Positions 1 to 64,000 of a stretch of 64,000 nt of DNA are shown piece by piece (the stretch's first letter is position 1; every line of letters starts with the position of its first letter). The position numbers and the translations under genes were made by a program. This DNA comes from Algibacter pacificus (GTDB lineage Bacteria > Bacteroidota > Bacteroidia > Flavobacteriales > Flavobacteriaceae): assembly GCF_008033385.1 (NCBI RefSeq), contig NZ_VOGY01000001.1:558001-622000 (forward strand). Direction: 5' to 3'. The notes below the pieces were generated by a model. It made no database searches. It had not been told where the DNA came from and saw only the letters and a list, made by a program, of their open reading frames with translations.

Positions 1-1
1 T

Positions 2-649
2 GAGTTTTCTGTAAAAGGAAAATACCCCTATGTATGGAATCCTGAAACGGGCGAAAGAGAACCATTTTATTATGCTTCAAAAACAAATGAGTTAACGATC
101 AACTTAGCACCGCTTCAGTCTTTGCTTCTTGTTTTCGAAGATGAGAAACCAGATGACCTGCATAAGCCCATAGTCACAACGATAGCCTACGCCGACACTT
201 TAAATGGCGTATGGAAAATGGAGGGCAAACATATCAACGGTAAAACACTTAACTGGGAAATGGAAAAGCTAATTGACTTTAGTCAGTCAACAGATCAATC
301 GCAAAAATCATTTGCCGGCGTCATTACGTATACAACAACAATGACCAATGCTGACAACTTCACGCATATCGATTTGGGTGATGTTAACGAGGGAATTACA
401 GAATTGTACATTAATGGAAATAAAATAGGGAAAAGATGGTATGGAAAAGCGATTTACCCCATTGCCGATTTTCTCAAAAATGGAGAAAACGAAATAGAGG
501 TGCGCTATACTACAGTATTGGCTAACTATTGTAAATCCCTCAATATTCCGCAAACAAATGTGTGGACCAAACATTACAAAGACTATGCGCCAACTGGTTT
601 GCAAGGTCCGGTGCAATTATTAAGGTATGCCAACTCAAATGGGGAATAA
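2..649 (+). CDS. GH106-like glycosidase, C-terminal part (5' end outside window)
   Basis: The frame is open from base 2 to the stop at 647-649, so this is the last ~215 residues of a gene that starts before the window. The segment has the tail architecture seen in GH106 (alpha-L-rhamnosidase) and related jelly-roll glycosidases: a linker ending in a strand with PLQSLLLVFED, then a galactose-binding-like beta domain with the LDLGDV-type strand (here HIDLGDV), an INGNKIGKRWYG turn, a GENEIEVRYT strand and a closing PTGLQGPVQLLRY. The complete GH106 protein at 5508-8387 ends with the same pattern (YLDLGDV, MGENEVEIEVTNSW, PSGLMGPVQL). The catalytic part is not visible, so activity is inferred. 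It is followed after 6 bp by a sulfatase gene and is probably co-transcribed with it. Confidence 0.75.
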   Translation, partial: EFSVKGKYPYVWNPETGEREPFYYASKTNELTINLAPLQSLLLVFEDEKPDDLHKPIVTTIAYADTLNGVWKMEGKHINGKTLNWEMEKLIDFSQSTDQSQKSFAGVITYTTTMTNADNFTHIDLGDVNEGITELYINGNKIGKRWYGKAIYPIADFLKNGENEIEVRYTTVLANYCKSLNIPQTNVWTKHYKDYAPTGLQGPVQLLRYANSNGE

Positions 650-655
650 ACTAAT

Positions 656-2101
656 ATGAAAATCATAGAAATGAGAATTAAAAAAACAATACTTTTTTTA
701 GGTGTAGTATTGTCTTTTTTCATGTTGACTAATTGTCAAGAAGCACAAGTTGCTCAAAAACCGAATGTGCTACTGATCTGTGTAGATGATCTTCGCCCAG
801 AACTGAAAAGTTTTGGAGCAGAATATATTAGCTCGCCAAACATCGATGCATTCGCCGCAAAGGGAGTAGCTTTTCATAATCATTTTGTAAATGCCCCAAG
901 CTGTGGACCATCTCGCTATACTTTGCTCACGGGACAGTATGGCCCAGTAGGAAATAATGCTCTTTTTCTGCGGTCAGAAAAGATTGTAAAAGGTACAGAA
1001 GATATTGATAAAAGCATGCCGGAGTGGTTTAGAGCTAATGGCTATACCACCGTTTCGGTAGGCAAGGTATCGCACCATCCAGGTGGACGAGGTGGCAAAG
1101 TTTGGGCGGATAGCTCAAAAATTGAAATGCCTAATGCGTGGGATAAACACCTTATGCCAGTAGCAGAATGGGAACATCCCAAAGGAGCCATGCACGGACT
1201 CGCCAATGGAGAGATTCGTGAATCAAGAGCTACAATGGATATTTTTCAGACGGTAGAAGGTGATGATCACCTTTATCCGGATGGCGCCATTGCTGATGAA
1301 GCTTTAAAGCAATTGCGCGAACTGGCTAGTAATGAAGATAAACCATTCTTTCTTGCCGTGGGTATCATTAAGCCTCACTTGCCTTTTGGGGCTCCAAAAT
1401 CATACTATGACAGGTATGAGGGCGTTGACTTGCCTGCCATACAGCACCCAGAAAAGCCGAAAGGAAAAACCACATGGCACGGCTCTGGTGAGTTTATGGG
1501 ATACAACCGCTGGGGTAAAAACCCCAATAAGGATGCAGACTTTGCTGATGATGTGCGTCGTCATTATGCGGCTTGTGTGAGTTATGCTGATGCTCAAGTA
1601 GGAAAAGTGTTAGCTGAATTGAAAAGAACAGGAGCGGATAAGAACACGATTGTGGTGCTATGGGGCGACCACGGTTGGCACTTGGGAGAACATGCCATTT
1701 GGGGAAAACATAGTTTATTCGAAGAATCTTTGCATTCTCCTCTAATCATTCACTACCCTGGTATGAAAAAAACTGGTGCTAAGGCGGATGCGGTAGTAGA
1801 GACAGTGGATATTTTTCCAACCTTATGTGATTTAGCAGGAATTGAAATTCCGGTATATGCCTATGGTGAATCTATGAAAAAAATATTAGTAGACCCGAAT
1901 ACTGAAGGTCATACGGCCATAGCATATACAAGAAAAGCTTCCACAATCAGAACATCAACGCATAGGATGACACTTCATAAGGACGGATTTGTGGAATTAT
2001 ATGATCATACTTCTGCAGAAAAGGAAACTAAGAATATAGCTAAAGAATATCCGGAATTAGTAGAGGAGTTGAAGCAAATACTAAATACCAAATTGAATTA
2101 A
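656..2101 (+). CDS. S1-family sulfatase lipoprotein, iduronate-2-sulfatase-like
   Basis: This is a formylglycine-dependent sulfatase of about 480 residues. It shows the N-terminal metal motif [13 protein letters not shown], the modification site [12 protein letters not shown] (cysteine about residue 83) and a late histidine motif [17 protein letters not shown]. The VDDLRPEL and [16 protein letters not shown] signatures are typical of the iduronate-2-sulfatase-like branch (S1_7 in SulfAtlas terms, assigned from memory). A lipobox FMLTNC near residue 27 predicts a membrane-anchored periplasmic protein. An alternative start at 671 gives a shorter n-region and is equally plausible. Iduronic acid occurs in ulvan, so a role in removing sulfate from uronate- or rhamnose-containing oligosaccharides is likely but inferred. 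It lies 6 bp after the GH106-like gene and 26 bp before the GH2 start at 2128. Confidence 0.9.
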
Positions 2102-2127
2102 TTTAGGAATTGAAATATAAGCATAAT

Positions 2128-4824
2128 ATGAAGACTAAAGTTTTAAGCATCGCACTATTATTAATGTGCGTAATACAATTACAAGCAGCCAAACCACTCC
2201 GTTACACCATTAACGAGTCGTGGCAATTTATTAAAGACAATGATATTGCTAACGTCGATGATTTCTTATCGCAACTAGAGCGTGCCGAACGGGTGGATAT
2301 TCCCCACACCTGGAACGACAAAGATGTGATTGACGAAGGCAAAGGTTTTTACCGCGGGGCTGGATGGTACACTAAAGAGGTGCGTATTCCTACAAGTTAT
2401 CAAAACAAACAAGTGTTTTTGTTTTTCGAGGGAGTATCTACTGCTGCCGAAGTTTACATTAATAAAAAATTGGTGCGTACCCACGTTGGTGGTTTCACCC
2501 GTTTTGTGGTGCCAGTGACTCCGCATATTACGTTTGATGCAAACGCCGAATTTACCACTTTTAATGTGGTGGTAAAGGGTGACAACTCCTATCACGACGA
2601 TTGGCCATCGCTACATGCCGACTTTACCTTCTTTGGGGGTATGTACCGCGATGTTAATTTGGTGGTAACCGAAAAAGTACACTTTAATGTGGAAGATTAT
2701 GCCGCTAATGGTGTGTTTGTTACTACGCCAAATGTTTCTGCCGAAAGTGGCGAAGTAAACCTAAAGCTGCGCATCAAAAATGACGAGGCGGACACTAAAA
2801 AAGTAAAAGTGTTGGCCAAGGTTTATGGTCCCAACCAAGAATTAGTGACTGAAAAAAGCAAGACACTTAAGCTGACTGCAGGAATATCTAATGAATATGA
2901 TTTGGAGCTTGACGCCGTAGAAAATCCACAACTGTGGAGTCCCGATTCACCGAATCTTTACCGTGTGGTGTGCGAAATAGTTGATGCTAAAACGGGTGAC
3001 AAATTGGATGAATCGGTTAATTCTCTAGGCTTTCGTTGGTTTCGTTTCGATGTAGAGGAAGGCTTTTTCTTAAACGGCAAACCCCTAAAATTGATTGGGA
3101 CGAACCGTCATCAAGATTTTGATAAAATAGGTAATGCCTTGCCCGATCATATACACGTGGAAGATGTGATACGTATGAAAGCGATGGGAAGTAATTTCTT
3201 ACGCATAGCGCATTACCCTCAAGATCCTGCTATTCTAGAAATGTGCGATCGTTTGGGTATTATAACATCTGTAGAAACTCCCATTGTTGATACGGTAACA
3301 GAATCTGAGGCTTTCGCCAAAAACTGTATGAGTGCACAGAAGGAAATGATTCGCCAAAATTATAACCACCCTAGTCTTATTATCTGGGCTTATATGAATG
3401 AGGTGCTTCTACGTCCTTATTATAAGAAGAATAAAGAAAAGTACGAGAAATACACTAAATACATCGCTGAGTTAGCACAGGATTTGGAAGACCTCACCCG
3501 TGCCGAAGACCCTTACCGCTATACCATGATACCTAATCATGCAGGTTTGGAGCGTTATGTGGAGGCTGGACTGTGCGACATCCCTATGATTATTGGGTGG
3601 AATATCTACGATGGATGGTACGGCGGTGGATACGAAAACCTTCAGCCTAAGTTGGAAAAGTACCATCGCGAGGTGCACAAGCCAATGATCATAACAGAAT
3701 ATGGTGCTGGTGCTGATCCGCGTTTGCACACGCTTAGACCTACTCGTTTTGATTTTTCGCAGGAATATGCGGTGGAGTATCACAACCATTACCTGAATTT
3801 CTTCAAAAAAACGCCTTGGATAGCTGGCGCTAATGTGTGGAACTATGCCGACTTCAGTTCGGAGGGACGTTCGGATGCCGTGCAGAGTATTAATAACAAA
3901 GGACTGATTGGTATCGACCGCACACCTAAAAATGTATTTTATTACTATCAGGCGGCTTTGCTTGATGAGCCTTTTGTGGCTATTGCGGCCAAAACCTGGA
4001 AGCAACGTTCAAATTTGGAAGACCCTACTGCTAAAGGTATTTCTACGATGACAGTGGATGTGTTCTCTAATCAGAAGGAGATTGAGTTGTTCTTAAACGG
4101 AAAAAGCTTGGGAACAAAAAAGATGGATAAGATCTGGATGCAGTGGGAGGTACCTTTTATGGACGGTATCAACAGGCTAAGAGCAGTCAATAAAGCAACA
4201 GACTATTGTGAAGATTTCACGGCAGTGCGTGTGAATGTATTGCCTTTAGACTTAAAAGACAATTTCCCAGCAGCAGGTATATCTATCAACGTGGGCGATC
4301 AGCGCTTTTTCTACGACGATCAGTTTGATCACGCTTGGATGTTTAACAAGGAATACGCCGAAGGTTCTTGGGGTAGTATTGGGGGCAAGCCTTATGTGCG
4401 TCCTGCTAGACGAATGCAACAGCCTTATGGGGCTAAAAATCCGATCAACGGTACGTTTAAAGATCCTATTTATCAAACACAATTAGTAGGTATTGAGCAG
4501 TTTAAGTTAGAAGTACCAGCTGGCGTTTATGAAGTGAAGTTGCATTTTGCTGAACTAGAAGGCTCTAAAGCAACACATCTCCCTTATGACTTAGCCGATG
4601 AAGATGAAACCATAAAAGGGGTAACTAACCGTACGTTCTCAGTATTAATTAACGAACAAACTGTTATTGACAAACTTGATTTGATAGGGCAATACGGCGA
4701 GTACCAGGCCGTGAAGGTTAAATCGGAAGTAACCGTTGGTAAAGATGGGCTTATTACCGTTGATTTCAAAAAAATGGTAGGCGAACCTGTTTTAAATGCG
4801 ATTGAAATATATAAGAAATTATAA
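2128..4824 (+). CDS. GH2 beta-glycosidase with C-terminal malectin-like domain
   Basis: Exported glycoside hydrolase family 2 enzyme, 898 residues from the ATG at 2128. An upstream TTG at 2110 is in frame but would spoil the signal peptide MKTKVLSIALLLMCVIQLQA. Order of domains: sugar-binding jelly roll (about 25-190, VDIPHTWNDKD, GVSTAAEVYINKK), immunoglobulin-like domain (about 190-310), TIM barrel (about 310-620), then a malectin/DUF4982-type region from about 640. The acid/base is E425 in IIWAYMNEVLL and the nucleophile E524 in MIITEYGAG. The C-terminal piece beginning INVGDQRFFYDDQ resembles malectin, a carbohydrate-binding fold. Substrate is not determinable from sequence; beta-galactosidase, beta-glucuronidase and other GH2 activities are all possible. 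Base composition is richer in G+C than in genes after 8.7 kb. Confidence 0.92.
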   Translation: MKTKVLSIALLLMCVIQLQAAKPLRYTINESWQFIKDNDIANVDDFLSQLERAERVDIPHTWNDKDVIDEGKGFYRGAGWYTKEVRIPTSYQNKQVFLFFEGVSTAAEVYINKKLVRTHVGGFTRFVVPVTPHITFDANAEFTTFNVVVKGDNSYHDDWPSLHADFTFFGGMYRDVNLVVTEKVHFNVEDYAANGVFVTTPNVSAESGEVNLKLRIKNDEADTKKVKVLAKVYGPNQELVTEKSKTLKLTAGISNEYDLELDAVENPQLWSPDSPNLYRVVCEIVDAKTGDKLDESVNSLGFRWFRFDVEEGFFLNGKPLKLIGTNRHQDFDKIGNALPDHIHVEDVIRMKAMGSNFLRIAHYPQDPAILEMCDRLGIITSVETPIVDTVTESEAFAKNCMSAQKEMIRQNYNHPSLIIWAYMNEVLLRPYYKKNKEKYEKYTKYIAELAQDLEDLTRAEDPYRYTMIPNHAGLERYVEAGLCDIPMIIGWNIYDGWYGGGYENLQPKLEKYHREVHKPMIITEYGAGADPRLHTLRPTRFDFSQEYAVEYHNHYLNFFKKTPWIAGANVWNYADFSSEGRSDAVQSINNKGLIGIDRTPKNVFYYYQAALLDEPFVAIAAKTWKQRSNLEDPTAKGISTMTVDVFSNQKEIELFLNGKSLGTKKMDKIWMQWEVPFMDGINRLRAVNKATDYCEDFTAVRVNVLPLDLKDNFPAAGISINVGDQRFFYDDQFDHAWMFNKEYAEGSWGSIGGKPYVRPARRMQQPYGAKNPINGTFKDPIYQTQLVGIEQFKLEVPAGVYEVKLHFAELEGSKATHLPYDLADEDETIKGVTNRTFSVLINEQTVIDKLDLIGQYGEYQAVKVKSEVTVGKDGLITVDFKKMVGEPVLNAIEIYKKL

Positions 4825-4837
4825 ATTGAAACAACAG

Positions 4838-5434
4838 ATGAAACAAATTGTAACAGCTTTGTTACTCCTGTTTTGTGCCAACACCCTATTGGCCAAAGTA
4901 GAACTATTCGATTTAAAATGCAAATACCTTAGCAACCCTGAAAGGATAGATATGCAACATTCTCACTTTTTTTGGAAGATGAAAAGTGATGAAAAGGGAC
5001 AAGGTCAAACGGCCTATCAGCTTTTGGTGGCTACTTCACAAGAGAATTTGGATAAAAACATTGGAGATGTCTTTGATTCTAAGAAGGTGAAGAGAGCAAG
5101 CAGCATACAGATCATGTATCAAGGACAAGCGCTAGAACCTGCTTCCTCTTATTTCTGGAAAGTAAGGGGCTGGGATGTACGTAAAGCAATCTCAGAATGG
5201 AGGAAGCCTGTCTATTTCTCTACAGACTTATTCTCAAAAGAAGATTGGAAAAGCGCACAGTGGATCGCTTGGTGCAACCAGGAGGAATGGGCAACAGAGT
5301 GGTAGCGTAAAAAAGACATTGAAGCGGAATGTATAGAGTTTCATTTGGCCAGCTACTTCGGGGCACGCATGAATATGTGGGAGCGCATGAACTTTCATTA
5401 TGAGAAACTCACTGACGCTGGCAGGCTTGCTTGA
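4838..5434 (+). pseudogene. GH78 alpha-L-rhamnosidase, N-terminal remnant with internal stop
   Basis: Frame opens at ATG 4838, 13 bp after the GH2 gene, with a signal peptide (MKQIVTALLLLFCANTLLAK). It then follows the N-terminal domain of GH78 enzymes: KCKYLSNPERID, FFWKM, QTAYQLLVATSQENLD, SSYFWKVRGWD and WKSAQWIAW. The two intact GH78 proteins in this window carry the same pattern (SQSAYQLLVASS, YYWKVKIWD). The frame stops at TAG 5303-5305, but beyond it the same frame continues RKKDIEAECIEFHLASYFG and ARMNMWERMNFHY up to TGA 5432-5434, which still looks like protein. The stop may be a TGG-to-TAG change. The remaining ~700 residues of a GH78 are missing, including the DCPHRE catalytic segment. 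It cannot be an active rhamnosidase. Confidence 0.85.
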
Positions 5435-5507
5435 CCCATTTAAAATTGTATTGGCTAAGTAAATTTAGATTTAATAATATTTAAAACAAATTTTAACATT
5501 ACATAAT

Positions 5508-8387
5508 ATGAAGAAGATTAATTTGGTTTTTATGCTCATTGTATCCATGCATTTTTTAACGGGAGCACAAAATATTGAACAAGACTTCAAAAATCCCCCA
5601 GATTCTGCAAAACCTTGGGTTTACTGGTTCTGGATGAGTGGACATGTTACCAAGGAGGGGATTAAACAGGATCTTGAAATGATGTCGAAGGTAGGAATAG
5701 GCGGGGTACTTATTATGGAAGTGAGGCACCACATTCTACCCGATGGTCCGGTAAAATTTAGTTCTGACGAGTGGTTTGCTTTAAAAAAGTATGTAGCAGA
5801 AGAAGCAGGAAGGCTTGGTATCGAAGTAACTTCACACGTTTGCGAGGGATGGTCAGCTACTGGTGGCCCCTGGGTTACCCCGGAAAAAGCAATAAAAATT
5901 CTAACTTTTACCGAAAAGTTGGTTGAATCGTCCGGAACATCAATGAATATAATGCTGGAACGTCCTTACAAGAAACATGAATATTACAAGGATCTTCAGA
6001 TATTGGCATTTCCGGCTACAAAAGGAGCTTTCAAAATAAAGGATTGGCACGTCAAAGGCCTGCATTACAAATCTGAGCATCTGAGGCTTTACCGACTCCC
6101 AACAGATACGCGTACGGTTGCAGCGGATGACATTGTTCAACCTGAACAAGTCATCGACTTGACTGGCCAAATGAAGGAGGACGGAACTTTAAATGTCCGC
6201 TTGCCAAAAGGCGAATGGATGGTACTTCGAATGGGGTATACCAACAGTCCGGAAACTAACAAACCTGCTACCGCTGCAGGACGCGGACTGGAAATTGATA
6301 AATTTGACCGTAGCGCAGTAGACCTGCATTGGAATGCTTTAATTGAACCGCTTATCAAAGCGTCAAACGAAGGACAAGACAACGTACTGCGCGCATTAGA
6401 AATAGATAGTTACGAAGTGGCTTATCAGAATTGGACCAAAGGTTTTGAGAAAGAGTTTAAAGCCCGCTGTGGTTATGATCTTGAGCCTTGGACACCCTGT
6501 TTGGCGGGCTATGTGGTGAAGTCGCTGGAGTTGTCTGAGCGATTTTTATGGGACTTCCGTAAAGTTTGTGCTGACCTTATGGCCGAAAATTATATTCTCT
6601 ACTTTCGGGAAAAAGCCAATGCAAACAATCTTCAACTAATGTTTGAACCCTATGGGACATCTGTTTTTGATGGATTTGAAATGGCTAAAATCCCGGATAT
6701 ACCCATGGGTGAATTTTGGTATAGACGACCAGAAGCGTGGCACGAGTGGTCAACCAAATTGGCATCATCGGCTGCACATATTACAGGGAAAAAAGTGGTT
6801 GCAGCCGAGAGCTTTACAAGTACCCGAGAAGATGCAGCATTTCATGCCACCCCATATTCTATAAAACCTACTGGAGATCACTACTTTACAGAGGGGCTGA
6901 ATCGTATGATATTCCATGCTTGGGCACACCAACCCTGGAACGAAAATGTTAAACCAGGCATGACTATGGCCCCACACGGGATCCAGTTACACCGAAACAA
7001 CACGTGGGTTCCTAAAAGCAAGGAATACTTCGAATACCTTTCGCGTTGCCAGTTTATGCTGAGGCAGGGAGAATTTTGCGCCGATTTTCTTTATATATTC
7101 CCCGAGGACTATCCAAATACGACTGCTCGCCGGAAAGATATTTACCCAGTGATTCCTCCTGGATACGACTATGACGTGACCAACAGCAAAACCCTGGCGG
7201 ACTTATCTGTCAAAAATGGGCGTATTTATACATCCTCAGGCATGATCTACAAGCATCTGATTGTTCCTTACAACCGGCCACACTCATCCACTGACGATAA
7301 GAAACGCTCTGCTGGGAGCGATATTCCATATCCACGAAATTCAATGCGCTTTACACCTGAAACACTGCATGAAATCAACCGTCTTGTTAAAAGTGGTGCC
7401 AGTGTACTTTCTCCACCTCCGGTTTCATCTCCCAGCCTGGTCGATTACCCGAATTGTGATGAAGTCGTAGAGAAAATGACAAAAGAACTTTGGGAATCAG
7501 GTTTAATTACTGCACCAGAAGCAATTGCAGATGTCTGTAAAAACTTATCACCCGATTTTGAATCTTCAGAAACGAATGGCATCAAATACATTCACCGTAA
7601 AACCGAAAATGCCGATATCTATTTCGTGGCCAATCGACAATTAGCGGAACGAAAAATTACCGCAACTTTCCGAGTTTCAGGTAAAATACCGGAATTATGG
7701 GATGCATCAACCGGAGAAATCACTTCGGCAACAAACTGGAAAATCACTGAGGACGGGCGCACCAAAATCGTTCTGAACATGGCGCCGGCCGGTTCTGTTT
7801 TTGTTGTATTCCAAAAACTTACTGATAAAAAGAAATACAACAATCCAAAACCTGAACTTAGGGAGTTCGCAACTCTTGAAGGTCCCTGGGAAATAACTTT
7901 CGATCCAGCATACGGTCCTAAAAAACCTGTAACTTTTAGATATTTGGACGAGTGGAATAATAATGACAATTCCTTGATCAAATATTTTTCAGGTAGTGCC
8001 ACCTATAAAAAGAAGTTTGTGGTGAATGAAATGAATAAACCTGTTTACCTTGATCTTGGAGATGTCCATTTTATGGCTCGGGTTAAACTAAATGGCAGTG
8101 ATTTAGGACTGCTCTGGAAACCACCCTATCGGATTGAAATAACTAAAGCCCTAAAAATGGGTGAAAATGAAGTTGAGATAGAAGTCACCAATTCGTGGAT
8201 TAACCGTCTGATTGGTGATGAAAAGCTTGAACGACTGGATTTAAAGAAAGTTCCAACATGGTTGAATGAAGGAAAACCGATTCCGAATACATCAAAGCGG
8301 AAAACATTTATTACCCATAGACATTACACGGCCAAGGATCCGCTTGTTCCATCAGGATTAATGGGGCCGGTACAATTGAAGCATTAA
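5508..8387 (+). CDS. GH106-like alpha-L-rhamnosidase
   Basis: A 959-residue exported protein with signal peptide MKKINLVFMLIVSMHFLTGAQ. The N-terminal segment NPPDSAKPWVYWFWMSG followed by TKEGIKQDLEMMSKVGIGG is the hallmark of the GH106 family (PF17132), whose characterised members are alpha-L-rhamnosidases. A long TIM-barrel-type core follows (LEIDSYEVAYQNW, FEPYGTSVFDG, AAESFTST, TEGLNRMIFHAWAHQPW). The C-terminal beta domain ends with YLDLGDVHFMARV and PSGLMGPVQLKH. I did not assign catalytic residues. It probably removes terminal rhamnose from oligosaccharides in the periplasm. It sits between a broken GH78 and a region of decayed coding sequence, in the G+C-richer part of the window, which suggests a different history from the genes downstream. 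Confidence 0.9.
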   Translation: MKKINLVFMLIVSMHFLTGAQNIEQDFKNPPDSAKPWVYWFWMSGHVTKEGIKQDLEMMSKVGIGGVLIMEVRHHILPDGPVKFSSDEWFALKKYVAEEAGRLGIEVTSHVCEGWSATGGPWVTPEKAIKILTFTEKLVESSGTSMNIMLERPYKKHEYYKDLQILAFPATKGAFKIKDWHVKGLHYKSEHLRLYRLPTDTRTVAADDIVQPEQVIDLTGQMKEDGTLNVRLPKGEWMVLRMGYTNSPETNKPATAAGRGLEIDKFDRSAVDLHWNALIEPLIKASNEGQDNVLRALEIDSYEVAYQNWTKGFEKEFKARCGYDLEPWTPCLAGYVVKSLELSERFLWDFRKVCADLMAENYILYFREKANANNLQLMFEPYGTSVFDGFEMAKIPDIPMGEFWYRRPEAWHEWSTKLASSAAHITGKKVVAAESFTSTREDAAFHATPYSIKPTGDHYFTEGLNRMIFHAWAHQPWNENVKPGMTMAPHGIQLHRNNTWVPKSKEYFEYLSRCQFMLRQGEFCADFLYIFPEDYPNTTARRKDIYPVIPPGYDYDVTNSKTLADLSVKNGRIYTSSGMIYKHLIVPYNRPHSSTDDKKRSAGSDIPYPRNSMRFTPETLHEINRLVKSGASVLSPPPVSSPSLVDYPNCDEVVEKMTKELWESGLITAPEAIADVCKNLSPDFESSETNGIKYIHRKTENADIYFVANRQLAERKITATFRVSGKIPELWDASTGEITSATNWKITEDGRTKIVLNMAPAGSVFVVFQKLTDKKKYNNPKPELREFATLEGPWEITFDPAYGPKKPVTFRYLDEWNNNDNSLIKYFSGSATYKKKFVVNEMNKPVYLDLGDVHFMARVKLNGSDLGLLWKPPYRIEITKALKMGENEVEIEVTNSWINRLIGDEKLERLDLKKVPTWLNEGKPIPNTSKRKTFITHRHYTAKDPLVPSGLMGPVQLKH

Positions 8388-8735
8388 ATGAATTTGGACT
8401 GAAAAAGCAAAAAAGTATTAAAGAGAAGTTTTCTATATTTTTAATACTGAAAACATCAATTCGCGCAATAGCGCAGGAAAATATCAAGTATACCAACAAC
8501 ATGGTAGAGAAGTAGATCACTACACCATTTATGACGAAATAAAAGCGGAAAGGAAGAGGCTAAATTCCAATACGTATGAGTAAAAATAGGAGTTCTGCAC
8601 AACTGTGAGGCGCAGGTTATACTGCTCAACGAAAACAGGTTGTAAAATCTGGTGAATACGTCTTTAATGTGAGTGTGAAATAAATAAAAATATAATTAAT
8701 AACTATAGCGTCCTAGACGTTTAAAAAAAGATAAC
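8388..8735. other. Intergenic stretch with decayed coding remnants
   Basis: No intact gene is present in these 348 bases. An open stretch of about 50 codons without a start codon (about 8419-8583, + strand) reads like protein, for example YQVYQQHGREVDHYTIYDE, and ends in TAA; I do not recognise it. Close to the end, bases about 8651-8683 encode SGEYVFNVSVK followed by a stop, the kind of ending found on GH78 enzymes (compare SGNYSVEYQK at the end of the gene at 8736-11579). A neighbouring frame just before it reads EAQVILLNENRL. The simplest view is that scraps of one or two deleted genes remain here, possibly the far end of the GH78 whose beginning is at 4838. No convincing -7 box or operator was seen in front of the next gene. 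Confidence 0.5.
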
Positions 8736-11579
8736 ATGTTAAAAAAACAATTTTTCATAACTATTTTGTCGTTTATAATATCGCATCAACTAGTTGCTCA
8801 AAAGCTTTCGTTCGAATCCCTTACTTGTGATTCGCAAACCAATCCTACTGCTATTGAAAGCAAACAACCCTCTTTTTCTTGGGTAGTGAAAGCTGGTGGT
8901 TTGAATAAATCGCAGTCTGCCTATCAGCTTTTAGTGGCTTCATCTATGGATAAACTAAATGAAAAAGATGCTGATTTATGGAATTCAAATAAAGTTTCCA
9001 GTAGCAAATCAGTATATGTGAAATATTCAGGCAAAGATTTGAAACCTACACAAAAGTATTATTGGAAAGTGAAAATTTGGGACGAAAAAGGTCAGGTTTC
9101 AGATTGGTCTTCGCTTGCAAGTTTCCAGATGGGTCTGATGGATACTTCTAATTGGGGAGATTCAAAATGGATTGGTCTTAATAAAGATACCAGAACTTCA
9201 CCACACCGATTAAGAAAATATCGAGTAGGTAGAATGAAAGAGCCAGAAATGGTAGCAGGACATGCGGCCGCTTATTTTAGAAATACATTTACGCCCAAAA
9301 GAAAAATTACAAATGCCCAGGCTTACATCTGTGGTTTAGGATATTATGAATGGTATATCAATGGGGAAAAAATAGGTGATCATGTACTAGATCCTGCACC
9401 TTCGAATTACGATAAGCAGGCCTATTATGTTAATTATGATGTAACAAAGGAGTTAAAGTCAGGGGAAAATGCTATTGGTATTGTTGTCGGGAATGGTTTT
9501 TACGGTCAGGATATTAGTTGGAGATGGAGAGGAGCTAAAAAAAACCATTCTTATGGTCAGCCATTGGTTCGCTTGTTAATCAAAGTGACTTATGATGATG
9601 GTAGTCAGGCAAATTTCTATACAGATGAGAAATGGAAAGAATCTACTGGCCCAATAGTGTTTAATAATGTTTACGGAGGAGATACCTATGATGCCCGTTA
9701 TGAAATACCCAATTGGAATAAAATAAATTTTAATGATGTCCAATGGGGGAAGGTCAAAGTGGTTTCGCCTGAAGTAAATAAAATTAGTGCACAACAATTT
9801 CCTCCTATTCGAAAATTAGAAGAACTAGAGCCTCAAAACGTTTTTAAAGGTACAGATGGTCATTGGGTTGTAGATTTTGGTCAAAATATAGCTGGTTGGG
9901 TCAAAATAAATGTAGAAGGTGAAAAAGGACAATTGATTGAAATTATCACCACCGAAGCCGTGACTCCAAATGGCAAAGATATTTTTCGGGGTACTACGGC
10001 CGGAAGCGCTAATGGAATGCCACAAGTCTTCAAATATATATGTAAAGGAGAAGGCGTGGAAACTTGGGAACCACAATTCAGTTACCACGGTTTTAGGTAT
10101 GCACAATTAAAAGGCATATCAACCAAGCCTGATGCGGCTATGATTAAAGCGATCTTGGTGGCTACTGATTTGCAAGAAAATGGAAGTTTTACTTGTTCTG
10201 AGCCTTTGTATAATCAAATGCACAGCGTTAGTAAATGGACCATTGTAGATAATATTCATGGGATTCCTGAGGATTGCCCGCACCGTGAAAAAAATGGTTG
10301 GCTAGGAGATGCACATGCTTATTGTGAGTATGCTCTATATAACTATGATATGCTGAACTTCTATAAAAAATATATGGAAGATATTCGAACTCAAATGATT
10401 CCTGTCCAAGCACACAATAATAAACAAGTTGTGCATAATGTTCCTACTATGATAGCACCTGGTAAAAGGACATCAGGTATTGCCAAATTAGATTGGGGCG
10501 TAGCAACGATGTATTTGCCTTGGTATAATTATTTGTATTATGGTGACGATTTAATCGTGAAAGCGTATTATGAAGAGATGAAAGATTTGACCAAATATTA
10601 TTTATCTTTTAAAGATGAAAAAGGAATTATACAAAACGGAATGGGGGATTGGTGTCCTCCTGCTTGGAACCGAAAAAAGAATCCAGGCGCTATGGAATGT
10701 GATCCTATTATCTCTGCAAATGCCTATTTTTATGATGTTTTGGGTATTATGGAGAAATTTGCTAAAATGAATAATGACCCAACTTTTGAGCAAAAAGTTA
10801 AACATGAAAAAGAAGAATTGTTTACCGCTTTTAATACTGAATTTTTACAAACGATTCCATCAACCCAGTTTAAATGGTACGGTAGTCAAACAGCAACGGT
10901 AATGGCTTTGCAATTTGGGATGGTTCCTGAGTCTGAAATTACTACTGTGGTAAATGGTTTAGAATATAACGTTAGTGTCATAAAAGGTGGGCATCATGCT
11001 ACAGGAATTCACGGTAATCGCTATATCTATTCTGTATTAGCAAAATATGGAAAAGCCAATTTGGCACATGAAATTTTAACGACTCCTATCTTTCCAAGTC
11101 AAACTTTTATAATGAATTTCGGTTTTACCACTTGGCCAGAACGTCAAATTGATTGGAATATAAAGCTTGAAGACAATGGTGGCTCTCAAAACCACCCTAT
11201 GCATAGTGGTTTTTCAGCTTATTTTTATGAGTCTTTAGGCGGAATAAAACCAATGTATACAGCTCCAGGTTTTAAAGAGTTTACGGTAGATCCAAAGTTT
11301 TCAAATGACATAACTTCTTCTAGTGTTACAGTACCAACACCTTATGGCAATATTCTTAATAGTTGGCATATAAATAATTCTAATTTTTCAATGAATTTGC
11401 AGGTGCCTTTTAATACAAAAGCAAAACTCGTACTATCCACAGAGGAACTCAAATCACTAAAAATAAACGGAGAAAAATGGAATAAATTCCAGAAAAAGAA
11501 TCAAACGAAGTTCGTTGATAAGTTTTTGGTGCTCGGGTCTGGAAACTATTCGGTTGAATACCAGAAAACTAAAAGCTAA
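8736..11579 (+). CDS. GH78 alpha-L-rhamnosidase (exported)
   Basis: Complete 947-residue GH78 enzyme with a cleavable signal peptide (MLKKQFFITILSFIISHQLVAQ). Domain order fits the family: N-terminal beta domain (about 20-135, FSWVV, SQSAYQLLVASS), rhamnosidase N domain (YICGLGYYEWYINGEKIGDHVLDPAPSNY region), concanavalin-like domain (WVVDFGQNIAGW), an (alpha/alpha)6 barrel and a C-terminal beta domain. The signature DCPHREKNGWLGD places D513, E518 and D525 with the same spacing as the catalytic and substrate residues D567, E572 and D579 of Bacillus RhaB. It should hydrolyse terminal alpha-L-rhamnose in the periplasm. A close paralogue lies at 33926-36790, differing in being a predicted lipoprotein. 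It heads a tight run of genes to 20362. Confidence 0.95.
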   Translation: MLKKQFFITILSFIISHQLVAQKLSFESLTCDSQTNPTAIESKQPSFSWVVKAGGLNKSQSAYQLLVASSMDKLNEKDADLWNSNKVSSSKSVYVKYSGKDLKPTQKYYWKVKIWDEKGQVSDWSSLASFQMGLMDTSNWGDSKWIGLNKDTRTSPHRLRKYRVGRMKEPEMVAGHAAAYFRNTFTPKRKITNAQAYICGLGYYEWYINGEKIGDHVLDPAPSNYDKQAYYVNYDVTKELKSGENAIGIVVGNGFYGQDISWRWRGAKKNHSYGQPLVRLLIKVTYDDGSQANFYTDEKWKESTGPIVFNNVYGGDTYDARYEIPNWNKINFNDVQWGKVKVVSPEVNKISAQQFPPIRKLEELEPQNVFKGTDGHWVVDFGQNIAGWVKINVEGEKGQLIEIITTEAVTPNGKDIFRGTTAGSANGMPQVFKYICKGEGVETWEPQFSYHGFRYAQLKGISTKPDAAMIKAILVATDLQENGSFTCSEPLYNQMHSVSKWTIVDNIHGIPEDCPHREKNGWLGDAHAYCEYALYNYDMLNFYKKYMEDIRTQMIPVQAHNNKQVVHNVPTMIAPGKRTSGIAKLDWGVATMYLPWYNYLYYGDDLIVKAYYEEMKDLTKYYLSFKDEKGIIQNGMGDWCPPAWNRKKNPGAMECDPIISANAYFYDVLGIMEKFAKMNNDPTFEQKVKHEKEELFTAFNTEFLQTIPSTQFKWYGSQTATVMALQFGMVPESEITTVVNGLEYNVSVIKGGHHATGIHGNRYIYSVLAKYGKANLAHEILTTPIFPSQTFIMNFGFTTWPERQIDWNIKLEDNGGSQNHPMHSGFSAYFYESLGGIKPMYTAPGFKEFTVDPKFSNDITSSSVTVPTPYGNILNSWHINNSNFSMNLQVPFNTKAKLVLSTEELKSLKINGEKWNKFQKKNQTKFVDKFLVLGSGNYSVEYQKTKS

Positions 11580-11627
11580 AAAAAACGGAAACCCGGTGTG
11601 GATTTAAAAAATAGAATTTTGAGCTTG

Positions 11628-17629
<6,002 letters not shown>

Positions 17630-17661
17630 TCACATTAAATTTAAAATCAGAAATTAAGCCA

Positions 17662-19122
17662 ATGTTAAGTCAAATTTCAAAATATTATTTAATATTAATT
17701 ACTGTTTTTGCCATCTTCTCTTGTAAAGAAAAACCTGAAGAACAAAATATAGAAAAAACCAAACCGAACTTACTGTTCATTTTTGCAGACCAATACCGTC
17801 AAGCCTCATTAGGGTTTTTAAAAGAAGATCCTGTGTATACACCTAATTTAGATCAATTAGCAAAAGAAGGTGTGTTTTTTTCTGAGGCTGTGGCAAATAA
17901 TCCATTGTGTAGTCCGTATCGAGCCATGCTAATGACGGGGCGATATTCTTTATCAACAGGAGTTGTAGAGAATTGTAATTCTCAAAGAACGGCTTTGGGG
18001 AATTATTTAAAGAAAGATGAAATTTGTTTTTCTGATGTTTTAGTGGAAAATGGTTACAGTGCAGGTTATGTGGGTAAATGGCATTTAGATGGCCCAGAAT
18101 CCACGCCACCCGATGTAAAACGGGTTTGGGATACCTGGTGCCCTCCAGATCGCAGACACGGATTTTCATTCTGGTATGCTTATGGAACGCATAACAGACA
18201 TAATAATCCGTATTACTGGACCACCGATGGCGGAGAAAATGATAAGGTATACACCAAACAATGGTCGGCTGAACATGAGGCAGATGTTATTATCGATTAT
18301 CTTAAAAATAATGAAAAGCAAAGAAAAGCAGACGAACCTTTTGCATTGTTTTGGTCTATAAATCCGCCACATACACCATTTAAGCAAGTGCCCGAACGCT
18401 ACAGAAAACGTTATGAAGGCATGACGCACAAAGAAGTACTAAATAGACCCAATGTGCAGTTTAATGACAACTACGATTTAAAACGAGGCGATCATGGTGT
18501 AGCGAAACGATTAGACCAAGCTACAGATTATTTTGCTTCTGTAAACGGAGTTGATGATCAAATAGGACGTGTGATTACAAAACTAAAAGAAGCCGGATTA
18601 TATGAAAATACTATCATTGTGTTTTCTGCAGATCATGGTGAAATGTTAGGAAGTCAAGGATTGATGCATAAAAACGTTTGGTTTAAAGAAGCTTATAAAA
18701 TTCCTTTGATTGTGCATTATCCTAAAAAAGTAAAACCAAAAAAGGATGATATTCTTTTAAGTGTGCCAGATTATATGCCTACAATTTTAGGTTTGATGGG
18801 ACTTGAAGACAAAATACCAGATGTGGTTGAAGGTGAAAATTATGCCGATTTATTTTTTGATAAACCCGTAAACCGCCCAGAAAAACAGTTGTATTTTGGT
18901 GGGAAAAGTTTTGCTTCAAAAGGCGATGCACGAGGTTTTAGAACTAAGGAGTACACGTATGCCGTGGTAAAACACGAGAGTGGAGAAAAATTCCACTACC
19001 TCTATAACGATGCTGAAGATCCATATCAAATGAAAAATATTTGGGGAGAAGACCCTGCTTTAGATAAAAAAATGAAAAAGGAGTTAGCTAAATTGTTAAC
19101 CTCTATGAACGATTCTTGGTAA
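17662..19122 (+). CDS. S1-family sulfatase lipoprotein with CSPYR active-site motif
   Basis: A 486-residue sulfatase with lipobox AIFSC near residue 21, so probably anchored in the periplasm. The N-terminal metal site reads NLLFIFADQYRQASLG and the maturation site LCSPYRAMLMTGRY places the formylglycine cysteine at C83. The usual serine of C-x-P-S-R is a tyrosine here; C-x-P-x-R still satisfies the formylglycine-generating enzyme core. Later motifs are GKWHLDG, SINPPHTPF and VFSADHGEMLGSQGLMHKNVWFKE. The ADQ(Y/Q)R plus DHGEMLGSQG combination occurs in the choline-sulfatase/N-sulfoglucosamine-like side of the family. Target sulfate unknown. It lies 32 bp after the LacZ-like gene and 10 bp before the enolase-superfamily gene. 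Confidence 0.9.
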   Translation: MLSQISKYYLILITVFAIFSCKEKPEEQNIEKTKPNLLFIFADQYRQASLGFLKEDPVYTPNLDQLAKEGVFFSEAVANNPLCSPYRAMLMTGRYSLSTGVVENCNSQRTALGNYLKKDEICFSDVLVENGYSAGYVGKWHLDGPESTPPDVKRVWDTWCPPDRRHGFSFWYAYGTHNRHNNPYYWTTDGGENDKVYTKQWSAEHEADVIIDYLKNNEKQRKADEPFALFWSINPPHTPFKQVPERYRKRYEGMTHKEVLNRPNVQFNDNYDLKRGDHGVAKRLDQATDYFASVNGVDDQIGRVITKLKEAGLYENTIIVFSADHGEMLGSQGLMHKNVWFKEAYKIPLIVHYPKKVKPKKDDILLSVPDYMPTILGLMGLEDKIPDVVEGENYADLFFDKPVNRPEKQLYFGGKSFASKGDARGFRTKEYTYAVVKHESGEKFHYLYNDAEDPYQMKNIWGEDPALDKKMKKELAKLLTSMNDSW

Positions 19123-19132
19123 AAAAAATATT

Positions 19133-20362
19133 ATGAAAACAAATAGACGCGATTTTATAAAAAGTATGTCAGCATTGGGTATTGTAGGTGCAGCATATCC
19201 TCTTTTATCTGCTTGTGCAAGTAAAAAAGGAAATGAATATTTAAACGAAAAGATTACAAAAATCGAAATATTTCGATACGATATTAATATACCTCGTTAT
19301 TTTTCTTGGGGAACTTGGCATAATCGTCAACATTTATTTATCAAAATATCATCGGGAGATTTTTATGGTTGGACAGAAACACCAGCTTCAAAAAATAATC
19401 CAGATTATAAACCTACAGATTGGGTAGAATATTTAAAGCAGTTTAAAGGGTTAACTTTAGGTGAAGCTCAAAAATTATTAGCATCAGAACAAGTATTAGG
19501 TTCAAAACGCTCTCTAAAAATGCTAGAGTCTTTAGATATGGCGCTTTTGGATGTATCAGGCCGATTGCAAAACAAATCTGCTGTTGAATTACTAGGTTTA
19601 ACAGGAACAAATCCAGTTCCGGGTTTGTATTGCATACTAGATAAAGACGAGAAAAAAGTTAGAGAAGAAGCTGAAAAAAGCATCGGACAGAATTTGGCGC
19701 ATCATATGAAGTTTAAGATGTATGGAGATGAAGCCGTCGATATGAAACTTCTCAAAACAATTCGAGATGTTTTGGGTGATAAAGCTGTAGTAATTTCAGA
19801 TGTAAATAAAGGCTATAAAAAATGGAAATCTTTAGACGAATTGAAAGGGATTTTAGATCGTTTTAGTGCTAATGGTTTAAATGCGATAGAAGATCCTGCA
19901 CATTTAAAAACAAAGGAATGGATACAATTGCAAGACATGGTGGGTGATTTAACCTTGATTCCAGATGCGCCCATGCGTCCTGCTTGGAAAGGCATCAACA
20001 CCATGCAAAAAGGTATGGGACACATTTACAATTTGCATCCTTCTACCATGGGAAGTTTAACCCATACAGCAAAATTAGCACATAAAGTAAAGGAAATAGG
20101 TGCAAAAGTAATGATAGGTGATGATAGTTTGGTTGGTCCAGCTTGTTCTGCGTGGCAACAAATAGCGATTGGCGTTGATGCCACTTGGGTAGAGGCGATT
20201 GAGAAAAAAGAAGATTCTAAATTGTATTTAGAGTGTTTGCAAAGTACAGCAACCAAAAAAGAAGCCAATGGTTATTATTCATTTGAACCAGAGCCTGGTT
20301 TTGGTGTAGAATTGGATGCCGATCGTTTAAAAAAAGTATGTGAATTATATATTGATATTTAG
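19133..20362 (+). CDS. Exported enolase-superfamily (mandelate racemase/muconate lactonizing-like) enzyme
   Basis: A 409-residue protein starting with a twin-arginine-like signal (NRRDFIKSMSALGIVGA) that ends in a lipobox LLSAC at residue 28, so it is predicted to be exported folded and lipid-anchored. The rest matches the mandelate racemase/muconate lactonizing branch of the enolase superfamily: a KxK pair K193/K195 in HMKFKM and metal ligands D223 (ISDVNKGY), E253 (AIEDP) and D278 (IPDAP), with a final barrel motif MIGDDSLVGPA. Such enzymes abstract a proton alpha to a carboxylate (racemases, epimerases, sugar-acid dehydratases). In a uronate-containing polymer locus it could act on a glucuronate, iduronate or unsaturated uronate residue. 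That is inference; periplasmic members are uncommon. Last gene of the run begun at 8736. Confidence 0.85.
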   Translation: MKTNRRDFIKSMSALGIVGAAYPLLSACASKKGNEYLNEKITKIEIFRYDINIPRYFSWGTWHNRQHLFIKISSGDFYGWTETPASKNNPDYKPTDWVEYLKQFKGLTLGEAQKLLASEQVLGSKRSLKMLESLDMALLDVSGRLQNKSAVELLGLTGTNPVPGLYCILDKDEKKVREEAEKSIGQNLAHHMKFKMYGDEAVDMKLLKTIRDVLGDKAVVISDVNKGYKKWKSLDELKGILDRFSANGLNAIEDPAHLKTKEWIQLQDMVGDLTLIPDAPMRPAWKGINTMQKGMGHIYNLHPSTMGSLTHTAKLAHKVKEIGAKVMIGDDSLVGPACSAWQQIAIGVDATWVEAIEKKEDSKLYLECLQSTATKKEANGYYSFEPEPGFGVELDADRLKKVCELYIDI

Positions 20363-20643
20363 ATAATACAAAATAGACAAAACATAAGAGTTTTGGCTTT
20401 AATTATTCTTGATTTGTTAACTAAAGAGTTATTAGAAAAAAATAAGAATTCAAAGTCAAATTTTAATTTGAAATCAATATTAAATTATTAATAGTTTATT
20501 AAAAGTGGGGATTTGCAAGTTTGTCAATGCATGATAGTACAGGATAACATTCTTTTTTTAATACACTTATTTTACATTAAAACCACTTAAAATCAGAGGG
20601 TATAGGTATTGAGAGTCTGGTTAAAATTTTAAAAAATAGAAAG
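20363..20643. other. Promoter region in front of the PL40-like lyase
   Basis: These 281 AT-rich bases separate two transcription units. They hold one copy of the locus operator (20530-20546) and a weak -7 box candidate TATTTTAC at 20568-20575. No coding sequence or strong hairpin was seen. Confidence 0.5.
20530..20575 (+). promoter_or_regulatory. Locus operator copy 1 with weak -7 box
   Basis: Direct repeat CATGATA (20530-20536) and CAGGATA (20540-20546), period 10 bp. A weak -7 candidate TATTTTAC starts 22 bp after the end of the repeat, matching 4 of 6 fixed positions of TAnnTTTG. It precedes the PL40-like lyase gene at 20644. Confidence 0.6.
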
Positions 20644-23600
20644 ATGAAAAACTATAAAGCTATTATAAAAATAAAAAAAAATATGCTTCTAGTGCTACTT
20701 TTGTCATTAGTAGCAATTAAAGGATTTTCGCAATCACTAGAACATCCAATAATATGTGTAACAGAAGCCGAAAGAACAGAATTATTAACGAAAATTAATA
20801 ATAATGCTTGGGCGCAAAGTATAGTAAATCAATTAAAAAATGAAGTCGATTCTAGAGTAAATACACATCAAACCAATCCTAATGCTATTTTTTCGGGGTT
20901 GTCAGATTTAGCAGCGAATGATGCACTCTCTGAATCTGCTGCCTCAGCAAAAAATGCTGAACATGGTGCGTTGTTAAGAATTGCTCAATATTCCGGGATG
21001 CTTTATTTTATTACTAAGGAAGAGAAATATGCACAGTTTACTTCAGATATTCTGGAGCACTATTTTGATAAAATATCCATAAGGACTCCAGAAACCACTG
21101 CTATATCAGGAAATTATTTTTACGACCCTCGTTCTACTTATCCATATTTAGCAATAGCCTACGATTTTGTTTACGATTTTTTAAAAAAGTCAGGAACCAA
21201 GGTTTATGATAGATCATCAGCTACTTATGTGGATTACAATCATGCAAAGGCGCAGAAAGCAATAAAAAATATTGCAGGTAATGCGCTAGGAGAGTATAAA
21301 GGCAGTGACAATAGAATTGGTAAAACCGTAAGTAATCATCCTGTATTAACCGCTACGGGTTCTCTATTTTCAATTCTTATGATTGAAGACGATACGGAAC
21401 GTGAACGTATGTTTAATGTGTTCTGGAATACAGGAACAAGGCGTCAAAACTCATTTACAAAAACCATATTACCAATGTTTGGGGAACAAGGCATTTGGCC
21501 AGAATCGACAAGTTATAGCTTTATGCCAAATATTTCTCTAATATTAAATATAGTAGATCGTATTAAACCAGAGTTGAATATTACAACAACCAATATAGAT
21601 ATATTTAACGGAAACTTTATATTCTCTAATTTAAGACACCCAAACAGACGTTTTGTACGTTTTGGAGATTCTAAGAGAGATAATGACGCTACAGCTGAAA
21701 ATTACAGGTATGCTTTGGATATTGCTACACGAAGAAATCTTTCAGAATTAAAACAGCGTTCTGAAGTAGCATTAAATCAAAATTACAAGGCCAATGGAGG
21801 TTATAATCCAACGTTGTCTAATAGTAGTTTTGAAAATTATTCTGGACTTGAACTATTCTGGGGGCACCAATTACCAACGGATATTACTGACGGTATCGAT
21901 TTTAAACCCACAGTGGTTGTGAAACATGCAGGCGTTGCTTTACAGCGTAATTACGTAGAAGCTAATAATAGTGAGTATGGTTTATGTGGTATTATAGGTG
22001 GTGCACACTATGTACATTCTCATGCTACAGGTATTAGCATGGAGTTATATGGTGCTGGATACATCATGGCGGCAAATGGCGGTATGCCAAAAACAGTACC
22101 CGAAAGAAAAATCCCTTTGCATACAGATTATTTTAGGTTATATGCAGGTAATAATACGGTAATAGTGAATGGTACTTCACATGGAAGACAATCAGGCTCT
22201 TGGGCTAGGGATGCTTACCTTTGGCAGAATACTACAGTAAATATTGCTGCTGAACCCAAACATCTTGAAGACCCAATAACTGATAATATTAGTTTCGCGA
22301 CACAGCTTTTAGAAGATAGGATTAATAATTGTGATCAGCAACGTACGTTAAGTACCATTAGAACGAGCCCAACAACGGCCTATTACTTAGATGTTTTTCG
22401 TTCTAAATCTTTATCCGAAAATAACTTCCATGACTATGTTTATCATAATCTAGGTGATGAAACACAAATCAGTCATTCAGATAACGAGACATTTACTTTC
22501 ACTGCAACCAATCGTTATAATACTAATATTGGTGACCCTGTAAACTCTCCAGGTTGGGAGTTTTTTGAAAACACTCAAGTGACTCCATCAACAAAAGCTA
22601 ATGTTAATGTGCGTTTTGATTTAAAGCAAAACAATAGATATATGCACATGATTATGCCTGGTGGTGTGGAGCGTGAGTACACCAAGGCACTTGCACCTCC
22701 AACACGTGAGGCAAGTAATGGATATATTAATAAGAAAACCCAAGTTATAGCAGTACGCCAGCAAGGAGAAGCTTGGGATAAACCTTTTATTAACATATTT
22801 GAACCTTCAAAAAACACAACGGCTTCGGTGAAAGATGTTATTAATATTTTTGATGGTGATAAAATTGTTGGTGTTCAGGTGATTTCAGAAGTAGGAAGTG
22901 CCAAAATTATTGATTTTATAATTTCTCAAGACCATGCATTGGCTGTATATGACAATCCGCTTTCAAAAATAAAATTTGAAGGTCGTTTTGCTATGATTCG
23001 AAAAAAAGAGATTGCGGGGAAAACAGAACTTAGTTTATATATAGGTGAAGGGAAAAGCTTAAGTTTTGAAGGTGAGGAACTTATTGCGGATAGTTCTGAT
23101 AAAGGATATAAAACAGTGAATTTTGACGGAATTTATCCTGAGTATGTACCAATAGGGTCAAGTCCTGTTACTGTACAAACATTAGGTGAAACCTGCGTAG
23201 ATAAAGGTAATGGGAAAATTGTTATAGAGGTTTTAGGAAATGAAGGTCATAAAGCGACATTAAATGGAGTTGATTATGATTTTACCAGTAATTTAACCAT
23301 TGAAAACTTAGTACCAGGGGTATATAATTTATGCGTAACAAAAAATGGTGGTAGTTTTGAGCAATGTTATGAATTAACTATTGAAGAGGCAGAATCACTT
23401 TTAGGAAAAATGGCTATTGTAAAAAATAAAGTAAATGTTGATATTGAGCAAGGTAGTGCTCCATATTCGCTTATTATAAATGACGAACTAATGCTAACTA
23501 CAAATGAAACTCATTTTGAAGCTAATGTAGTTCATGGTGATAGGGTTGAGGTTAAGAGTGCGGCAGAATGTCAAGGTTTATTATCTAAAAAAATTAACAT

Positions 23601-23841
23601 GTTGGAAGCTGTTAAAGCATATCCAAATCCAACAAAAGGAAGGTTCGATGTTTACCTTGCTACAAATAAAACACACGTTAATATAGAAGTTTATAATATT
23701 TATTCACAGCTGGTATCAACTAAAACATATGAAGTCATTGGCGGCAAAGTACATATAGATATTACAAACAAAGCACAAGGTGTTTATTTTGTTAAGGTTA
23801 AAGAGATGGAAGGCGTAATAATAAAAGTAATAAAACAATAA
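20644..23841 (+). CDS. Heparinase II/III-fold polysaccharide lyase, PL40-like (candidate ulvan lyase), T9SS-secreted
   Basis: A 1065-residue secreted protein. After a signal peptide ending KGFSQS comes an alpha/alpha-toroid (about 30-420; EHGALLRIAQYSGMLYF, YPYLAIAYDFVYDF, GEQGIWPESTSYSFMPN) and a central beta-sheet domain (about 420-840; GIIGGAHYVHSHATGISMEL, LHTDYFRLYAGNNTVIVNG), as in heparinase II/III-type lyases. The C-terminal ~80 residues (AYPNPTKGRFDVYL, NIYSQLVSTKTYEV, AQGVYFVKV) are a type IX secretion sorting domain. The closest family I can name is PL40, founded on an ulvan lyase from Formosa agariphila. Beta-elimination at a uronate next to rhamnose-3-sulfate is therefore the likely reaction. 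A locus operator copy lies about 100 bp upstream, and an FN3 lipoprotein gene follows after 2 bp. Confidence 0.85.
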   Translation: MKNYKAIIKIKKNMLLVLLLSLVAIKGFSQSLEHPIICVTEAERTELLTKINNNAWAQSIVNQLKNEVDSRVNTHQTNPNAIFSGLSDLAANDALSESAASAKNAEHGALLRIAQYSGMLYFITKEEKYAQFTSDILEHYFDKISIRTPETTAISGNYFYDPRSTYPYLAIAYDFVYDFLKKSGTKVYDRSSATYVDYNHAKAQKAIKNIAGNALGEYKGSDNRIGKTVSNHPVLTATGSLFSILMIEDDTERERMFNVFWNTGTRRQNSFTKTILPMFGEQGIWPESTSYSFMPNISLILNIVDRIKPELNITTTNIDIFNGNFIFSNLRHPNRRFVRFGDSKRDNDATAENYRYALDIATRRNLSELKQRSEVALNQNYKANGGYNPTLSNSSFENYSGLELFWGHQLPTDITDGIDFKPTVVVKHAGVALQRNYVEANNSEYGLCGIIGGAHYVHSHATGISMELYGAGYIMAANGGMPKTVPERKIPLHTDYFRLYAGNNTVIVNGTSHGRQSGSWARDAYLWQNTTVNIAAEPKHLEDPITDNISFATQLLEDRINNCDQQRTLSTIRTSPTTAYYLDVFRSKSLSENNFHDYVYHNLGDETQISHSDNETFTFTATNRYNTNIGDPVNSPGWEFFENTQVTPSTKANVNVRFDLKQNNRYMHMIMPGGVEREYTKALAPPTREASNGYINKKTQVIAVRQQGEAWDKPFINIFEPSKNTTASVKDVINIFDGDKIVGVQVISEVGSAKIIDFIISQDHALAVYDNPLSKIKFEGRFAMIRKKEIAGKTELSLYIGEGKSLSFEGEELIADSSDKGYKTVNFDGIYPEYVPIGSSPVTVQTLGETCVDKGNGKIVIEVLGNEGHKATLNGVDYDFTSNLTIENLVPGVYNLCVTKNGGSFEQCYELTIEEAESLLGKMAIVKNKVNVDIEQGSAPYSLIINDELMLTTNETHFEANVVHGDRVEVKSAAECQGLLSKKINMLEAVKAYPNPTKGRFDVYLATNKTHVNIEVYNIYSQLVSTKTYEVIGGKVHIDITNKAQGVYFVKVKEMEGVIIKVIKQ

Positions 23842-23843
23842 AG

Positions 23844-24545
23844 ATGAGAAATATATATTTAGTATTAATTTTAGGTTTAGTAATGTCTTGCGGAGGCGGT
23901 TCAGATGATAGTATTGAGCCAGAACCAGAAAAAGAAAATGAAGCGCCTTCTATGCCAGTAGGAGTGTACCCATTAAATAATACACTTTGTATTGATAATA
24001 ATGTGGTTTTTGAATGGGAGGCCGCTACCGATCCAGAAAATAATTCTTTGAGATATAAAATAGAGGTAGCAGAAAATAATTCTTTTTCGCCTTTAACGTT
24101 TAGTGAGACCTTGAATTCAACAACAAAAACAATAGTGCTTGAAAAAGGTAAAACCTTATATTGGCGTGTAAAAGCGATAGATAACAAAGCTGCTGAAAGC
24201 GCTTATTCAAGTGCGGCTCAATTCGTAGTTGAGGGGGAAGCTGTTTCAAATCATGCCCCTTTTGCTCCAGCTTTGGTGGCGCCAGAAATGAATTCAGAAA
24301 TTGATGGTTTAACGTGTACTTTAAGTTGGACGTCTTCAGACCCTGACGAGGGTGATTCCTTGAATTATGATGTTTATTTTGATACAGTAAATCCACCTGT
24401 ATCAAAAGTATCAGAAAATCAATCTTCTACAACTTTTGATATAGGTAGTTTATTAGCTGCAACAACATATTATTTTCGAGTAAATGTGAAAGATGATAAT
24501 GGCGGTACAACGATAGGGCAGGTTTGGAGTTTTAATACTAAATAA
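23844..24545 (+). CDS. Lipoprotein with two fibronectin-III-like domains
   Basis: A 233-residue lipoprotein: signal MRNIYLVLILGLVMSC with the cysteine followed by GGGSDD, an arrangement linked to surface export of Bacteroidota lipoproteins (known as LES, stated from the literature). Two FN3-like modules follow, about residues 35-130 (PVGVYPLNNTLC to YWRVKAIDN) and 138-233 (PALVAPEMNSE to YYFRVNVKDD), both with the W/Y pattern of these folds and no catalytic motif. It starts 2 bp after the lyase stop, so the two are co-expressed. It may be a surface glycan-binding protein or a docking partner for the secreted lyase. Function is not established. Confidence 0.8.
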   Translation: MRNIYLVLILGLVMSCGGGSDDSIEPEPEKENEAPSMPVGVYPLNNTLCIDNNVVFEWEAATDPENNSLRYKIEVAENNSFSPLTFSETLNSTTKTIVLEKGKTLYWRVKAIDNKAAESAYSSAAQFVVEGEAVSNHAPFAPALVAPEMNSEIDGLTCTLSWTSSDPDEGDSLNYDVYFDTVNPPVSKVSENQSSTTFDIGSLLAATTYYFRVNVKDDNGGTTIGQVWSFNTK

Positions 24546-24817
24546 TCGCCTAGCTTTAAAAAAAATAAATAGAAATAGGCTGTACTTTTTTTTATAGTAT
24601 CATTTTGTGTAATAAATATATCAAAATGTCAATTGCTGTTTAGGTAGTTATATACGTAATTTACATTGCAATTGTAGAGGGTAGGAGTTTTAAGCTTGTC
24701 TTTTTCGATTTGTTTAATGAATCATCATTCGATAAATGGTGTAAAAAAAATAAATCAAAAAATGCTATTTTCGATAAAAGAACACCTTTGTACAAATAGT
24801 TGAAAATAAATACAATA
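24546..24817. other. AT-rich intergenic region before the isomerase-like gene
   Basis: No gene is seen in these 272 bases. A possible -7 box TATTTTCG (5 of 6 fixed positions) lies at 24766-24773, about 45 bp before the ATG at 24818. No copy of the locus operator is present. Confidence 0.35.
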
Positions 24818-26230
24818 ATGATAAAAGTAGGATTATTTGGTATTGGTTTAGATACCTATTGGCCGCAGTTTGAAGGCTTATTAGAACGTTTAGAAGGCTA
24901 TCAACAACAGATAGCAGATAAAATGGAAGAGTTTGGAGCAGAGGTTGTCAATGTGGGGTTGGTAGATTCACCAGTTGTAGCAAGAAAAAAAGCAGAAGTT
25001 TTAAAAGAGGAAGATGTAGATATTTTGTTTTTATACATCTCAACCTATGCTTTGTCTTCAACAGTATTACCTGTAGTACAAAAAGTAAAATGTCCAGTAG
25101 TCATTTTAAATATTCAGCCAGTCGCTGCTATCGATTACGAAAGTTTTAATGCTTTAGGCGATCGAGGTAAAATGACAGGAGAATGGTTGGCTCACTGTCA
25201 AGCTTGTTCTGTTCCAGAATTTGCGAATGTATTTAATCGTGCAGGAATAGACTATGAATTTGTAACAGGTTATTTAGGAGAGCAACGCGTTTGGGATGAC
25301 ATTCAAGATTGGATAGATGCAACAAAAGTAGCATCCATAATGCAGAATAATAGATTAGGCGTTTTGGGGCATTATTATGCAGGTATGTTAGATGTATATT
25401 CAGATTTAACCAAACAATCTTCAGCTTTTGGCACACACATAGAAATTGTAGAAATGTGTGAAGTAAAAAAGTACAGAGATGCTGTAACACAAGTTGAGGT
25501 TGATAAAAAGTTAACCGAATTTGAAACGACTTTTGAAGTTATTGATGCCTGTGAAGAATCCGAATTAATTCGCGCAGCAAAAACATCAATAGCTTTAGAT
25601 AAATTGGTAGAAAACCACGATTTGGGTTCTTTAGCCTATTATTATGAAGGCGAAAATGCCAATGAATACGAAAACATAGTCACTTCTGTAATTGCTGGAA
25701 ATACGTTGCTAACAGGTAAAAACGTACCTGTAGCAGGAGAATATGAAGTTAAGAATGCACAAGCTATGAAAATTATGGATGCTTTTGGTGTTGGTGGTTC
25801 TTTTTCAGAATTTTATGCAATGGATTTTAACGATGATATTGTGATGTTAGGTCATGATGGACCTGCACATTTTGCTATTGCAGAAGGTAATGTACAATTG
25901 GTGCCATTACCAGTATATCATGGAAAACCGGGAAAAGGTTTGTCTATTCAAATGACTGTAAAACACGGTCCAGTTACCTTGTTGTCAGTAGTTGAAGGCA
26001 AAGACGATGTTTTCTTACTAGTTGCAGAAGGCGAATCTGTAGAAGGACCAGTTTTACAAATAGGAAACACCAATAGTCGTTATCGATTTTCAATAGGGGC
26101 ACGTGCTTTTATGAACGAATGGTCTAAACAAGGACCATCTCATCATTGTGCTATAGGGGTTGGTCATATTGCCAATAAAATTGAGAAATTAGGGAATATT
26201 TTGAATTTAAGAGTGGTTCGTATTTGTTAA
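24818..26230 (+). CDS. L-fucose/L-arabinose isomerase-fold protein
   Basis: A soluble protein of 470 residues from ATG 24818 (an in-frame TTG at 24800 is less likely). There is no signal peptide, so it acts in the cytoplasm. The N-terminal Rossmann-like half (VGLFGIGLDTYWPQF, VDILFLYISTYALSS, VVILNIQP) and the C-terminal half (GGSFSEFYAMDF, MLGHDGPAHFAI, GLSIQMTVKHGPVTLLSV, RFSIGARAFMNEW) match the family that includes L-fucose and L-arabinose isomerases, which interconvert aldoses and ketoses with a divalent metal. The three genes downstream on the same strand end with a rhamnose transporter. That suggests isomerisation of L-rhamnose or another ulvan sugar, but the substrate is inferred only from context and the protein is not a classical RhaA. 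Confidence 0.75.
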   Translation: MIKVGLFGIGLDTYWPQFEGLLERLEGYQQQIADKMEEFGAEVVNVGLVDSPVVARKKAEVLKEEDVDILFLYISTYALSSTVLPVVQKVKCPVVILNIQPVAAIDYESFNALGDRGKMTGEWLAHCQACSVPEFANVFNRAGIDYEFVTGYLGEQRVWDDIQDWIDATKVASIMQNNRLGVLGHYYAGMLDVYSDLTKQSSAFGTHIEIVEMCEVKKYRDAVTQVEVDKKLTEFETTFEVIDACEESELIRAAKTSIALDKLVENHDLGSLAYYYEGENANEYENIVTSVIAGNTLLTGKNVPVAGEYEVKNAQAMKIMDAFGVGGSFSEFYAMDFNDDIVMLGHDGPAHFAIAEGNVQLVPLPVYHGKPGKGLSIQMTVKHGPVTLLSVVEGKDDVFLLVAEGESVEGPVLQIGNTNSRYRFSIGARAFMNEWSKQGPSHHCAIGVGHIANKIEKLGNILNLRVVRIC

Positions 26231-26251
26231 TTAATTTAGAAGAGGGTTTTA

Positions 26252-26286
26252 CAGGATAATATAAAGTCAAAAAAAGTATTAATATG
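26252..26286 (+). promoter_or_regulatory. Possible weak copy of the locus operator
   Basis: CAGGATA at 26252-26258 is an exact copy of the proximal half-site. The distal half at 26242-26248 matches only 4 of 7, and the sequence 21 bp downstream (TTAATATG, 26279-26286) matches 4 of 6 fixed positions of the -7 box. It precedes the sulfatase gene at 26338. Weaker than the other copies. Confidence 0.35.
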
Positions 26287-26337
26287 GAATTCTAAAACAA
26301 AAAGCTATAATCAATTAAAAAACAATAAAAATTTAGA

Positions 26338-27780
26338 ATGAAAATAATCAAAATATTTTATTTAATTCCTTTGATGTTATTAGTTTCTAGCTGTAAAAGC
26401 AAAAAACCAAATGTTAGTAAAAAAGCGTCAAAAAGTAACCAGCTAGCAGCAAAACCTAATATCATTTTTATCCTAGCAGATGATTTAGGCTATGGCGATG
26501 TGGGCTTTAATGGACAGGACAAAATAAAAACCCCAAACATTGATAAACTCGCTGCAAACGGAATGATTTTTACCAATCATTACTCGGGGTCTTCGGTTTG
26601 TGGGCCTTCAAGAGCAGTATTAATGACGGGTAAACATACAGGACACAGCACAGTTAGAGGCAATCCAAGATGGACAGCAAGTGGTACTCCTGTAGATATT
26701 AATGCAGAAGATGTTACTGTAGCAGAAGAATTGAAACGAGCAGGTTATACCACTGGAATCGTTGGTAAATGGGGCTTAGCAGAAAATCTTGAAGAAGGTG
26801 TGCCAAACAAACAAGGGTTTGATTATTTCTACGGATTCAATCAACACTCGACAGCACATCACTATTACCCGAAAAGTATTTTTGAAAATGAGAAGAGAGT
26901 GACCTTAAAAGGGAATGATCCAAAAACCAAAAAAGGACAACACATTCATTATTTAATGACTGAAAAAGCAACTGAATTTATCGATAAAAATCATAAAAAG
27001 CCTTTTTTTTTGTATTTGTCCTATACCATTCCGCATTTTGAATTAACAATTCTTGAAAAAGAAAAAGAACAATACAAGAATTTAGGTTGGCCAAAACGAA
27101 AAATGAAGCTAGGACATTATCGCCATGATGAAGATGGACATATTACTTATGCTGCTATGGTGTCTACAATGGATAGAGATATTGGAAATCTTATAAAACA
27201 GCTAGAAAATCTAGGTGTAGCCGATAACACTTTAATTGTTTTTACGAGTGATAATGGGCACGAATATGACGATTTAAAAAATGAGTTTTTCAACAGTAAT
27301 GGAGATTTTCAAGGGCATAAACGCGATTTGTATGAAGGTGGAATTCACACCCCCTTTGTAGCCTACTGGCCTAATAAAATTAAAGCTGGGTCAAAAACCA
27401 ATCATATTTCTGCTTTTTGGGATTTTTTACCAACAGCTTGTGATTTGGCAGGTATACAACCTTCTGATACAATTGATGGTATTTCTTATGCACCAACACT
27501 TTTAGGAAATGAGATTCAGCAACAAAAACACGAATATTTGTATTGGGAATTTAACGAGAGAAGAGGTCCGATTCAAGCCGTTAGACAGAACAATTGGAAA
27601 GCTGTGAAGTTCGATAATGAAGCTATTGAACTTTACGATTTAAATAAAGATATTAGTGAGCAAAATAATATAGCAGACAAACATCCAGAAAAAATCAAGG
27701 AGCTACTGTATCTCATTAACAATTCTCGTACCGAACATCCTGAGTTTCCATTGGTAAAGAAAACACTCAAGAAAAAATAA
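26338..27780 (+). CDS. S1-family arylsulfatase lipoprotein
   Basis: A 480-residue sulfatase with lipobox LVSSC at about residue 19. Metal motif NIIFILADDLGYGDVGF, maturation site VCGPSRAVLMTGKHTGH with the formylglycine cysteine at C88, then GIVGKWGLAE, LSYTIPHFE and VFTSDNGHEYD. Signature and size are those of arylsulfatase A-type S1 enzymes. It should remove a sulfate ester from algal oligosaccharides in the periplasm; position specificity cannot be read from sequence. It is followed after 34 bp by a second sulfatase and then by rhaT, so desulfation and rhamnose uptake genes appear to be expressed together. Confidence 0.92.
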   Translation: MKIIKIFYLIPLMLLVSSCKSKKPNVSKKASKSNQLAAKPNIIFILADDLGYGDVGFNGQDKIKTPNIDKLAANGMIFTNHYSGSSVCGPSRAVLMTGKHTGHSTVRGNPRWTASGTPVDINAEDVTVAEELKRAGYTTGIVGKWGLAENLEEGVPNKQGFDYFYGFNQHSTAHHYYPKSIFENEKRVTLKGNDPKTKKGQHIHYLMTEKATEFIDKNHKKPFFLYLSYTIPHFELTILEKEKEQYKNLGWPKRKMKLGHYRHDEDGHITYAAMVSTMDRDIGNLIKQLENLGVADNTLIVFTSDNGHEYDDLKNEFFNSNGDFQGHKRDLYEGGIHTPFVAYWPNKIKAGSKTNHISAFWDFLPTACDLAGIQPSDTIDGISYAPTLLGNEIQQQKHEYLYWEFNERRGPIQAVRQNNWKAVKFDNEAIELYDLNKDISEQNNIADKHPEKIKELLYLINNSRTEHPEFPLVKKTLKKK

Positions 27781-27814
27781 ATTTGTCTTTAATTTATAAA
27801 CATAAAAATCAAGT

Positions 27815-29212
27815 ATGAAATTACGATTATTAATTGCAGCTGTTACGCTTTTATCAATCAGTTCTTGTAAGAATCAATCTAATGAAAAGGAACATGCTAA
27901 GCCCAACATTATTATCATAAATGTTGATGATATGGGCTGGAGAGATGTTGGTTTTATGGGAAGCGAATATTATGAAACACCAAACATAGATTATTTATCA
28001 AGCTTAGGTATGGTGTTCACCAATGGCTATGCAGCTTCCTCAAACTGTGCACCTAGTAGAGCGTGTTTAATGACAGGACAGTGGACGCCGAGACATGGAA
28101 TTTACACGGTTAGTCCTTCAACACGAGGGAAATCTGAAGACAGAAAATTAATTCCAACAAAAAACACACATACACTTTCAAAAGACCATATTATTTTACC
28201 AGAGGTACTTCATGATAATGGATATGTTAATTGCCATGCAGGGAAGTGGCATTTAAGTGATAATCCATTAAAATATGGGTTTGATGTAAACATTGGAGGC
28301 GGACACAATGGTTTGCCCAAAAGTTATTTACCACCATATAAAAATGTTAAGATTGAAAAAGGAGATAGTAAGTATTTAACCGATTTGATTATGGAAAAAA
28401 CATTACAATTTGTTGATTCTGTGCAAAATCCGTTTTTCTTATATTATTCGCCTTATGCAGTACATGTGCCGATTATGCCAGTAGATAGTATTGTCCCGAA
28501 ATACAAAAAGAAAACACCATGGAATGGTCAGGGGAACCCAGAATACGCCTCTATGGTTGATAATTTAGATAGAAACATAGGTTTACTTATTGACAAATTA
28601 AAAGAAAAACATTTGTTTGATAATACATTACTTGTTTTTACGTCAGATAATGGAGGATTATATGGAATAACCAAACAAAAACCATTACGTGCTGGTAAAG
28701 GAAGCTATTATGAAGGTGGTATCAGAGAACCATTTTTCTTTGTCTTAAATAATAAAATTAAACCAAGTACCAAGAGCGATGTGCCTATAACAAACCTTGA
28801 TATCTTTCCAACAATTTTAAATTATGCAGGAGTAAAAAACGCAAGTCTAGCTCTAGATGGAAATAATATATCTTCTATTTTAGAAGGAAAAGAGGAAAAA
28901 CTAGAACGTTCTTTGTTTTGGCATTTTCCCATTTATTTACAAGCCTATAATGTAAATGATAATGAAAACAGGGATCCTTTGTTTAGAACGCGCCCTGGTT
29001 CTGTCATACGAAAAGGAGATTGGAAACTTCATTATTATTTTGAGGATGATGGTGTTGAATTGTATAATTTATCTGAAGATATTGGAGAAAAAAATAATCT
29101 TGTAGATACGCATTCCGAAAAGAAAGAGGAGTTGTTAAAAATATTGAAAGCATGGTGGGAAGAAACGGGGGCTCCTTTGCCTAAAACTAAAAACCCTGAA
29201 TTTGTAAACTAG
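27815..29212 (+). CDS. S1-family sulfatase lipoprotein
   Basis: A 465-residue sulfatase with lipobox SISSC near residue 18. Motifs are NIIIINVDDMGWRDVGFMG, SNCAPSRACLMTGQW with formylglycine cysteine C78, CHAGKWHLSD, SPYAVHVPI and VFTSDNGGLYG. The CAPSRACLMTG plus TPRHGIYTV block defines a common sulfatase subgroup in marine Bacteroidota, distinct from its neighbour, so the two adjacent enzymes probably attack different sulfate positions. Located 34 bp after one sulfatase and 33 bp before rhaT. Confidence 0.92.
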   Translation: MKLRLLIAAVTLLSISSCKNQSNEKEHAKPNIIIINVDDMGWRDVGFMGSEYYETPNIDYLSSLGMVFTNGYAASSNCAPSRACLMTGQWTPRHGIYTVSPSTRGKSEDRKLIPTKNTHTLSKDHIILPEVLHDNGYVNCHAGKWHLSDNPLKYGFDVNIGGGHNGLPKSYLPPYKNVKIEKGDSKYLTDLIMEKTLQFVDSVQNPFFLYYSPYAVHVPIMPVDSIVPKYKKKTPWNGQGNPEYASMVDNLDRNIGLLIDKLKEKHLFDNTLLVFTSDNGGLYGITKQKPLRAGKGSYYEGGIREPFFFVLNNKIKPSTKSDVPITNLDIFPTILNYAGVKNASLALDGNNISSILEGKEEKLERSLFWHFPIYLQAYNVNDNENRDPLFRTRPGSVIRKGDWKLHYYFEDDGVELYNLSEDIGEKNNLVDTHSEKKEELLKILKAWWEETGAPLPKTKNPEFVN

Positions 29213-29245
29213 ATTAAACCTTAATAAATTTATTTTTAAAATATT

Positions 29246-30298
29246 ATGCAAGCAATTTTAGGAGTTTTATTTCATTCATTAGGAGGCGTAGCAGCAGGTA
29301 GTTTTTACATGCCATATAATAAAGTAAAAGGTTGGGCTTGGGAAACCTATTGGATGGTTGGTGGAGTTATGTCTTGGCTAATCGTGCCGCCGATAGCTGC
29401 TTATTTAACTGTTCCTGGTTTTGTAGACATTATTGCATCGAGTTCAAGTTCTATTTTATCTTTTACTTTTTTAATGGGGTTGCTTTGGGGAGTTGGCGGT
29501 TTATCTTATGGCTTAGGTGTTCGTTATTTAGGGATGTCTTTAGGGAATTCTGTAGTCTTAGGGTTTTGTGCCGCTTTTGGTGCCGTTGTTCCATCAATTT
29601 ATTATAATTTTAATCCCGAAGATGGTAAAACGTCATTTACAGATATGATATCTACCACAGGAGGACAGGTTGTTTTACTTGGTGTTTTAGTTTGTTTGGT
29701 GGGTATTGCGCTTTCTGGTAAAGCAGGCATGATGAAAGAAAATGAGCTGTCTGATGAACAAAAAAAAGAAAGTGTAAGTGAGTTTAATTTAATAAAAGGA
29801 TTGGCTGTTGCTATTTTATCTGGAATTTTAAGTTCCTTTTTCAGCTTTGGCATAGAGGCCGGGAAACCATTGGCAGATGCTGCTGTAGAAGCTGGGTATG
29901 ACCATTTGTTTGCTAACAATGTCACTTTTATTGTTATTCTTTGGGGCGGTTTAGCAACTAATTTAGTTTGGACAACTATTTTAAGTATTAAAAATAAGTC
30001 GTATGTAGATTTTACTAATAAAAGTACGCCAATTCGTAAAAATGTATTGTTTTCCGCTTTAGCTGGGACCATTTGGTTTTTACAGTTCTTTTTCTACGGT
30101 ATGGGCGAAAGTAAGTTAGGGAATGGAGCTAGTTCGTGGATTTTGCATATGTCTACTATTATTTTAACAGCCAATCTTTGGGGTATTTATCGTAAAGAAT
30201 GGAAAGGTGTTGCCGCTAAAACTAAATGGACCATAACTTCAGGTATTGTGGTTATTGTATTATCTGTTGTTTTGGTAGGGATTGGTAATTCTTTATAA
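29246..30298 (+). CDS. rhaT: L-rhamnose/H+ symporter RhaT
   Basis: A 350-residue inner-membrane protein with about ten hydrophobic segments and the characteristic RhaT opening (LGVLFHSLGGVAAGSFYMPYNKVKGWAWE, in two overlapping motifs: a GSFY turn and a KGWAWETYW turn). Further family motifs are GLLWGVGGLSYGLGVRYLG, LGFCAAFGAVVP and LSSFFSFGIEAGKPLA. RhaT imports L-rhamnose with protons. It is the last gene of the run from 24818 and is followed after 18 bp by a strong terminator. It is the clearest evidence in the window that free L-rhamnose is the end product of the pathway. Confidence 0.93.
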   Translation: MQAILGVLFHSLGGVAAGSFYMPYNKVKGWAWETYWMVGGVMSWLIVPPIAAYLTVPGFVDIIASSSSSILSFTFLMGLLWGVGGLSYGLGVRYLGMSLGNSVVLGFCAAFGAVVPSIYYNFNPEDGKTSFTDMISTTGGQVVLLGVLVCLVGIALSGKAGMMKENELSDEQKKESVSEFNLIKGLAVAILSGILSSFFSFGIEAGKPLADAAVEAGYDHLFANNVTFIVILWGGLATNLVWTTILSIKNKSYVDFTNKSTPIRKNVLFSALAGTIWFLQFFFYGMGESKLGNGASSWILHMSTIILTANLWGIYRKEWKGVAAKTKWTITSGIVVIVLSVVLVGIGNSL

Positions 30299-30316
30299 AA
30301 CATTTTGTTAAACAAT

Positions 30317-30351
30317 AAAAAGAGGCTGTCTGGAAAAGACAGCCTCTTTTT
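30317..30351. terminator. Bidirectional intrinsic terminator after rhaT
   Basis: Perfect 11-bp stem AGAGGCTGTCT/AGACAGCCTCT with a 5-base loop, flanked by an A-run on the left and a T-run on the right, so it can stop transcription from both strands. Confidence 0.9.
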
Positions 30352-30387
30352 ATGTGAGCTATTTTAATCGTTATTATACCAAGGATT

Positions 30388-30711
30388 TTAATTATCTCTA
30401 AAATCGTGTTGAATGTCAGACCACCAAATATCAGCTTCACCTGCATGGCATCTATATGCTCCAAATCGTATCTTTGCATTTTGTCCTGTTTGATACTTAT
30501 CTATTCCATTAATTGTTACTTTAGTATTTGGAACATTCCAAGAAAAAGTAGAGCCACTAATGGTAACTTCAACATATTGTCTAGTAGAAGTATTCCAACC
30601 ATTAACCATTTTTATTTGAACTCTTTGATCTCCAGGGACATTTTTTAGAAACACTAAGTTTCTACCGTCAGTACCCGATCCGCACGTTTTATAATTTGTT
30701 CTCTGTAACAT
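30388..30711 (-). pseudogene. Truncated polysaccharide lyase fragment (PL28-like C-terminal end)
   Basis: Reads 107 residues without a signal peptide, and an in-frame TAG sits directly before the first ATG, so the N-terminal part is lost. The fragment ends with IRFGAYRCHAGEADIWW, nearly the same as IRFGAYRCWGGEADIRW in the complete PL28-like lyase at 32162-33622, and includes RVQIKMVNGWN, matching IQVTMVNEFAG there. This is the last third of the beta-jelly-roll catalytic domain. Without the earlier strands it is unlikely to be active. It lies 36 bp from the rhaT terminator and downstream of the protease gene on the same strand. It is most simply a leftover of a second lyase gene; a functional small protein cannot be excluded. 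Confidence 0.75.
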
Positions 30712-30809
30712 CTAATTACTTTGTCTTTTTTGTACATAATGTTTAAAATTATGTAGCCTTATTTTAAACAGGCATTTTCAAAATTACCAAACAAAATCAA
30801 ATGTATTCA

Positions 30810-30846
30810 AAAAAAGAAAATCGTCTAAAAATTACTTTTTAGACGA
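30810..30846 (-). terminator. Intrinsic terminator after the metalloprotease gene
   Basis: On the minus strand the stem TCGTCTAAAAA/TTTTTAGACGA with a 4-base loop (30821-30846) is followed by a T-rich run (30810-30820), 24 bp beyond the stop of the protease gene. Confidence 0.8.
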
Positions 30847-30870
30847 CCTCTTAGCTATGATGTTATTAAT

Positions 30871-32043
30871 TTAGTTACAAGAACCTAGGTTGTTCCAACC
30901 CGTACTTGTTCGTTGATATAATGTTCCTTGGTAAGTCACTTTGTCACCTACATAGTAATAACGATAACTGTTAAATGCAGGTATTCCTGCACAAATATCA
31001 ACAGTCGTTACAGCTCCACAAACCCCTATATAATTCCAGTAACCAGGATCTGCTATTCGATATAGTTTTCCTTGGTAAGTCACTAATTCCCCTTTACTAA
31101 AGGTCCTAGAACCCCACGCAGGAACACCATTACAATCATAAGTTGTTCCAGTTGAGGTATCAGGGTACATTTCATTAATTCCAGTAATATCTCCAGAAGA
31201 TAATCCAGATCTATTCGCAGTATACGTTGTACCATTTTTTCTTAAAATAGTTGGCTGGCCATTACGAGAAAAAGCGTATGAAGAGTACAGCATAATTGAA
31301 TTAAAATCAAGAGAGGAAGTGTATTCTCTACCATCTTGCCCTTGTTGCCCATAGGTATAGAAATTAAATTCTCTACCTGGTTCAATGTTCCCAAAATTAA
31401 CAGTAATAAAATTGTCTCTATCTGCTCTACTCTGTTCATGCCATAATCCAACGGCATGGCCAATTTCATGAATTACACTTCCTGTAGTACATCCAGAAGC
31501 AAGCGTAATATTTTGTTGGCCACCTATTCTTCCAACGTTGGAAGAACAACCCTCACCAGGTGTGAAAAACACAAAATCTGATTGGTTTGTGCGTTGTACA
31601 AATTTTAATGCCGTTTTGGATTGCCAATGATTAATGGCATCGAATACACGCTGCTGATTTGGGAGGCTGGAACTTATTACATAATAAACAGTGTTGTTAG
31701 GCCATCTTCCACCAGTACGCCCTACACTTTTTCCTTTACTAGCCAGATTTGAAGTTGGAGCAGGAAATAAGGTTGGCTCGGTTGTTAATTGATCTAGCTC
31801 AAATATCATATCACCACCAAGAACATAAGTGTTGTTTATTTTTTCTACGGTCAGTTTGGTAGAGCCATAATATAGTTCGTGTATAGTTCCATTATCTTTT
31901 GAAAACGCTAATTCTGGGTCGGTCGGATCAATCGTTTCATCTGTAATTAACTGTTCTTCTTCTGTTAAATTTTCATTGTGTTCACATGAAGTAAATAAAA
32001 GCAACATGATAGTGAAAAATGCTAATATATTTTTAAATTTCAT
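30871..32043 (-). CDS. Astacin-family (M12A) zinc metalloprotease lipoprotein with two C-terminal chitin-binding-like repeats
   Basis: About 390 residues from ATG 32041-32043; an upstream in-frame ATG at 32076 would add 11 residues before the signal. The lipobox is LLFTSC. The zinc site HEIGHAVGLWHE (H192, E193, H196, H202) followed by SRADRD and the Met-turn SIMLYSSY identify an astacin-type protease, close to flavastacin-like enzymes. The C-terminal ~80 residues form two similar modules, each starting C-x-G-(V/I)-P-A and containing the YQGKLY/YQGTLY strand and a W-N-x2-G-x-C ending. These resemble small chitin-binding (type 5/12) domains. It lies downstream of the PL28-like lyase on the same strand with no terminator between. 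It may trim surface proteins or attack algal cell-wall protein; this is inference. Confidence 0.88.
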   Translation of the reverse strand: MKFKNILAFFTIMLLLFTSCEHNENLTEEEQLITDETIDPTDPELAFSKDNGTIHELYYGSTKLTVEKINNTYVLGGDMIFELDQLTTEPTLFPAPTSNLASKGKSVGRTGGRWPNNTVYYVISSSLPNQQRVFDAINHWQSKTALKFVQRTNQSDFVFFTPGEGCSSNVGRIGGQQNITLASGCTTGSVIHEIGHAVGLWHEQSRADRDNFITVNFGNIEPGREFNFYTYGQQGQDGREYTSSLDFNSIMLYSSYAFSRNGQPTILRKNGTTYTANRSGLSSGDITGINEMYPDTSTGTTYDCNGVPAWGSRTFSKGELVTYQGKLYRIADPGYWNYIGVCGAVTTVDICAGIPAFNSYRYYYVGDKVTYQGTLYQRTSTGWNNLGSCN

Positions 32044-32161
32044 ATTAATAATAGGTTTTATATTTGTTGAAATCATTTTTATTTTTTTTAATAAAAAAAA
32101 TATTATATAAGTAATTACTCTATGTAATTCTTAATTTATTTAAAATATTAAGCGCTGGTAG

Positions 32162-33622
32162 CTAGTAATCATAAAGTTCTAATTCTTTTACTTCTACATA
32201 TCCTTCTGCTCCTCTTATTGATTGAATTCCAAAGGCATGCCCATAGGCGTTTATACCTTCTATCATTACCGTATTGCTATAGTTACCTCTTACTGATTTG
32301 GCAACTTTCCATCCATTGTTATAATATAAGATATCAAAATCTCTCATAACTCTCGCATTAAATACTACTTTAGCTCTTTTTAATGTGTAAAATCTATTAT
32401 GATCTGCAATCATCCAATGTTGTGTAGTTGTATTAAAGTTGGCAGATGCCCAGTATGAATTATAGTTTCCGTCCATTACACTTGCTGCTGGGTAAGCTGC
32501 TTCATACCAGTATGAGCTAGATCTTCTGTTAAAGCTTGTTGGTGCAAAGTTTCTAGAAGGATCCCAGTTACTACCTCCGTTATTGGAAGAATTATTAGAA
32601 CAGCTAGAACCTCCAACTACAGAATTCATGCTTACGCCACTAGCCCATCTAATATCTGCTTCACCACCCCAACATCTGTAAGCTCCAAATCGTATTTTTG
32701 CTTGCGTACCACGAGTAGGTTCTGGTATATTATAAGTTCTAGTTAAATTTCTTGGATTACCATTTACGTCTTTACCTCTTAAAGTAATTATTACACGGTG
32801 CACTAAATTATTACATGAACCGGCAAATTCGTTAACCATAGTAACTTGAATAGGTTCACCTCTATTGAAATCAAAATTAAGGTTATCTATATATCTCGCA
32901 GTAGAATTTCTTAGAGCTCCAGCACCGTTTTGCATATGTTCTACGTAAAATCTAAACCGTGTTTGGTTACTGCCAGTTCCAGAAACTGGTTTTACTAATA
33001 ATAGAGCAAGGGCTGGGTCGCTGTTATTACTTTGACCACTAGTTCTTGTATCTTTCCCTTTAGCTTGGCAAATATAAGTTCCTGAGTTGTTTTGTGCAAG
33101 TGAGCCACCATTAGTAGCATCACCAACTCTCCAAACTCTTACAGTACCATTAAAAGTAACTTTAGTACCAGGTGCATTAGAATTAGCAGCTACACTGGCT
33201 CGTTCTATTCTTGGTTGCTTATTGTCAAATGCATTTGTTCCAGCTCTTAATCTGTATCTTCCATATGTAACATTTGCTACATTTGTTTGCGAATAGTTAT
33301 AAGCACAAGTTCTGTCATCCAAAATAGGTCTCACACCATTAACATCTGTTACACCAGCGCCTAGAACTTCATCAGCAGTGTACTCTTTATAACCTTCAGG
33401 ATTGTCACAAGGTTGTGTTGTTTGTTTTCCTTGAACCCTAGCTTGTAAGTCATTGTCTTTTTCGGGGATTTCCTCAGGACTAGGTAATTCTGATAAGTCA
33501 AAAGTGTTTTGTTCTTTTGAATTTTCAATACCGTCAACATCTTCGGAACATGAGAAGGTAAAGCTTAGTGTAAGCAATAAAATTAATCTGGTTAAATTAA
33601 TTGTAGTTAATTTTTTCTTCAT
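32162..33622 (-). CDS. PL28-like ulvan lyase with C-terminal discoidin-type binding module
   Basis: A 486-residue lipoprotein (lipobox FTFSC). Residues about 75-340 form a beta-jelly-roll lyase domain: YGRYRLRAGTNAFDN, TRFRFYVEHMQNG, and a closing IRFGAYRCWGGEADIRW strand, the pattern of PL7-like and PL28 lyases. Residues about 350-486 are an F5/8 type C (CBM32-like) module (APTSFNRRSSSYWYEAAYP, SVMDGNYNSYWAS, WMIADH, VEVKELELYDY). PL28 enzymes cleave ulvan by beta-elimination, and this two-module plan with a binding domain fits them; assignment is from pattern recognition. A tandem operator copy lies upstream on the same strand (33680-33696), with a -7 box at 33652-33659. Together with the astacin-type gene downstream it forms a probable two-gene unit. 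Confidence 0.82.
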   Translation of the reverse strand: MKKKLTTINLTRLILLLTLSFTFSCSEDVDGIENSKEQNTFDLSELPSPEEIPEKDNDLQARVQGKQTTQPCDNPEGYKEYTADEVLGAGVTDVNGVRPILDDRTCAYNYSQTNVANVTYGRYRLRAGTNAFDNKQPRIERASVAANSNAPGTKVTFNGTVRVWRVGDATNGGSLAQNNSGTYICQAKGKDTRTSGQSNNSDPALALLLVKPVSGTGSNQTRFRFYVEHMQNGAGALRNSTARYIDNLNFDFNRGEPIQVTMVNEFAGSCNNLVHRVIITLRGKDVNGNPRNLTRTYNIPEPTRGTQAKIRFGAYRCWGGEADIRWASGVSMNSVVGGSSCSNNSSNNGGSNWDPSRNFAPTSFNRRSSSYWYEAAYPAASVMDGNYNSYWASANFNTTTQHWMIADHNRFYTLKRAKVVFNARVMRDFDILYYNNGWKVAKSVRGNYSNTVMIEGINAYGHAFGIQSIRGAEGYVEVKELELYDY

Positions 33623-33651
33623 TTTTTAATAAATTTTAAGTTAATTTTTGT

Positions 33652-33696
33652 TAAAACTATATCGTTTTTTCCTACAAGGTGTCCTGCCGTATCCTG
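33652..33696 (-). promoter_or_regulatory. Locus operator copy 2 and -7 box (for PL28-like lyase)
   Basis: On the minus strand, CAGGATA (33696-33690) and CAGGACA (33686-33680) form a direct repeat with 10-bp period. TAGTTTTA (33659-33652), 5 of 6 fixed positions of TAnnTTTG, starts exactly 21 bp past the repeat end. Confidence 0.7.
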
Positions 33697-33841
33697 CACT
33701 TTAAGTTAATATAGAATTTATTTAGGTTAATATAGTATATATTGTGTTTAGGATATGTAATACTGAAACAAGAAATAGAAATATTATAGGTGTTCTTGGT
33801 CTTTATAAAAGTAAACCTAAAATCATATAATTTTATTATTA

Positions 33842-33886
33842 CATGATAGTACAGGATAATGCTTTTAAGAGGTTCTAATATCTTTC
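33842..33886 (+). promoter_or_regulatory. Locus operator copy 3 and -7 box (for GH78)
   Basis: CATGATA (33842-33848) and CAGGATA (33852-33858), 10-bp period. TATCTTTC (33879-33886) matches 5 of 6 fixed positions of the -7 box and starts 21 bp after the repeat end, 40 bp before the ATG at 33926. Confidence 0.75.
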
Positions 33887-33925
33887 ATATTTAAAAGAGA
33901 AATAAAATTAATATTAATTAATCGT

Positions 33926-36790
33926 ATGGTAATGATAAAAAGACAGGTATTGTTTTCACTAGTAGTTTTGGCCATTTTTTGTGTGTCATGTAAGGAGGTT
34001 TCCATCTCGAAAATATCTATGGATTTTGAGAAATTAACAGTTAACTCCAAAGAAAATCCGTTAACCATAGAAAACGAACAACCGCTTTTTTCGTGGATTT
34101 TGAATGTTGAAGGATTAAACAAATCGCAATCTGCGTATCAGGTTTTGGTAGCGTCTTCCGAAGATAGGTTAAATGAAGAAAATGCCGATTTATGGAGTTC
34201 TAGCAAGGTTAATAGCAATGCATCTACATTTGTAAAATACCAAGGCGAAGCACTAGAAGCTATGCAAACCTATTTTTGGAAAGTTAAAATTTGGGACGAA
34301 AATGGAAACCCTACAAATTGGTCTAAAGTCCAAAAGTTTCAAATGGGCTTGATGAGCAATAAAAACTGGGGAGATTCAAAATGGATTACCCTAAATAAAG
34401 ATACTAGAACTTCGCCTCACCAATTTAGAGATTATAAAACCGGTAAGATGGAGAGCCCGCAAAAAGTTAATGGCTTTGCTGCTAGTTATTTTAGAAACGA
34501 ACTAGAAATTGATAAAAAAATAAAAAAGGCCCAAGTTTATATTTGTGGTTTAGGGTATTATGAGTTGTATTTAAATGGAGATAAAGTAGGCGATCATGTT
34601 TTAGATCCTGCACCATCCAATTATAATAAGCAAGCCTATTATGTAAATTACGACGTTACGCAAGCATTGCAATCTGGTAAAAATGCAATGGGGATTATTT
34701 TAGGGAATGGTTTTTACGGCCAAAATATCTCTTGGAAACGCGATCCAGAATCTGAAAAAGATTTAGCTTATGGGCCACCAACAGTAAAGCTTTTATTAAA
34801 GTTAACCTTTGCCGATGGATCTAAAAAAGACTTTTATACCGATGAAAATTGGAAAGAATCTACGGGGCCAATAGTATTCAATAATATCTATGGAGGTGAT
34901 ACGTATGATGCACGTTATGATATTGGAAAATGGAATACAGTTGGATATAATGATGAATCTTGGGGGAATGCTAAAGTAACTTTACCAGAAGTTAAAAAGA
35001 TTAGCGCACAACAAATTCCGCCAATTAAGAAATTAAAGGAATTTGAACCACAAAACGTATTTAAAGGAGTAGATGGAGAATGGATTGTAGATTTTGGACA
35101 AAATATAGCGGGCTGGGTAAAACTTAACGTTAAGGAAAAAGAAGGGCAGTTAATTGAGATTATAACTACCGAAGCCTTATTAACTAATGGCAAAGATATT
35201 TTTCAAGGCTCCACAGGAGGAGGTGCAAACGGGATGGCTCAAATTTATAAATACATTTGTAAAGGAAGTAATCAAGAATCTTGGGAACCAAAATTTAGTT
35301 ACCATGGATTTCGCTACGCCAAAATAAAAGGGGTTTCTACGAAGCCAGATGCAGATATGATTAAAGCAGTTTTGGTAGCTACCGATATTCAAGAAACAGG
35401 AAGTTTTAAATCTTCTGATGAGTTGCTAAACAAAATGCACAGTATTAGTAAATGGACGATTGTTGATAATGTACACGGCATTCCAGAAGATTGTCCGCAT
35501 CGTGAAAAATGTGGTTGGTTAGGAGATGCTCATGCCTTTTGCGAATATGCACTTTATAATTATGATATGTATGATTTTTATAAAAAATACATGGAAGATA
35601 TTGTAACACAAATGCGCCCAACAAAAGGACATAACAATCCGGAGTTGAAATATCAAGTGCCAACCATGATTGCTCCAGGAAAACGAACATCTACCTATGC
35701 CAAAATAGATTGGGGGGTGGCAACAATGTATTTGCCATGGTATAATTATTTATACTATGGCGATGACGCTATAGTTAAAGAATATTATCAACCCATGAAG
35801 GGCTTAACTAATTTTTACTTGAACTTTAAAGGCGATAACGGAATCATGCAAGATGGTATGGGCGATTGGTGCCCACCACGTTGGGATAGAAAGAAAAACC
35901 CAAGCGCCATGGAATGTGATCCAATAATTTCTGCAAACGCCTACTTTTATGATGTTTTAGGAGTTATGAAGCGCTTTGCAAAAATGAATGATGATATATC
36001 TTTTGAGACGAAAATGAAAAAGGAGCAAGACGAATTAAAAACAGCCTTCAATAAAGAATATTTAATTGAAATTCCAGATACTAAATATAAATGGTATGGC
36101 AGTCAAACAGCAACAGTACAAGCGCTGCAGTTTGGTATGGTTCCAGAGACTGAAATAGAAGCAGTTGTTAATGGTTTAGCTCATGATATTGTTGCCGTAA
36201 AAGGTGGTCACCATTCCACAGGGATTCATGGCAACCGCTATATCTATACAGTATTAGCCAAGTATGGTAAAGCAGATTTAGCTCATCAAATATTAACAAC
36301 ACCAGACTTTCCAAGTCAGGCTTATGTAATGAGTAAAGGGTTTACCACATGGCCAGAACGCCAGTTCGAATGGGAGAAAATGGAAGGGCCTACAAATTCA
36401 TTAAACCATCCAATGCATAGCGGTTTTGCAGCCTATTTTTATGAATCTTTAGGAGGTGTAAAATCGTCCGAATCAGATCCTGGGTACAAAATGTTTACCG
36501 TTAATCCAGAATTTTCAAGTAAAATAACCAGTACTTCGGTATCAGTGCCTACCCCATATGGTGATATAAAAAATGATTGGACCATAAATAAAGGTGTATT
36601 ATCCATGTCGTTAAAAGTGCCGTTTAATACTAAAGCCAAACTTATGTTAACGTCTTCAGAACTAGAATCTTTAAAAGTTAATGGAAAACCTTTTGAGGTG
36701 TTTCAAAAGGAAAATAAATTAGAAAAAATAGATGGAACTCACGTTATGTTAGGTTCTGGAGCTTATAAAGTAGAATATATTAAATCTTAA
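33926..36790 (+). CDS. GH78 alpha-L-rhamnosidase (lipoprotein)
   Basis: A 954-residue GH78 enzyme, a paralogue of the one at 8736-11579, with which it shares long stretches (SQSAYQ-LVASS, NWGDSKWI-LNKDTRTSPH, GDHVLDPAPSNYNKQAYYV, WYGSQTATV-ALQFGMVPE). The signature DCPHREKCGWLGD gives D522, E527 and D534 at the catalytic spacing. Unlike the other copy it begins with a lipobox signal (LAIFCVSC), so it should be membrane-anchored. An alternative start codon lies two codons later at 33932. A locus operator copy and -7 box sit just upstream, and GH43 follows after 10 bp. It should release alpha-L-rhamnose from ulvan-derived oligosaccharides. Confidence 0.95.
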   Translation: MVMIKRQVLFSLVVLAIFCVSCKEVSISKISMDFEKLTVNSKENPLTIENEQPLFSWILNVEGLNKSQSAYQVLVASSEDRLNEENADLWSSSKVNSNASTFVKYQGEALEAMQTYFWKVKIWDENGNPTNWSKVQKFQMGLMSNKNWGDSKWITLNKDTRTSPHQFRDYKTGKMESPQKVNGFAASYFRNELEIDKKIKKAQVYICGLGYYELYLNGDKVGDHVLDPAPSNYNKQAYYVNYDVTQALQSGKNAMGIILGNGFYGQNISWKRDPESEKDLAYGPPTVKLLLKLTFADGSKKDFYTDENWKESTGPIVFNNIYGGDTYDARYDIGKWNTVGYNDESWGNAKVTLPEVKKISAQQIPPIKKLKEFEPQNVFKGVDGEWIVDFGQNIAGWVKLNVKEKEGQLIEIITTEALLTNGKDIFQGSTGGGANGMAQIYKYICKGSNQESWEPKFSYHGFRYAKIKGVSTKPDADMIKAVLVATDIQETGSFKSSDELLNKMHSISKWTIVDNVHGIPEDCPHREKCGWLGDAHAFCEYALYNYDMYDFYKKYMEDIVTQMRPTKGHNNPELKYQVPTMIAPGKRTSTYAKIDWGVATMYLPWYNYLYYGDDAIVKEYYQPMKGLTNFYLNFKGDNGIMQDGMGDWCPPRWDRKKNPSAMECDPIISANAYFYDVLGVMKRFAKMNDDISFETKMKKEQDELKTAFNKEYLIEIPDTKYKWYGSQTATVQALQFGMVPETEIEAVVNGLAHDIVAVKGGHHSTGIHGNRYIYTVLAKYGKADLAHQILTTPDFPSQAYVMSKGFTTWPERQFEWEKMEGPTNSLNHPMHSGFAAYFYESLGGVKSSESDPGYKMFTVNPEFSSKITSTSVSVPTPYGDIKNDWTINKGVLSMSLKVPFNTKAKLMLTSSELESLKVNGKPFEVFQKENKLEKIDGTHVMLGSGAYKVEYIKS

Positions 36791-36800
36791 TAAAATCAAC

Positions 36801-38597
36801 ATGAAAGTATTTTATATTAATCTTGTTAAGCTACTTTTTTTACTTGGAGCTATAATCACATCAAGTTGCAATTCAAAAGTAAAACAAAAGGAAACTAATA
36901 CATTAGAGCCTAAAAACTTAACTCAAGCCCAAACAGGAAGTTTTGGAGATCAAGGCGATGGTACATATGTTAATCCTATATTAAACGCCGATTATCCAGA
37001 TTCTGATATCGAGCAAGTAGGCGATACCTATTACATGATAACCTCAAAACAACACATGTCTCCAGGCATGCCCATTTTAGAATCTAAAGATATGGTAAAC
37101 TGGACTAACGTAGGACACGTTTTCGATAGCTTATCATGGGCACCAGAGTACAATTGGGATCGAATGAATGGCTATTCTTTTGGAACTTGGGCAGGAGATT
37201 TAGCCTACCATGATGGCACATGGTATTGCTATCAAATAGATTATCAACATGGTTTAATGGTAACTACAGCCAAAGATATAAAAGGCCCGTGGAGCAAACC
37301 TATAATGATGTTGCCTAAAGCAAAAGTACTAGACGACCCAGCGGTTTTTTGGGATGAAGAAGCGCACAAAGCTTACGTTATTATTAACACGGCAGGAAAA
37401 CAAAAAAGTCCAGATAATAAAATAGAAGGCAACGAAAACAGAATTTACGAAATGAGTTGGGATGGTACAAAAATCCTAGACGAAGGTAAATTAGTCTATA
37501 CAGGGATGGGAGCCGAAGCCGCAAAAATATATAAAATAGAAGGGACTTGGTATATCTTTTTAGCACAATGGACTATGGGAGATAAGTCTACCAAACCTGG
37601 TGTTAAAAACCCGAAGAACGATAGAAAACAAATCGTTCTACGTTCAAAAGAAAGTATCTACGGACCATATGAAGTTAAAACCGTTTTAGAAAAAGGGACG
37701 GCGTTTAACAATAGAAGTGCTAGTCAAGGCGCATTAATGCAAGCCCCCGATAAATCGTGGTGGTATATGCACCAACTTATTCAAAACGATGATATTCCTT
37801 TTCAGGGCAGACCACAATGTTTAGAACCCGTAAACTGGGTGGATGGTTGGCCAATTATCGGAATAGATGAAGATAATGATGGTATAGGAGAGCCTGTAAA
37901 GCAATATAAAAAACCAATAAACGGTTACCCAATTTCAGCACCAAGTTCAGATGATGATTTTTCTTCACCTAAATTAGGATTTCAATGGGAATGGAATCAC
38001 AACCCAAGAAACACCCATTGGTCACTTACCGAGAGACCAGGCTGGTTACGCCTAAAAGCAAGTAAGGTATTACCAAATGGAAAAGGCTATGGTCCAAATA
38101 TTAACGAATGGACCAACAACGATGGCTCAGACTCCGATTTCTGGAGAGCCAGCAACACCTTAAGTCAACGTATTATGGGCATTACCACAGGAACTGCAGT
38201 CGCTAAATTCGATATATCCGGAATGAAACCAAATCAATTAGCAGGTTTTGTTCGCTATGGCGGTGTCTTTAATTTATTAGGCGTAGAGGTAGATGAAACA
38301 GGTAAAAAACATCTGTTTTACATGAATCCAATGGCAAAAAAAACTATGGGGCCAGAACTTACAGGCAAGGATTTATATGTGCGAACATCAAACAAAATTA
38401 ACCAAGCCACTTACGAGTACAGTTTAGATGGCGAAAATTTTAAACGTTTTGGGCCTACATTTACCATTGCTTTTGGAAAATGGACAGGAGATCGCCTAGG
38501 TTTCTTTTCATGGAACGAAAAAGAAGATGCAGGCTATATAGATATCGATTGGTTTACCTATAATTACGATGGGCCAAAAGCAGCCAAGCCATTATAG
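36801..38597 (+). CDS. GH43 beta-xylosidase/arabinofuranosidase-type enzyme (lipoprotein)
   Basis: A 598-residue lipoprotein (lipobox ITSSC at about residue 23). The five-bladed propeller of GH43 spans about residues 50-370: YVNPILNADYPDSDIEQVGDTYY (opening aspartate, in the NADYPDSD motif), LDDPAVFWDEE (second aspartate) and MGAEAAKIYKIEGTWY (glutamate). The last ~200 residues form a concanavalin-like beta-sandwich of the type attached to GH43 xylosidases (WEWNHNPRNTHWSL, PGWLRLKAS, LGFFSWNEKEDAGYIDIDWF). Xylose is a known constituent of ulvan, so a beta-xylosidase role is the likely one; arabinofuranosidase activity cannot be excluded. It is 10 bp after the GH78 gene and co-transcribed with it. 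Confidence 0.9.
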   Translation: MKVFYINLVKLLFLLGAIITSSCNSKVKQKETNTLEPKNLTQAQTGSFGDQGDGTYVNPILNADYPDSDIEQVGDTYYMITSKQHMSPGMPILESKDMVNWTNVGHVFDSLSWAPEYNWDRMNGYSFGTWAGDLAYHDGTWYCYQIDYQHGLMVTTAKDIKGPWSKPIMMLPKAKVLDDPAVFWDEEAHKAYVIINTAGKQKSPDNKIEGNENRIYEMSWDGTKILDEGKLVYTGMGAEAAKIYKIEGTWYIFLAQWTMGDKSTKPGVKNPKNDRKQIVLRSKESIYGPYEVKTVLEKGTAFNNRSASQGALMQAPDKSWWYMHQLIQNDDIPFQGRPQCLEPVNWVDGWPIIGIDEDNDGIGEPVKQYKKPINGYPISAPSSDDDFSSPKLGFQWEWNHNPRNTHWSLTERPGWLRLKASKVLPNGKGYGPNINEWTNNDGSDSDFWRASNTLSQRIMGITTGTAVAKFDISGMKPNQLAGFVRYGGVFNLLGVEVDETGKKHLFYMNPMAKKTMGPELTGKDLYVRTSNKINQATYEYSLDGENFKRFGPTFTIAFGKWTGDRLGFFSWNEKEDAGYIDIDWFTYNYDGPKAAKPL

Positions 38598-38617
38598 GTT
38601 TTTTGTGTTATATATTT

Positions 38618-38720
38618 GGGCGTTACCCACAAGGGGTCGGGCTTTCACTAGTCGCTCCTCCTAAGGTCGGGAGCTCCAACAGGCCGTTCAATCCCTAACG
38701 CGGGACTACCAACAGGCTAA
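38618..38720. repeat. GC-rich intergenic repeat with inverted ends
   Basis: An abrupt GC-rich island in AT-rich surroundings. It opens with GGGCGTTACCC (38618-38628) and closes with CCCTAACGCGGG (38693-38704), which are inverted to each other around GCGTTA/TAACGC. A nine-base direct repeat CCAACAGGC occurs twice (about 38677 and 38710). It has no open reading frame. The pattern matches a dispersed element I recall from flavobacterial genomes; copy number cannot be tested within this window. Confidence 0.6.
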
Positions 38721-38766
38721 TGTACTAAACTTATTAAGAGTAATTTTATCAACTAAAAACATATCA

Positions 38767-40359
38767 ATGCATACTTTAAAATTAATACTTTATTGTTTCA
38801 TTATGCTATCAGTTTTAGCATGTCAAAACAAAGACAAAAAACAGAGAGCAAAAGCTAAACCTAATATCTTGTTCATTTTAGTAGACGATTTAGGTTACCA
38901 CGATTTAGGCGTTACAGGAAGTACATTTTACCAAACCCCAAACGTCGATAAATTAGCAAACCAAGCCATGATGTTTACCCAAGGCTATGCAGCAAGTCGT
39001 GTTTGTAGTCCGTCACGCGCTAGTATCATGACGGGGAAATTCACTGCACGCCACGGTATTACAGATTGGATAGGTGCAAAAACAGGAATTGCGTGGCGCG
39101 CCAGAAACCGATACGATAAATTATTGCCAGCCAATTATATACATGCCTTACCAAATGAAGAAGTCACTATAGCCGAAGCGTTTAAAACTAATGGTTACAA
39201 AACTTTTTTTGCGGGAAAATGGCATTTAGGAGGCAAAGGGTCGTACCCCGAAGATCATGGTTTCGATATTAATATCGCAGGTATAGATGCGGGGTCACCT
39301 AGAGGTGGGTTCTTTTCGCCATGGAATAATCCTAAACTAGAAAATAAACAAAAAGGCGAAAACCTTACCATACGTTTAGCTCAAGAAACAGCAGATTTTA
39401 TTAAACAGAATAAAGATTCCACATTCTTTGCCTTCTTATCATTTTACGCTGTGCATGCGCCTATTCAAACTACAGAAGCCAAGTGGGCAAAATACCGAAA
39501 TAAAGCAGACCGTATGGGAATTGCAGAATCTGGTTATAAAATGGAACGTGTGCTGCCCATTCGTCAAGTGCAAGATAATCCCATTTATGGTGGTTTGGTT
39601 GAAACTATGGATAATGCCGTTGGTGTGGTTCTAAAAGCACTAAAAGACAATGGGGTCGATGAAAATACAATTGTAGTATTTACTTCTGATAATGGAGGCG
39701 TAGCCTCGGGAGATCATTATGCTACCAGTAATTTGCCGTTAAGAGGCGGTAAAGGCTACCAATGGGAAGGTGGTATTCGCGAGCCTTATTTTATAAAAGT
39801 ACCATGGTTAAAACATGTGGGAGTAAAAACCGAATTTCCGGTAATTAATACCGATTTTTACCCCACATTATTAGATTTAGCCAATGTGCCGTTAAACCCA
39901 GAACAACATAAAGATGGTATAAGTTTAAAGCCGCTTTTAGAAGGAGAACATCTAAAAATAAACAGACCACTTTTTTGGCATTATCCGCATTATGGAAACC
40001 AAGGCGGTGAACCCGCTTCAATTATTCAAAAAGAGGGATGGAAACTCATCCATTATTGGGAAGATGGTCGCGAGGAATTGTTTAAGTTACCTTCAACTGA
40101 AGCAGATGATTTAAACGTAATTTCTAAACATACCAAACTCGCAAAAAATCTTTCAAATCAACTTCGGTCTTGGCTTAAAGAGGTAGGAGCAAAGTATCCC
40201 ATAAAAGACCCTCAGTTTAATTCAGAAAAAGCCAATGAAAGATATTTAAATACGGTAAATAAAAAATGGCCAGCACTAGAAAAACAACGTTTAGAAGTGT
40301 TGTCTAAAGATTTTCAACCCAATGAAAATTGGTGGAAAAGTAAAGTTACCAAGGATTAA
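38767..40359 (+). CDS. S1-family sulfatase lipoprotein
   Basis: A 530-residue sulfatase with lipobox SVLAC near residue 19. Motifs: NILFILVDDLGYHDLGVTG, RVCSPSRASIMTGKFTARHG with formylglycine cysteine C80, FFAGKWHLGGKG, SFYAVHAPIQT and VFTSDNGGVASGD. The C-terminal extension (about 470-530, EKANERYLNTVNKKWPALE) is helical and absent from the shorter sulfatases here. It acts on sulfated oligosaccharides in the periplasm; regiospecificity is unknown. It is separated from GH43 by the GC-rich repeat and followed after 22 bp by a DUF1080 gene. Confidence 0.92.
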   Translation: MHTLKLILYCFIMLSVLACQNKDKKQRAKAKPNILFILVDDLGYHDLGVTGSTFYQTPNVDKLANQAMMFTQGYAASRVCSPSRASIMTGKFTARHGITDWIGAKTGIAWRARNRYDKLLPANYIHALPNEEVTIAEAFKTNGYKTFFAGKWHLGGKGSYPEDHGFDINIAGIDAGSPRGGFFSPWNNPKLENKQKGENLTIRLAQETADFIKQNKDSTFFAFLSFYAVHAPIQTTEAKWAKYRNKADRMGIAESGYKMERVLPIRQVQDNPIYGGLVETMDNAVGVVLKALKDNGVDENTIVVFTSDNGGVASGDHYATSNLPLRGGKGYQWEGGIREPYFIKVPWLKHVGVKTEFPVINTDFYPTLLDLANVPLNPEQHKDGISLKPLLEGEHLKINRPLFWHYPHYGNQGGEPASIIQKEGWKLIHYWEDGREELFKLPSTEADDLNVISKHTKLAKNLSNQLRSWLKEVGAKYPIKDPQFNSEKANERYLNTVNKKWPALEKQRLEVLSKDFQPNENWWKSKVTKD

Positions 40360-40381
40360 TAAAGTGTAAAACAATATAGTT

Positions 40382-41143
40382 ATGAAGAGGCAGGCTTTAA
40401 TCGTATTATTACTTATTTTTTGTGTTTCGTGTAGGAATAGTAAAAGTCAAATAGCCGTTCAGAAAGATCTAGGCTTTCGGTCTATATTTAACGGTAAAAA
40501 TTTAGAAGGATGGCGCGGAGATCCCAAGTATTGGCGTGTTGAAAATGGCATCTTAATTGGTGAGATAACACCAAAAAATATTTTAAAGCAAAACTCTTTT
40601 ATTATTTATGAAAAAGAACAGCCTGAGAATTTTGAATTAAAATTAGAATATAAAGTTTCGGAATCTGGGAATAGTGGTATAAACTATAGAAGTGAAATTA
40701 TTAAAAATAGACCGTTTGCATTAAAAGGATATCAATGCGATATAGATGGTAAAAATAAGTACACAGGGCAGAATTACGAAGAAAAAAAGCGAACTACTTT
40801 GGCATATATGGGGGAAACTGTAACTATTCCGGAGATGCCAATTGGAATGCTTAGCGATAATTTACGAAAAAATGTAAAGCAAAATTGCTGGCAAACTCGA
40901 ACAATTAAGGATGCTAAAATGAAACAGGAATTAAGACAACTGGTAAAACCAGAAGCGTGGAACCAAGTACATCTTATAGTAAAAGATAATACCATGGAAC
41001 ATTATATAAACGGGGTGTTATTTAGTAAAGTGATAGATTTGGATAAGATTAATAGTTCCAATAAAGGGTTTATTGGCGTTCAGGTTCATGTTGGTCCTCC
41101 TATGAAGGTAGAATATAAAAATGTAAGGTTGAAACGCTTGTAA
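40382..41143 (+). CDS. DUF1080 (3-keto-disaccharide hydrolase-type) lipoprotein
   Basis: A 253-residue lipoprotein (lipobox IFCVSC) made almost wholly of a concanavalin-like DUF1080 domain (PF06439): FRSIFNGKNLEGWRGDPKYWRVENG, read as an FNGKNLEGW motif, then FELKLEYKVSESGNSGINYRSE (SGNSGI motif), WNQVHLIVKDNTMEHYINGV and GFIGVQVHVGPPMKVEYKNVRLK. Some members hydrolyse 3-keto-glycosides; many are uncharacterised. Here it closes the GH78-GH43-sulfatase run and stops before a convergent terminator. Binding to or hydrolysis of a modified oligosaccharide is possible, but nothing in the sequence fixes it. Confidence 0.82.
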   Translation: MKRQALIVLLLIFCVSCRNSKSQIAVQKDLGFRSIFNGKNLEGWRGDPKYWRVENGILIGEITPKNILKQNSFIIYEKEQPENFELKLEYKVSESGNSGINYRSEIIKNRPFALKGYQCDIDGKNKYTGQNYEEKKRTTLAYMGETVTIPEMPIGMLSDNLRKNVKQNCWQTRTIKDAKMKQELRQLVKPEAWNQVHLIVKDNTMEHYINGVLFSKVIDLDKINSSNKGFIGVQVHVGPPMKVEYKNVRLKRL

Positions 41144-41203
41144 ATAGAGAATAACTCTATGGTGTATTTATGGGATAAAGCCAAGTAAAAATATATGAAT
41201 AAT

Positions 41204-41236
41204 AAAAAGGGTGAATGTTTTATTTCACCCTTTTTT
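41204..41236. terminator. Bidirectional terminator between convergent units
   Basis: AAAAAGGGTGAA and TTCACCCTTTTTT form a stem with an 8-base loop. A- and T-runs on both sides let it serve the + strand DUF1080 unit and the - strand SusD unit. Confidence 0.85.
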
Positions 41237-41287
41237 CAATTAAAACTATAAAAAAAGCTAAATAAATTCTTAATATTTAATTTAACA

Positions 41288-42808
41288 CTAGTACCCCGTA
41301 TTTTGAGGTTGTAAATTAGTACTAACCTCTAATTCACGAATTGGAATTGGGTAAAGTAATTCTTCGGCTGTAATTATATAAGATTCAGGTTCTAGGCTTA
41401 CAATTTCAGATGAAGGCATGGTTGGGTTAGCAAGCTCTTCTTTTCCATGGGCAGTCATAACTTCTACAGCCTTACCAGTACGTACCAAGTCAAACCATCG
41501 GTGGTTTTCAAATGCAAGCTCAACTCTACGTTCTTTGGCTATAGCTTTTCTAAAGGCTTCTTGGTTGGGTAAATCAGTAGGGGTTAGCGCAGGTAAACCA
41601 GCACGTGTTCTAACCTTATTTAGTAATTTAAAAGGGATGTCGGTTTGGTAAGCTTGTTCGTTTATTGTTTCCGCTTGCATAAGTAAAACATCTGCATACC
41701 TGTAAATTGGCCAGTTATCTGGTGTTCTTGCAAATTCTGGATCAGAGTCGTTATCATATTTTTTTATATACCAAACAGGACTAGGGGTTCTATCAAAAAA
41801 AGCAATGGATATATTTTTTCTTAAATCATTGGCTTCATAAGCGTTTACTATACTGTTTGTTGGGATATTTCTTCCACCGCCACCATCTGGACCTACAACA
41901 ATAACACCTCGGGAGTTTAGTGGAGCAAATGAGTAAATAAATCTGCTTGACTCACCTTCAGGGCCTTCCTTAAATTGTGCTTCGAAAATGGATTCAGCAT
42001 GGTTTTTATTAGAGGGATCAAAAACCGCAGCGTAATCATTAAGTAAACGATATTGTTTAGACTCTATAATATGATTTAATTGAGATTGGGCATTGGGATA
42101 ATCATGTTTAGTTAAATAGACCTTGGCAAGTAACATTCTAGCTGCCCACTGGTTAACTTTTCCTATATTCGTTCCGGAGTAGGATGTAGGTAAGTTGGAT
42201 ATCGCGAAGTTAGTATCGGAAATAATTGCTTCGTAAACGGTATCAACAGAAGTTCTACTTATGGCAAATGCTTGTTCAGGTGACGTTATCGGTTTTAAAA
42301 CTAAAGGTGTATCTCCCCAATAACGTACGGCAATAAAATGAAAATAGGCTCTAAAGAATTTAAGTTCTCCTTCTGTACGGTTTATGAAATCTTCATTAAG
42401 ATCCGCATCCTTTAAAAATGATAACGTAAAATTTATGTCCTTAATGGCATCGTATATCGTGCTCCACGCTGCATTTACTGGGCTTGCCCCGGAATCCATT
42501 GTAAATCGATCTATAAAGTTTAGTTGGGGACCACCGCCTAGTTGACCTCCATCAAGAAGTTGATCTGGCATCGTGTTGTCTGACCGTGTTTCCTCTAAGA
42601 TATAGGCGCTTCCTACATATTTTTGAAGGGCAGAATATACTGCTGTAATAGCTTGTTCAAAATCATCTTCGGTTTGATAAAAATTACCGTCTGTTTGGAA
42701 GTGTTTAGGAGGAATATTTAAAAATTCTTCATCACAACTAATAATTATAAGTGCTATAAAAAGAAATAGTATATGTTTTAATTTTGATATTAAATTAGAG
42801 TTTATCAT
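41288..42808 (-). CDS. susD: SusD-like glycan-binding lipoprotein
   Basis: A 506-residue SusD/RagB protein, outer-membrane lipoprotein (LIIISCDEEFLNIPPKHFQ, with lipobox IIISC) that captures oligosaccharides above its SusC channel. Typical motifs are the N-terminal FLNIPP after the cysteine, TPR helices (AEGELKFFRAYFHFIAVRYWGD, here GELKFFRAYFHF), the mid-protein NQWAARMLLAKVYLTKHDY block, and the C-terminal KERRVELAFENHRWFDLVRTGK and YPIPIRELEVSTNLQPQN. It starts 12 bp downstream of its SusC partner on the same strand. It is the second gene of a SusCD pair with its own sigma/anti-sigma regulators. Confidence 0.96.
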   Translation of the reverse strand: MINSNLISKLKHILFLFIALIIISCDEEFLNIPPKHFQTDGNFYQTEDDFEQAITAVYSALQKYVGSAYILEETRSDNTMPDQLLDGGQLGGGPQLNFIDRFTMDSGASPVNAAWSTIYDAIKDINFTLSFLKDADLNEDFINRTEGELKFFRAYFHFIAVRYWGDTPLVLKPITSPEQAFAISRTSVDTVYEAIISDTNFAISNLPTSYSGTNIGKVNQWAARMLLAKVYLTKHDYPNAQSQLNHIIESKQYRLLNDYAAVFDPSNKNHAESIFEAQFKEGPEGESSRFIYSFAPLNSRGVIVVGPDGGGGRNIPTNSIVNAYEANDLRKNISIAFFDRTPSPVWYIKKYDNDSDPEFARTPDNWPIYRYADVLLMQAETINEQAYQTDIPFKLLNKVRTRAGLPALTPTDLPNQEAFRKAIAKERRVELAFENHRWFDLVRTGKAVEVMTAHGKEELANPTMPSSEIVSLEPESYIITAEELLYPIPIRELEVSTNLQPQNTGY

Positions 42809-42820
42809 TGTGTTTTTTTT

Positions 42821-45800
42821 TTAGAAATTAATGTTTGCTCCTAGGGTAAAAGATCTGTTTGTTGGATAGCCAAATTCATCAACACCTAAATTTTGAGGGG
42901 TGTTCCCATAGCGGCTTGTTTGAGGATTCCAGCCTCTATAATTAGTGAATTTTGCAGCGTTTTGGATGCTTACAAATAAACGCATTTTAGAAAGGAACCC
43001 AATTTTATTTAATAAATTTTCAGGTAACTGGTAACCTAGTGTTATGTTTTTTATCCAAAGGTGGTCACCTTTTTCAAGCCAATAATTTGAAGCGGCATGG
43101 TGATTGCGAAAATGGATTCCAGGAATCAACCCGTCTCCAGTATTTTCAGGCGAGCGATATCTGTTTAAAAATTCTGAACCAACATTCCAACGGCCTTTTT
43201 CATTGTATAGTACTTCGTTCATTTGTGGCATAATATCATAACCAAACATTCCGGTAGCTAGAATAGATAAAGAAAAATTCTTATAGTTTAATGAGTTGTT
43301 GAAGCCTAAAATGACTTTGGGGTGTGGGTTACCAATATCTGTTCTATCGTTACCATTAATTTCACCATCGTTGTTAGTGTCTTTAAATATGTATGCCCCA
43401 AAGTCTCTTGATCCGGGCCAATTCATTAAATTGGGGTCGTCTAGCTGTTCTTGGGTAGTAAATATACCTTCATATACATACCCTCTTAATGTACCAACAG
43501 GTAAACCTATACGAGTAACGTTAAAGCTAGAGTTTATTTCCGAGATTTCATCAGGTAAAGAAGTGACTTCATTTTTTAAGAAAGATAAATTAAGATTACC
43601 TCTCCAAGAGAATTTATGATTAGTACTAGAGAGGTTTGCTCCTAATTCTATATCTACACCTGTATTTTCCATTTCTCCAACGTTTGTTCTTGTAGAACCA
43701 AAACCAGATACGGTTGGGATAGTTAAATTAAAAAGCATATCTTTTGTGGTTTTTTTGAAATAACTCACATTTAACCTAACGGCATTGTTAAATAGTGCCA
43801 TATCCATTCCTAGGTCGAGTTGTGAACTGGTTTCCCATTGCAATGTGCTAGAGGGTAAAGAGGTAATAGATTTACCAATAACGACATTATTGTTTAAAAC
43901 ATAATTAAAATTATTATTCAAATTGCTAAGGTTAGGGATGGAGATAATTCTACCAAAACGGTCAAAATCGCCAATTGCAGAGTTGCCTGTAATACCGTAA
44001 CTTCCTCTAAATTTTAGTTCATTGATAAGTATGTGGTCTGGAAAGAAATTTTCTTCCGATACACGCCAACCAATAGAGGCTGAAGGGAAGTTTCCATATT
44101 TATTGTTTGCACCAAATTTAGAAGAGCCTTCTCTTCTAAAATTAAGCTCTAGGAGGTACTTAGTTTTATAGTCATACCCAATGCGTGCAAAAAATGCAGC
44201 TAGCGCCCAATTACTGGCATCTGTTACGGCAGAATTAACCTCTGATGCTTCAAGAAAATTTAAAACATCATTACTAGGGAAATTTTTACCTGTTACAACT
44301 GTGCTTTCACCTGATTGTTTTTGGGCGGTATAGCCAAACAAACTGCTTACAGAATGATCTCCAAGTGTTTTGTTAAAACTTAATAAATTATCAATACCCC
44401 AGTTAGTAATATCTCTTTTGGAGTTTGTTCCACTATTTACAAATGGAGGAGCACCAGGGGATAGGTTAGAGGCGCTTCCAATTCTAAATTGTCCAAGTGT
44501 GGTAGGGGTAAAAGTGTTTTGTTCAATAGTTAAAACACGTCCATATATTTGTGGTTTATAATGTAGCCCTGGTAATATGGTTATGTCTAAATTAATGCTA
44601 GCATTGACATCTCTTTGAATAGTATTATTTTTACGTTCTAGAGCTTCAAAAACAGGGTTGGTTCTAGCAAAGTATCCAGGAGAATCTGCGGCTATAAAAG
44701 GGATGATATCTCCATTTTCATCATAGGGAGTTTTTAAGGGACTAGCTGTTATGGCTTTCATTATGATACCTCTAGCCCCATCCTCAGGAAGCCTGTTATT
44801 TTCAGAGAAAGCTACAGCAACGTTAGACCCCATTTTTAACCAATCCTTTGCTTTAGCTTCTAAATTTGTTCTAAGGGAATATCTTTTAAAGTCACTATTT
44901 ATAAGTACACCTTCTTGTTCCATGTAGCCACCAGAAACGGCGCCTCTAAACTTTTTATTTCCACCTCGAACAGATATATTATGATCTTGGAAAAGAGCAT
45001 TTCTAAAAATATAATCTTGCCAATCTGTAGATTTTAGATTAGGATTGTTTATTGCGTCTAAATATATTTGAGGGACAGGATTGTTATTTCCAGTTCTTAA
45101 GTTTATTTCATCAACTCGATCTATATTATATTGTGCATATTGGCGAGCATTTAATACTTTTGGTCTCCATCCATTTGGAACATTTTGAATACCTGTAGAT
45201 CCCGAATACGTAATTTCTGTTTCTGCTTCTTTTGCTTTGATAGTTTGAATTAAAATAACGCCATTAGAGCCTCTTGCTCCATATATTGATGTTGAAGCGG
45301 CGTCTTTTAAAACGGTAATTTTTTCGATGTCTTTTGGATTTAGACTTTGAGGAATACCATTTCCTATAGGGTAACCATCAATAACGACTAGTGGTTCTGT
45401 TCCTGCGTTTATAGAACTTATACCTCTTACACGTATGGAAGGTGCTTCACCTGGTGTACCTGAATTTTCGTTTATTATAACTCCAGAAACACGTCCTTGC
45501 ATAGCTTGACCAGCTGAAGCGTTTGGCATATCCTGCGTACCTTTTAAATCGACCTCGGAAATGGCCGACGTTATTTTTTTTCGACTTTGTGTTCCATAAC
45601 CAACAACAATTACTTCGTCTAGTCCTGCTGCATTTTCTTTTAAGATTATATTTATATTTTTTTGTCCATTAACAGGGATTTCTTGCGTAGTATATCCAAT
45701 AAATGAAACTACTAATACGACATTATCATTAGAAGTTTTTAAAGTAAAGTTACCGTCAAAATCTGTAGTAATCCCGTTTTTTGTGCCTTTTTCAACAATA

Positions 45801-46255
45801 TTAGCTCCGGGTAGCGGCATGTTATTACTATCTTTTACTGTTCCAGAGATGCTTTGTTGGATAACTTCTTGCTTTATAGAAGGACTAATAACTTTATTTA
45901 GAAGGATTGCTCCATTTTCTCCTAGTTTAAAATCATAATTGACTGAAGTTGTTACTTTTTTTAATAAATCTGTTATTCTTATCTTCCCTTTATTAATTTT
46001 TATAAGAGGGCTACTAGTAAAAGTATCAGATTTATAAATAAAGTTGTAATGAGTTTGTTTTTTTACAATGTCAAGAACTTCTTCAATAGAAATTTTTGCA
46101 TTTTTTGTAAAAGTTATTTCTTCATTTTGTGAAAAAATATTTTCAGGATTTAGCCCGAAGGAAATAATGGAAAAGAAAAAGATAAGTATTTTCATGGTAA
46201 TTAGTAGTGCTGTCTTTAGAGGATAAAGATGCCTTAAGTTTAATTTAGTTTTCAT
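42821..46255 (-). CDS. susC: SusC-like TonB-dependent transporter with STN signalling domain
   Basis: An 1144-residue outer-membrane transporter. After the signal region comes an STN domain (about 50-105, ISIEEVLDIVKKQTHYNFIY), a carboxypeptidase-regulatory domain (about 135-215, ISGTVKDSNNMPLPGANIVEKGT), a TonB box-like DEVIVVGYGTQ, the plug (IRVRGISSINAGTEPLVVIDGYP, with the IYGARGSNGVILI motif) and a 22-strand-type barrel ending in an aromatic strand (SFTLGANINF). The STN domain is the part that contacts a FecR-type anti-sigma factor, and one is encoded immediately upstream at 46353. The transporter therefore probably both imports oligosaccharide and signals its presence. No copy of the locus operator lies in front of it. 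Confidence 0.96.
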   Translation of the reverse strand: MKTKLNLRHLYPLKTALLITMKILIFFFSIISFGLNPENIFSQNEEITFTKNAKISIEEVLDIVKKQTHYNFIYKSDTFTSSPLIKINKGKIRITDLLKKVTTSVNYDFKLGENGAILLNKVISPSIKQEVIQQSISGTVKDSNNMPLPGANIVEKGTKNGITTDFDGNFTLKTSNDNVVLVVSFIGYTTQEIPVNGQKNINIILKENAAGLDEVIVVGYGTQSRKKITSAISEVDLKGTQDMPNASAGQAMQGRVSGVIINENSGTPGEAPSIRVRGISSINAGTEPLVVIDGYPIGNGIPQSLNPKDIEKITVLKDAASTSIYGARGSNGVILIQTIKAKEAETEITYSGSTGIQNVPNGWRPKVLNARQYAQYNIDRVDEINLRTGNNNPVPQIYLDAINNPNLKSTDWQDYIFRNALFQDHNISVRGGNKKFRGAVSGGYMEQEGVLINSDFKRYSLRTNLEAKAKDWLKMGSNVAVAFSENNRLPEDGARGIIMKAITASPLKTPYDENGDIIPFIAADSPGYFARTNPVFEALERKNNTIQRDVNASINLDITILPGLHYKPQIYGRVLTIEQNTFTPTTLGQFRIGSASNLSPGAPPFVNSGTNSKRDITNWGIDNLLSFNKTLGDHSVSSLFGYTAQKQSGESTVVTGKNFPSNDVLNFLEASEVNSAVTDASNWALAAFFARIGYDYKTKYLLELNFRREGSSKFGANNKYGNFPSASIGWRVSEENFFPDHILINELKFRGSYGITGNSAIGDFDRFGRIISIPNLSNLNNNFNYVLNNNVVIGKSITSLPSSTLQWETSSQLDLGMDMALFNNAVRLNVSYFKKTTKDMLFNLTIPTVSGFGSTRTNVGEMENTGVDIELGANLSSTNHKFSWRGNLNLSFLKNEVTSLPDEISEINSSFNVTRIGLPVGTLRGYVYEGIFTTQEQLDDPNLMNWPGSRDFGAYIFKDTNNDGEINGNDRTDIGNPHPKVILGFNNSLNYKNFSLSILATGMFGYDIMPQMNEVLYNEKGRWNVGSEFLNRYRSPENTGDGLIPGIHFRNHHAASNYWLEKGDHLWIKNITLGYQLPENLLNKIGFLSKMRLFVSIQNAAKFTNYRGWNPQTSRYGNTPQNLGVDEFGYPTNRSFTLGANINF

Positions 46256-46352
46256 AAATTTGATATTAGTTAAAATTAGGTTAATTCTTAATTGATGTAC
46301 TAGGGGACAGCTGTTTAAATTTTCCAGGTCTAGACGCTGTTCCTCTTTTTTT

Positions 46353-47492
46353 TTAATTCATAGTTATGGTTTTATGGGTTATTGAATAATTTACTTGGTT
46401 TGTATTTTGAATGATATCGAGTATTTCCTTGATACTGAGATTTTTCCTGAAAACACCGTTGAACTCTATGTTTTCCTTTTTCTTATCCTTAAAAATTATC
46501 TTAACATCGTACCATCTGGATAGTACTTTAGCAATCTCTTTTAACGAGGTGTTTTTAAAACTAAATAAACCATCTTTCCAGGATATTTGGTTGTACACGT
46601 TTACTTCTTTTACTTCGAAATTGTTAGAGTTAATACTTACTGTTGATTGCTGACCGGGCGATAGTTGTTTTTGTTTATTGTTATGGTTATTAACTAATAC
46701 TTTGCCTTCTACGAGAGTTGTTAAGATTAAACTTTCGTCTTTATATGCTCTTATATTAAATTCTGTACCTAAGACTTTTATTTTTTGGCCGGCGGAATGT
46801 ACAATAAAATTACTGCCATTATGTTTTGTACTTGGTGATACTTCAAAGTAAGCTTCTCCATATATTAATTCCACTTCTCTACTTTTGTTTGAAGCAAAAG
46901 TTACTGGGTATTTAAGTTGTGTTTCAGAATTTACCCATACCTTGGTGCCATCGGCAAGAATTAAATTGAATTGACCACCTCGAGGTATGGTTAGAGTATT
47001 TTGGACTATTTTATTATTGCTAGGTTTTGTTTTGTTCGATTCGTAGATAAGCGCTTCTCCATTACTGGAAGCTTCCTTATTATTATAAATTTCTCCTTTT
47101 TTCAAAGCTATTTCTTCGCCGTCTGCAAGTGTTAATATGGCTTTGTTTGTACCAATATTTATTGTGTTTTCCTTAGCTATAATATGTTCTTTAGGAAATG
47201 AAGGATTTTTTTTAAGGGGGGATAAAAACAAATAGCTTCCTAACAAAATGAAAATTACGGCTGCGGCTGCATATTTATAATACAATATGCTTTTTTGAGG
47301 ATTAATTTTTTTAGAAATTTTATACCAGGCTCTTTCTAAATTGATGCCAGAGATTTTTTTATTATAATTGGTTTTTACTTTTTCAAAATAGTCGCGATGG
47401 TTTTGCGATTCATTGTACCAAGTATTAAAAATTTGCTCTTCTTTTTCGGTAAGCGTTCTTTTTAATTTTTTTAAGATTATTTTAAAATCCAT
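46353..47492 (-). CDS. FecR-type anti-sigma factor
   Basis: A 379-residue inner-membrane protein. The N-terminal cytoplasmic region (about 1-75, with an RAWYKISKKI helix) would hold the sigma factor, one membrane segment follows (about 73-92, YYKYAAAAVIFILLGSYLF), and the periplasmic part holds the FecR domain (TLTIPRGGQFNLILADGTKVWVNSETQLKYP, with RGGQFNLILADGT as the hallmark) and a C-terminal STN-like DUF4974 domain (FKNTSLKEIAKVLSRWYDV). It sits between the ECF sigma factor and the STN-bearing SusC on the same strand, the standard arrangement for trans-envelope induction. Confidence 0.93.
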   Translation of the reverse strand: MDFKIILKKLKRTLTEKEEQIFNTWYNESQNHRDYFEKVKTNYNKKISGINLERAWYKISKKINPQKSILYYKYAAAAVIFILLGSYLFLSPLKKNPSFPKEHIIAKENTINIGTNKAILTLADGEEIALKKGEIYNNKEASSNGEALIYESNKTKPSNNKIVQNTLTIPRGGQFNLILADGTKVWVNSETQLKYPVTFASNKSREVELIYGEAYFEVSPSTKHNGSNFIVHSAGQKIKVLGTEFNIRAYKDESLILTTLVEGKVLVNNHNNKQKQLSPGQQSTVSINSNNFEVKEVNVYNQISWKDGLFSFKNTSLKEIAKVLSRWYDVKIIFKDKKKENIEFNGVFRKNLSIKEILDIIQNTNQVNYSITHKTITMN

Positions 47493-47760
47493 ATGTCGTA
47501 ATTAGGTTTACTATAGTTATGACAATAGAATTCTTAAAATGGGTGACAAATAATTGATAAAATTTTATGTTATGGGTAAAAAAGCAGAATTAGTCTTAGT
47601 AAAATAGTAAATATGTTGGGTATTTAGTAATATGGTTTGTGGTGGATTGTGTTTTTGGAACTTAATTTTTTTTATGTTTAAAAAAGTGTCTTAACCATAT
47701 AAATAGGGCTAAATAAAAAAATATGTTAATTTTTAAAATATAGATAATTGAAGAAAATAA
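47493..47760. other. Gap between ECF sigma factor and anti-sigma genes
   Basis: No gene is seen in these 268 very AT-rich bases. The space is larger than usual for a sigma/anti-sigma pair, leaving room for a promoter in front of the fecR-like gene, but no box could be assigned with confidence. Confidence 0.3.
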
Positions 47761-48315
47761 TTACGAAAAACAAAGTAGTATAAAAAGAATAAACAGCATT
47801 AGCCTAGATTTGGCTCTTTTTAATTGGGTTTTAACCGTGTTTATGGATACGTTTAATTCCATCGCTATATCTTTATACGCGTAATTGTTTATGAAACGAA
47901 GTTTAACTATGTGTTTCATTTTATCTGGAAGGCTTTCTATTAAATCTATTGTTTTGTCGTGCAAAATTTGCTTGTGGTCATCTTCTAGCGCAAAGGGAGT
48001 ATGTATTTCTTTTGTAAGGTTATCAAAAATAAAATTTTCATCTGTGTATGTAATCTTAACCATTTTTAATTCATTTAAACACTTATTTCTTACCATGGCA
48101 TAGAGGTATGCCTTTATGCTGGTTTTAATTTTTATAAGGTGCGATTTTTCCCAAAGACATAAAAAAACTTCTTGAACGATATCTTCGCTCAACCCATAAT
48201 CAAATAAGTATTTGTTTGCATAAACTACCAGGTTAATATAGTGTTCATCAAAAACCTGCTTGAAAGCATAATGATTCTTATTGCGTATTTTAAATAAAAT
48301 GTCTTTAGAATCCAT
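47761..48315 (-). CDS. ECF RNA polymerase sigma factor (FecI-like)
   Basis: A 184-residue sigma-70-family factor of the extracytoplasmic-function type. Region 2 spans about residues 20-90 (YANKYLFDYGLSEDIVQEVFLCLW, including the SEDIVQEVFL helix) and region 4 about residues 120-175 (LPDKMKHIVKLRFINNYAYKDIAMELNVS, with a helix-turn-helix ending SINTVKTQLKRAKSRL). There are no other regions. It is the partner of the FecR-type protein encoded next to it and is expected to drive the SusC/SusD genes at 46255-41288. The C-terminal tail is strongly hydrophobic (LFILFILLCFS), which is unusual for a soluble factor and might touch the membrane. Confidence 0.93.
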   Translation of the reverse strand: MDSKDILFKIRNKNHYAFKQVFDEHYINLVVYANKYLFDYGLSEDIVQEVFLCLWEKSHLIKIKTSIKAYLYAMVRNKCLNELKMVKITYTDENFIFDNLTKEIHTPFALEDDHKQILHDKTIDLIESLPDKMKHIVKLRFINNYAYKDIAMELNVSINTVKTQLKRAKSRLMLFILFILLCFS

Positions 48316-48446
48316 GTTTTTGTTGTTTAAATATAAACTGAAAATCTCTAATTGTTTTTCAGGTTGTATTTAAAATTTTTAAGTTTACGGTTAATTTCTA
48401 AATATTAGTTTTAGTTAGTTTAGTTGCTATTAAAATAATGATAATA

Positions 48447-49016
48447 TTACTTATATGTTTTTTTTAAAATTTCAATAATATCTTTAGAGGGCATTCTTTG
48501 GGTATAATTGGCTTCAACGTGCGAAGCAATTATTTTAAAATTTGTGTCTATTACAAAAGTGGCAGGAACAGGAAGTGTTACTGATCCATCACCATTTAAT
48601 ACAGAAAGATCTCTTCTTTGATGATAATTATCGCCAGGATCAAATTGAAGATTATAAGCCTTAATTACTCCTTGATCGATATCACTTAATACTTCGAAAC
48701 CCAGTTCGTTTTTTTGTAAAATATTTAGGGCATCATCTGGTTTTTGTGGGCTTATAGCTAGGATTTTTGCGTTAAATTTATTGAACTCACTTAAGTGTTT
48801 TTGGATTTCTCTTAAATCAAAGTTACAGATTGGGCACCATTCTCCTCGATAAAACTTTAAAACAATAGGGCCTAATTTTAAACAATCAGATAGAGAAATG
48901 GGATCACCAAACGCATTTGGTAAGCAAAAATTTGGAGCTTTTTCTCCAGGCTTTATACCTGTTACATCTGAAGCATTAGCAATAACTAATTTTTGAAAAC
49001 CTTCTAGTTTATCCAT
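48447..49016 (-). CDS. Peroxiredoxin-like (AhpC/TSA) protein
   Basis: A 189-residue cytoplasmic protein with a thioredoxin fold: KPGEKAPNFCLPNAFGDPISL, then the active site FYRGEWCPICNFDL (C61 and C64, a CxxC pair), and LPVPATFVIDTNFKIIASHV near the end. This matches the peroxiredoxin-like family annotated as redoxin/AhpC-TSA proteins, which use the first cysteine to reduce peroxides. It has no obvious carbohydrate role. It lies on the minus strand between the sigma factor gene and the divergent GH39 unit, and may be a stress gene caught between parts of the locus. Confidence 0.85.
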   Translation of the reverse strand: MDKLEGFQKLVIANASDVTGIKPGEKAPNFCLPNAFGDPISLSDCLKLGPIVLKFYRGEWCPICNFDLREIQKHLSEFNKFNAKILAISPQKPDDALNILQKNELGFEVLSDIDQGVIKAYNLQFDPGDNYHQRRDLSVLNGDGSVTLPVPATFVIDTNFKIIASHVEANYTQRMPSKDIIEILKKTYK

Positions 49017-49163
49017 GAAAAACGATATTGATTGGTGTTTTTTTATAAATTAAATTATATACATGTTTACAGCAACTTTTCTTGTGCTATGTATCTATAG
49101 TGTTTTGTTGTTATTTATTGAAGTTTTAAAAGTAAATATATTTAAGTAATATTTAATATCCAT

Positions 49164-49218
49164 CCTGCTGTATCATGACACTACAGGTCACATTTTTTAG
49201 TTTAACCATTTACTTTTG
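49164..49218 (+). promoter_or_regulatory. Locus operator copy 4 with exact -7 box (for GH39 unit)
   Basis: CATGACA (49174-49180) and CAGGTCA (49184-49190), 10-bp period. TACTTTTG (49211-49218) is an exact TAnnTTTG and starts 21 bp after the repeat end. This copy is also part of a 24-bp dyad (49164-49187) built as CCTG-N2-GT-N-TCATGA-N-AC-N2-CAGG. Confidence 0.75.
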
Positions 49219-49245
49219 TTAGAACTAAAACTAAATGAGAAAATA

Positions 49246-50916
49246 ATGAAATCTATAAAAATATTAAGGCTGTTTTTAGTTGTGTTTACTTTAATGTCGT
49301 CTACCGTTTTTTTTACATGTTCAAAATCTGAAGATGTAGAAGAAGAGGTTATTGAAAATCCTGAACCAGAAGAACCACAAGAGCCAGATTTACCTATAGT
49401 TGTTGATCCAGATAAAGTAGTTGCTATTAATACAGGCGCAGTAGTAGGAGAAATGTATAACTTTTGGTCAACAAGACCTATGATAAACCAAACTCGGTTT
49501 AGCAGTTCTGGTTTTACATCGGAACTAAATACTATAAAGCCTTACGTTAAAAGCTACAATTTGGTACGTGTTCTTGGAGGTAGAACAGATAACAAAAATA
49601 ATTTTTATAAAGGTGTAGATGGCTCAGGAAACATCATAACAGATTTTAGTGGTTTGTTAAACGATATGCGCAGTTTTATGCAAACCGGTTTTAAACCACG
49701 TATTGTATTGGATAATGTGCCTTGGGAAATGAATGACGTAAAAGAAGAGAATACCTATGGTAATACCAATCCACCAGATGACTATGATGTTTGGAGGCAA
49801 TACATAAATGCTTTTTTACAAACATTGGTTGATGAGTTTGGTATGAACGAAGTAAAAACTTGGCGATTTAGAGTGGCTACAGAACCTAATTATACACCTC
49901 AACACTGGAATGGGACTAAGGAAGAGTTTTTTAAACATTACGACATAACTGTAAACGAAGTTCTAAAAGTTATTCCAGATGCTATTATTGGGCCTGGAAA
50001 TAATTTAACAGAAGGTGTAGCAACCTTTACTACCGAAATTATAGACCATTGTGCTACAGGTACAAACTACGCTACAGGAGAAACAGGTACAAAAATGGAT
50101 TTTTTCTGTATTTCTTATTATGAAAAAATAGATCAAAATACTATAAAATTACCCAATACAGTTCAAGAATACAGAACTAAATTAGATAGTTATCCACAGT
50201 TTAGAGATATTCCTTTTGATATTCAAGAATTTGGAATATTAAGAGATGAAAATGCTAATAGAGGGCTAAGTTTATCAGATGCAACCGAATTTGGAGCAAG
50301 TTGGTATGCTAGAATTGCCGATTTAGCTTATGATTATAGAATAACCGAAATATACGATTGGGGACAAGAAATAGAGGTTGGTAACTTGCCACAAGGTAGA
50401 CGCAATGTAACCCAAATGTTCTTAAAAATGGAAGGTGGTAATAGAGTAGAAACTATTGATAATATTAGTGGTCATGCAGGCATTATACCTGTAGTAAAAG
50501 GCGATGTTATTTACCTGTTGGTTTATAACCATAATACAACGCGCGATAGTTCGGCTTCAAGAACATTATTTCCTGTTCTAGAAGGAGGGCAAATAGCAGG
50601 TGGTAATAATTGGAAAATGACCGAGTGGACTGTAGATAAAAACCATGGCATCATGATGCATGAACTTTATAAAGATGTAAGGGCGGCAGGAGTAGGAGAA
50701 AAAAACAACGGACGAATTTATGGAAATAGACCTTCAGATCGTTTTGAAGATGGATGGAAAGATGTATTTAATACCAACTTAACCAAGTACACACAACTGG
50801 CCGAACTTCCAAAAACTATTACAGATTCCATAGTTAAAAAAATTGATGGAAAATTAACTTTAAAGGTGGGATTAGAACCTCATAGTGTAAAATTAATTGA
50901 ACTTACACCACAATAG
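49246..50916 (+). CDS. GH39-like glycosidase lipoprotein
   Basis: A 556-residue protein from ATG 49246; a TTG at 49216 is in frame but overlaps the predicted -7 box, so the ATG is preferred. A lipobox (VFFTC) is followed by a long acidic linker rich in E and P. The barrel has clan GH-A features: YNLVRVLGGRTDN, RIVLDNVPWEMND, RVATEPNYTPQHWNG with acid/base E213, and FDIQEFGIL with nucleophile E328. The TEPN site and overall length fit GH39; a GH39 is known in the Formosa ulvan locus. It may remove xylose or unsaturated uronate, but the specificity is inferred. First gene of a three-gene unit (GH39, GH5, GH2) with 36- and 31-bp gaps. Confidence 0.78.
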   Translation: MKSIKILRLFLVVFTLMSSTVFFTCSKSEDVEEEVIENPEPEEPQEPDLPIVVDPDKVVAINTGAVVGEMYNFWSTRPMINQTRFSSSGFTSELNTIKPYVKSYNLVRVLGGRTDNKNNFYKGVDGSGNIITDFSGLLNDMRSFMQTGFKPRIVLDNVPWEMNDVKEENTYGNTNPPDDYDVWRQYINAFLQTLVDEFGMNEVKTWRFRVATEPNYTPQHWNGTKEEFFKHYDITVNEVLKVIPDAIIGPGNNLTEGVATFTTEIIDHCATGTNYATGETGTKMDFFCISYYEKIDQNTIKLPNTVQEYRTKLDSYPQFRDIPFDIQEFGILRDENANRGLSLSDATEFGASWYARIADLAYDYRITEIYDWGQEIEVGNLPQGRRNVTQMFLKMEGGNRVETIDNISGHAGIIPVVKGDVIYLLVYNHNTTRDSSASRTLFPVLEGGQIAGGNNWKMTEWTVDKNHGIMMHELYKDVRAAGVGEKNNGRIYGNRPSDRFEDGWKDVFNTNLTKYTQLAELPKTITDSIVKKIDGKLTLKVGLEPHSVKLIELTPQ

Positions 50917-50952
50917 TAAAAGAATATTATAAGAATTTTGAAATAAAATTAA

Positions 50953-52344
50953 ATGAAAAAAGTTGGTACCACTTTGTTTTTTAGTATCCTTTCTCTAATA
51001 GCGTTTTCTCAAATTAAACACGGCCTTCGAGATGAATTGGGTAAACATGTTATTCCAAGAGGTTTTGTTGTAAATACAAACGACCACATAGGTGACGTTT
51101 ACTTTAATAACGATGATTATGTTCGTATGGTTAGAATGGGAGCAAATTATCAGGTTATACGTTTAGAATTAGGAAAATTAAGTGAATTTTCTGGAAGTAA
51201 ATTACAATCCAATTACTTAAAAAAGCTTGATACATTAGTTAATCTAGGAAAAAATCACGATATCAAAACTGTTTTTAAAATGACAGTTTATGGCGTTAAA
51301 AAATTTGAGTGGGAACAATTTTGGCTTAATACTAATAATGAACACGAAAAGTATATTAATGCTTGGAAAATTATTTGGAATCGTTATGCCAATAATCAAG
51401 CGGTTGCAGGGTATGATGTGGTTAATGAACCAAGAAAACTCTCAATGGATATTTCTTATAAAAAATTAACTAAAAAGTATCTTATTCCGCTATATCAGAA
51501 AATCATAGATGAGAGCCAAAAAATAAATGCTGATAAAAAAATACTAATTCAGTCTGTATTTATGAATAAAGGCGAAGCTATTGATAATAATCAGTATGCA
51601 GAAATTAGCACACCAATACATCGTGAAAATGTTGTTTTTGCACCACATATCTATCAAGATAATATGGATTTGGTAAAACCTGTTATGGATCGTTTTGATA
51701 GCGAGTCTAGTTTGTTAAATGCACCAATATTAATAGGCGAATGGGGTTTTCCAACCTTTGCAAAAACAGATACTGTAATTAGTGGTAGGTTAGGACAATT
51801 AAAATATAGAGAGCTTTACATTAAAACAGCCGAAGTGTTTGACCGCATGGGAGTGGGGTCTATAAAAGCTTGGTTTTTGGGTAACAGGAGTATGCAGCAC
51901 TTTCTTCCAGGAGGTCCCTCAACATGGGCTATTTTTAGCGATAGTACAGATGCAGGTACTGTAGAGCGAAAATATATTACCGATGTTATTTCCAGACCGT
52001 TTCCTCAAACTATTGCTGGCGATATACAAGCTTTCTTTTTCAACCACGCTACCAGAACTTTAGATGTTAATTTTAAACCCAATAATGAACTAGGAGTTTC
52101 AAAAATTTTCATTGGAGCCAATAGGCATTATCCAGATGGGTTTTCGGTAATTATTAATGATGATATTGTGTTGTATCACAACCCCATAAAAAACATTGGT
52201 TTAGAAGTGTTTAAAGCTCCAAATAATGTTGATGTTTCTAATTTTATTTGGGATGAACAAACACAGAAACTCATTGTTTTAAAATGGCCAAAACTTAGTG
52301 GGAATATAACTTTACAGGTGGTTCCAGGAATTCGAAATTTTTAA
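50953..52344 (+). CDS. GH5-family (cellulase-fold) glycosidase
   Basis: A 463-residue exported enzyme (signal MKKVGTTLFFSILSLIAFSQ). The GH5 barrel spans about residues 25-340 with IPRGFVVNTNDHIGD, YQVIRLELG, AGYDVVNEPRKL (acid/base E159), FAPHIYQDN and PILIGEWGFPTF (nucleophile E263). It is reminiscent of endoglycoceramidase-like GH5 subgroups. The last ~110 residues form a small beta domain (VNFKPNNELGVSKIFIGAN). Natural substrate in this locus is unknown; a role on a beta-linked xylose or glucuronate segment of the polymer is possible. Middle gene of the GH39-GH5-GH2 unit. Confidence 0.85.
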   Translation: MKKVGTTLFFSILSLIAFSQIKHGLRDELGKHVIPRGFVVNTNDHIGDVYFNNDDYVRMVRMGANYQVIRLELGKLSEFSGSKLQSNYLKKLDTLVNLGKNHDIKTVFKMTVYGVKKFEWEQFWLNTNNEHEKYINAWKIIWNRYANNQAVAGYDVVNEPRKLSMDISYKKLTKKYLIPLYQKIIDESQKINADKKILIQSVFMNKGEAIDNNQYAEISTPIHRENVVFAPHIYQDNMDLVKPVMDRFDSESSLLNAPILIGEWGFPTFAKTDTVISGRLGQLKYRELYIKTAEVFDRMGVGSIKAWFLGNRSMQHFLPGGPSTWAIFSDSTDAGTVERKYITDVISRPFPQTIAGDIQAFFFNHATRTLDVNFKPNNELGVSKIFIGANRHYPDGFSVIINDDIVLYHNPIKNIGLEVFKAPNNVDVSNFIWDEQTQKLIVLKWPKLSGNITLQVVPGIRNF

Positions 52345-52375
52345 ACAGTATTAATAAAAAAATAATATTTTAAAA

Positions 52376-55354
52376 ATGAATAAGTTTTTAATAAGTAGCT
52401 ACTGCGCTTTTTTTCTTTTATTTATATCAAGTTGTATATCGTGTGAAAGTAATGCGCAAAGCACCCCCAATACCTTTGAAAAAACAAGGGGTAAGTACAA
52501 CTTTAATCCAGATTGGAAGTTTATAAAAGATAACCCAAAGAATGCACAAAATATTAAATTTGATGATTCAGATTGGAACACAGTAAGTTGTCCGCATACA
52601 TTTAATGATATTGACACCTTTGATGATTATAGTCTTGGGCATCACAATGGCGAAGAAAATCAATGGCGTGGAACAGTTTGGTACCGTAAGCATTTTAAAC
52701 TGCCAAAATTAGATTCAAGCAAAAAAGTATTTATTGAGTTTGAATCTGTACGTCAAATAGCCGATGTATATATTAATGGTGTACATCTAGGACAAAACCA
52801 AACTGGGTTTATTCCTTTTGGGTACGATTTAACACCTTATATTAAAGTTAATGAAGACAATGTTATTGCGGTAAGAGTTAATAATGATAGGGGAGATCAT
52901 TTTAGAGATAATTTTCCTTTAGTATGGAATCATGAGCATTGGCACCCAACTCATGGAGGTATTTACCGTAATGTATTTCTACATGTTATGGATGCGCTTC
53001 ACATTACCTTACCATTGTATGATAATTTAGAAACTGTGGGAACTTATGTCTATGCTGAAAACATCTCAAAAACTAGTGCTGATATTCATGTAAATGCCGA
53101 AGTTCAAAACGAATACCAAAGCGCTAAAAATGTAACATTTAAAGCAAAGATATTTAATAACGAAGGTGAGCTTGTTGGTGTCTCTGAAACAGAAAAAGAA
53201 TTAAAAGCAGGCGAAAAGTTTACATTTTCAACACAAATACAGTTAAAAAACCCTCAGCTTTGGTATACACGTCATCCGTATATGTACACTGTTGAAAGTG
53301 TTTTAAATGTAGACGGAAGCGCTGTAGATTCTTACAATACACCTTTAGGAATAAGATCCTTTAATTTTGATAAAGATAAAGGATTCTTTAACAATGGGGA
53401 GTATGCAAAACTTCACGGTTGGGGGCAAAAACCAACAAACTCTTGGGCAGGTTTAGGGGCTGCCTTACCAGATTGGTTACGGGATTACACCTTTCAATTA
53501 ATGGATGAGGCTGGTGGAAATTTTATTCGTTGGGGACACTGTGCGGGTTCACCAGCTGAAATTGATATGGGAGATAAATACGGTTTTGTTACACTAATGC
53601 CAGGTGTAAGTGGTGAATCTCAAGATGAAGGTGAAACTTGGGATATCCGTATTAAAGCATTTAGAGATATGGTTGTTTATTATCGAAATCATCCAACCAT
53701 ATTTATTTGGGAAGGCGGTAATTGGGCTGAAACCCAAGCACATTATCAAGAAATATTGGATGTCATAAATACATTTGATCCTAATGGAAAACGTTTGATG
53801 GGTAACCGTAGAGCAGATGTTAAAAATGATTCTGAAGGCTATGTTTCTATAGAAATAGGAACCGAAGGTTGGGAACGTGAATATCCAGATTTACCCATTG
53901 TTGAAAGCGAATACATGCGTGAAGAAGCTCCAAGACGTGTGTGGGATAAACAGTCGCCTGATGATAATTTTTTTACTCATCCTAACATTAGTAAAAATAC
54001 TTATAAAATAACTTCAGAGCAATTTGCGGTAAGACAAGTAGAGCATTGGTGGCAAAAAATGGGTAAAAAAGCGTATCATGCTGGTGGAGCAAACTGGATT
54101 TTTTCTGATGGACCCCATGGTGGTAGAGGACAAACAGAAGTAACTAGAGCCAGTGGAGAGGTAGATGCTGTACGCTTACCTAAAGAAGCGTTTTACACCA
54201 CAAAAGCTATGTGGAGACCAGAACCTCAAATACATATTGTAGGACATTGGAATTATAAGGAAGGCACCACAAAAGATATCTTTGTTGTTTCAAACACAGC
54301 TGCTGTAAAACTATATGTTAACGGAAACATGATAGGAGAAAATAACACACCAAAAGATGGTTATGTGTATCAATTTAAAAATGTGTCGTGGGAAGCAGGA
54401 GAAATTAAAGCCGAAGGTATTATTGATGGTGAAGTAAAAGTAACACAAATAAAAGAAACCGCGGGAGTTCCTGCTGCTTTAAAATTAACACCAATTACAG
54501 GGCCTAAAGGATGGCGAGCCGATGGTTCTGATATTGCATTAATAGATGTAGAAGTAGTTGATGCCAAAGGAAGAAGATGTCCGTTAGAAAAAGGTCGTGT
54601 AGATTTTACTGTTTCAGGACCAACGATTTGGAGAGGGGGGTACAATAGTGGTAAAGAAAATTCTACTAACAACCTATATTTAGATGTTGAAGCAGGAATT
54701 AACCGCGTAGCGTTACGTTCTACTTTAGAGGCCGGGGAGGTTGTTGTTTCTGCTACAAAAAGAGGGTTGCCCGTGGCAAGCATAACCTTAACAACTAAGC
54801 CAGTAGATATTAAAAACGGATTAACCTTAGAGTTACCACAGGTTTTTGATAATGTTTTAACTAAAGAACCTTTACCTATACACACACCCGAAATCCCAGA
54901 ATACATACCAGGGAAAACAAATAAAAGTAAGTTGTTTACTAAATTTAGTTATACCGGAGATGGTAAAGCTATGTTGCGGACTAATATGCATTGGGGCAAA
55001 AAGGCGTATACAGATATGGAAGAAAATTATACTGTAATCCCAAAATATCTTAGAGGCTCCGAATATATAAGAACCCCAAATAGCGATAGTAAATATTGGG
55101 CAAGAGACCAATTACAATTTATTGCCGGTCAAAAAATGCACATTTATGTATTACATGACGATAGCGTAAAACGTCCTGAATTTTTAGTAGAAGATTACAA
55201 AGACACTGGAGATAATATTAAAGTTGGTGAAGTTGTCATGTCTATTTATCACCGTATAGCGCAAGCTGGAGAAAGTATTATTATGGCGGGTAATAGTGAT
55301 GGCGATGCACCAAGCACGTGTAGAATGTATACCGTGGTTGGTAAAAAGTATTAA
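52376..55354 (+). CDS. GH2-family glycosidase with unusual acid/base region
   Basis: A 992-residue lipoprotein-like protein (signal region ending FISSCISC). GH2 domains are clear: jelly roll (VSCPHTFNDIDTFDD, WRGTVWYRKHFKLP, VRQIADVYINGVHLGQNQTGF), Ig-like domain, TIM barrel, then C-terminal beta domains (DVEVVDAKGRRCPLEKGRVDF). The expected N-E pair at the end of barrel strand 4 is not there: the sequence is HPTIFIWEGGNWAE, so N449 is followed by W450, and the nearest glutamates are E446 and E452. The nucleophile region reads LPIVESEYMREE, with E512 (or E510) as the candidate. Either E446 has taken over as acid/base or the enzyme is altered. It ends a three-gene unit closed by a terminator at 55447. 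Confidence 0.82.
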   Translation: MNKFLISSYCAFFLLFISSCISCESNAQSTPNTFEKTRGKYNFNPDWKFIKDNPKNAQNIKFDDSDWNTVSCPHTFNDIDTFDDYSLGHHNGEENQWRGTVWYRKHFKLPKLDSSKKVFIEFESVRQIADVYINGVHLGQNQTGFIPFGYDLTPYIKVNEDNVIAVRVNNDRGDHFRDNFPLVWNHEHWHPTHGGIYRNVFLHVMDALHITLPLYDNLETVGTYVYAENISKTSADIHVNAEVQNEYQSAKNVTFKAKIFNNEGELVGVSETEKELKAGEKFTFSTQIQLKNPQLWYTRHPYMYTVESVLNVDGSAVDSYNTPLGIRSFNFDKDKGFFNNGEYAKLHGWGQKPTNSWAGLGAALPDWLRDYTFQLMDEAGGNFIRWGHCAGSPAEIDMGDKYGFVTLMPGVSGESQDEGETWDIRIKAFRDMVVYYRNHPTIFIWEGGNWAETQAHYQEILDVINTFDPNGKRLMGNRRADVKNDSEGYVSIEIGTEGWEREYPDLPIVESEYMREEAPRRVWDKQSPDDNFFTHPNISKNTYKITSEQFAVRQVEHWWQKMGKKAYHAGGANWIFSDGPHGGRGQTEVTRASGEVDAVRLPKEAFYTTKAMWRPEPQIHIVGHWNYKEGTTKDIFVVSNTAAVKLYVNGNMIGENNTPKDGYVYQFKNVSWEAGEIKAEGIIDGEVKVTQIKETAGVPAALKLTPITGPKGWRADGSDIALIDVEVVDAKGRRCPLEKGRVDFTVSGPTIWRGGYNSGKENSTNNLYLDVEAGINRVALRSTLEAGEVVVSATKRGLPVASITLTTKPVDIKNGLTLELPQVFDNVLTKEPLPIHTPEIPEYIPGKTNKSKLFTKFSYTGDGKAMLRTNMHWGKKAYTDMEENYTVIPKYLRGSEYIRTPNSDSKYWARDQLQFIAGQKMHIYVLHDDSVKRPEFLVEDYKDTGDNIKVGEVVMSIYHRIAQAGESIIMAGNSDGDAPSTCRMYTVVGKKY

Positions 55355-55446
55355 ATAAAATACGAGCAATAATTATTTGGACACACTAATTTTTGAGCTG
55401 TGTTTTATGCTTTGTTTTTGTTTAAAAGAAGTAAATTTTGAAGAAA

Positions 55447-55482
55447 AAAAAGGATGGTGAAATAGCTTCACCATCCTTTTTT
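55447..55482. terminator. Bidirectional terminator between convergent units
   Basis: AAAAGGATGGTGAA and TTCACCATCCTTTT form a 14-bp stem with a short loop, with A/T runs on both sides. It closes the + strand GH2 unit and the - strand unit ending at 55524. Confidence 0.88.
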
Positions 55483-55523
55483 ATATGTTTATATTGTTGG
55501 TTTTTGAATAACTTAGGCTTTAT

Positions 55524-56375
55524 TTAGGGGTGTTTTTTTACAAAATCTTCTAGGAGTGTTTTTACTACGTTTATTCCACCAGCTTCTAAACCACCATTTA
55601 CATTTGCACCAGTAATCCAATATAGTACCATACCAGCATCAGAGCAATCCCATTTTTCTTTTTGAAATTTAACAACATTGTCTAATTCGGCAATATTTCC
55701 CAAAGTCCATAGCAATCGTATTCTTGGGTCGGTATGATCTCTAGCCCAATCCCATTGTTCATGCTTAAGCTTTAAATTAATATTTTGGTCGGGAATTCGG
55801 ACCTCTTCTATGCCAAAATCTAGAATTTGCTGCCATGTATAAAAATCTCCCGCATTATCATTAGCAGGGTGATGTGTTATTACTTTAACAAATTTATGTT
55901 TTGCTTTAGGTGTTTTTTGTAAGGCCATACCTATAATATCTGGTTCGCCCGCTTCAATAATCCACAAAGGATCATTGGCTGTAGAGGCATTTATAGCCCA
56001 ACATAAATCGTTTATGGTTGCTTCTTTTTGCCACATAGCGTCGTAAAAGGTTAAGTTTTCAAATCCACCCCAGCGTCTAGCCGTCATATCGCAAGTTACT
56101 TGCATTAAATGGTGGCGCTCTTTTTCTGCCTTTTTAGAAATTCGGTCATCTCTAACCAAATCACAACTATGTGAATAATGTACAAGTCTGTCTTCTAAAC
56201 CAGCCGCTCTAAGTAGCGCTATGGAAATAGCAGAACCTCCAAGGTCATCAGGGTCTGGGGAGTTTCCGTCTGCCACAACAGCTATTCTGCCGTTTGGGGC
56301 GTTAATTTTTTGAGCTTTTACAGATATTGAAATACTAATAAAAAGTAATAATAAAGGTAGGGTTTTATTCTGCAT
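55524..56375 (-). CDS. Nucleoside-hydrolase-like exported protein (DUF1593-type)
   Basis: A 283-residue protein with signal peptide MQNKTLPLLLLFISISISVKAQ. It opens with RIAVVADGNSPDPDDLGG, an aspartate-rich motif like the calcium site of inosine/uridine nucleoside hydrolases, and continues with SHSCDLVRDD, PLWIIEAGEPDIIG, VKVITHHPAND and RIRLLWTLGNIAELD. The family (nucleoside-hydrolase fold, DUF1593/Sde182-like) occurs in algal polysaccharide loci of marine bacteria. It may act on an N- or O-glycosidic bond of an oligosaccharide; the true substrate is not known. Second gene of a two-gene unit, 36 bp after its neighbour. Confidence 0.75.
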   Translation of the reverse strand: MQNKTLPLLLLFISISISVKAQKINAPNGRIAVVADGNSPDPDDLGGSAISIALLRAAGLEDRLVHYSHSCDLVRDDRISKKAEKERHHLMQVTCDMTARRWGGFENLTFYDAMWQKEATINDLCWAINASTANDPLWIIEAGEPDIIGMALQKTPKAKHKFVKVITHHPANDNAGDFYTWQQILDFGIEEVRIPDQNINLKLKHEQWDWARDHTDPRIRLLWTLGNIAELDNVVKFQKEKWDCSDAGMVLYWITGANVNGGLEAGGINVVKTLLEDFVKKHP

Positions 56376-56411
56376 TTTAAATTATGGGTATTATTAAGTG
56401 AATATTATATG

Positions 56412-57644
56412 TTAGTTTTTGTAGTAGGTTGAAGGTGAGTTTTGAATAGATTTTCCCATGCCAACGGGGGTGAAAATTATACCAGCCCAACGGCCTCGAG
56501 TCCATTCTTCACCATCAGTACCTATTTGTGATATTACTTTAATTTTGTCTCCTTTTTGTATAGGTATGTTTTCCCAAAGGGCATTATATTTTTTTCCTTC
56601 TTCAAACATTCTGTGGGTTAATTCTGGCGAATAACTTCCAATTTTGGTTTCATTTACTGTAACAGTAAATTTGGATTTACCATCATTTTCTGCAACACCT
56701 ACAAAAACAATATCATAATGACCAGATTTAAAATTAAAAGTAGTTGTCGTTGTAGCTTGGTTATGATTTTTGGGGTTTATGGCGAGCCAATTTTTTCCGT
56801 TTTTATAAAAATTTGTACCTTCTGTAGGAAATTCTTGAGCGGCTATTGATTTAATTTGTTCCGATGCTTCAGTTATAGTTGAGAAGTAAGAAGGCACCTT
56901 GACTTCTGGAAAACTTTCAAGTATTTCACCTTGTGCTAAAGTAACTTCTGGCCCTTTGTTAATAGGTATATAGTTCATGTCTTTGGTTAAAATAAATTTA
57001 TCAAACTCAAAACCGTCTTCCCGCATACTAAATTGAATGGTATGATTACCCGCTTTATCAATGTCTAAATATATGTTATGCGGCACGCCGCAGTGAATAT
57101 CTTTTGTTCGTTGCTTACTTTCCCAAGTCCATTGGTTTTTGCCTGTACACCATTGCATACGTTTTCCGTGTTTAGGCCAAACATTATTTAAGCCAACATG
57201 TAAGCCGTTATCTTCTCCACCTGTACTAAAGGCCCGTACCCATACATAGTAACGTCCTGGTGTGTTAAACTTTACTTTGTAGCTTAAAACTGCTATTTTT
57301 CCAGGTTCGTTGGAAAAGTTTTCTCCATGTATTAATTTATCTGAGTGTGTAACACGTTCATCGGGTAATATTTCAAGATATGCATTATTACTAGCATCAT
57401 AAACGTGGTGTTTGTCTTCGTCTCTTCCTGCTTTTGGTAGTTCGTTTTTTGAGGTTCTAAACCATTTTCTTTTTTTTGTTAAAGTTTGTTCGTGAAAATA
57501 CTCAGCCTCAATGGCAACCTTACCATTTTGTTCTTCAAATGTTACTAAATTATTTATTATGGGAAGGCTTAAAGTATCATTTTGAGCATTGAGAGATATA
57601 AATATCATTAAAATAAATACAGTAAATATATTCTTTTTTTTCAT
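56412..57644 (-). CDS. Exported beta-rich carbohydrate-binding-type protein
   Basis: A 410-residue protein with signal peptide MKKKNIFTVFILMIFISLNAQ. The segment VAIEAEYFHEQ followed by NNAYLEILPD, LSYKVKFNTPGRYYVWVRAF and NHTIQFSMREDGFEFDKFILTKD is a CBM6/CBM35-like beta sandwich, similar to the module found at the C-terminus of GH115 glucuronidases. A second beta region follows (FNFKSGHYDIVFVGVAENDG, then TVNETKIGSY). No catalytic motif was found. It is divergent from the second SusC gene, with tandem operator copies on both strands of the shared upstream region. Probably binds or positions oligosaccharides; exact function unknown. Confidence 0.7.
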   Translation of the reverse strand: MKKKNIFTVFILMIFISLNAQNDTLSLPIINNLVTFEEQNGKVAIEAEYFHEQTLTKKRKWFRTSKNELPKAGRDEDKHHVYDASNNAYLEILPDERVTHSDKLIHGENFSNEPGKIAVLSYKVKFNTPGRYYVWVRAFSTGGEDNGLHVGLNNVWPKHGKRMQWCTGKNQWTWESKQRTKDIHCGVPHNIYLDIDKAGNHTIQFSMREDGFEFDKFILTKDMNYIPINKGPEVTLAQGEILESFPEVKVPSYFSTITEASEQIKSIAAQEFPTEGTNFYKNGKNWLAINPKNHNQATTTTTFNFKSGHYDIVFVGVAENDGKSKFTVTVNETKIGSYSPELTHRMFEEGKKYNALWENIPIQKGDKIKVISQIGTDGEEWTRGRWAGIIFTPVGMGKSIQNSPSTYYKN

Positions 57645-57676
57645 TGTTCTTAGCTTATATATGTGTTCTTTTTATT

Positions 57677-57721
57677 TAAAAATAAGCACTAACTTTTATT
57701 AAAGTAACCTGTTCTGTCCTG
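57677..57721 (-). promoter_or_regulatory. Locus operator copy 5 and -7 box (minus-strand unit)
   Basis: On the minus strand, CAGGACA (57721-57715) and CAGGTTA (57711-57705), 10-bp period. TATTTTTA (57684-57677), 5 of 6 fixed positions, starts exactly 21 bp past the repeat end, 33 bp before the ATG at 57644. Confidence 0.65.
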
Positions 57722-57775
57722 TATCTTGTTTTTGTAGAATTATAAATAAATAAGTGTAGTTTTTTTTAAAATAAA

Positions 57776-57820
57776 ACCGATACTACAGGATAGTTATCAG
57801 TAAAAGGGTAGGTAAATTTG
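57776..57820 (+). promoter_or_regulatory. Locus operator copy 6 and exact -7 box (for second SusCD)
   Basis: ACCGATA (57776-57782) and CAGGATA (57786-57792), 10-bp period. TAAATTTG (57813-57820) is an exact TAnnTTTG, 21 bp past the repeat end and 30 bp before the SusC ATG at 57850. Confidence 0.75.
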
Positions 57821-57849
57821 GAATAAGACAAACAATTAACTAAATATCT

Positions 57850-60800
57850 ATGAATTTAAAAATCAAATTAAAATGTCATTCCTATTTTAGAAAAAAATGG
57901 ATGTGCGCTGCGTTCCTATTATTAGGTATAGCAGTATCTAATGCGCAAACCGTTTCAGGAATCGTAACTGCAGATGGACAACCTTTACCAGGAGCTGCTG
58001 TTATTGTAAAAGGAACAAGTCAAGGTACTACCACAGATTTTGATGGAGAGTTTTCTATTAAGGCTAGTGCGCAAAACACTCTTTCTATCTCGTATGTAGG
58101 GTACTCCACAAAAGAAATTTTAGTAGGTAATCAAACTCAAATTAACGTTGTTTTAGAAGAAGACAACAAACTAGATGAAGTGGTTATTATTGGGTATGGA
58201 ACCCAGCGTAAGTCCGATTTAACAGGGTCAGTATCCTCAGTAAGTTCAGAAGATTTAACCGCTACCCCGGTTTCAAGGGTAGATCAAGCCTTACAAGGGC
58301 GAGCTTCTGGAGTTCAAGTTACTCAAACCAGTGGTGCTCCCGGTGCGGGAACCGTAATTAGAGTAAGGGGAGGAAATTCCATAACAGGAAGCAACGAACC
58401 ACTTTGGGTTATTGATGGCATAGTAGTAGGAACCAATTTTAACCTAAATAATATTAATAGTAGTGATATTAAATCTATCGAGATTTTAAAGGATGCCTCA
58501 TCTATTGCTATTTACGGTTCTAGAGGGGCCAATGGTGTTGTTCTTGTAACCACTAAAAATGGTTCTGGAGCTGGTGGAGGAAAACCAGAGGTTAGTGTAA
58601 ACCTTTATTCAAGTATGCAGTTAGTGCCAGAATTACCAAATATGTTGTCTCAGGAGGAGCAAATTGCATTTACCAATGAAAGCGCAAGGTTTAGATCTGC
58701 GGCAGAGCCTTTTTTAGATGATCCGTCTACTTATCCAGATAACGATTGGTTCGATTTACTATTAGGTACAGCGCCCATTTTTAATACCGATGTATCCATA
58801 TCTGGTGCAACAGATAATGTTAATTATTATACCTCGTTAAATTACTTTAATCAAGAAGGTATTGTAGAAAGCACAGGTATTGAAAAATATATTTTTAGAA
58901 GTAATTTAGACATTAAACTTAGCGATAAGCTAAAAGCGGGTTTCAGAATTAATTATTCTAGAATCGAGCAAGATAACGGAAACGCAAGTTTTGGTAATGC
59001 TTTTGCTACTTTGCGTACGCAACCTATTTATAATGACGATGGTACTTTTAATGGATACGATGATGTGGTGAGTGCGCCCTGGTCTAACCCAATAGCAAAT
59101 ATAGCATTAAATACAAATGAAACATTTTCTAATAACCTCTTAGGGTCAATTTACCTAGAGTTTAAACCTTCTGAAAAATGGATGGTTCGCTCAACGTTTA
59201 GTCCAGAATTTAACAATACTAAACAAAATAAATTTACTTCTAGCCAAAGTCCAAATTTATTATATTTAGGAGAAGGCGGTAATGCAAGTGTAAGAACGGT
59301 AGCTAGTAATGGTTGGAATAATGAAAACACAGTGCAGTACCAGTCCGATTTAGGAGAAAACCACTCTATAACAGCTTTAGCTGGAGCGTCTTTTCAAAAG
59401 GTATATACCGAAACTGTACAAGCTGAAGCTTTCGGTATTACTAGTGATGCAGCAGGATTTAATAACTTAGCTTTTTCAGACCCCATAAGATCAAAAGTTA
59501 GTAGTGATTATAATAGCTTTCAAATTGCTTCATTTTTTGGAAGACTTAATTACTCCTATAAAGATAAGTACTTATTGACTTTAGTAGGTCGAACAGATGG
59601 AAGTTCGGTTTTTGCTCCAGGAAACCAATATGAATTTTATCCATCTATAGCAGGTGCTTGGAAAGTAACTGAAGAACCTTTTATGCAAAACCAAACAGTG
59701 TTTCAAGATTTAAAATTAAGAGCCAGTTACGGTAAATCAGGTAACCAAGCTATAGAGCCTTACAGAACAAAAGGAATTTTGGTAGAAGCTAATACCACTC
59801 TTAATGGGGTAGAACAACCAGGTTTAACGTTAGGAAGACCTTCAAACCCTAACCTGCAATGGGAAACAACTAATTCTTTAGATATTGCTTTAGAAGCTTC
59901 TCTTTTTGGAGGTAAAGTGTTTACTGAGTTAAATTACTACTATAAAAAAACTAACGATTTACTTTTGGATGTTACCATCCCAAGACAAACAGGTTTTGAT
60001 ACGCAATTACAAAATGTAGGTTCTTTAGAAAACAAAGGTTGGGAGTTTATGTTAAATACAACTAATGTAAGTAATGCAAACTTTAACTGGAATTCAACAT
60101 TAACCTTGTCTTCTAATCAAAATAAAATTTTAGAACTTGGAGACGTAGATTTTATTGATGTTACCGTAGATGCTATTTTAGGCTCAGGTAACACCCGTTT
60201 AATCGCGGGCGAGTCTGTTCCTGTGTTTACCGGAGTACCTTTTTTAGGGACTTGGAAAAGTCAAGCAGAAATAGCAGCATCAAGTTTAACTCCAGAGGAA
60301 CAAAATAAACAAGTTGTGGGTGGTTCTAGATTTGATGATGTAAATGGAGATGGTATTATTTCTGTTGAAGATGCTGTAGTACTAGGAAGTCCTTTGCCAG
60401 ATTTAATCTTCGGATTTGAAAATTCTTTTTCATACAAAAATTGGGATTTCTCATTTTATTTCCAAGGAACACTAGGGAACGAAGTGTATAATTTAAGAAC
60501 TCGAAATCATTATTTCAATAGAGGAGAAACCACTAAGTTTGCAGATATTGCAAACCGATGGACTCCAGATAACCCAGACTCTAATATTCCTAGAGCTGGT
60601 GCCGATTCTGTAACTGGAACCCCTCCAAATTCGGAATATGTTGAAGATGGTTCTCATTTAAGATTAAAAACAGCAAGAATTGCCTATAACCTACCAGTTA
60701 AAGAAATGGGATTAAATAGCTTTAAAAAAGCTACTATATATTTCTCAGGAAGTAATTTATTGTTAATTTCTAATTTTAGATTAATAGATCCAGAATCAAG

Positions 60801-60903
60801 TAGATTTGGGCGTAGTGGCCTAGGTAATATAGCTCAAGGTTATAATGATGGATCGTACCCTAATCCAAGAGTTTTAACCCTTGGTCTAAACGTAACATTT
60901 TAA
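57850..60903 (+). CDS. susC: SusC-like TonB-dependent transporter
   Basis: A 1017-residue outer-membrane transporter without an STN domain. After the signal peptide (ending AVSNAQ) comes a carboxypeptidase-regulatory domain (VSGIVTADGQPLPGAAVIVKGTS, in two overlapping family motifs), then DEVVIIGYGTQRKSDLTGSV, the plug (VIRVRGGNSITGSNEPLWVIDG and IAIYGSRGANGVVLVTTK) and the barrel ending PRVLTLGLNVTF. It is paired with SusD after 12 bp. Unlike the first SusC it cannot signal through a FecR-type protein. It is instead preceded by an operator copy with an exact -7 box, so it is expected to share control with the enzyme genes. Confidence 0.96.
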   Translation: MNLKIKLKCHSYFRKKWMCAAFLLLGIAVSNAQTVSGIVTADGQPLPGAAVIVKGTSQGTTTDFDGEFSIKASAQNTLSISYVGYSTKEILVGNQTQINVVLEEDNKLDEVVIIGYGTQRKSDLTGSVSSVSSEDLTATPVSRVDQALQGRASGVQVTQTSGAPGAGTVIRVRGGNSITGSNEPLWVIDGIVVGTNFNLNNINSSDIKSIEILKDASSIAIYGSRGANGVVLVTTKNGSGAGGGKPEVSVNLYSSMQLVPELPNMLSQEEQIAFTNESARFRSAAEPFLDDPSTYPDNDWFDLLLGTAPIFNTDVSISGATDNVNYYTSLNYFNQEGIVESTGIEKYIFRSNLDIKLSDKLKAGFRINYSRIEQDNGNASFGNAFATLRTQPIYNDDGTFNGYDDVVSAPWSNPIANIALNTNETFSNNLLGSIYLEFKPSEKWMVRSTFSPEFNNTKQNKFTSSQSPNLLYLGEGGNASVRTVASNGWNNENTVQYQSDLGENHSITALAGASFQKVYTETVQAEAFGITSDAAGFNNLAFSDPIRSKVSSDYNSFQIASFFGRLNYSYKDKYLLTLVGRTDGSSVFAPGNQYEFYPSIAGAWKVTEEPFMQNQTVFQDLKLRASYGKSGNQAIEPYRTKGILVEANTTLNGVEQPGLTLGRPSNPNLQWETTNSLDIALEASLFGGKVFTELNYYYKKTNDLLLDVTIPRQTGFDTQLQNVGSLENKGWEFMLNTTNVSNANFNWNSTLTLSSNQNKILELGDVDFIDVTVDAILGSGNTRLIAGESVPVFTGVPFLGTWKSQAEIAASSLTPEEQNKQVVGGSRFDDVNGDGIISVEDAVVLGSPLPDLIFGFENSFSYKNWDFSFYFQGTLGNEVYNLRTRNHYFNRGETTKFADIANRWTPDNPDSNIPRAGADSVTGTPPNSEYVEDGSHLRLKTARIAYNLPVKEMGLNSFKKATIYFSGSNLLLISNFRLIDPESSRFGRSGLGNIAQGYNDGSYPNPRVLTLGLNVTF

Positions 60904-60915
60904 AAATATACACAG

Positions 60916-62508
60916 ATGAAAACAAAATATATATACATATATCTCTTTATAATTTTTACAACGTTTAGTTGTGAAAGTTTTCTTGAAGAAGAACCACGTT
61001 CGCTAATTGCCCCAGAAACCTTTTTTGCATCTGAAAATGATGCTCGTCAAGCTATTAATGGTGTTTATGCTATTTTAAAAAACAATTCCATTTATGGGCA
61101 AGTTGGTCTAGATGTTTTTTATGATAATGGAGCAGATATTATAGAACCTAACCGTTCTGCTAATATTTATGAACCCATAGGTAATTATTCCGTAAATGAA
61201 GCTATAGCTGATGTTTCTATTCAAAAAATGAGTGTTTCAGATACGTGGAAGGATTTATATCGCGTTATAAACAACACAAATATTATAATTTCTAGAGTAA
61301 CAGATAATGATGCTCTAACTGCTGATGCGCAAACAGAAATTATTGCAGAAAGTCGCTTTTTAAGAGCGCTAAGCTATTGGCATATTACCAACCTTTGGGG
61401 CGATGCGCCATACTATACAGAAGCTCTAGGAATAGATGAGGTTAAAGTATTGGGTAGAACAGATGAGGCTACAATTATAAGCGGTATTTTGGAGGATTTA
61501 CAATTTGCCCAAGCCAATTTAGACGATGCTTATATTGGCGATGATAGCGGTAGAGCCTCAAAATGGGCTGCAGCCATTATTGAAGCCAAAATATATATGC
61601 AACAAAAACAATGGCAACAAGGACTTGATAAGTGTTTAGAAATTATAAACCAATCACCACATAGTCTTTTGTCTAATTATGCAGATGTTTTTGATCCAGA
61701 TAATGAGTATAACTCCGAAATTATATGGTCTTTAGATTTTGCAAAAGACATTAGAGGGCAGTTTGAAGAAGGTACGGTAAGGCCGGATGGTAGTTTTCCA
61801 AGTGTTTTTGGAAATGGTAACTGGAGACCAAGTATGTTTGCCCCACGTTTAAGAGATGAACCCAAAAACTCAGTAGAACGAAGTGCTTTAGCTAATGCGC
61901 TTGAGGCTCGTGGTGAAGCCTTCAACGGTACGGGGTTACAGGTTGCTTCTAAAGACTTTGCTGAAAAATTTCCAGCTAACGACTTAAGACGAGGCATGAA
62001 TATTGTAGACAACTATTTAGGCTTTGAATTGAACTATCCTTACATGGCAAAATTTTGGAATTTAAGTACAACCGATTCTCCTCGTTTTAATCATAAGGAC
62101 AACAGGTTGGTGTTTCGTTTAGCAGATGTGCATCTTATGGCAGCAGAATGTGAAAACGAACGTCCTGGAGGTGATCCAACGGTAGCTTATGGCTATATAA
62201 AAGAAATTAGAGAGCGTGCATATGAAACAGTAGCCGAAGCCGAAGCAATAAAAGGCTTAAGTCAACAAGAATTTAGAGAAGCAATCTATGACGAGCGTAA
62301 ATGGGAATTGGCTGGAGAGTGTATGAGACGTTATGATTTAATCCGTTGGGGTATATTATTAGATGTGGTTAAAGATGTGGAGTATAGATTCTGGAATCCT
62401 GCTAGTAATATTAGATCTTGGCACGTTAAACTACCTATACCACTACAGGAATTACAAACTAATCCTAGTTTATTGGAGTCAGATCCTACAAATAATGGAT
62501 ATAGATAA
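60916..62508 (+). CDS. susD: SusD-like glycan-binding lipoprotein
   Basis: A 530-residue SusD/RagB outer-membrane lipoprotein (lipobox FTTFSC, then ESFLEEEP). Family motifs: ARQAINGVYAIL, AESRFLRALSYWHITNLWGDAPY, RASKWAAAIIEAKIYMQQKQW, VFRLADVHLMAAEC, YDERKWELAGECMRRYDLIRWG and the closing KLPIPLQELQTNPSL. It starts 12 bp after its SusC partner and works with it in capturing and importing oligosaccharide. A terminator follows at 62541. Confidence 0.96.
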   Translation: MKTKYIYIYLFIIFTTFSCESFLEEEPRSLIAPETFFASENDARQAINGVYAILKNNSIYGQVGLDVFYDNGADIIEPNRSANIYEPIGNYSVNEAIADVSIQKMSVSDTWKDLYRVINNTNIIISRVTDNDALTADAQTEIIAESRFLRALSYWHITNLWGDAPYYTEALGIDEVKVLGRTDEATIISGILEDLQFAQANLDDAYIGDDSGRASKWAAAIIEAKIYMQQKQWQQGLDKCLEIINQSPHSLLSNYADVFDPDNEYNSEIIWSLDFAKDIRGQFEEGTVRPDGSFPSVFGNGNWRPSMFAPRLRDEPKNSVERSALANALEARGEAFNGTGLQVASKDFAEKFPANDLRRGMNIVDNYLGFELNYPYMAKFWNLSTTDSPRFNHKDNRLVFRLADVHLMAAECENERPGGDPTVAYGYIKEIRERAYETVAEAEAIKGLSQQEFREAIYDERKWELAGECMRRYDLIRWGILLDVVKDVEYRFWNPASNIRSWHVKLPIPLQELQTNPSLLESDPTNNGYR

Positions 62509-62540
62509 TACTTTTTTAAAGTTAGTTTAGTTTTATTTAT

Positions 62541-62575
62541 AAAGGCTGGGATTTAATTTTTCCCAGCCTTTTTTT
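62541..62575 (+). terminator. Intrinsic terminator after the second SusD gene
   Basis: AAAGGCTGGGA and TCCCAGCCTTT form an 11-bp stem around a loop of about 9 bases, followed by a T-run. Confidence 0.88.
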
Positions 62576-62614
62576 ATGGTTAATTTAAGTAAATGGATTA
62601 AATAATTTGATATG

Positions 62615-62659
62615 CAGTATAGTACAGGATACAAAACATAGTTCTTGAAATTAACTTTG
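62615..62659 (+). promoter_or_regulatory. Locus operator copy 7 and exact -7 box (for GH3)
   Basis: CAGTATA (62615-62621) and CAGGATA (62625-62631), 10-bp period. TAACTTTG (62652-62659) is an exact TAnnTTTG, 21 bp past the repeat end and 42 bp before the ATG at 62701. Confidence 0.75.
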
Positions 62660-62700
62660 AAATAATAAAAGAAATATTTAATTAAATTAAAAAATAGTCA

Positions 62701-64000
62701 ATGAGAAATCTATTATTTGTCACTTATATTATATTTACTTGTTTTTCTTGTAAATCTAAAGCAGAACATATAACAGAAAATCAAGATGATATAGAAATTG
62801 CTAAAAACGTAGAACAGCTAATTAGTAAAATGACTCTTGATGAAAAGATAGCAGAAATGACTCAAGATGCCCCTGCCAATGAAAGGTTAGGTATTCCTGT
62901 TATGAAATACGGAGAAGCCTTGCATGGATTGTGGCTTGTTCTCGATTATTATGGCAGTACAACGGTTTATCCGCAAGCGGTAGCTTGTGCCTCAACTTGG
63001 GAGCCTGAACTTATAAAAAAAATGGCCTCTCAAACAGCAAGAGAGGCACGTGCGTTAGGGGTTACACACTGTTATTCTCCAAATTTAGATGTTTACGCTG
63101 GAGATGCACGTTATGGTCGTGTTGAAGAATCGTATGGCGAAGATCCTTATTTGGTTTCAAAAATGGGAGTTGCTTTTATTCAAGGCTTACAAGGCATGGG
63201 GGATGAGCAATTCGATGAAAATCATGTTATAGCAACCGCTAAGCATTTTGTTGGATATCCTGAAAATCGTCGTGGTATCAATGGTGGATTTAGCGACATG
63301 TCCGAACGTCGTTTGCGAGAGGTTTACCTGCCATCGTTTGAGGCGGCAGTAAAAGAAGGTCAGGTAGGCTCTGTTATGCCAGGACACCAAGATTTTAACG
63401 GAGTACCTTGTCATATGAATACGTGGTTGTTGCAAGATATCTTGCGAGATGAACTAGGTTTTGATGGTTTTATTGTTTCTGATAATAACGATGTAGGACG
63501 ATTAGAGACCATGCATTATATTGCAGAGAATCGCACAGAATCTGCTATTTTGGGGTTAAAAGCCGGTGTTGATATGGACTTGGTAATTGGTAAAAATGTG
63601 GATTTGGCAACATATCATACAAATATTTTGAAAGATACGGTAACGAAGAATCCTGCATTGATGAAGTATATAGACAAAGCAACATCACGTATTTTAACCG
63701 CAAAATATAAATTAGGTCTATTTGATAAAGAACCAAAAGAAATAGATACAGAAACTGTAGAAGCTGGTACAGATGAACATCGTGAGTTTGCATTGGAAAT
63801 GGCGGAAAAATCTATTATCATGCTTAAAAATGATAATAACCTCTTACCTCTAGATTTATCAAAAATTAAATCCTTAGCTGTTATTGGTCCTAACGCCCAC
63901 GAAGAACGGCCTAAAAAGAAAACCTATAAGCTATTGGGTGGATATTCAGGATTGCCCCCATACTATGTTTCAGTTTTAGATGGTTTAAAGAAAAAAGTGG
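62701..64000 (+). CDS. GH3 beta-glycosidase lipoprotein, N-terminal part (3' end outside window)
   Basis: Open from ATG 62701 to the window edge, 433 codons. The lipobox TCFSC predicts membrane anchoring. The GH3 (alpha/beta) barrel is clear: VEQLISKMTLDEKIAEM, ERLGIPVMKYGEALHG, YSPNLDVYAGDARYGRVEESYGEDPY (the GRVEESYGEDP motif), AKHFVGYPEN, SVMPGHQDFNGVPCHMN and GFDGFIVSDNNDVGRL, with D261 as the predicted nucleophile. The second domain begins near AEKSIIMLKNDNNLLPL. GH3 enzymes in ulvan loci have been described as xylosidases or similar; substrate here is open. An operator copy and exact -7 box lie directly upstream. Confidence 0.92.
   Translation, partial: MRNLLFVTYIIFTCFSCKSKAEHITENQDDIEIAKNVEQLISKMTLDEKIAEMTQDAPANERLGIPVMKYGEALHGLWLVLDYYGSTTVYPQAVACASTWEPELIKKMASQTAREARALGVTHCYSPNLDVYAGDARYGRVEESYGEDPYLVSKMGVAFIQGLQGMGDEQFDENHVIATAKHFVGYPENRRGINGGFSDMSERRLREVYLPSFEAAVKEGQVGSVMPGHQDFNGVPCHMNTWLLQDILRDELGFDGFIVSDNNDVGRLETMHYIAENRTESAILGLKAGVDMDLVIGKNVDLATYHTNILKDTVTKNPALMKYIDKATSRILTAKYKLGLFDKEPKEIDTETVEAGTDEHREFALEMAEKSIIMLKNDNNLLPLDLSKIKSLAVIGPNAHEERPKKKTYKLLGGYSGLPPYYVSVLDGLKKKV

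Follow-up and report, generated by a model that had tools for sequence, protein, structure and literature searches.

Several promoters in a carbohydrate-degradation locus of Algibacter pacificus are preceded by short tandem repeats, which raises the question of which protein reads them. The window analyzed here is a 64,000-nt stretch of this genome (GCF_008033385.1, NZ_VOGY01000001.1, positions 558,001 to 622,000, forward strand). A preliminary description had listed seven direct-repeat sites in it (20530, 33680, 33842, 49174, 57705, 57776, and 62615) and had inferred an AraC-type activator, such as the output domain of a hybrid two-component system (HTCS).

Operator sites in the window

All seven sites were found at these places, where the coordinate of a minus-strand site marks the lower end of its 17-mer, nearest the promoter, and the heptamer starts were offset by 10 bp in 7/7. 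As had been claimed, the distance to the -7 box was fixed: TAnnTTTG started exactly 20 nt past the last operator base (counted as 21 in the preliminary description) and matched 5 or 6 of its 6 fixed positions in six of the seven sites, with exact boxes at 49211, 57813, and 62652. The site at 20530 had the weaker box previously reported for it. An eighth site, on the minus strand at 49161-49177, was absent from that description and overlaps the operator at 49174 by 4 bp. The sites and the rhamnose transporter gene are as follows.

20530..20574, plus strand: operator (20530-20546) and weak -7 box (20567-20574, 4/6), 5′ of a heparinase-II/III-like gene (20644-23841)
29246..30298, plus strand: L-rhamnose/H+ symporter RhaT (PF06379, 237.5 bits)
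33652..33696, minus strand: operator (33680-33696) and -7 box (33652-33659, 5/6), 5′ of a PL28 ulvan lyase gene (32162-33622)
33842..33886, plus strand: operator and -7 box (5/6), 5′ of a GH78 alpha-L-rhamnosidase gene (33926-36790)
49133..49177, minus strand: operator (49161-49177) and -7 box (49133-49140, 5/6), facing an AhpC/TSA gene (48447-49016)
49174..49218, plus strand: operator and exact -7 box, 5′ of a GH39 gene
57677..57721, minus strand: operator (57705-57721) and -7 box (57677-57684, 5/6), 5′ of a GH115_C-domain gene (56412-57644)
57776..57820, plus strand: operator and exact -7 box, 5′ of a SusC-type gene (57850-60903)
62615..62659, plus strand: operator and exact -7 box, 5′ of a GH3 gene (start at 62701)

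Translation of the GH39 gene probably starts from the ATG near 49246, since the TTG at 49216 falls inside the -7 box. Pfam matches agreed with the earlier gene labels GH78, GH39, GH3, SusC-type (TonB-dependent receptor), and PL28; the protein labeled PL40-like gave only a Hepar_II_III_C match just below the cut-off (23.8 versus 24), and the one labeled as a carbohydrate-binding type carries a GH115 C-terminal domain. RhaT shows the rhamnose theme of the locus, and the window scan gave no operator-plus-box match directly 5′ of its gene. The window also holds a 17-mer with 3 mismatches and a 4/6 box at 26242, which was left out of the count.

Architecture and spacing of the motif

The consensus, approximately CAKKAYA-GTA-CAGGATA-S, is a 10-bp tandem repeat that ends 20 nt before TAnnTTTG. 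With up to 4 mismatches, operator plus box matched 8 times in the window, and 20 Markov-1 sequences, each 64 kb long, yielded no match. Genome-wide, with up to 3 mismatches, there were 18 matches and none for the reversed pattern, a result that supports the regulon proposed in the preliminary description. Fourteen of the 18 fell within one 175-kb cluster around the window (C1:486-661 kb; binomial P of 1e-16, for a span picked after the matches were known), and the regulon spans much of the ulvan cluster plus the L-rhamnose operon. The 17-mer alone, with 3 mismatches, occurred 12 times in the window versus 3.6 expected (0 of 100 shuffles reached 12) and 226 times genome-wide versus 145 for the reversed pattern, which is near background.

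Among 68 sites from six genomes, retrieved without requiring a box, the box lay at 20 nt in 47, while every other distance from 5 to 40 accounted for at most 5 sites; no comparable peak was seen on the opposite side of the operator. Around 164 CAGGATA anchors, a second heptamer was found at offset -10 (37 anchors) or +10 (20 anchors) and no more than twice at each remaining offset up to 35, so the approximately 21-bp period typical of HTCS did not appear over that range. Sites were compared by ungapped counting, and the logo of 116 sites showed a direct repeat and no palindrome of the FadR/HutC type.

A GntR-family candidate near the rhamnose operon

The best candidate for the regulator is a GntR gene outside the window, near the L-rhamnose operon (C1:657362-658408, 348 aa). 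One paralogue lies in tandem with it (658488-659531), another is at 336509-337549, and none is in the window. Four GntR matches were counted in this genome, three of which were placed; several paralogues could share sites. The candidate combines an N-terminal GntR winged helix (PF00392, 36.6 bits versus a cut-off of 27) with a C-terminal LacI/periplasmic-binding-like domain (PF13377, 33.7 bits versus a cut-off of 26.5), a domain for which the tandem paralogue scored below the cut-off (23.9). Nearly all of the 50 Foldseek matches listed were LacI-type proteins and one was a ribose-binding protein; the solved relatives of the DNA-binding domain include AraR (4egy, E value of 2.4e-6). No Pfam match to a MocR-type aminotransferase-like domain was obtained for the candidate at an E value of 0.001.

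Co-occurrence of the motif and the GntR gene

In a sample of 397 genomes of the family, 65 were motif rich, that is, contained at least 3 operator-plus-box sites. GntR carriers were defined by an E value below 1e-100, a cut-off set after seeing the gap between 7e-117 and 5e-86. The gene was carried by 64 of the 65 motif-rich genomes (Fisher P of 4e-58) and, with one genome per genus, by 39 of 40 (P of 8e-33); in genera with both states, carriers were richer in sites in 22/22. The 318 genomes without GntR held 73 sites versus 41 for the reversed control, a level near background. The exceptions were 10 of the 79 carriers, with 0 or 1 site, and one genome (G021) with 4 sites and no GntR. Because the searches scored the first few candidates per genome (5 or 6 for AraC and GntR, 2 for the rhaEW comparison), absences are less sure than presences.

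Among the 95 genomes with rhaEW, at least 2 sites were present in 68 of the 78 with GntR versus 0 of the 17 without it (P of 3e-12); the motif tracks the regulator rather than the rhamnose pathway. The regulator gene is linked to rhamnose catabolism: of the 30 best GntR loci, 21 had rhaEW, which gave a TIGR02632 match above the cut-off, within 1.5 kb (one of them weak, with 47% identity), and 18 of these 30 had an operator site (control, 0). Among 80 named GntR loci, which overlap partly with the family sample and are not independent of it, 43 had a site (control, 0), in 32 cases directly before rhaEW. Co-occurrence alone does not tell binding apart from shared travel on an island; co-divergence of the operator and the recognition helix bears on that distinction.

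Co-divergence of operator and recognition helix

In promoters beside rhaEW whose distant GntR protein has a recognition helix of the V[RK] type instead of EK, the operator read CAGAAC (4 promoters) or CATAAC (1 promoter) in place of CAGGAT in 5/5 readable cases, whereas two EK-type promoters retained CAGGA. The box stood at 20 nt in all seven, the spacing being unchanged. The five V[RK] promoters came from an inspection of 9 of 17 genomes and were read before the variant pattern was built. Outside the set used for that pattern, the V[RK] genome G247 had two CAGAAC sites; the V[RK] genome G037 gave no match in the variant-operator scan and only the looser match CGGAACAGTACAGAATA in the promoter reading. 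A CAGAAC match was also seen in G051, whose helix was not read. That scan, which covered 378 genomes, was noisy: it gave 50 matches spread over 34 genomes (control, 10 matches in 10 genomes), the majority of them CAGGAC/CAGGAT look-alikes or scattered. As judged from sequence comparison, operator bases and recognition helix were shown to differ together in this small set.

Proposed mode of action and alternative explanations

A GntR-family regulator with a GntR winged helix and a LacI-like sensor probably reads the tandem operators, and we infer that it binds them and most likely acts as a rhamnose-responsive activator. A dimer would sit head to tail on the tandem repeat, with one winged helix per CAGGATA, and would be placed where a -33 element would lie; the predicted target DNA is CAKKAYAGTACAGGATAS. 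The bound protein would then recruit RNA polymerase, and the LacI-like sensor would respond to L-rhamnose or a derivative, so that an end product of ulvan breakdown would signal to the pathway. A spacing held strictly at 20 nt, with one polarity, suits polymerase contact, which speaks against the less probable but still substantial possibility that the same protein is a repressor, covering the -33 region until rhamnose or a derivative binds its sensor. That the operators cover this region agrees with repression, as does the label of repressor given to AraR, a protein with a solved DNA-binding domain related to that of the candidate; AusR, a flavobacterial (Zobellia) GntR regulator of alginate use, likewise bears this label in the title of a paper. 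A TTG 16 to 23 nt before the -7 box was absent from 47/47 aligned promoters, which counts against repression, although the background rate of only about 2% per spacing makes this a weak test of activation. Should the GntR protein read the operators, activation is about twice as probable as repression.

The proteins of other families fared worse. The cupin-AraC regulator C1:516059, which we favored at first for its position inside the cluster, between two sites, was set aside because 51 of the 65 motif-rich genomes lacked an orthologue (with up to 6 candidates scored per genome). That this protein or its paralogue C1:660042, just before the rhamnose operon promoter, reads the repeats is improbable. 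All 14 genomes with C1:516059 or an orthologue (at least 65% identity) were motif rich, but only 3 of 14 loci of this type had a site, and the AraC-type rhamnose operators described in the part of PMC3870299 consulted have a 21-bp period. By HTH profile, no AraC-type gene was found in the 120 kb examined of an ulvan-type island in G268, a genome with 11 operator sites in which the GntR protein is the sole PF00392 match, or in the 200 kb examined of another such island in G265, which has many sites. The very different operons behind the sites in these two genomes would fit a generic promoter element of the family's polysaccharide loci, used by several unrelated regulators; this is more improbable still, given the near-background site numbers in genomes without GntR and the variation of operator sequence with the recognition helix. 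The least likely reading is that an HTCS elsewhere in the genome acts on the sites. Five HTCS-type genes (Y_Y_Y plus HTH_18) are present in the genome, one directly behind a GntR paralogue, but all lie outside the cluster, where no Y_Y_Y match was found (C1:486-661 kb), and G268 has only 3 HTH_18 matches (positions listed for two), with none found in the 120 kb examined of its island. Tandem HTCS sites in Bacteroides average 21 bp apart in the portion of PMC3878776 consulted, versus 10 bp here. The promoter-locked activator geometry of the preliminary description remains plausible, and its statement that the window holds no AraC or HTCS gene was correct; the AraC or HTCS class that it proposed was not supported.

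Comparison with known systems

The candidate shares its type of GntR DNA-binding domain and a role in sugar use with AraR of Bacillus subtilis, in which a LacI-like sensor is joined to a GntR winged helix, as PF13377 suggests here. However, AraR is named as a repressor for arabinose and has a palindromic operator, whereas the present regulon concerns ulvan and rhamnose, and its 10-bp direct repeat keeps a constant spacing to the -7 box. GntR operators are mostly palindromes with known direct-repeat exceptions, according to the sections of PMC4494728 consulted; among these, the MocR-type regulators GabR, PdxR, and TauR share the winged helix and direct-repeat operators ascribed to head-to-tail dimers, but they carry an aminotransferase-like domain in place of a LacI-like one. 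In the sections of PMC3870299 (Rodionova 2013) consulted, rhamnose regulators belong to the AraC, DeoR, and LacI families, and the main text contains neither GntR nor the stem Flavobacter. The DeoR-family RhaR described there also controls L-rhamnose regulons through two imperfect direct repeats with a 10- to 11-bp period, although it belongs to a different protein family. Bacteroides AraC-type RhaR and HTCS proteins likewise use direct repeats before carbohydrate operons of Bacteroidota, but with a period of about 21 bp and an AraC-type DNA-binding domain (extracts of PMC3870299 and PMC3878776). The few literature passages compared assigned no regulator to ulvan loci.

The broadest form of the proposal, to which we give about even chances, is that one GntR/LacI chimera is the master activator of the whole of ulvan catabolism in Flavobacteriaceae, binding tandem decamers at the -33 position, sensing the end product rhamnose, and serving more than 10 operators that govern how the polymer is degraded and imported and how rhamnose, xylose, and uronate are catabolized, with a natural two-residue EK-to-V[RK] helix switch accompanying the change from CAGGAT to CAGAAC. 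If true, one gene and one motif would mark the ulvan, xylose, uronate, and rhamnose operons of many flavobacteria as a single regulon, the helix switch would be a natural example of a change in regulator-operator specificity, and the GntR family would probably include a promoter-locked activator that works from direct repeats.

Operators in the window and their spacing

All seven operator sites of the preliminary description, with heptamer starts 10 bp apart at each of them, were present in the window. The spacing proposed to be fixed in six of the seven also held: the box TAnnTTTG, scored at six fixed positions, starts exactly 20 nt past the operator in these six, and the first site (20530) does have the weaker box ascribed to it, scoring 4/6. 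Promoters of Bacteroidota carry a -7 and a -33 consensus. An eighth operator, absent from that description, faces an AhpC/TSA gene and shares 4 bp with the GH39 operator:

49161-49177, minus strand, eighth operator, with its box at 49133-49140

At up to 4 mismatches, operator plus box occurred 8 times in the window, compared with 0 in each of 20 Markov-1 sequences.

When the box was not required, 47 of the 68 sites found in six genomes (at most 2 mismatches) had it at 20 nt, and no alternative spacing between 5 and 40 nt was seen more than 5 times; the reversed 17-mer gave 4 sites in these genomes and no 20-nt peak. Period 10 between heptamers reached counts of 37 and 20, versus at most 2 at other offsets. 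Outside the positions used for selection, a logo of 116 sites favored G at 8, T at 9 and either C or G at 18, and little else stood out in the spacer or in the 30 bp preceding the operator; the fixed positions of this logo are biased, the sites having been selected at up to 3 mismatches. In some relatives, a single promoter has four decamers in tandem (G163:C4:1429 and G184:C6:208935).

Two further features of the window were recorded. At 41288-48315 (minus strand), a SusC/SusD-like gene pair adjoins a gene for a FecR-type anti-sigma factor (Pfam) and an ECF-sigma-like gene, which may amount to a second, operator-free mode of control within the cluster. At 30871-32076 (minus strand), an astacin-type metallopeptidase with a CBM5/12 match lies behind a PL28 gene.

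Genome-wide distribution and targets

The whole-genome scan that had been suggested (4.17 Mb, 56 contigs) gave 18 matches to operator plus box, versus 0 for the reversed control. The region C1:486-661 kb (C1 and C2 being contigs) holds 14 of the 18, 8 of them in the window, which spans C1:558001-622000. Two matches flank a second locus at C1:334-348 kb (L189, L190), where the operators read CAGGWTTAAACAGGATAG and a GntR paralogue of its own immediately precedes a hybrid two-component system (HTCS) gene. One more lies on C2, upstream of a putative SusC-like gene, judged from its start, and the last of the 18 is a separate match:

C2:36088, operator plus box match

By ORF calls, all 13 seventeen-mers (at most 2 mismatches) of the joined 478-662 kb stretch are intergenic and aim at the next gene, at a distance of 50-162 bp. 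The cluster targets include the following:

PL28 lyases, one with a beta-trefoil ulvan-lyase domain
GH78
L031:11253-14780, a sulfatase-GH78 (alpha-L-rhamnosidase) fusion in a single protein
3-keto-disaccharide hydrolase-type protein
GH3
SusC-type receptor

The last operator of the cluster, C1:661273, sits upstream of rhaEW (C1:661353), a gene of the L-rhamnose operon. Two paralogous cupin-AraC regulators are encoded within the cluster (C1:516059 and C1:660042).

Candidate regulators

Neither of the regulator classes proposed in the preliminary description, AraC-type or HTCS, fits as the reader of the operators. HTCS genes are located outside the cluster and HTCS operators are given a spacing of 21 bp on average (PMC3878776), against 10 bp here; the cluster AraC (C1:516059) was found in just 14 of 65 motif-rich genomes (at least 3 operator plus box sites). 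A GntR protein with a LacI-like sensor, encoded near the rhamnose operon (C1:657362-658408), does fit as reader. With presence set at E<1e-100, a cut-off placed at a gap after the list was seen, this GntR occurred in 79 of the 397 genomes, 10 of the 79 having 0-1 sites, and in all but one (G021) of the motif-rich genomes, 64 of 65. Sites totaled 521 in the 79 carriers versus 73 in the 318 others (11 and 41, respectively, for the reversed control). Fisher values are inflated by relatedness, and therefore comparisons with one genome per genus and within genera were added: the former placed the GntR in 39 of 40 motif-rich genomes, and in the latter all 22 genera with both carriers and non-carriers agreed, carriers having more sites. 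Among rhaEW genomes, at least 2 sites were reached by 68 of 78 with this GntR versus 0 of 17 without it (a few of the latter being incomplete, 67-86%); thus, the motif does not come with the rhamnose pathway by itself.

Two genomes are minimal cases. G265 has 16 sites, 15 of them on the contig read, and a single copy of the GntR, with three further GntR-domain genes in the genome, one within the 200-kb stretch; no AraC-type gene was found within the 200 kb read. Its rhaEW scores above the TIGR02632 cut-off. The next genes there are of L-rhamnose isomerase-like, sugar kinase and lactate dehydrogenase type, none of which reaches its own cut-off. In G268, 11 sites (at most 3 mismatches) lie inside a 100-kb island, the GntR is the sole PF00392 match of the genome, with a LacI-type-looking gene near it, and no AraC-type gene was found within the 120 kb read. 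Sites also precede the rhamnose operon in both genomes, and further ones precede genes taken, from their protein starts, for putative xylose and uronate genes. Both islands would serve ulvan, judging by the likeness of their gene starts to the window cluster.

A second collection, the best 80 of 566 relatives, comprised named loci from genera including Algibacter, Polaribacter, Hyunsoonleella, Flavobacterium and Zobellia; it is not independent of the family sample, because some genomes are common to both. Of these 80 loci, 43 had an operator site (control, 0), 73 had rhaEW and 32 had a site directly before it. Flavobacterium loci were mostly without an operator match at 3 mismatches, and many carry a near copy, AAGGAYAGTACAGGAYAG, at one same place with a weak 4/6 box. 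On re-examination of 47 loci, 41 matched the 18-mer within 3 mismatches.

Co-divergence of recognition helix and operator

The residue pair EK was found in the recognition helix of all 80 named proteins (the best 80 of 566) and of all 24 in the alignment. Nine of the 17 rhaEW genomes with a distant GntR or none listed were compared (41-46% identity). In the five whose SRDT[IV]V[RK]AY GntR adjoins rhaEW, the proximal half reads CAGAAC in four and CATAAC in one, and in two with an EK GntR it reads CAGGA. The box stands at 20 nt in all seven promoters, one of which has an equal box at another distance. In G037 and G247, both V[RK], the GntR gene does not adjoin rhaEW.

A search for the CAGAAC form in 378 genomes, a sample that left out G384, gave 50 matches in 34 genomes versus 10 in 10 for the control. 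Most of the 50 were either scattered or CAGGAC/CAGGAT look-alikes located in genomes with the main GntR. CAGAAC itself was matched in four V[RK] genomes (G108, G222, G247, G357) and in a fifth genome, G051, outside the helices read. The pattern had been built without the two matches in G247. No match was obtained in this search for G037, which has one looser site in its stretch.

Proposed mechanism

The main text of Rodionova 2013 (PMC3870299) treats rhamnose regulators of the AraC, DeoR and LacI families, and GntR is absent from it. In passages from a few papers on ulvan and flavobacterial regulators, drawn mostly from outside subscription journals, no description of this regulon was found. 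The present analysis establishes the operator, its spacing, the regulon, the association with the GntR and a small set of co-diverging helices and operators. The AlphaFold model of this GntR (mean pLDDT, 85.6) is a monomer and has no bearing on a dimer. The GntR would bind the operators directly, probably sitting as a head-to-tail dimer, and may activate transcription, with rhamnose as the putative signal.
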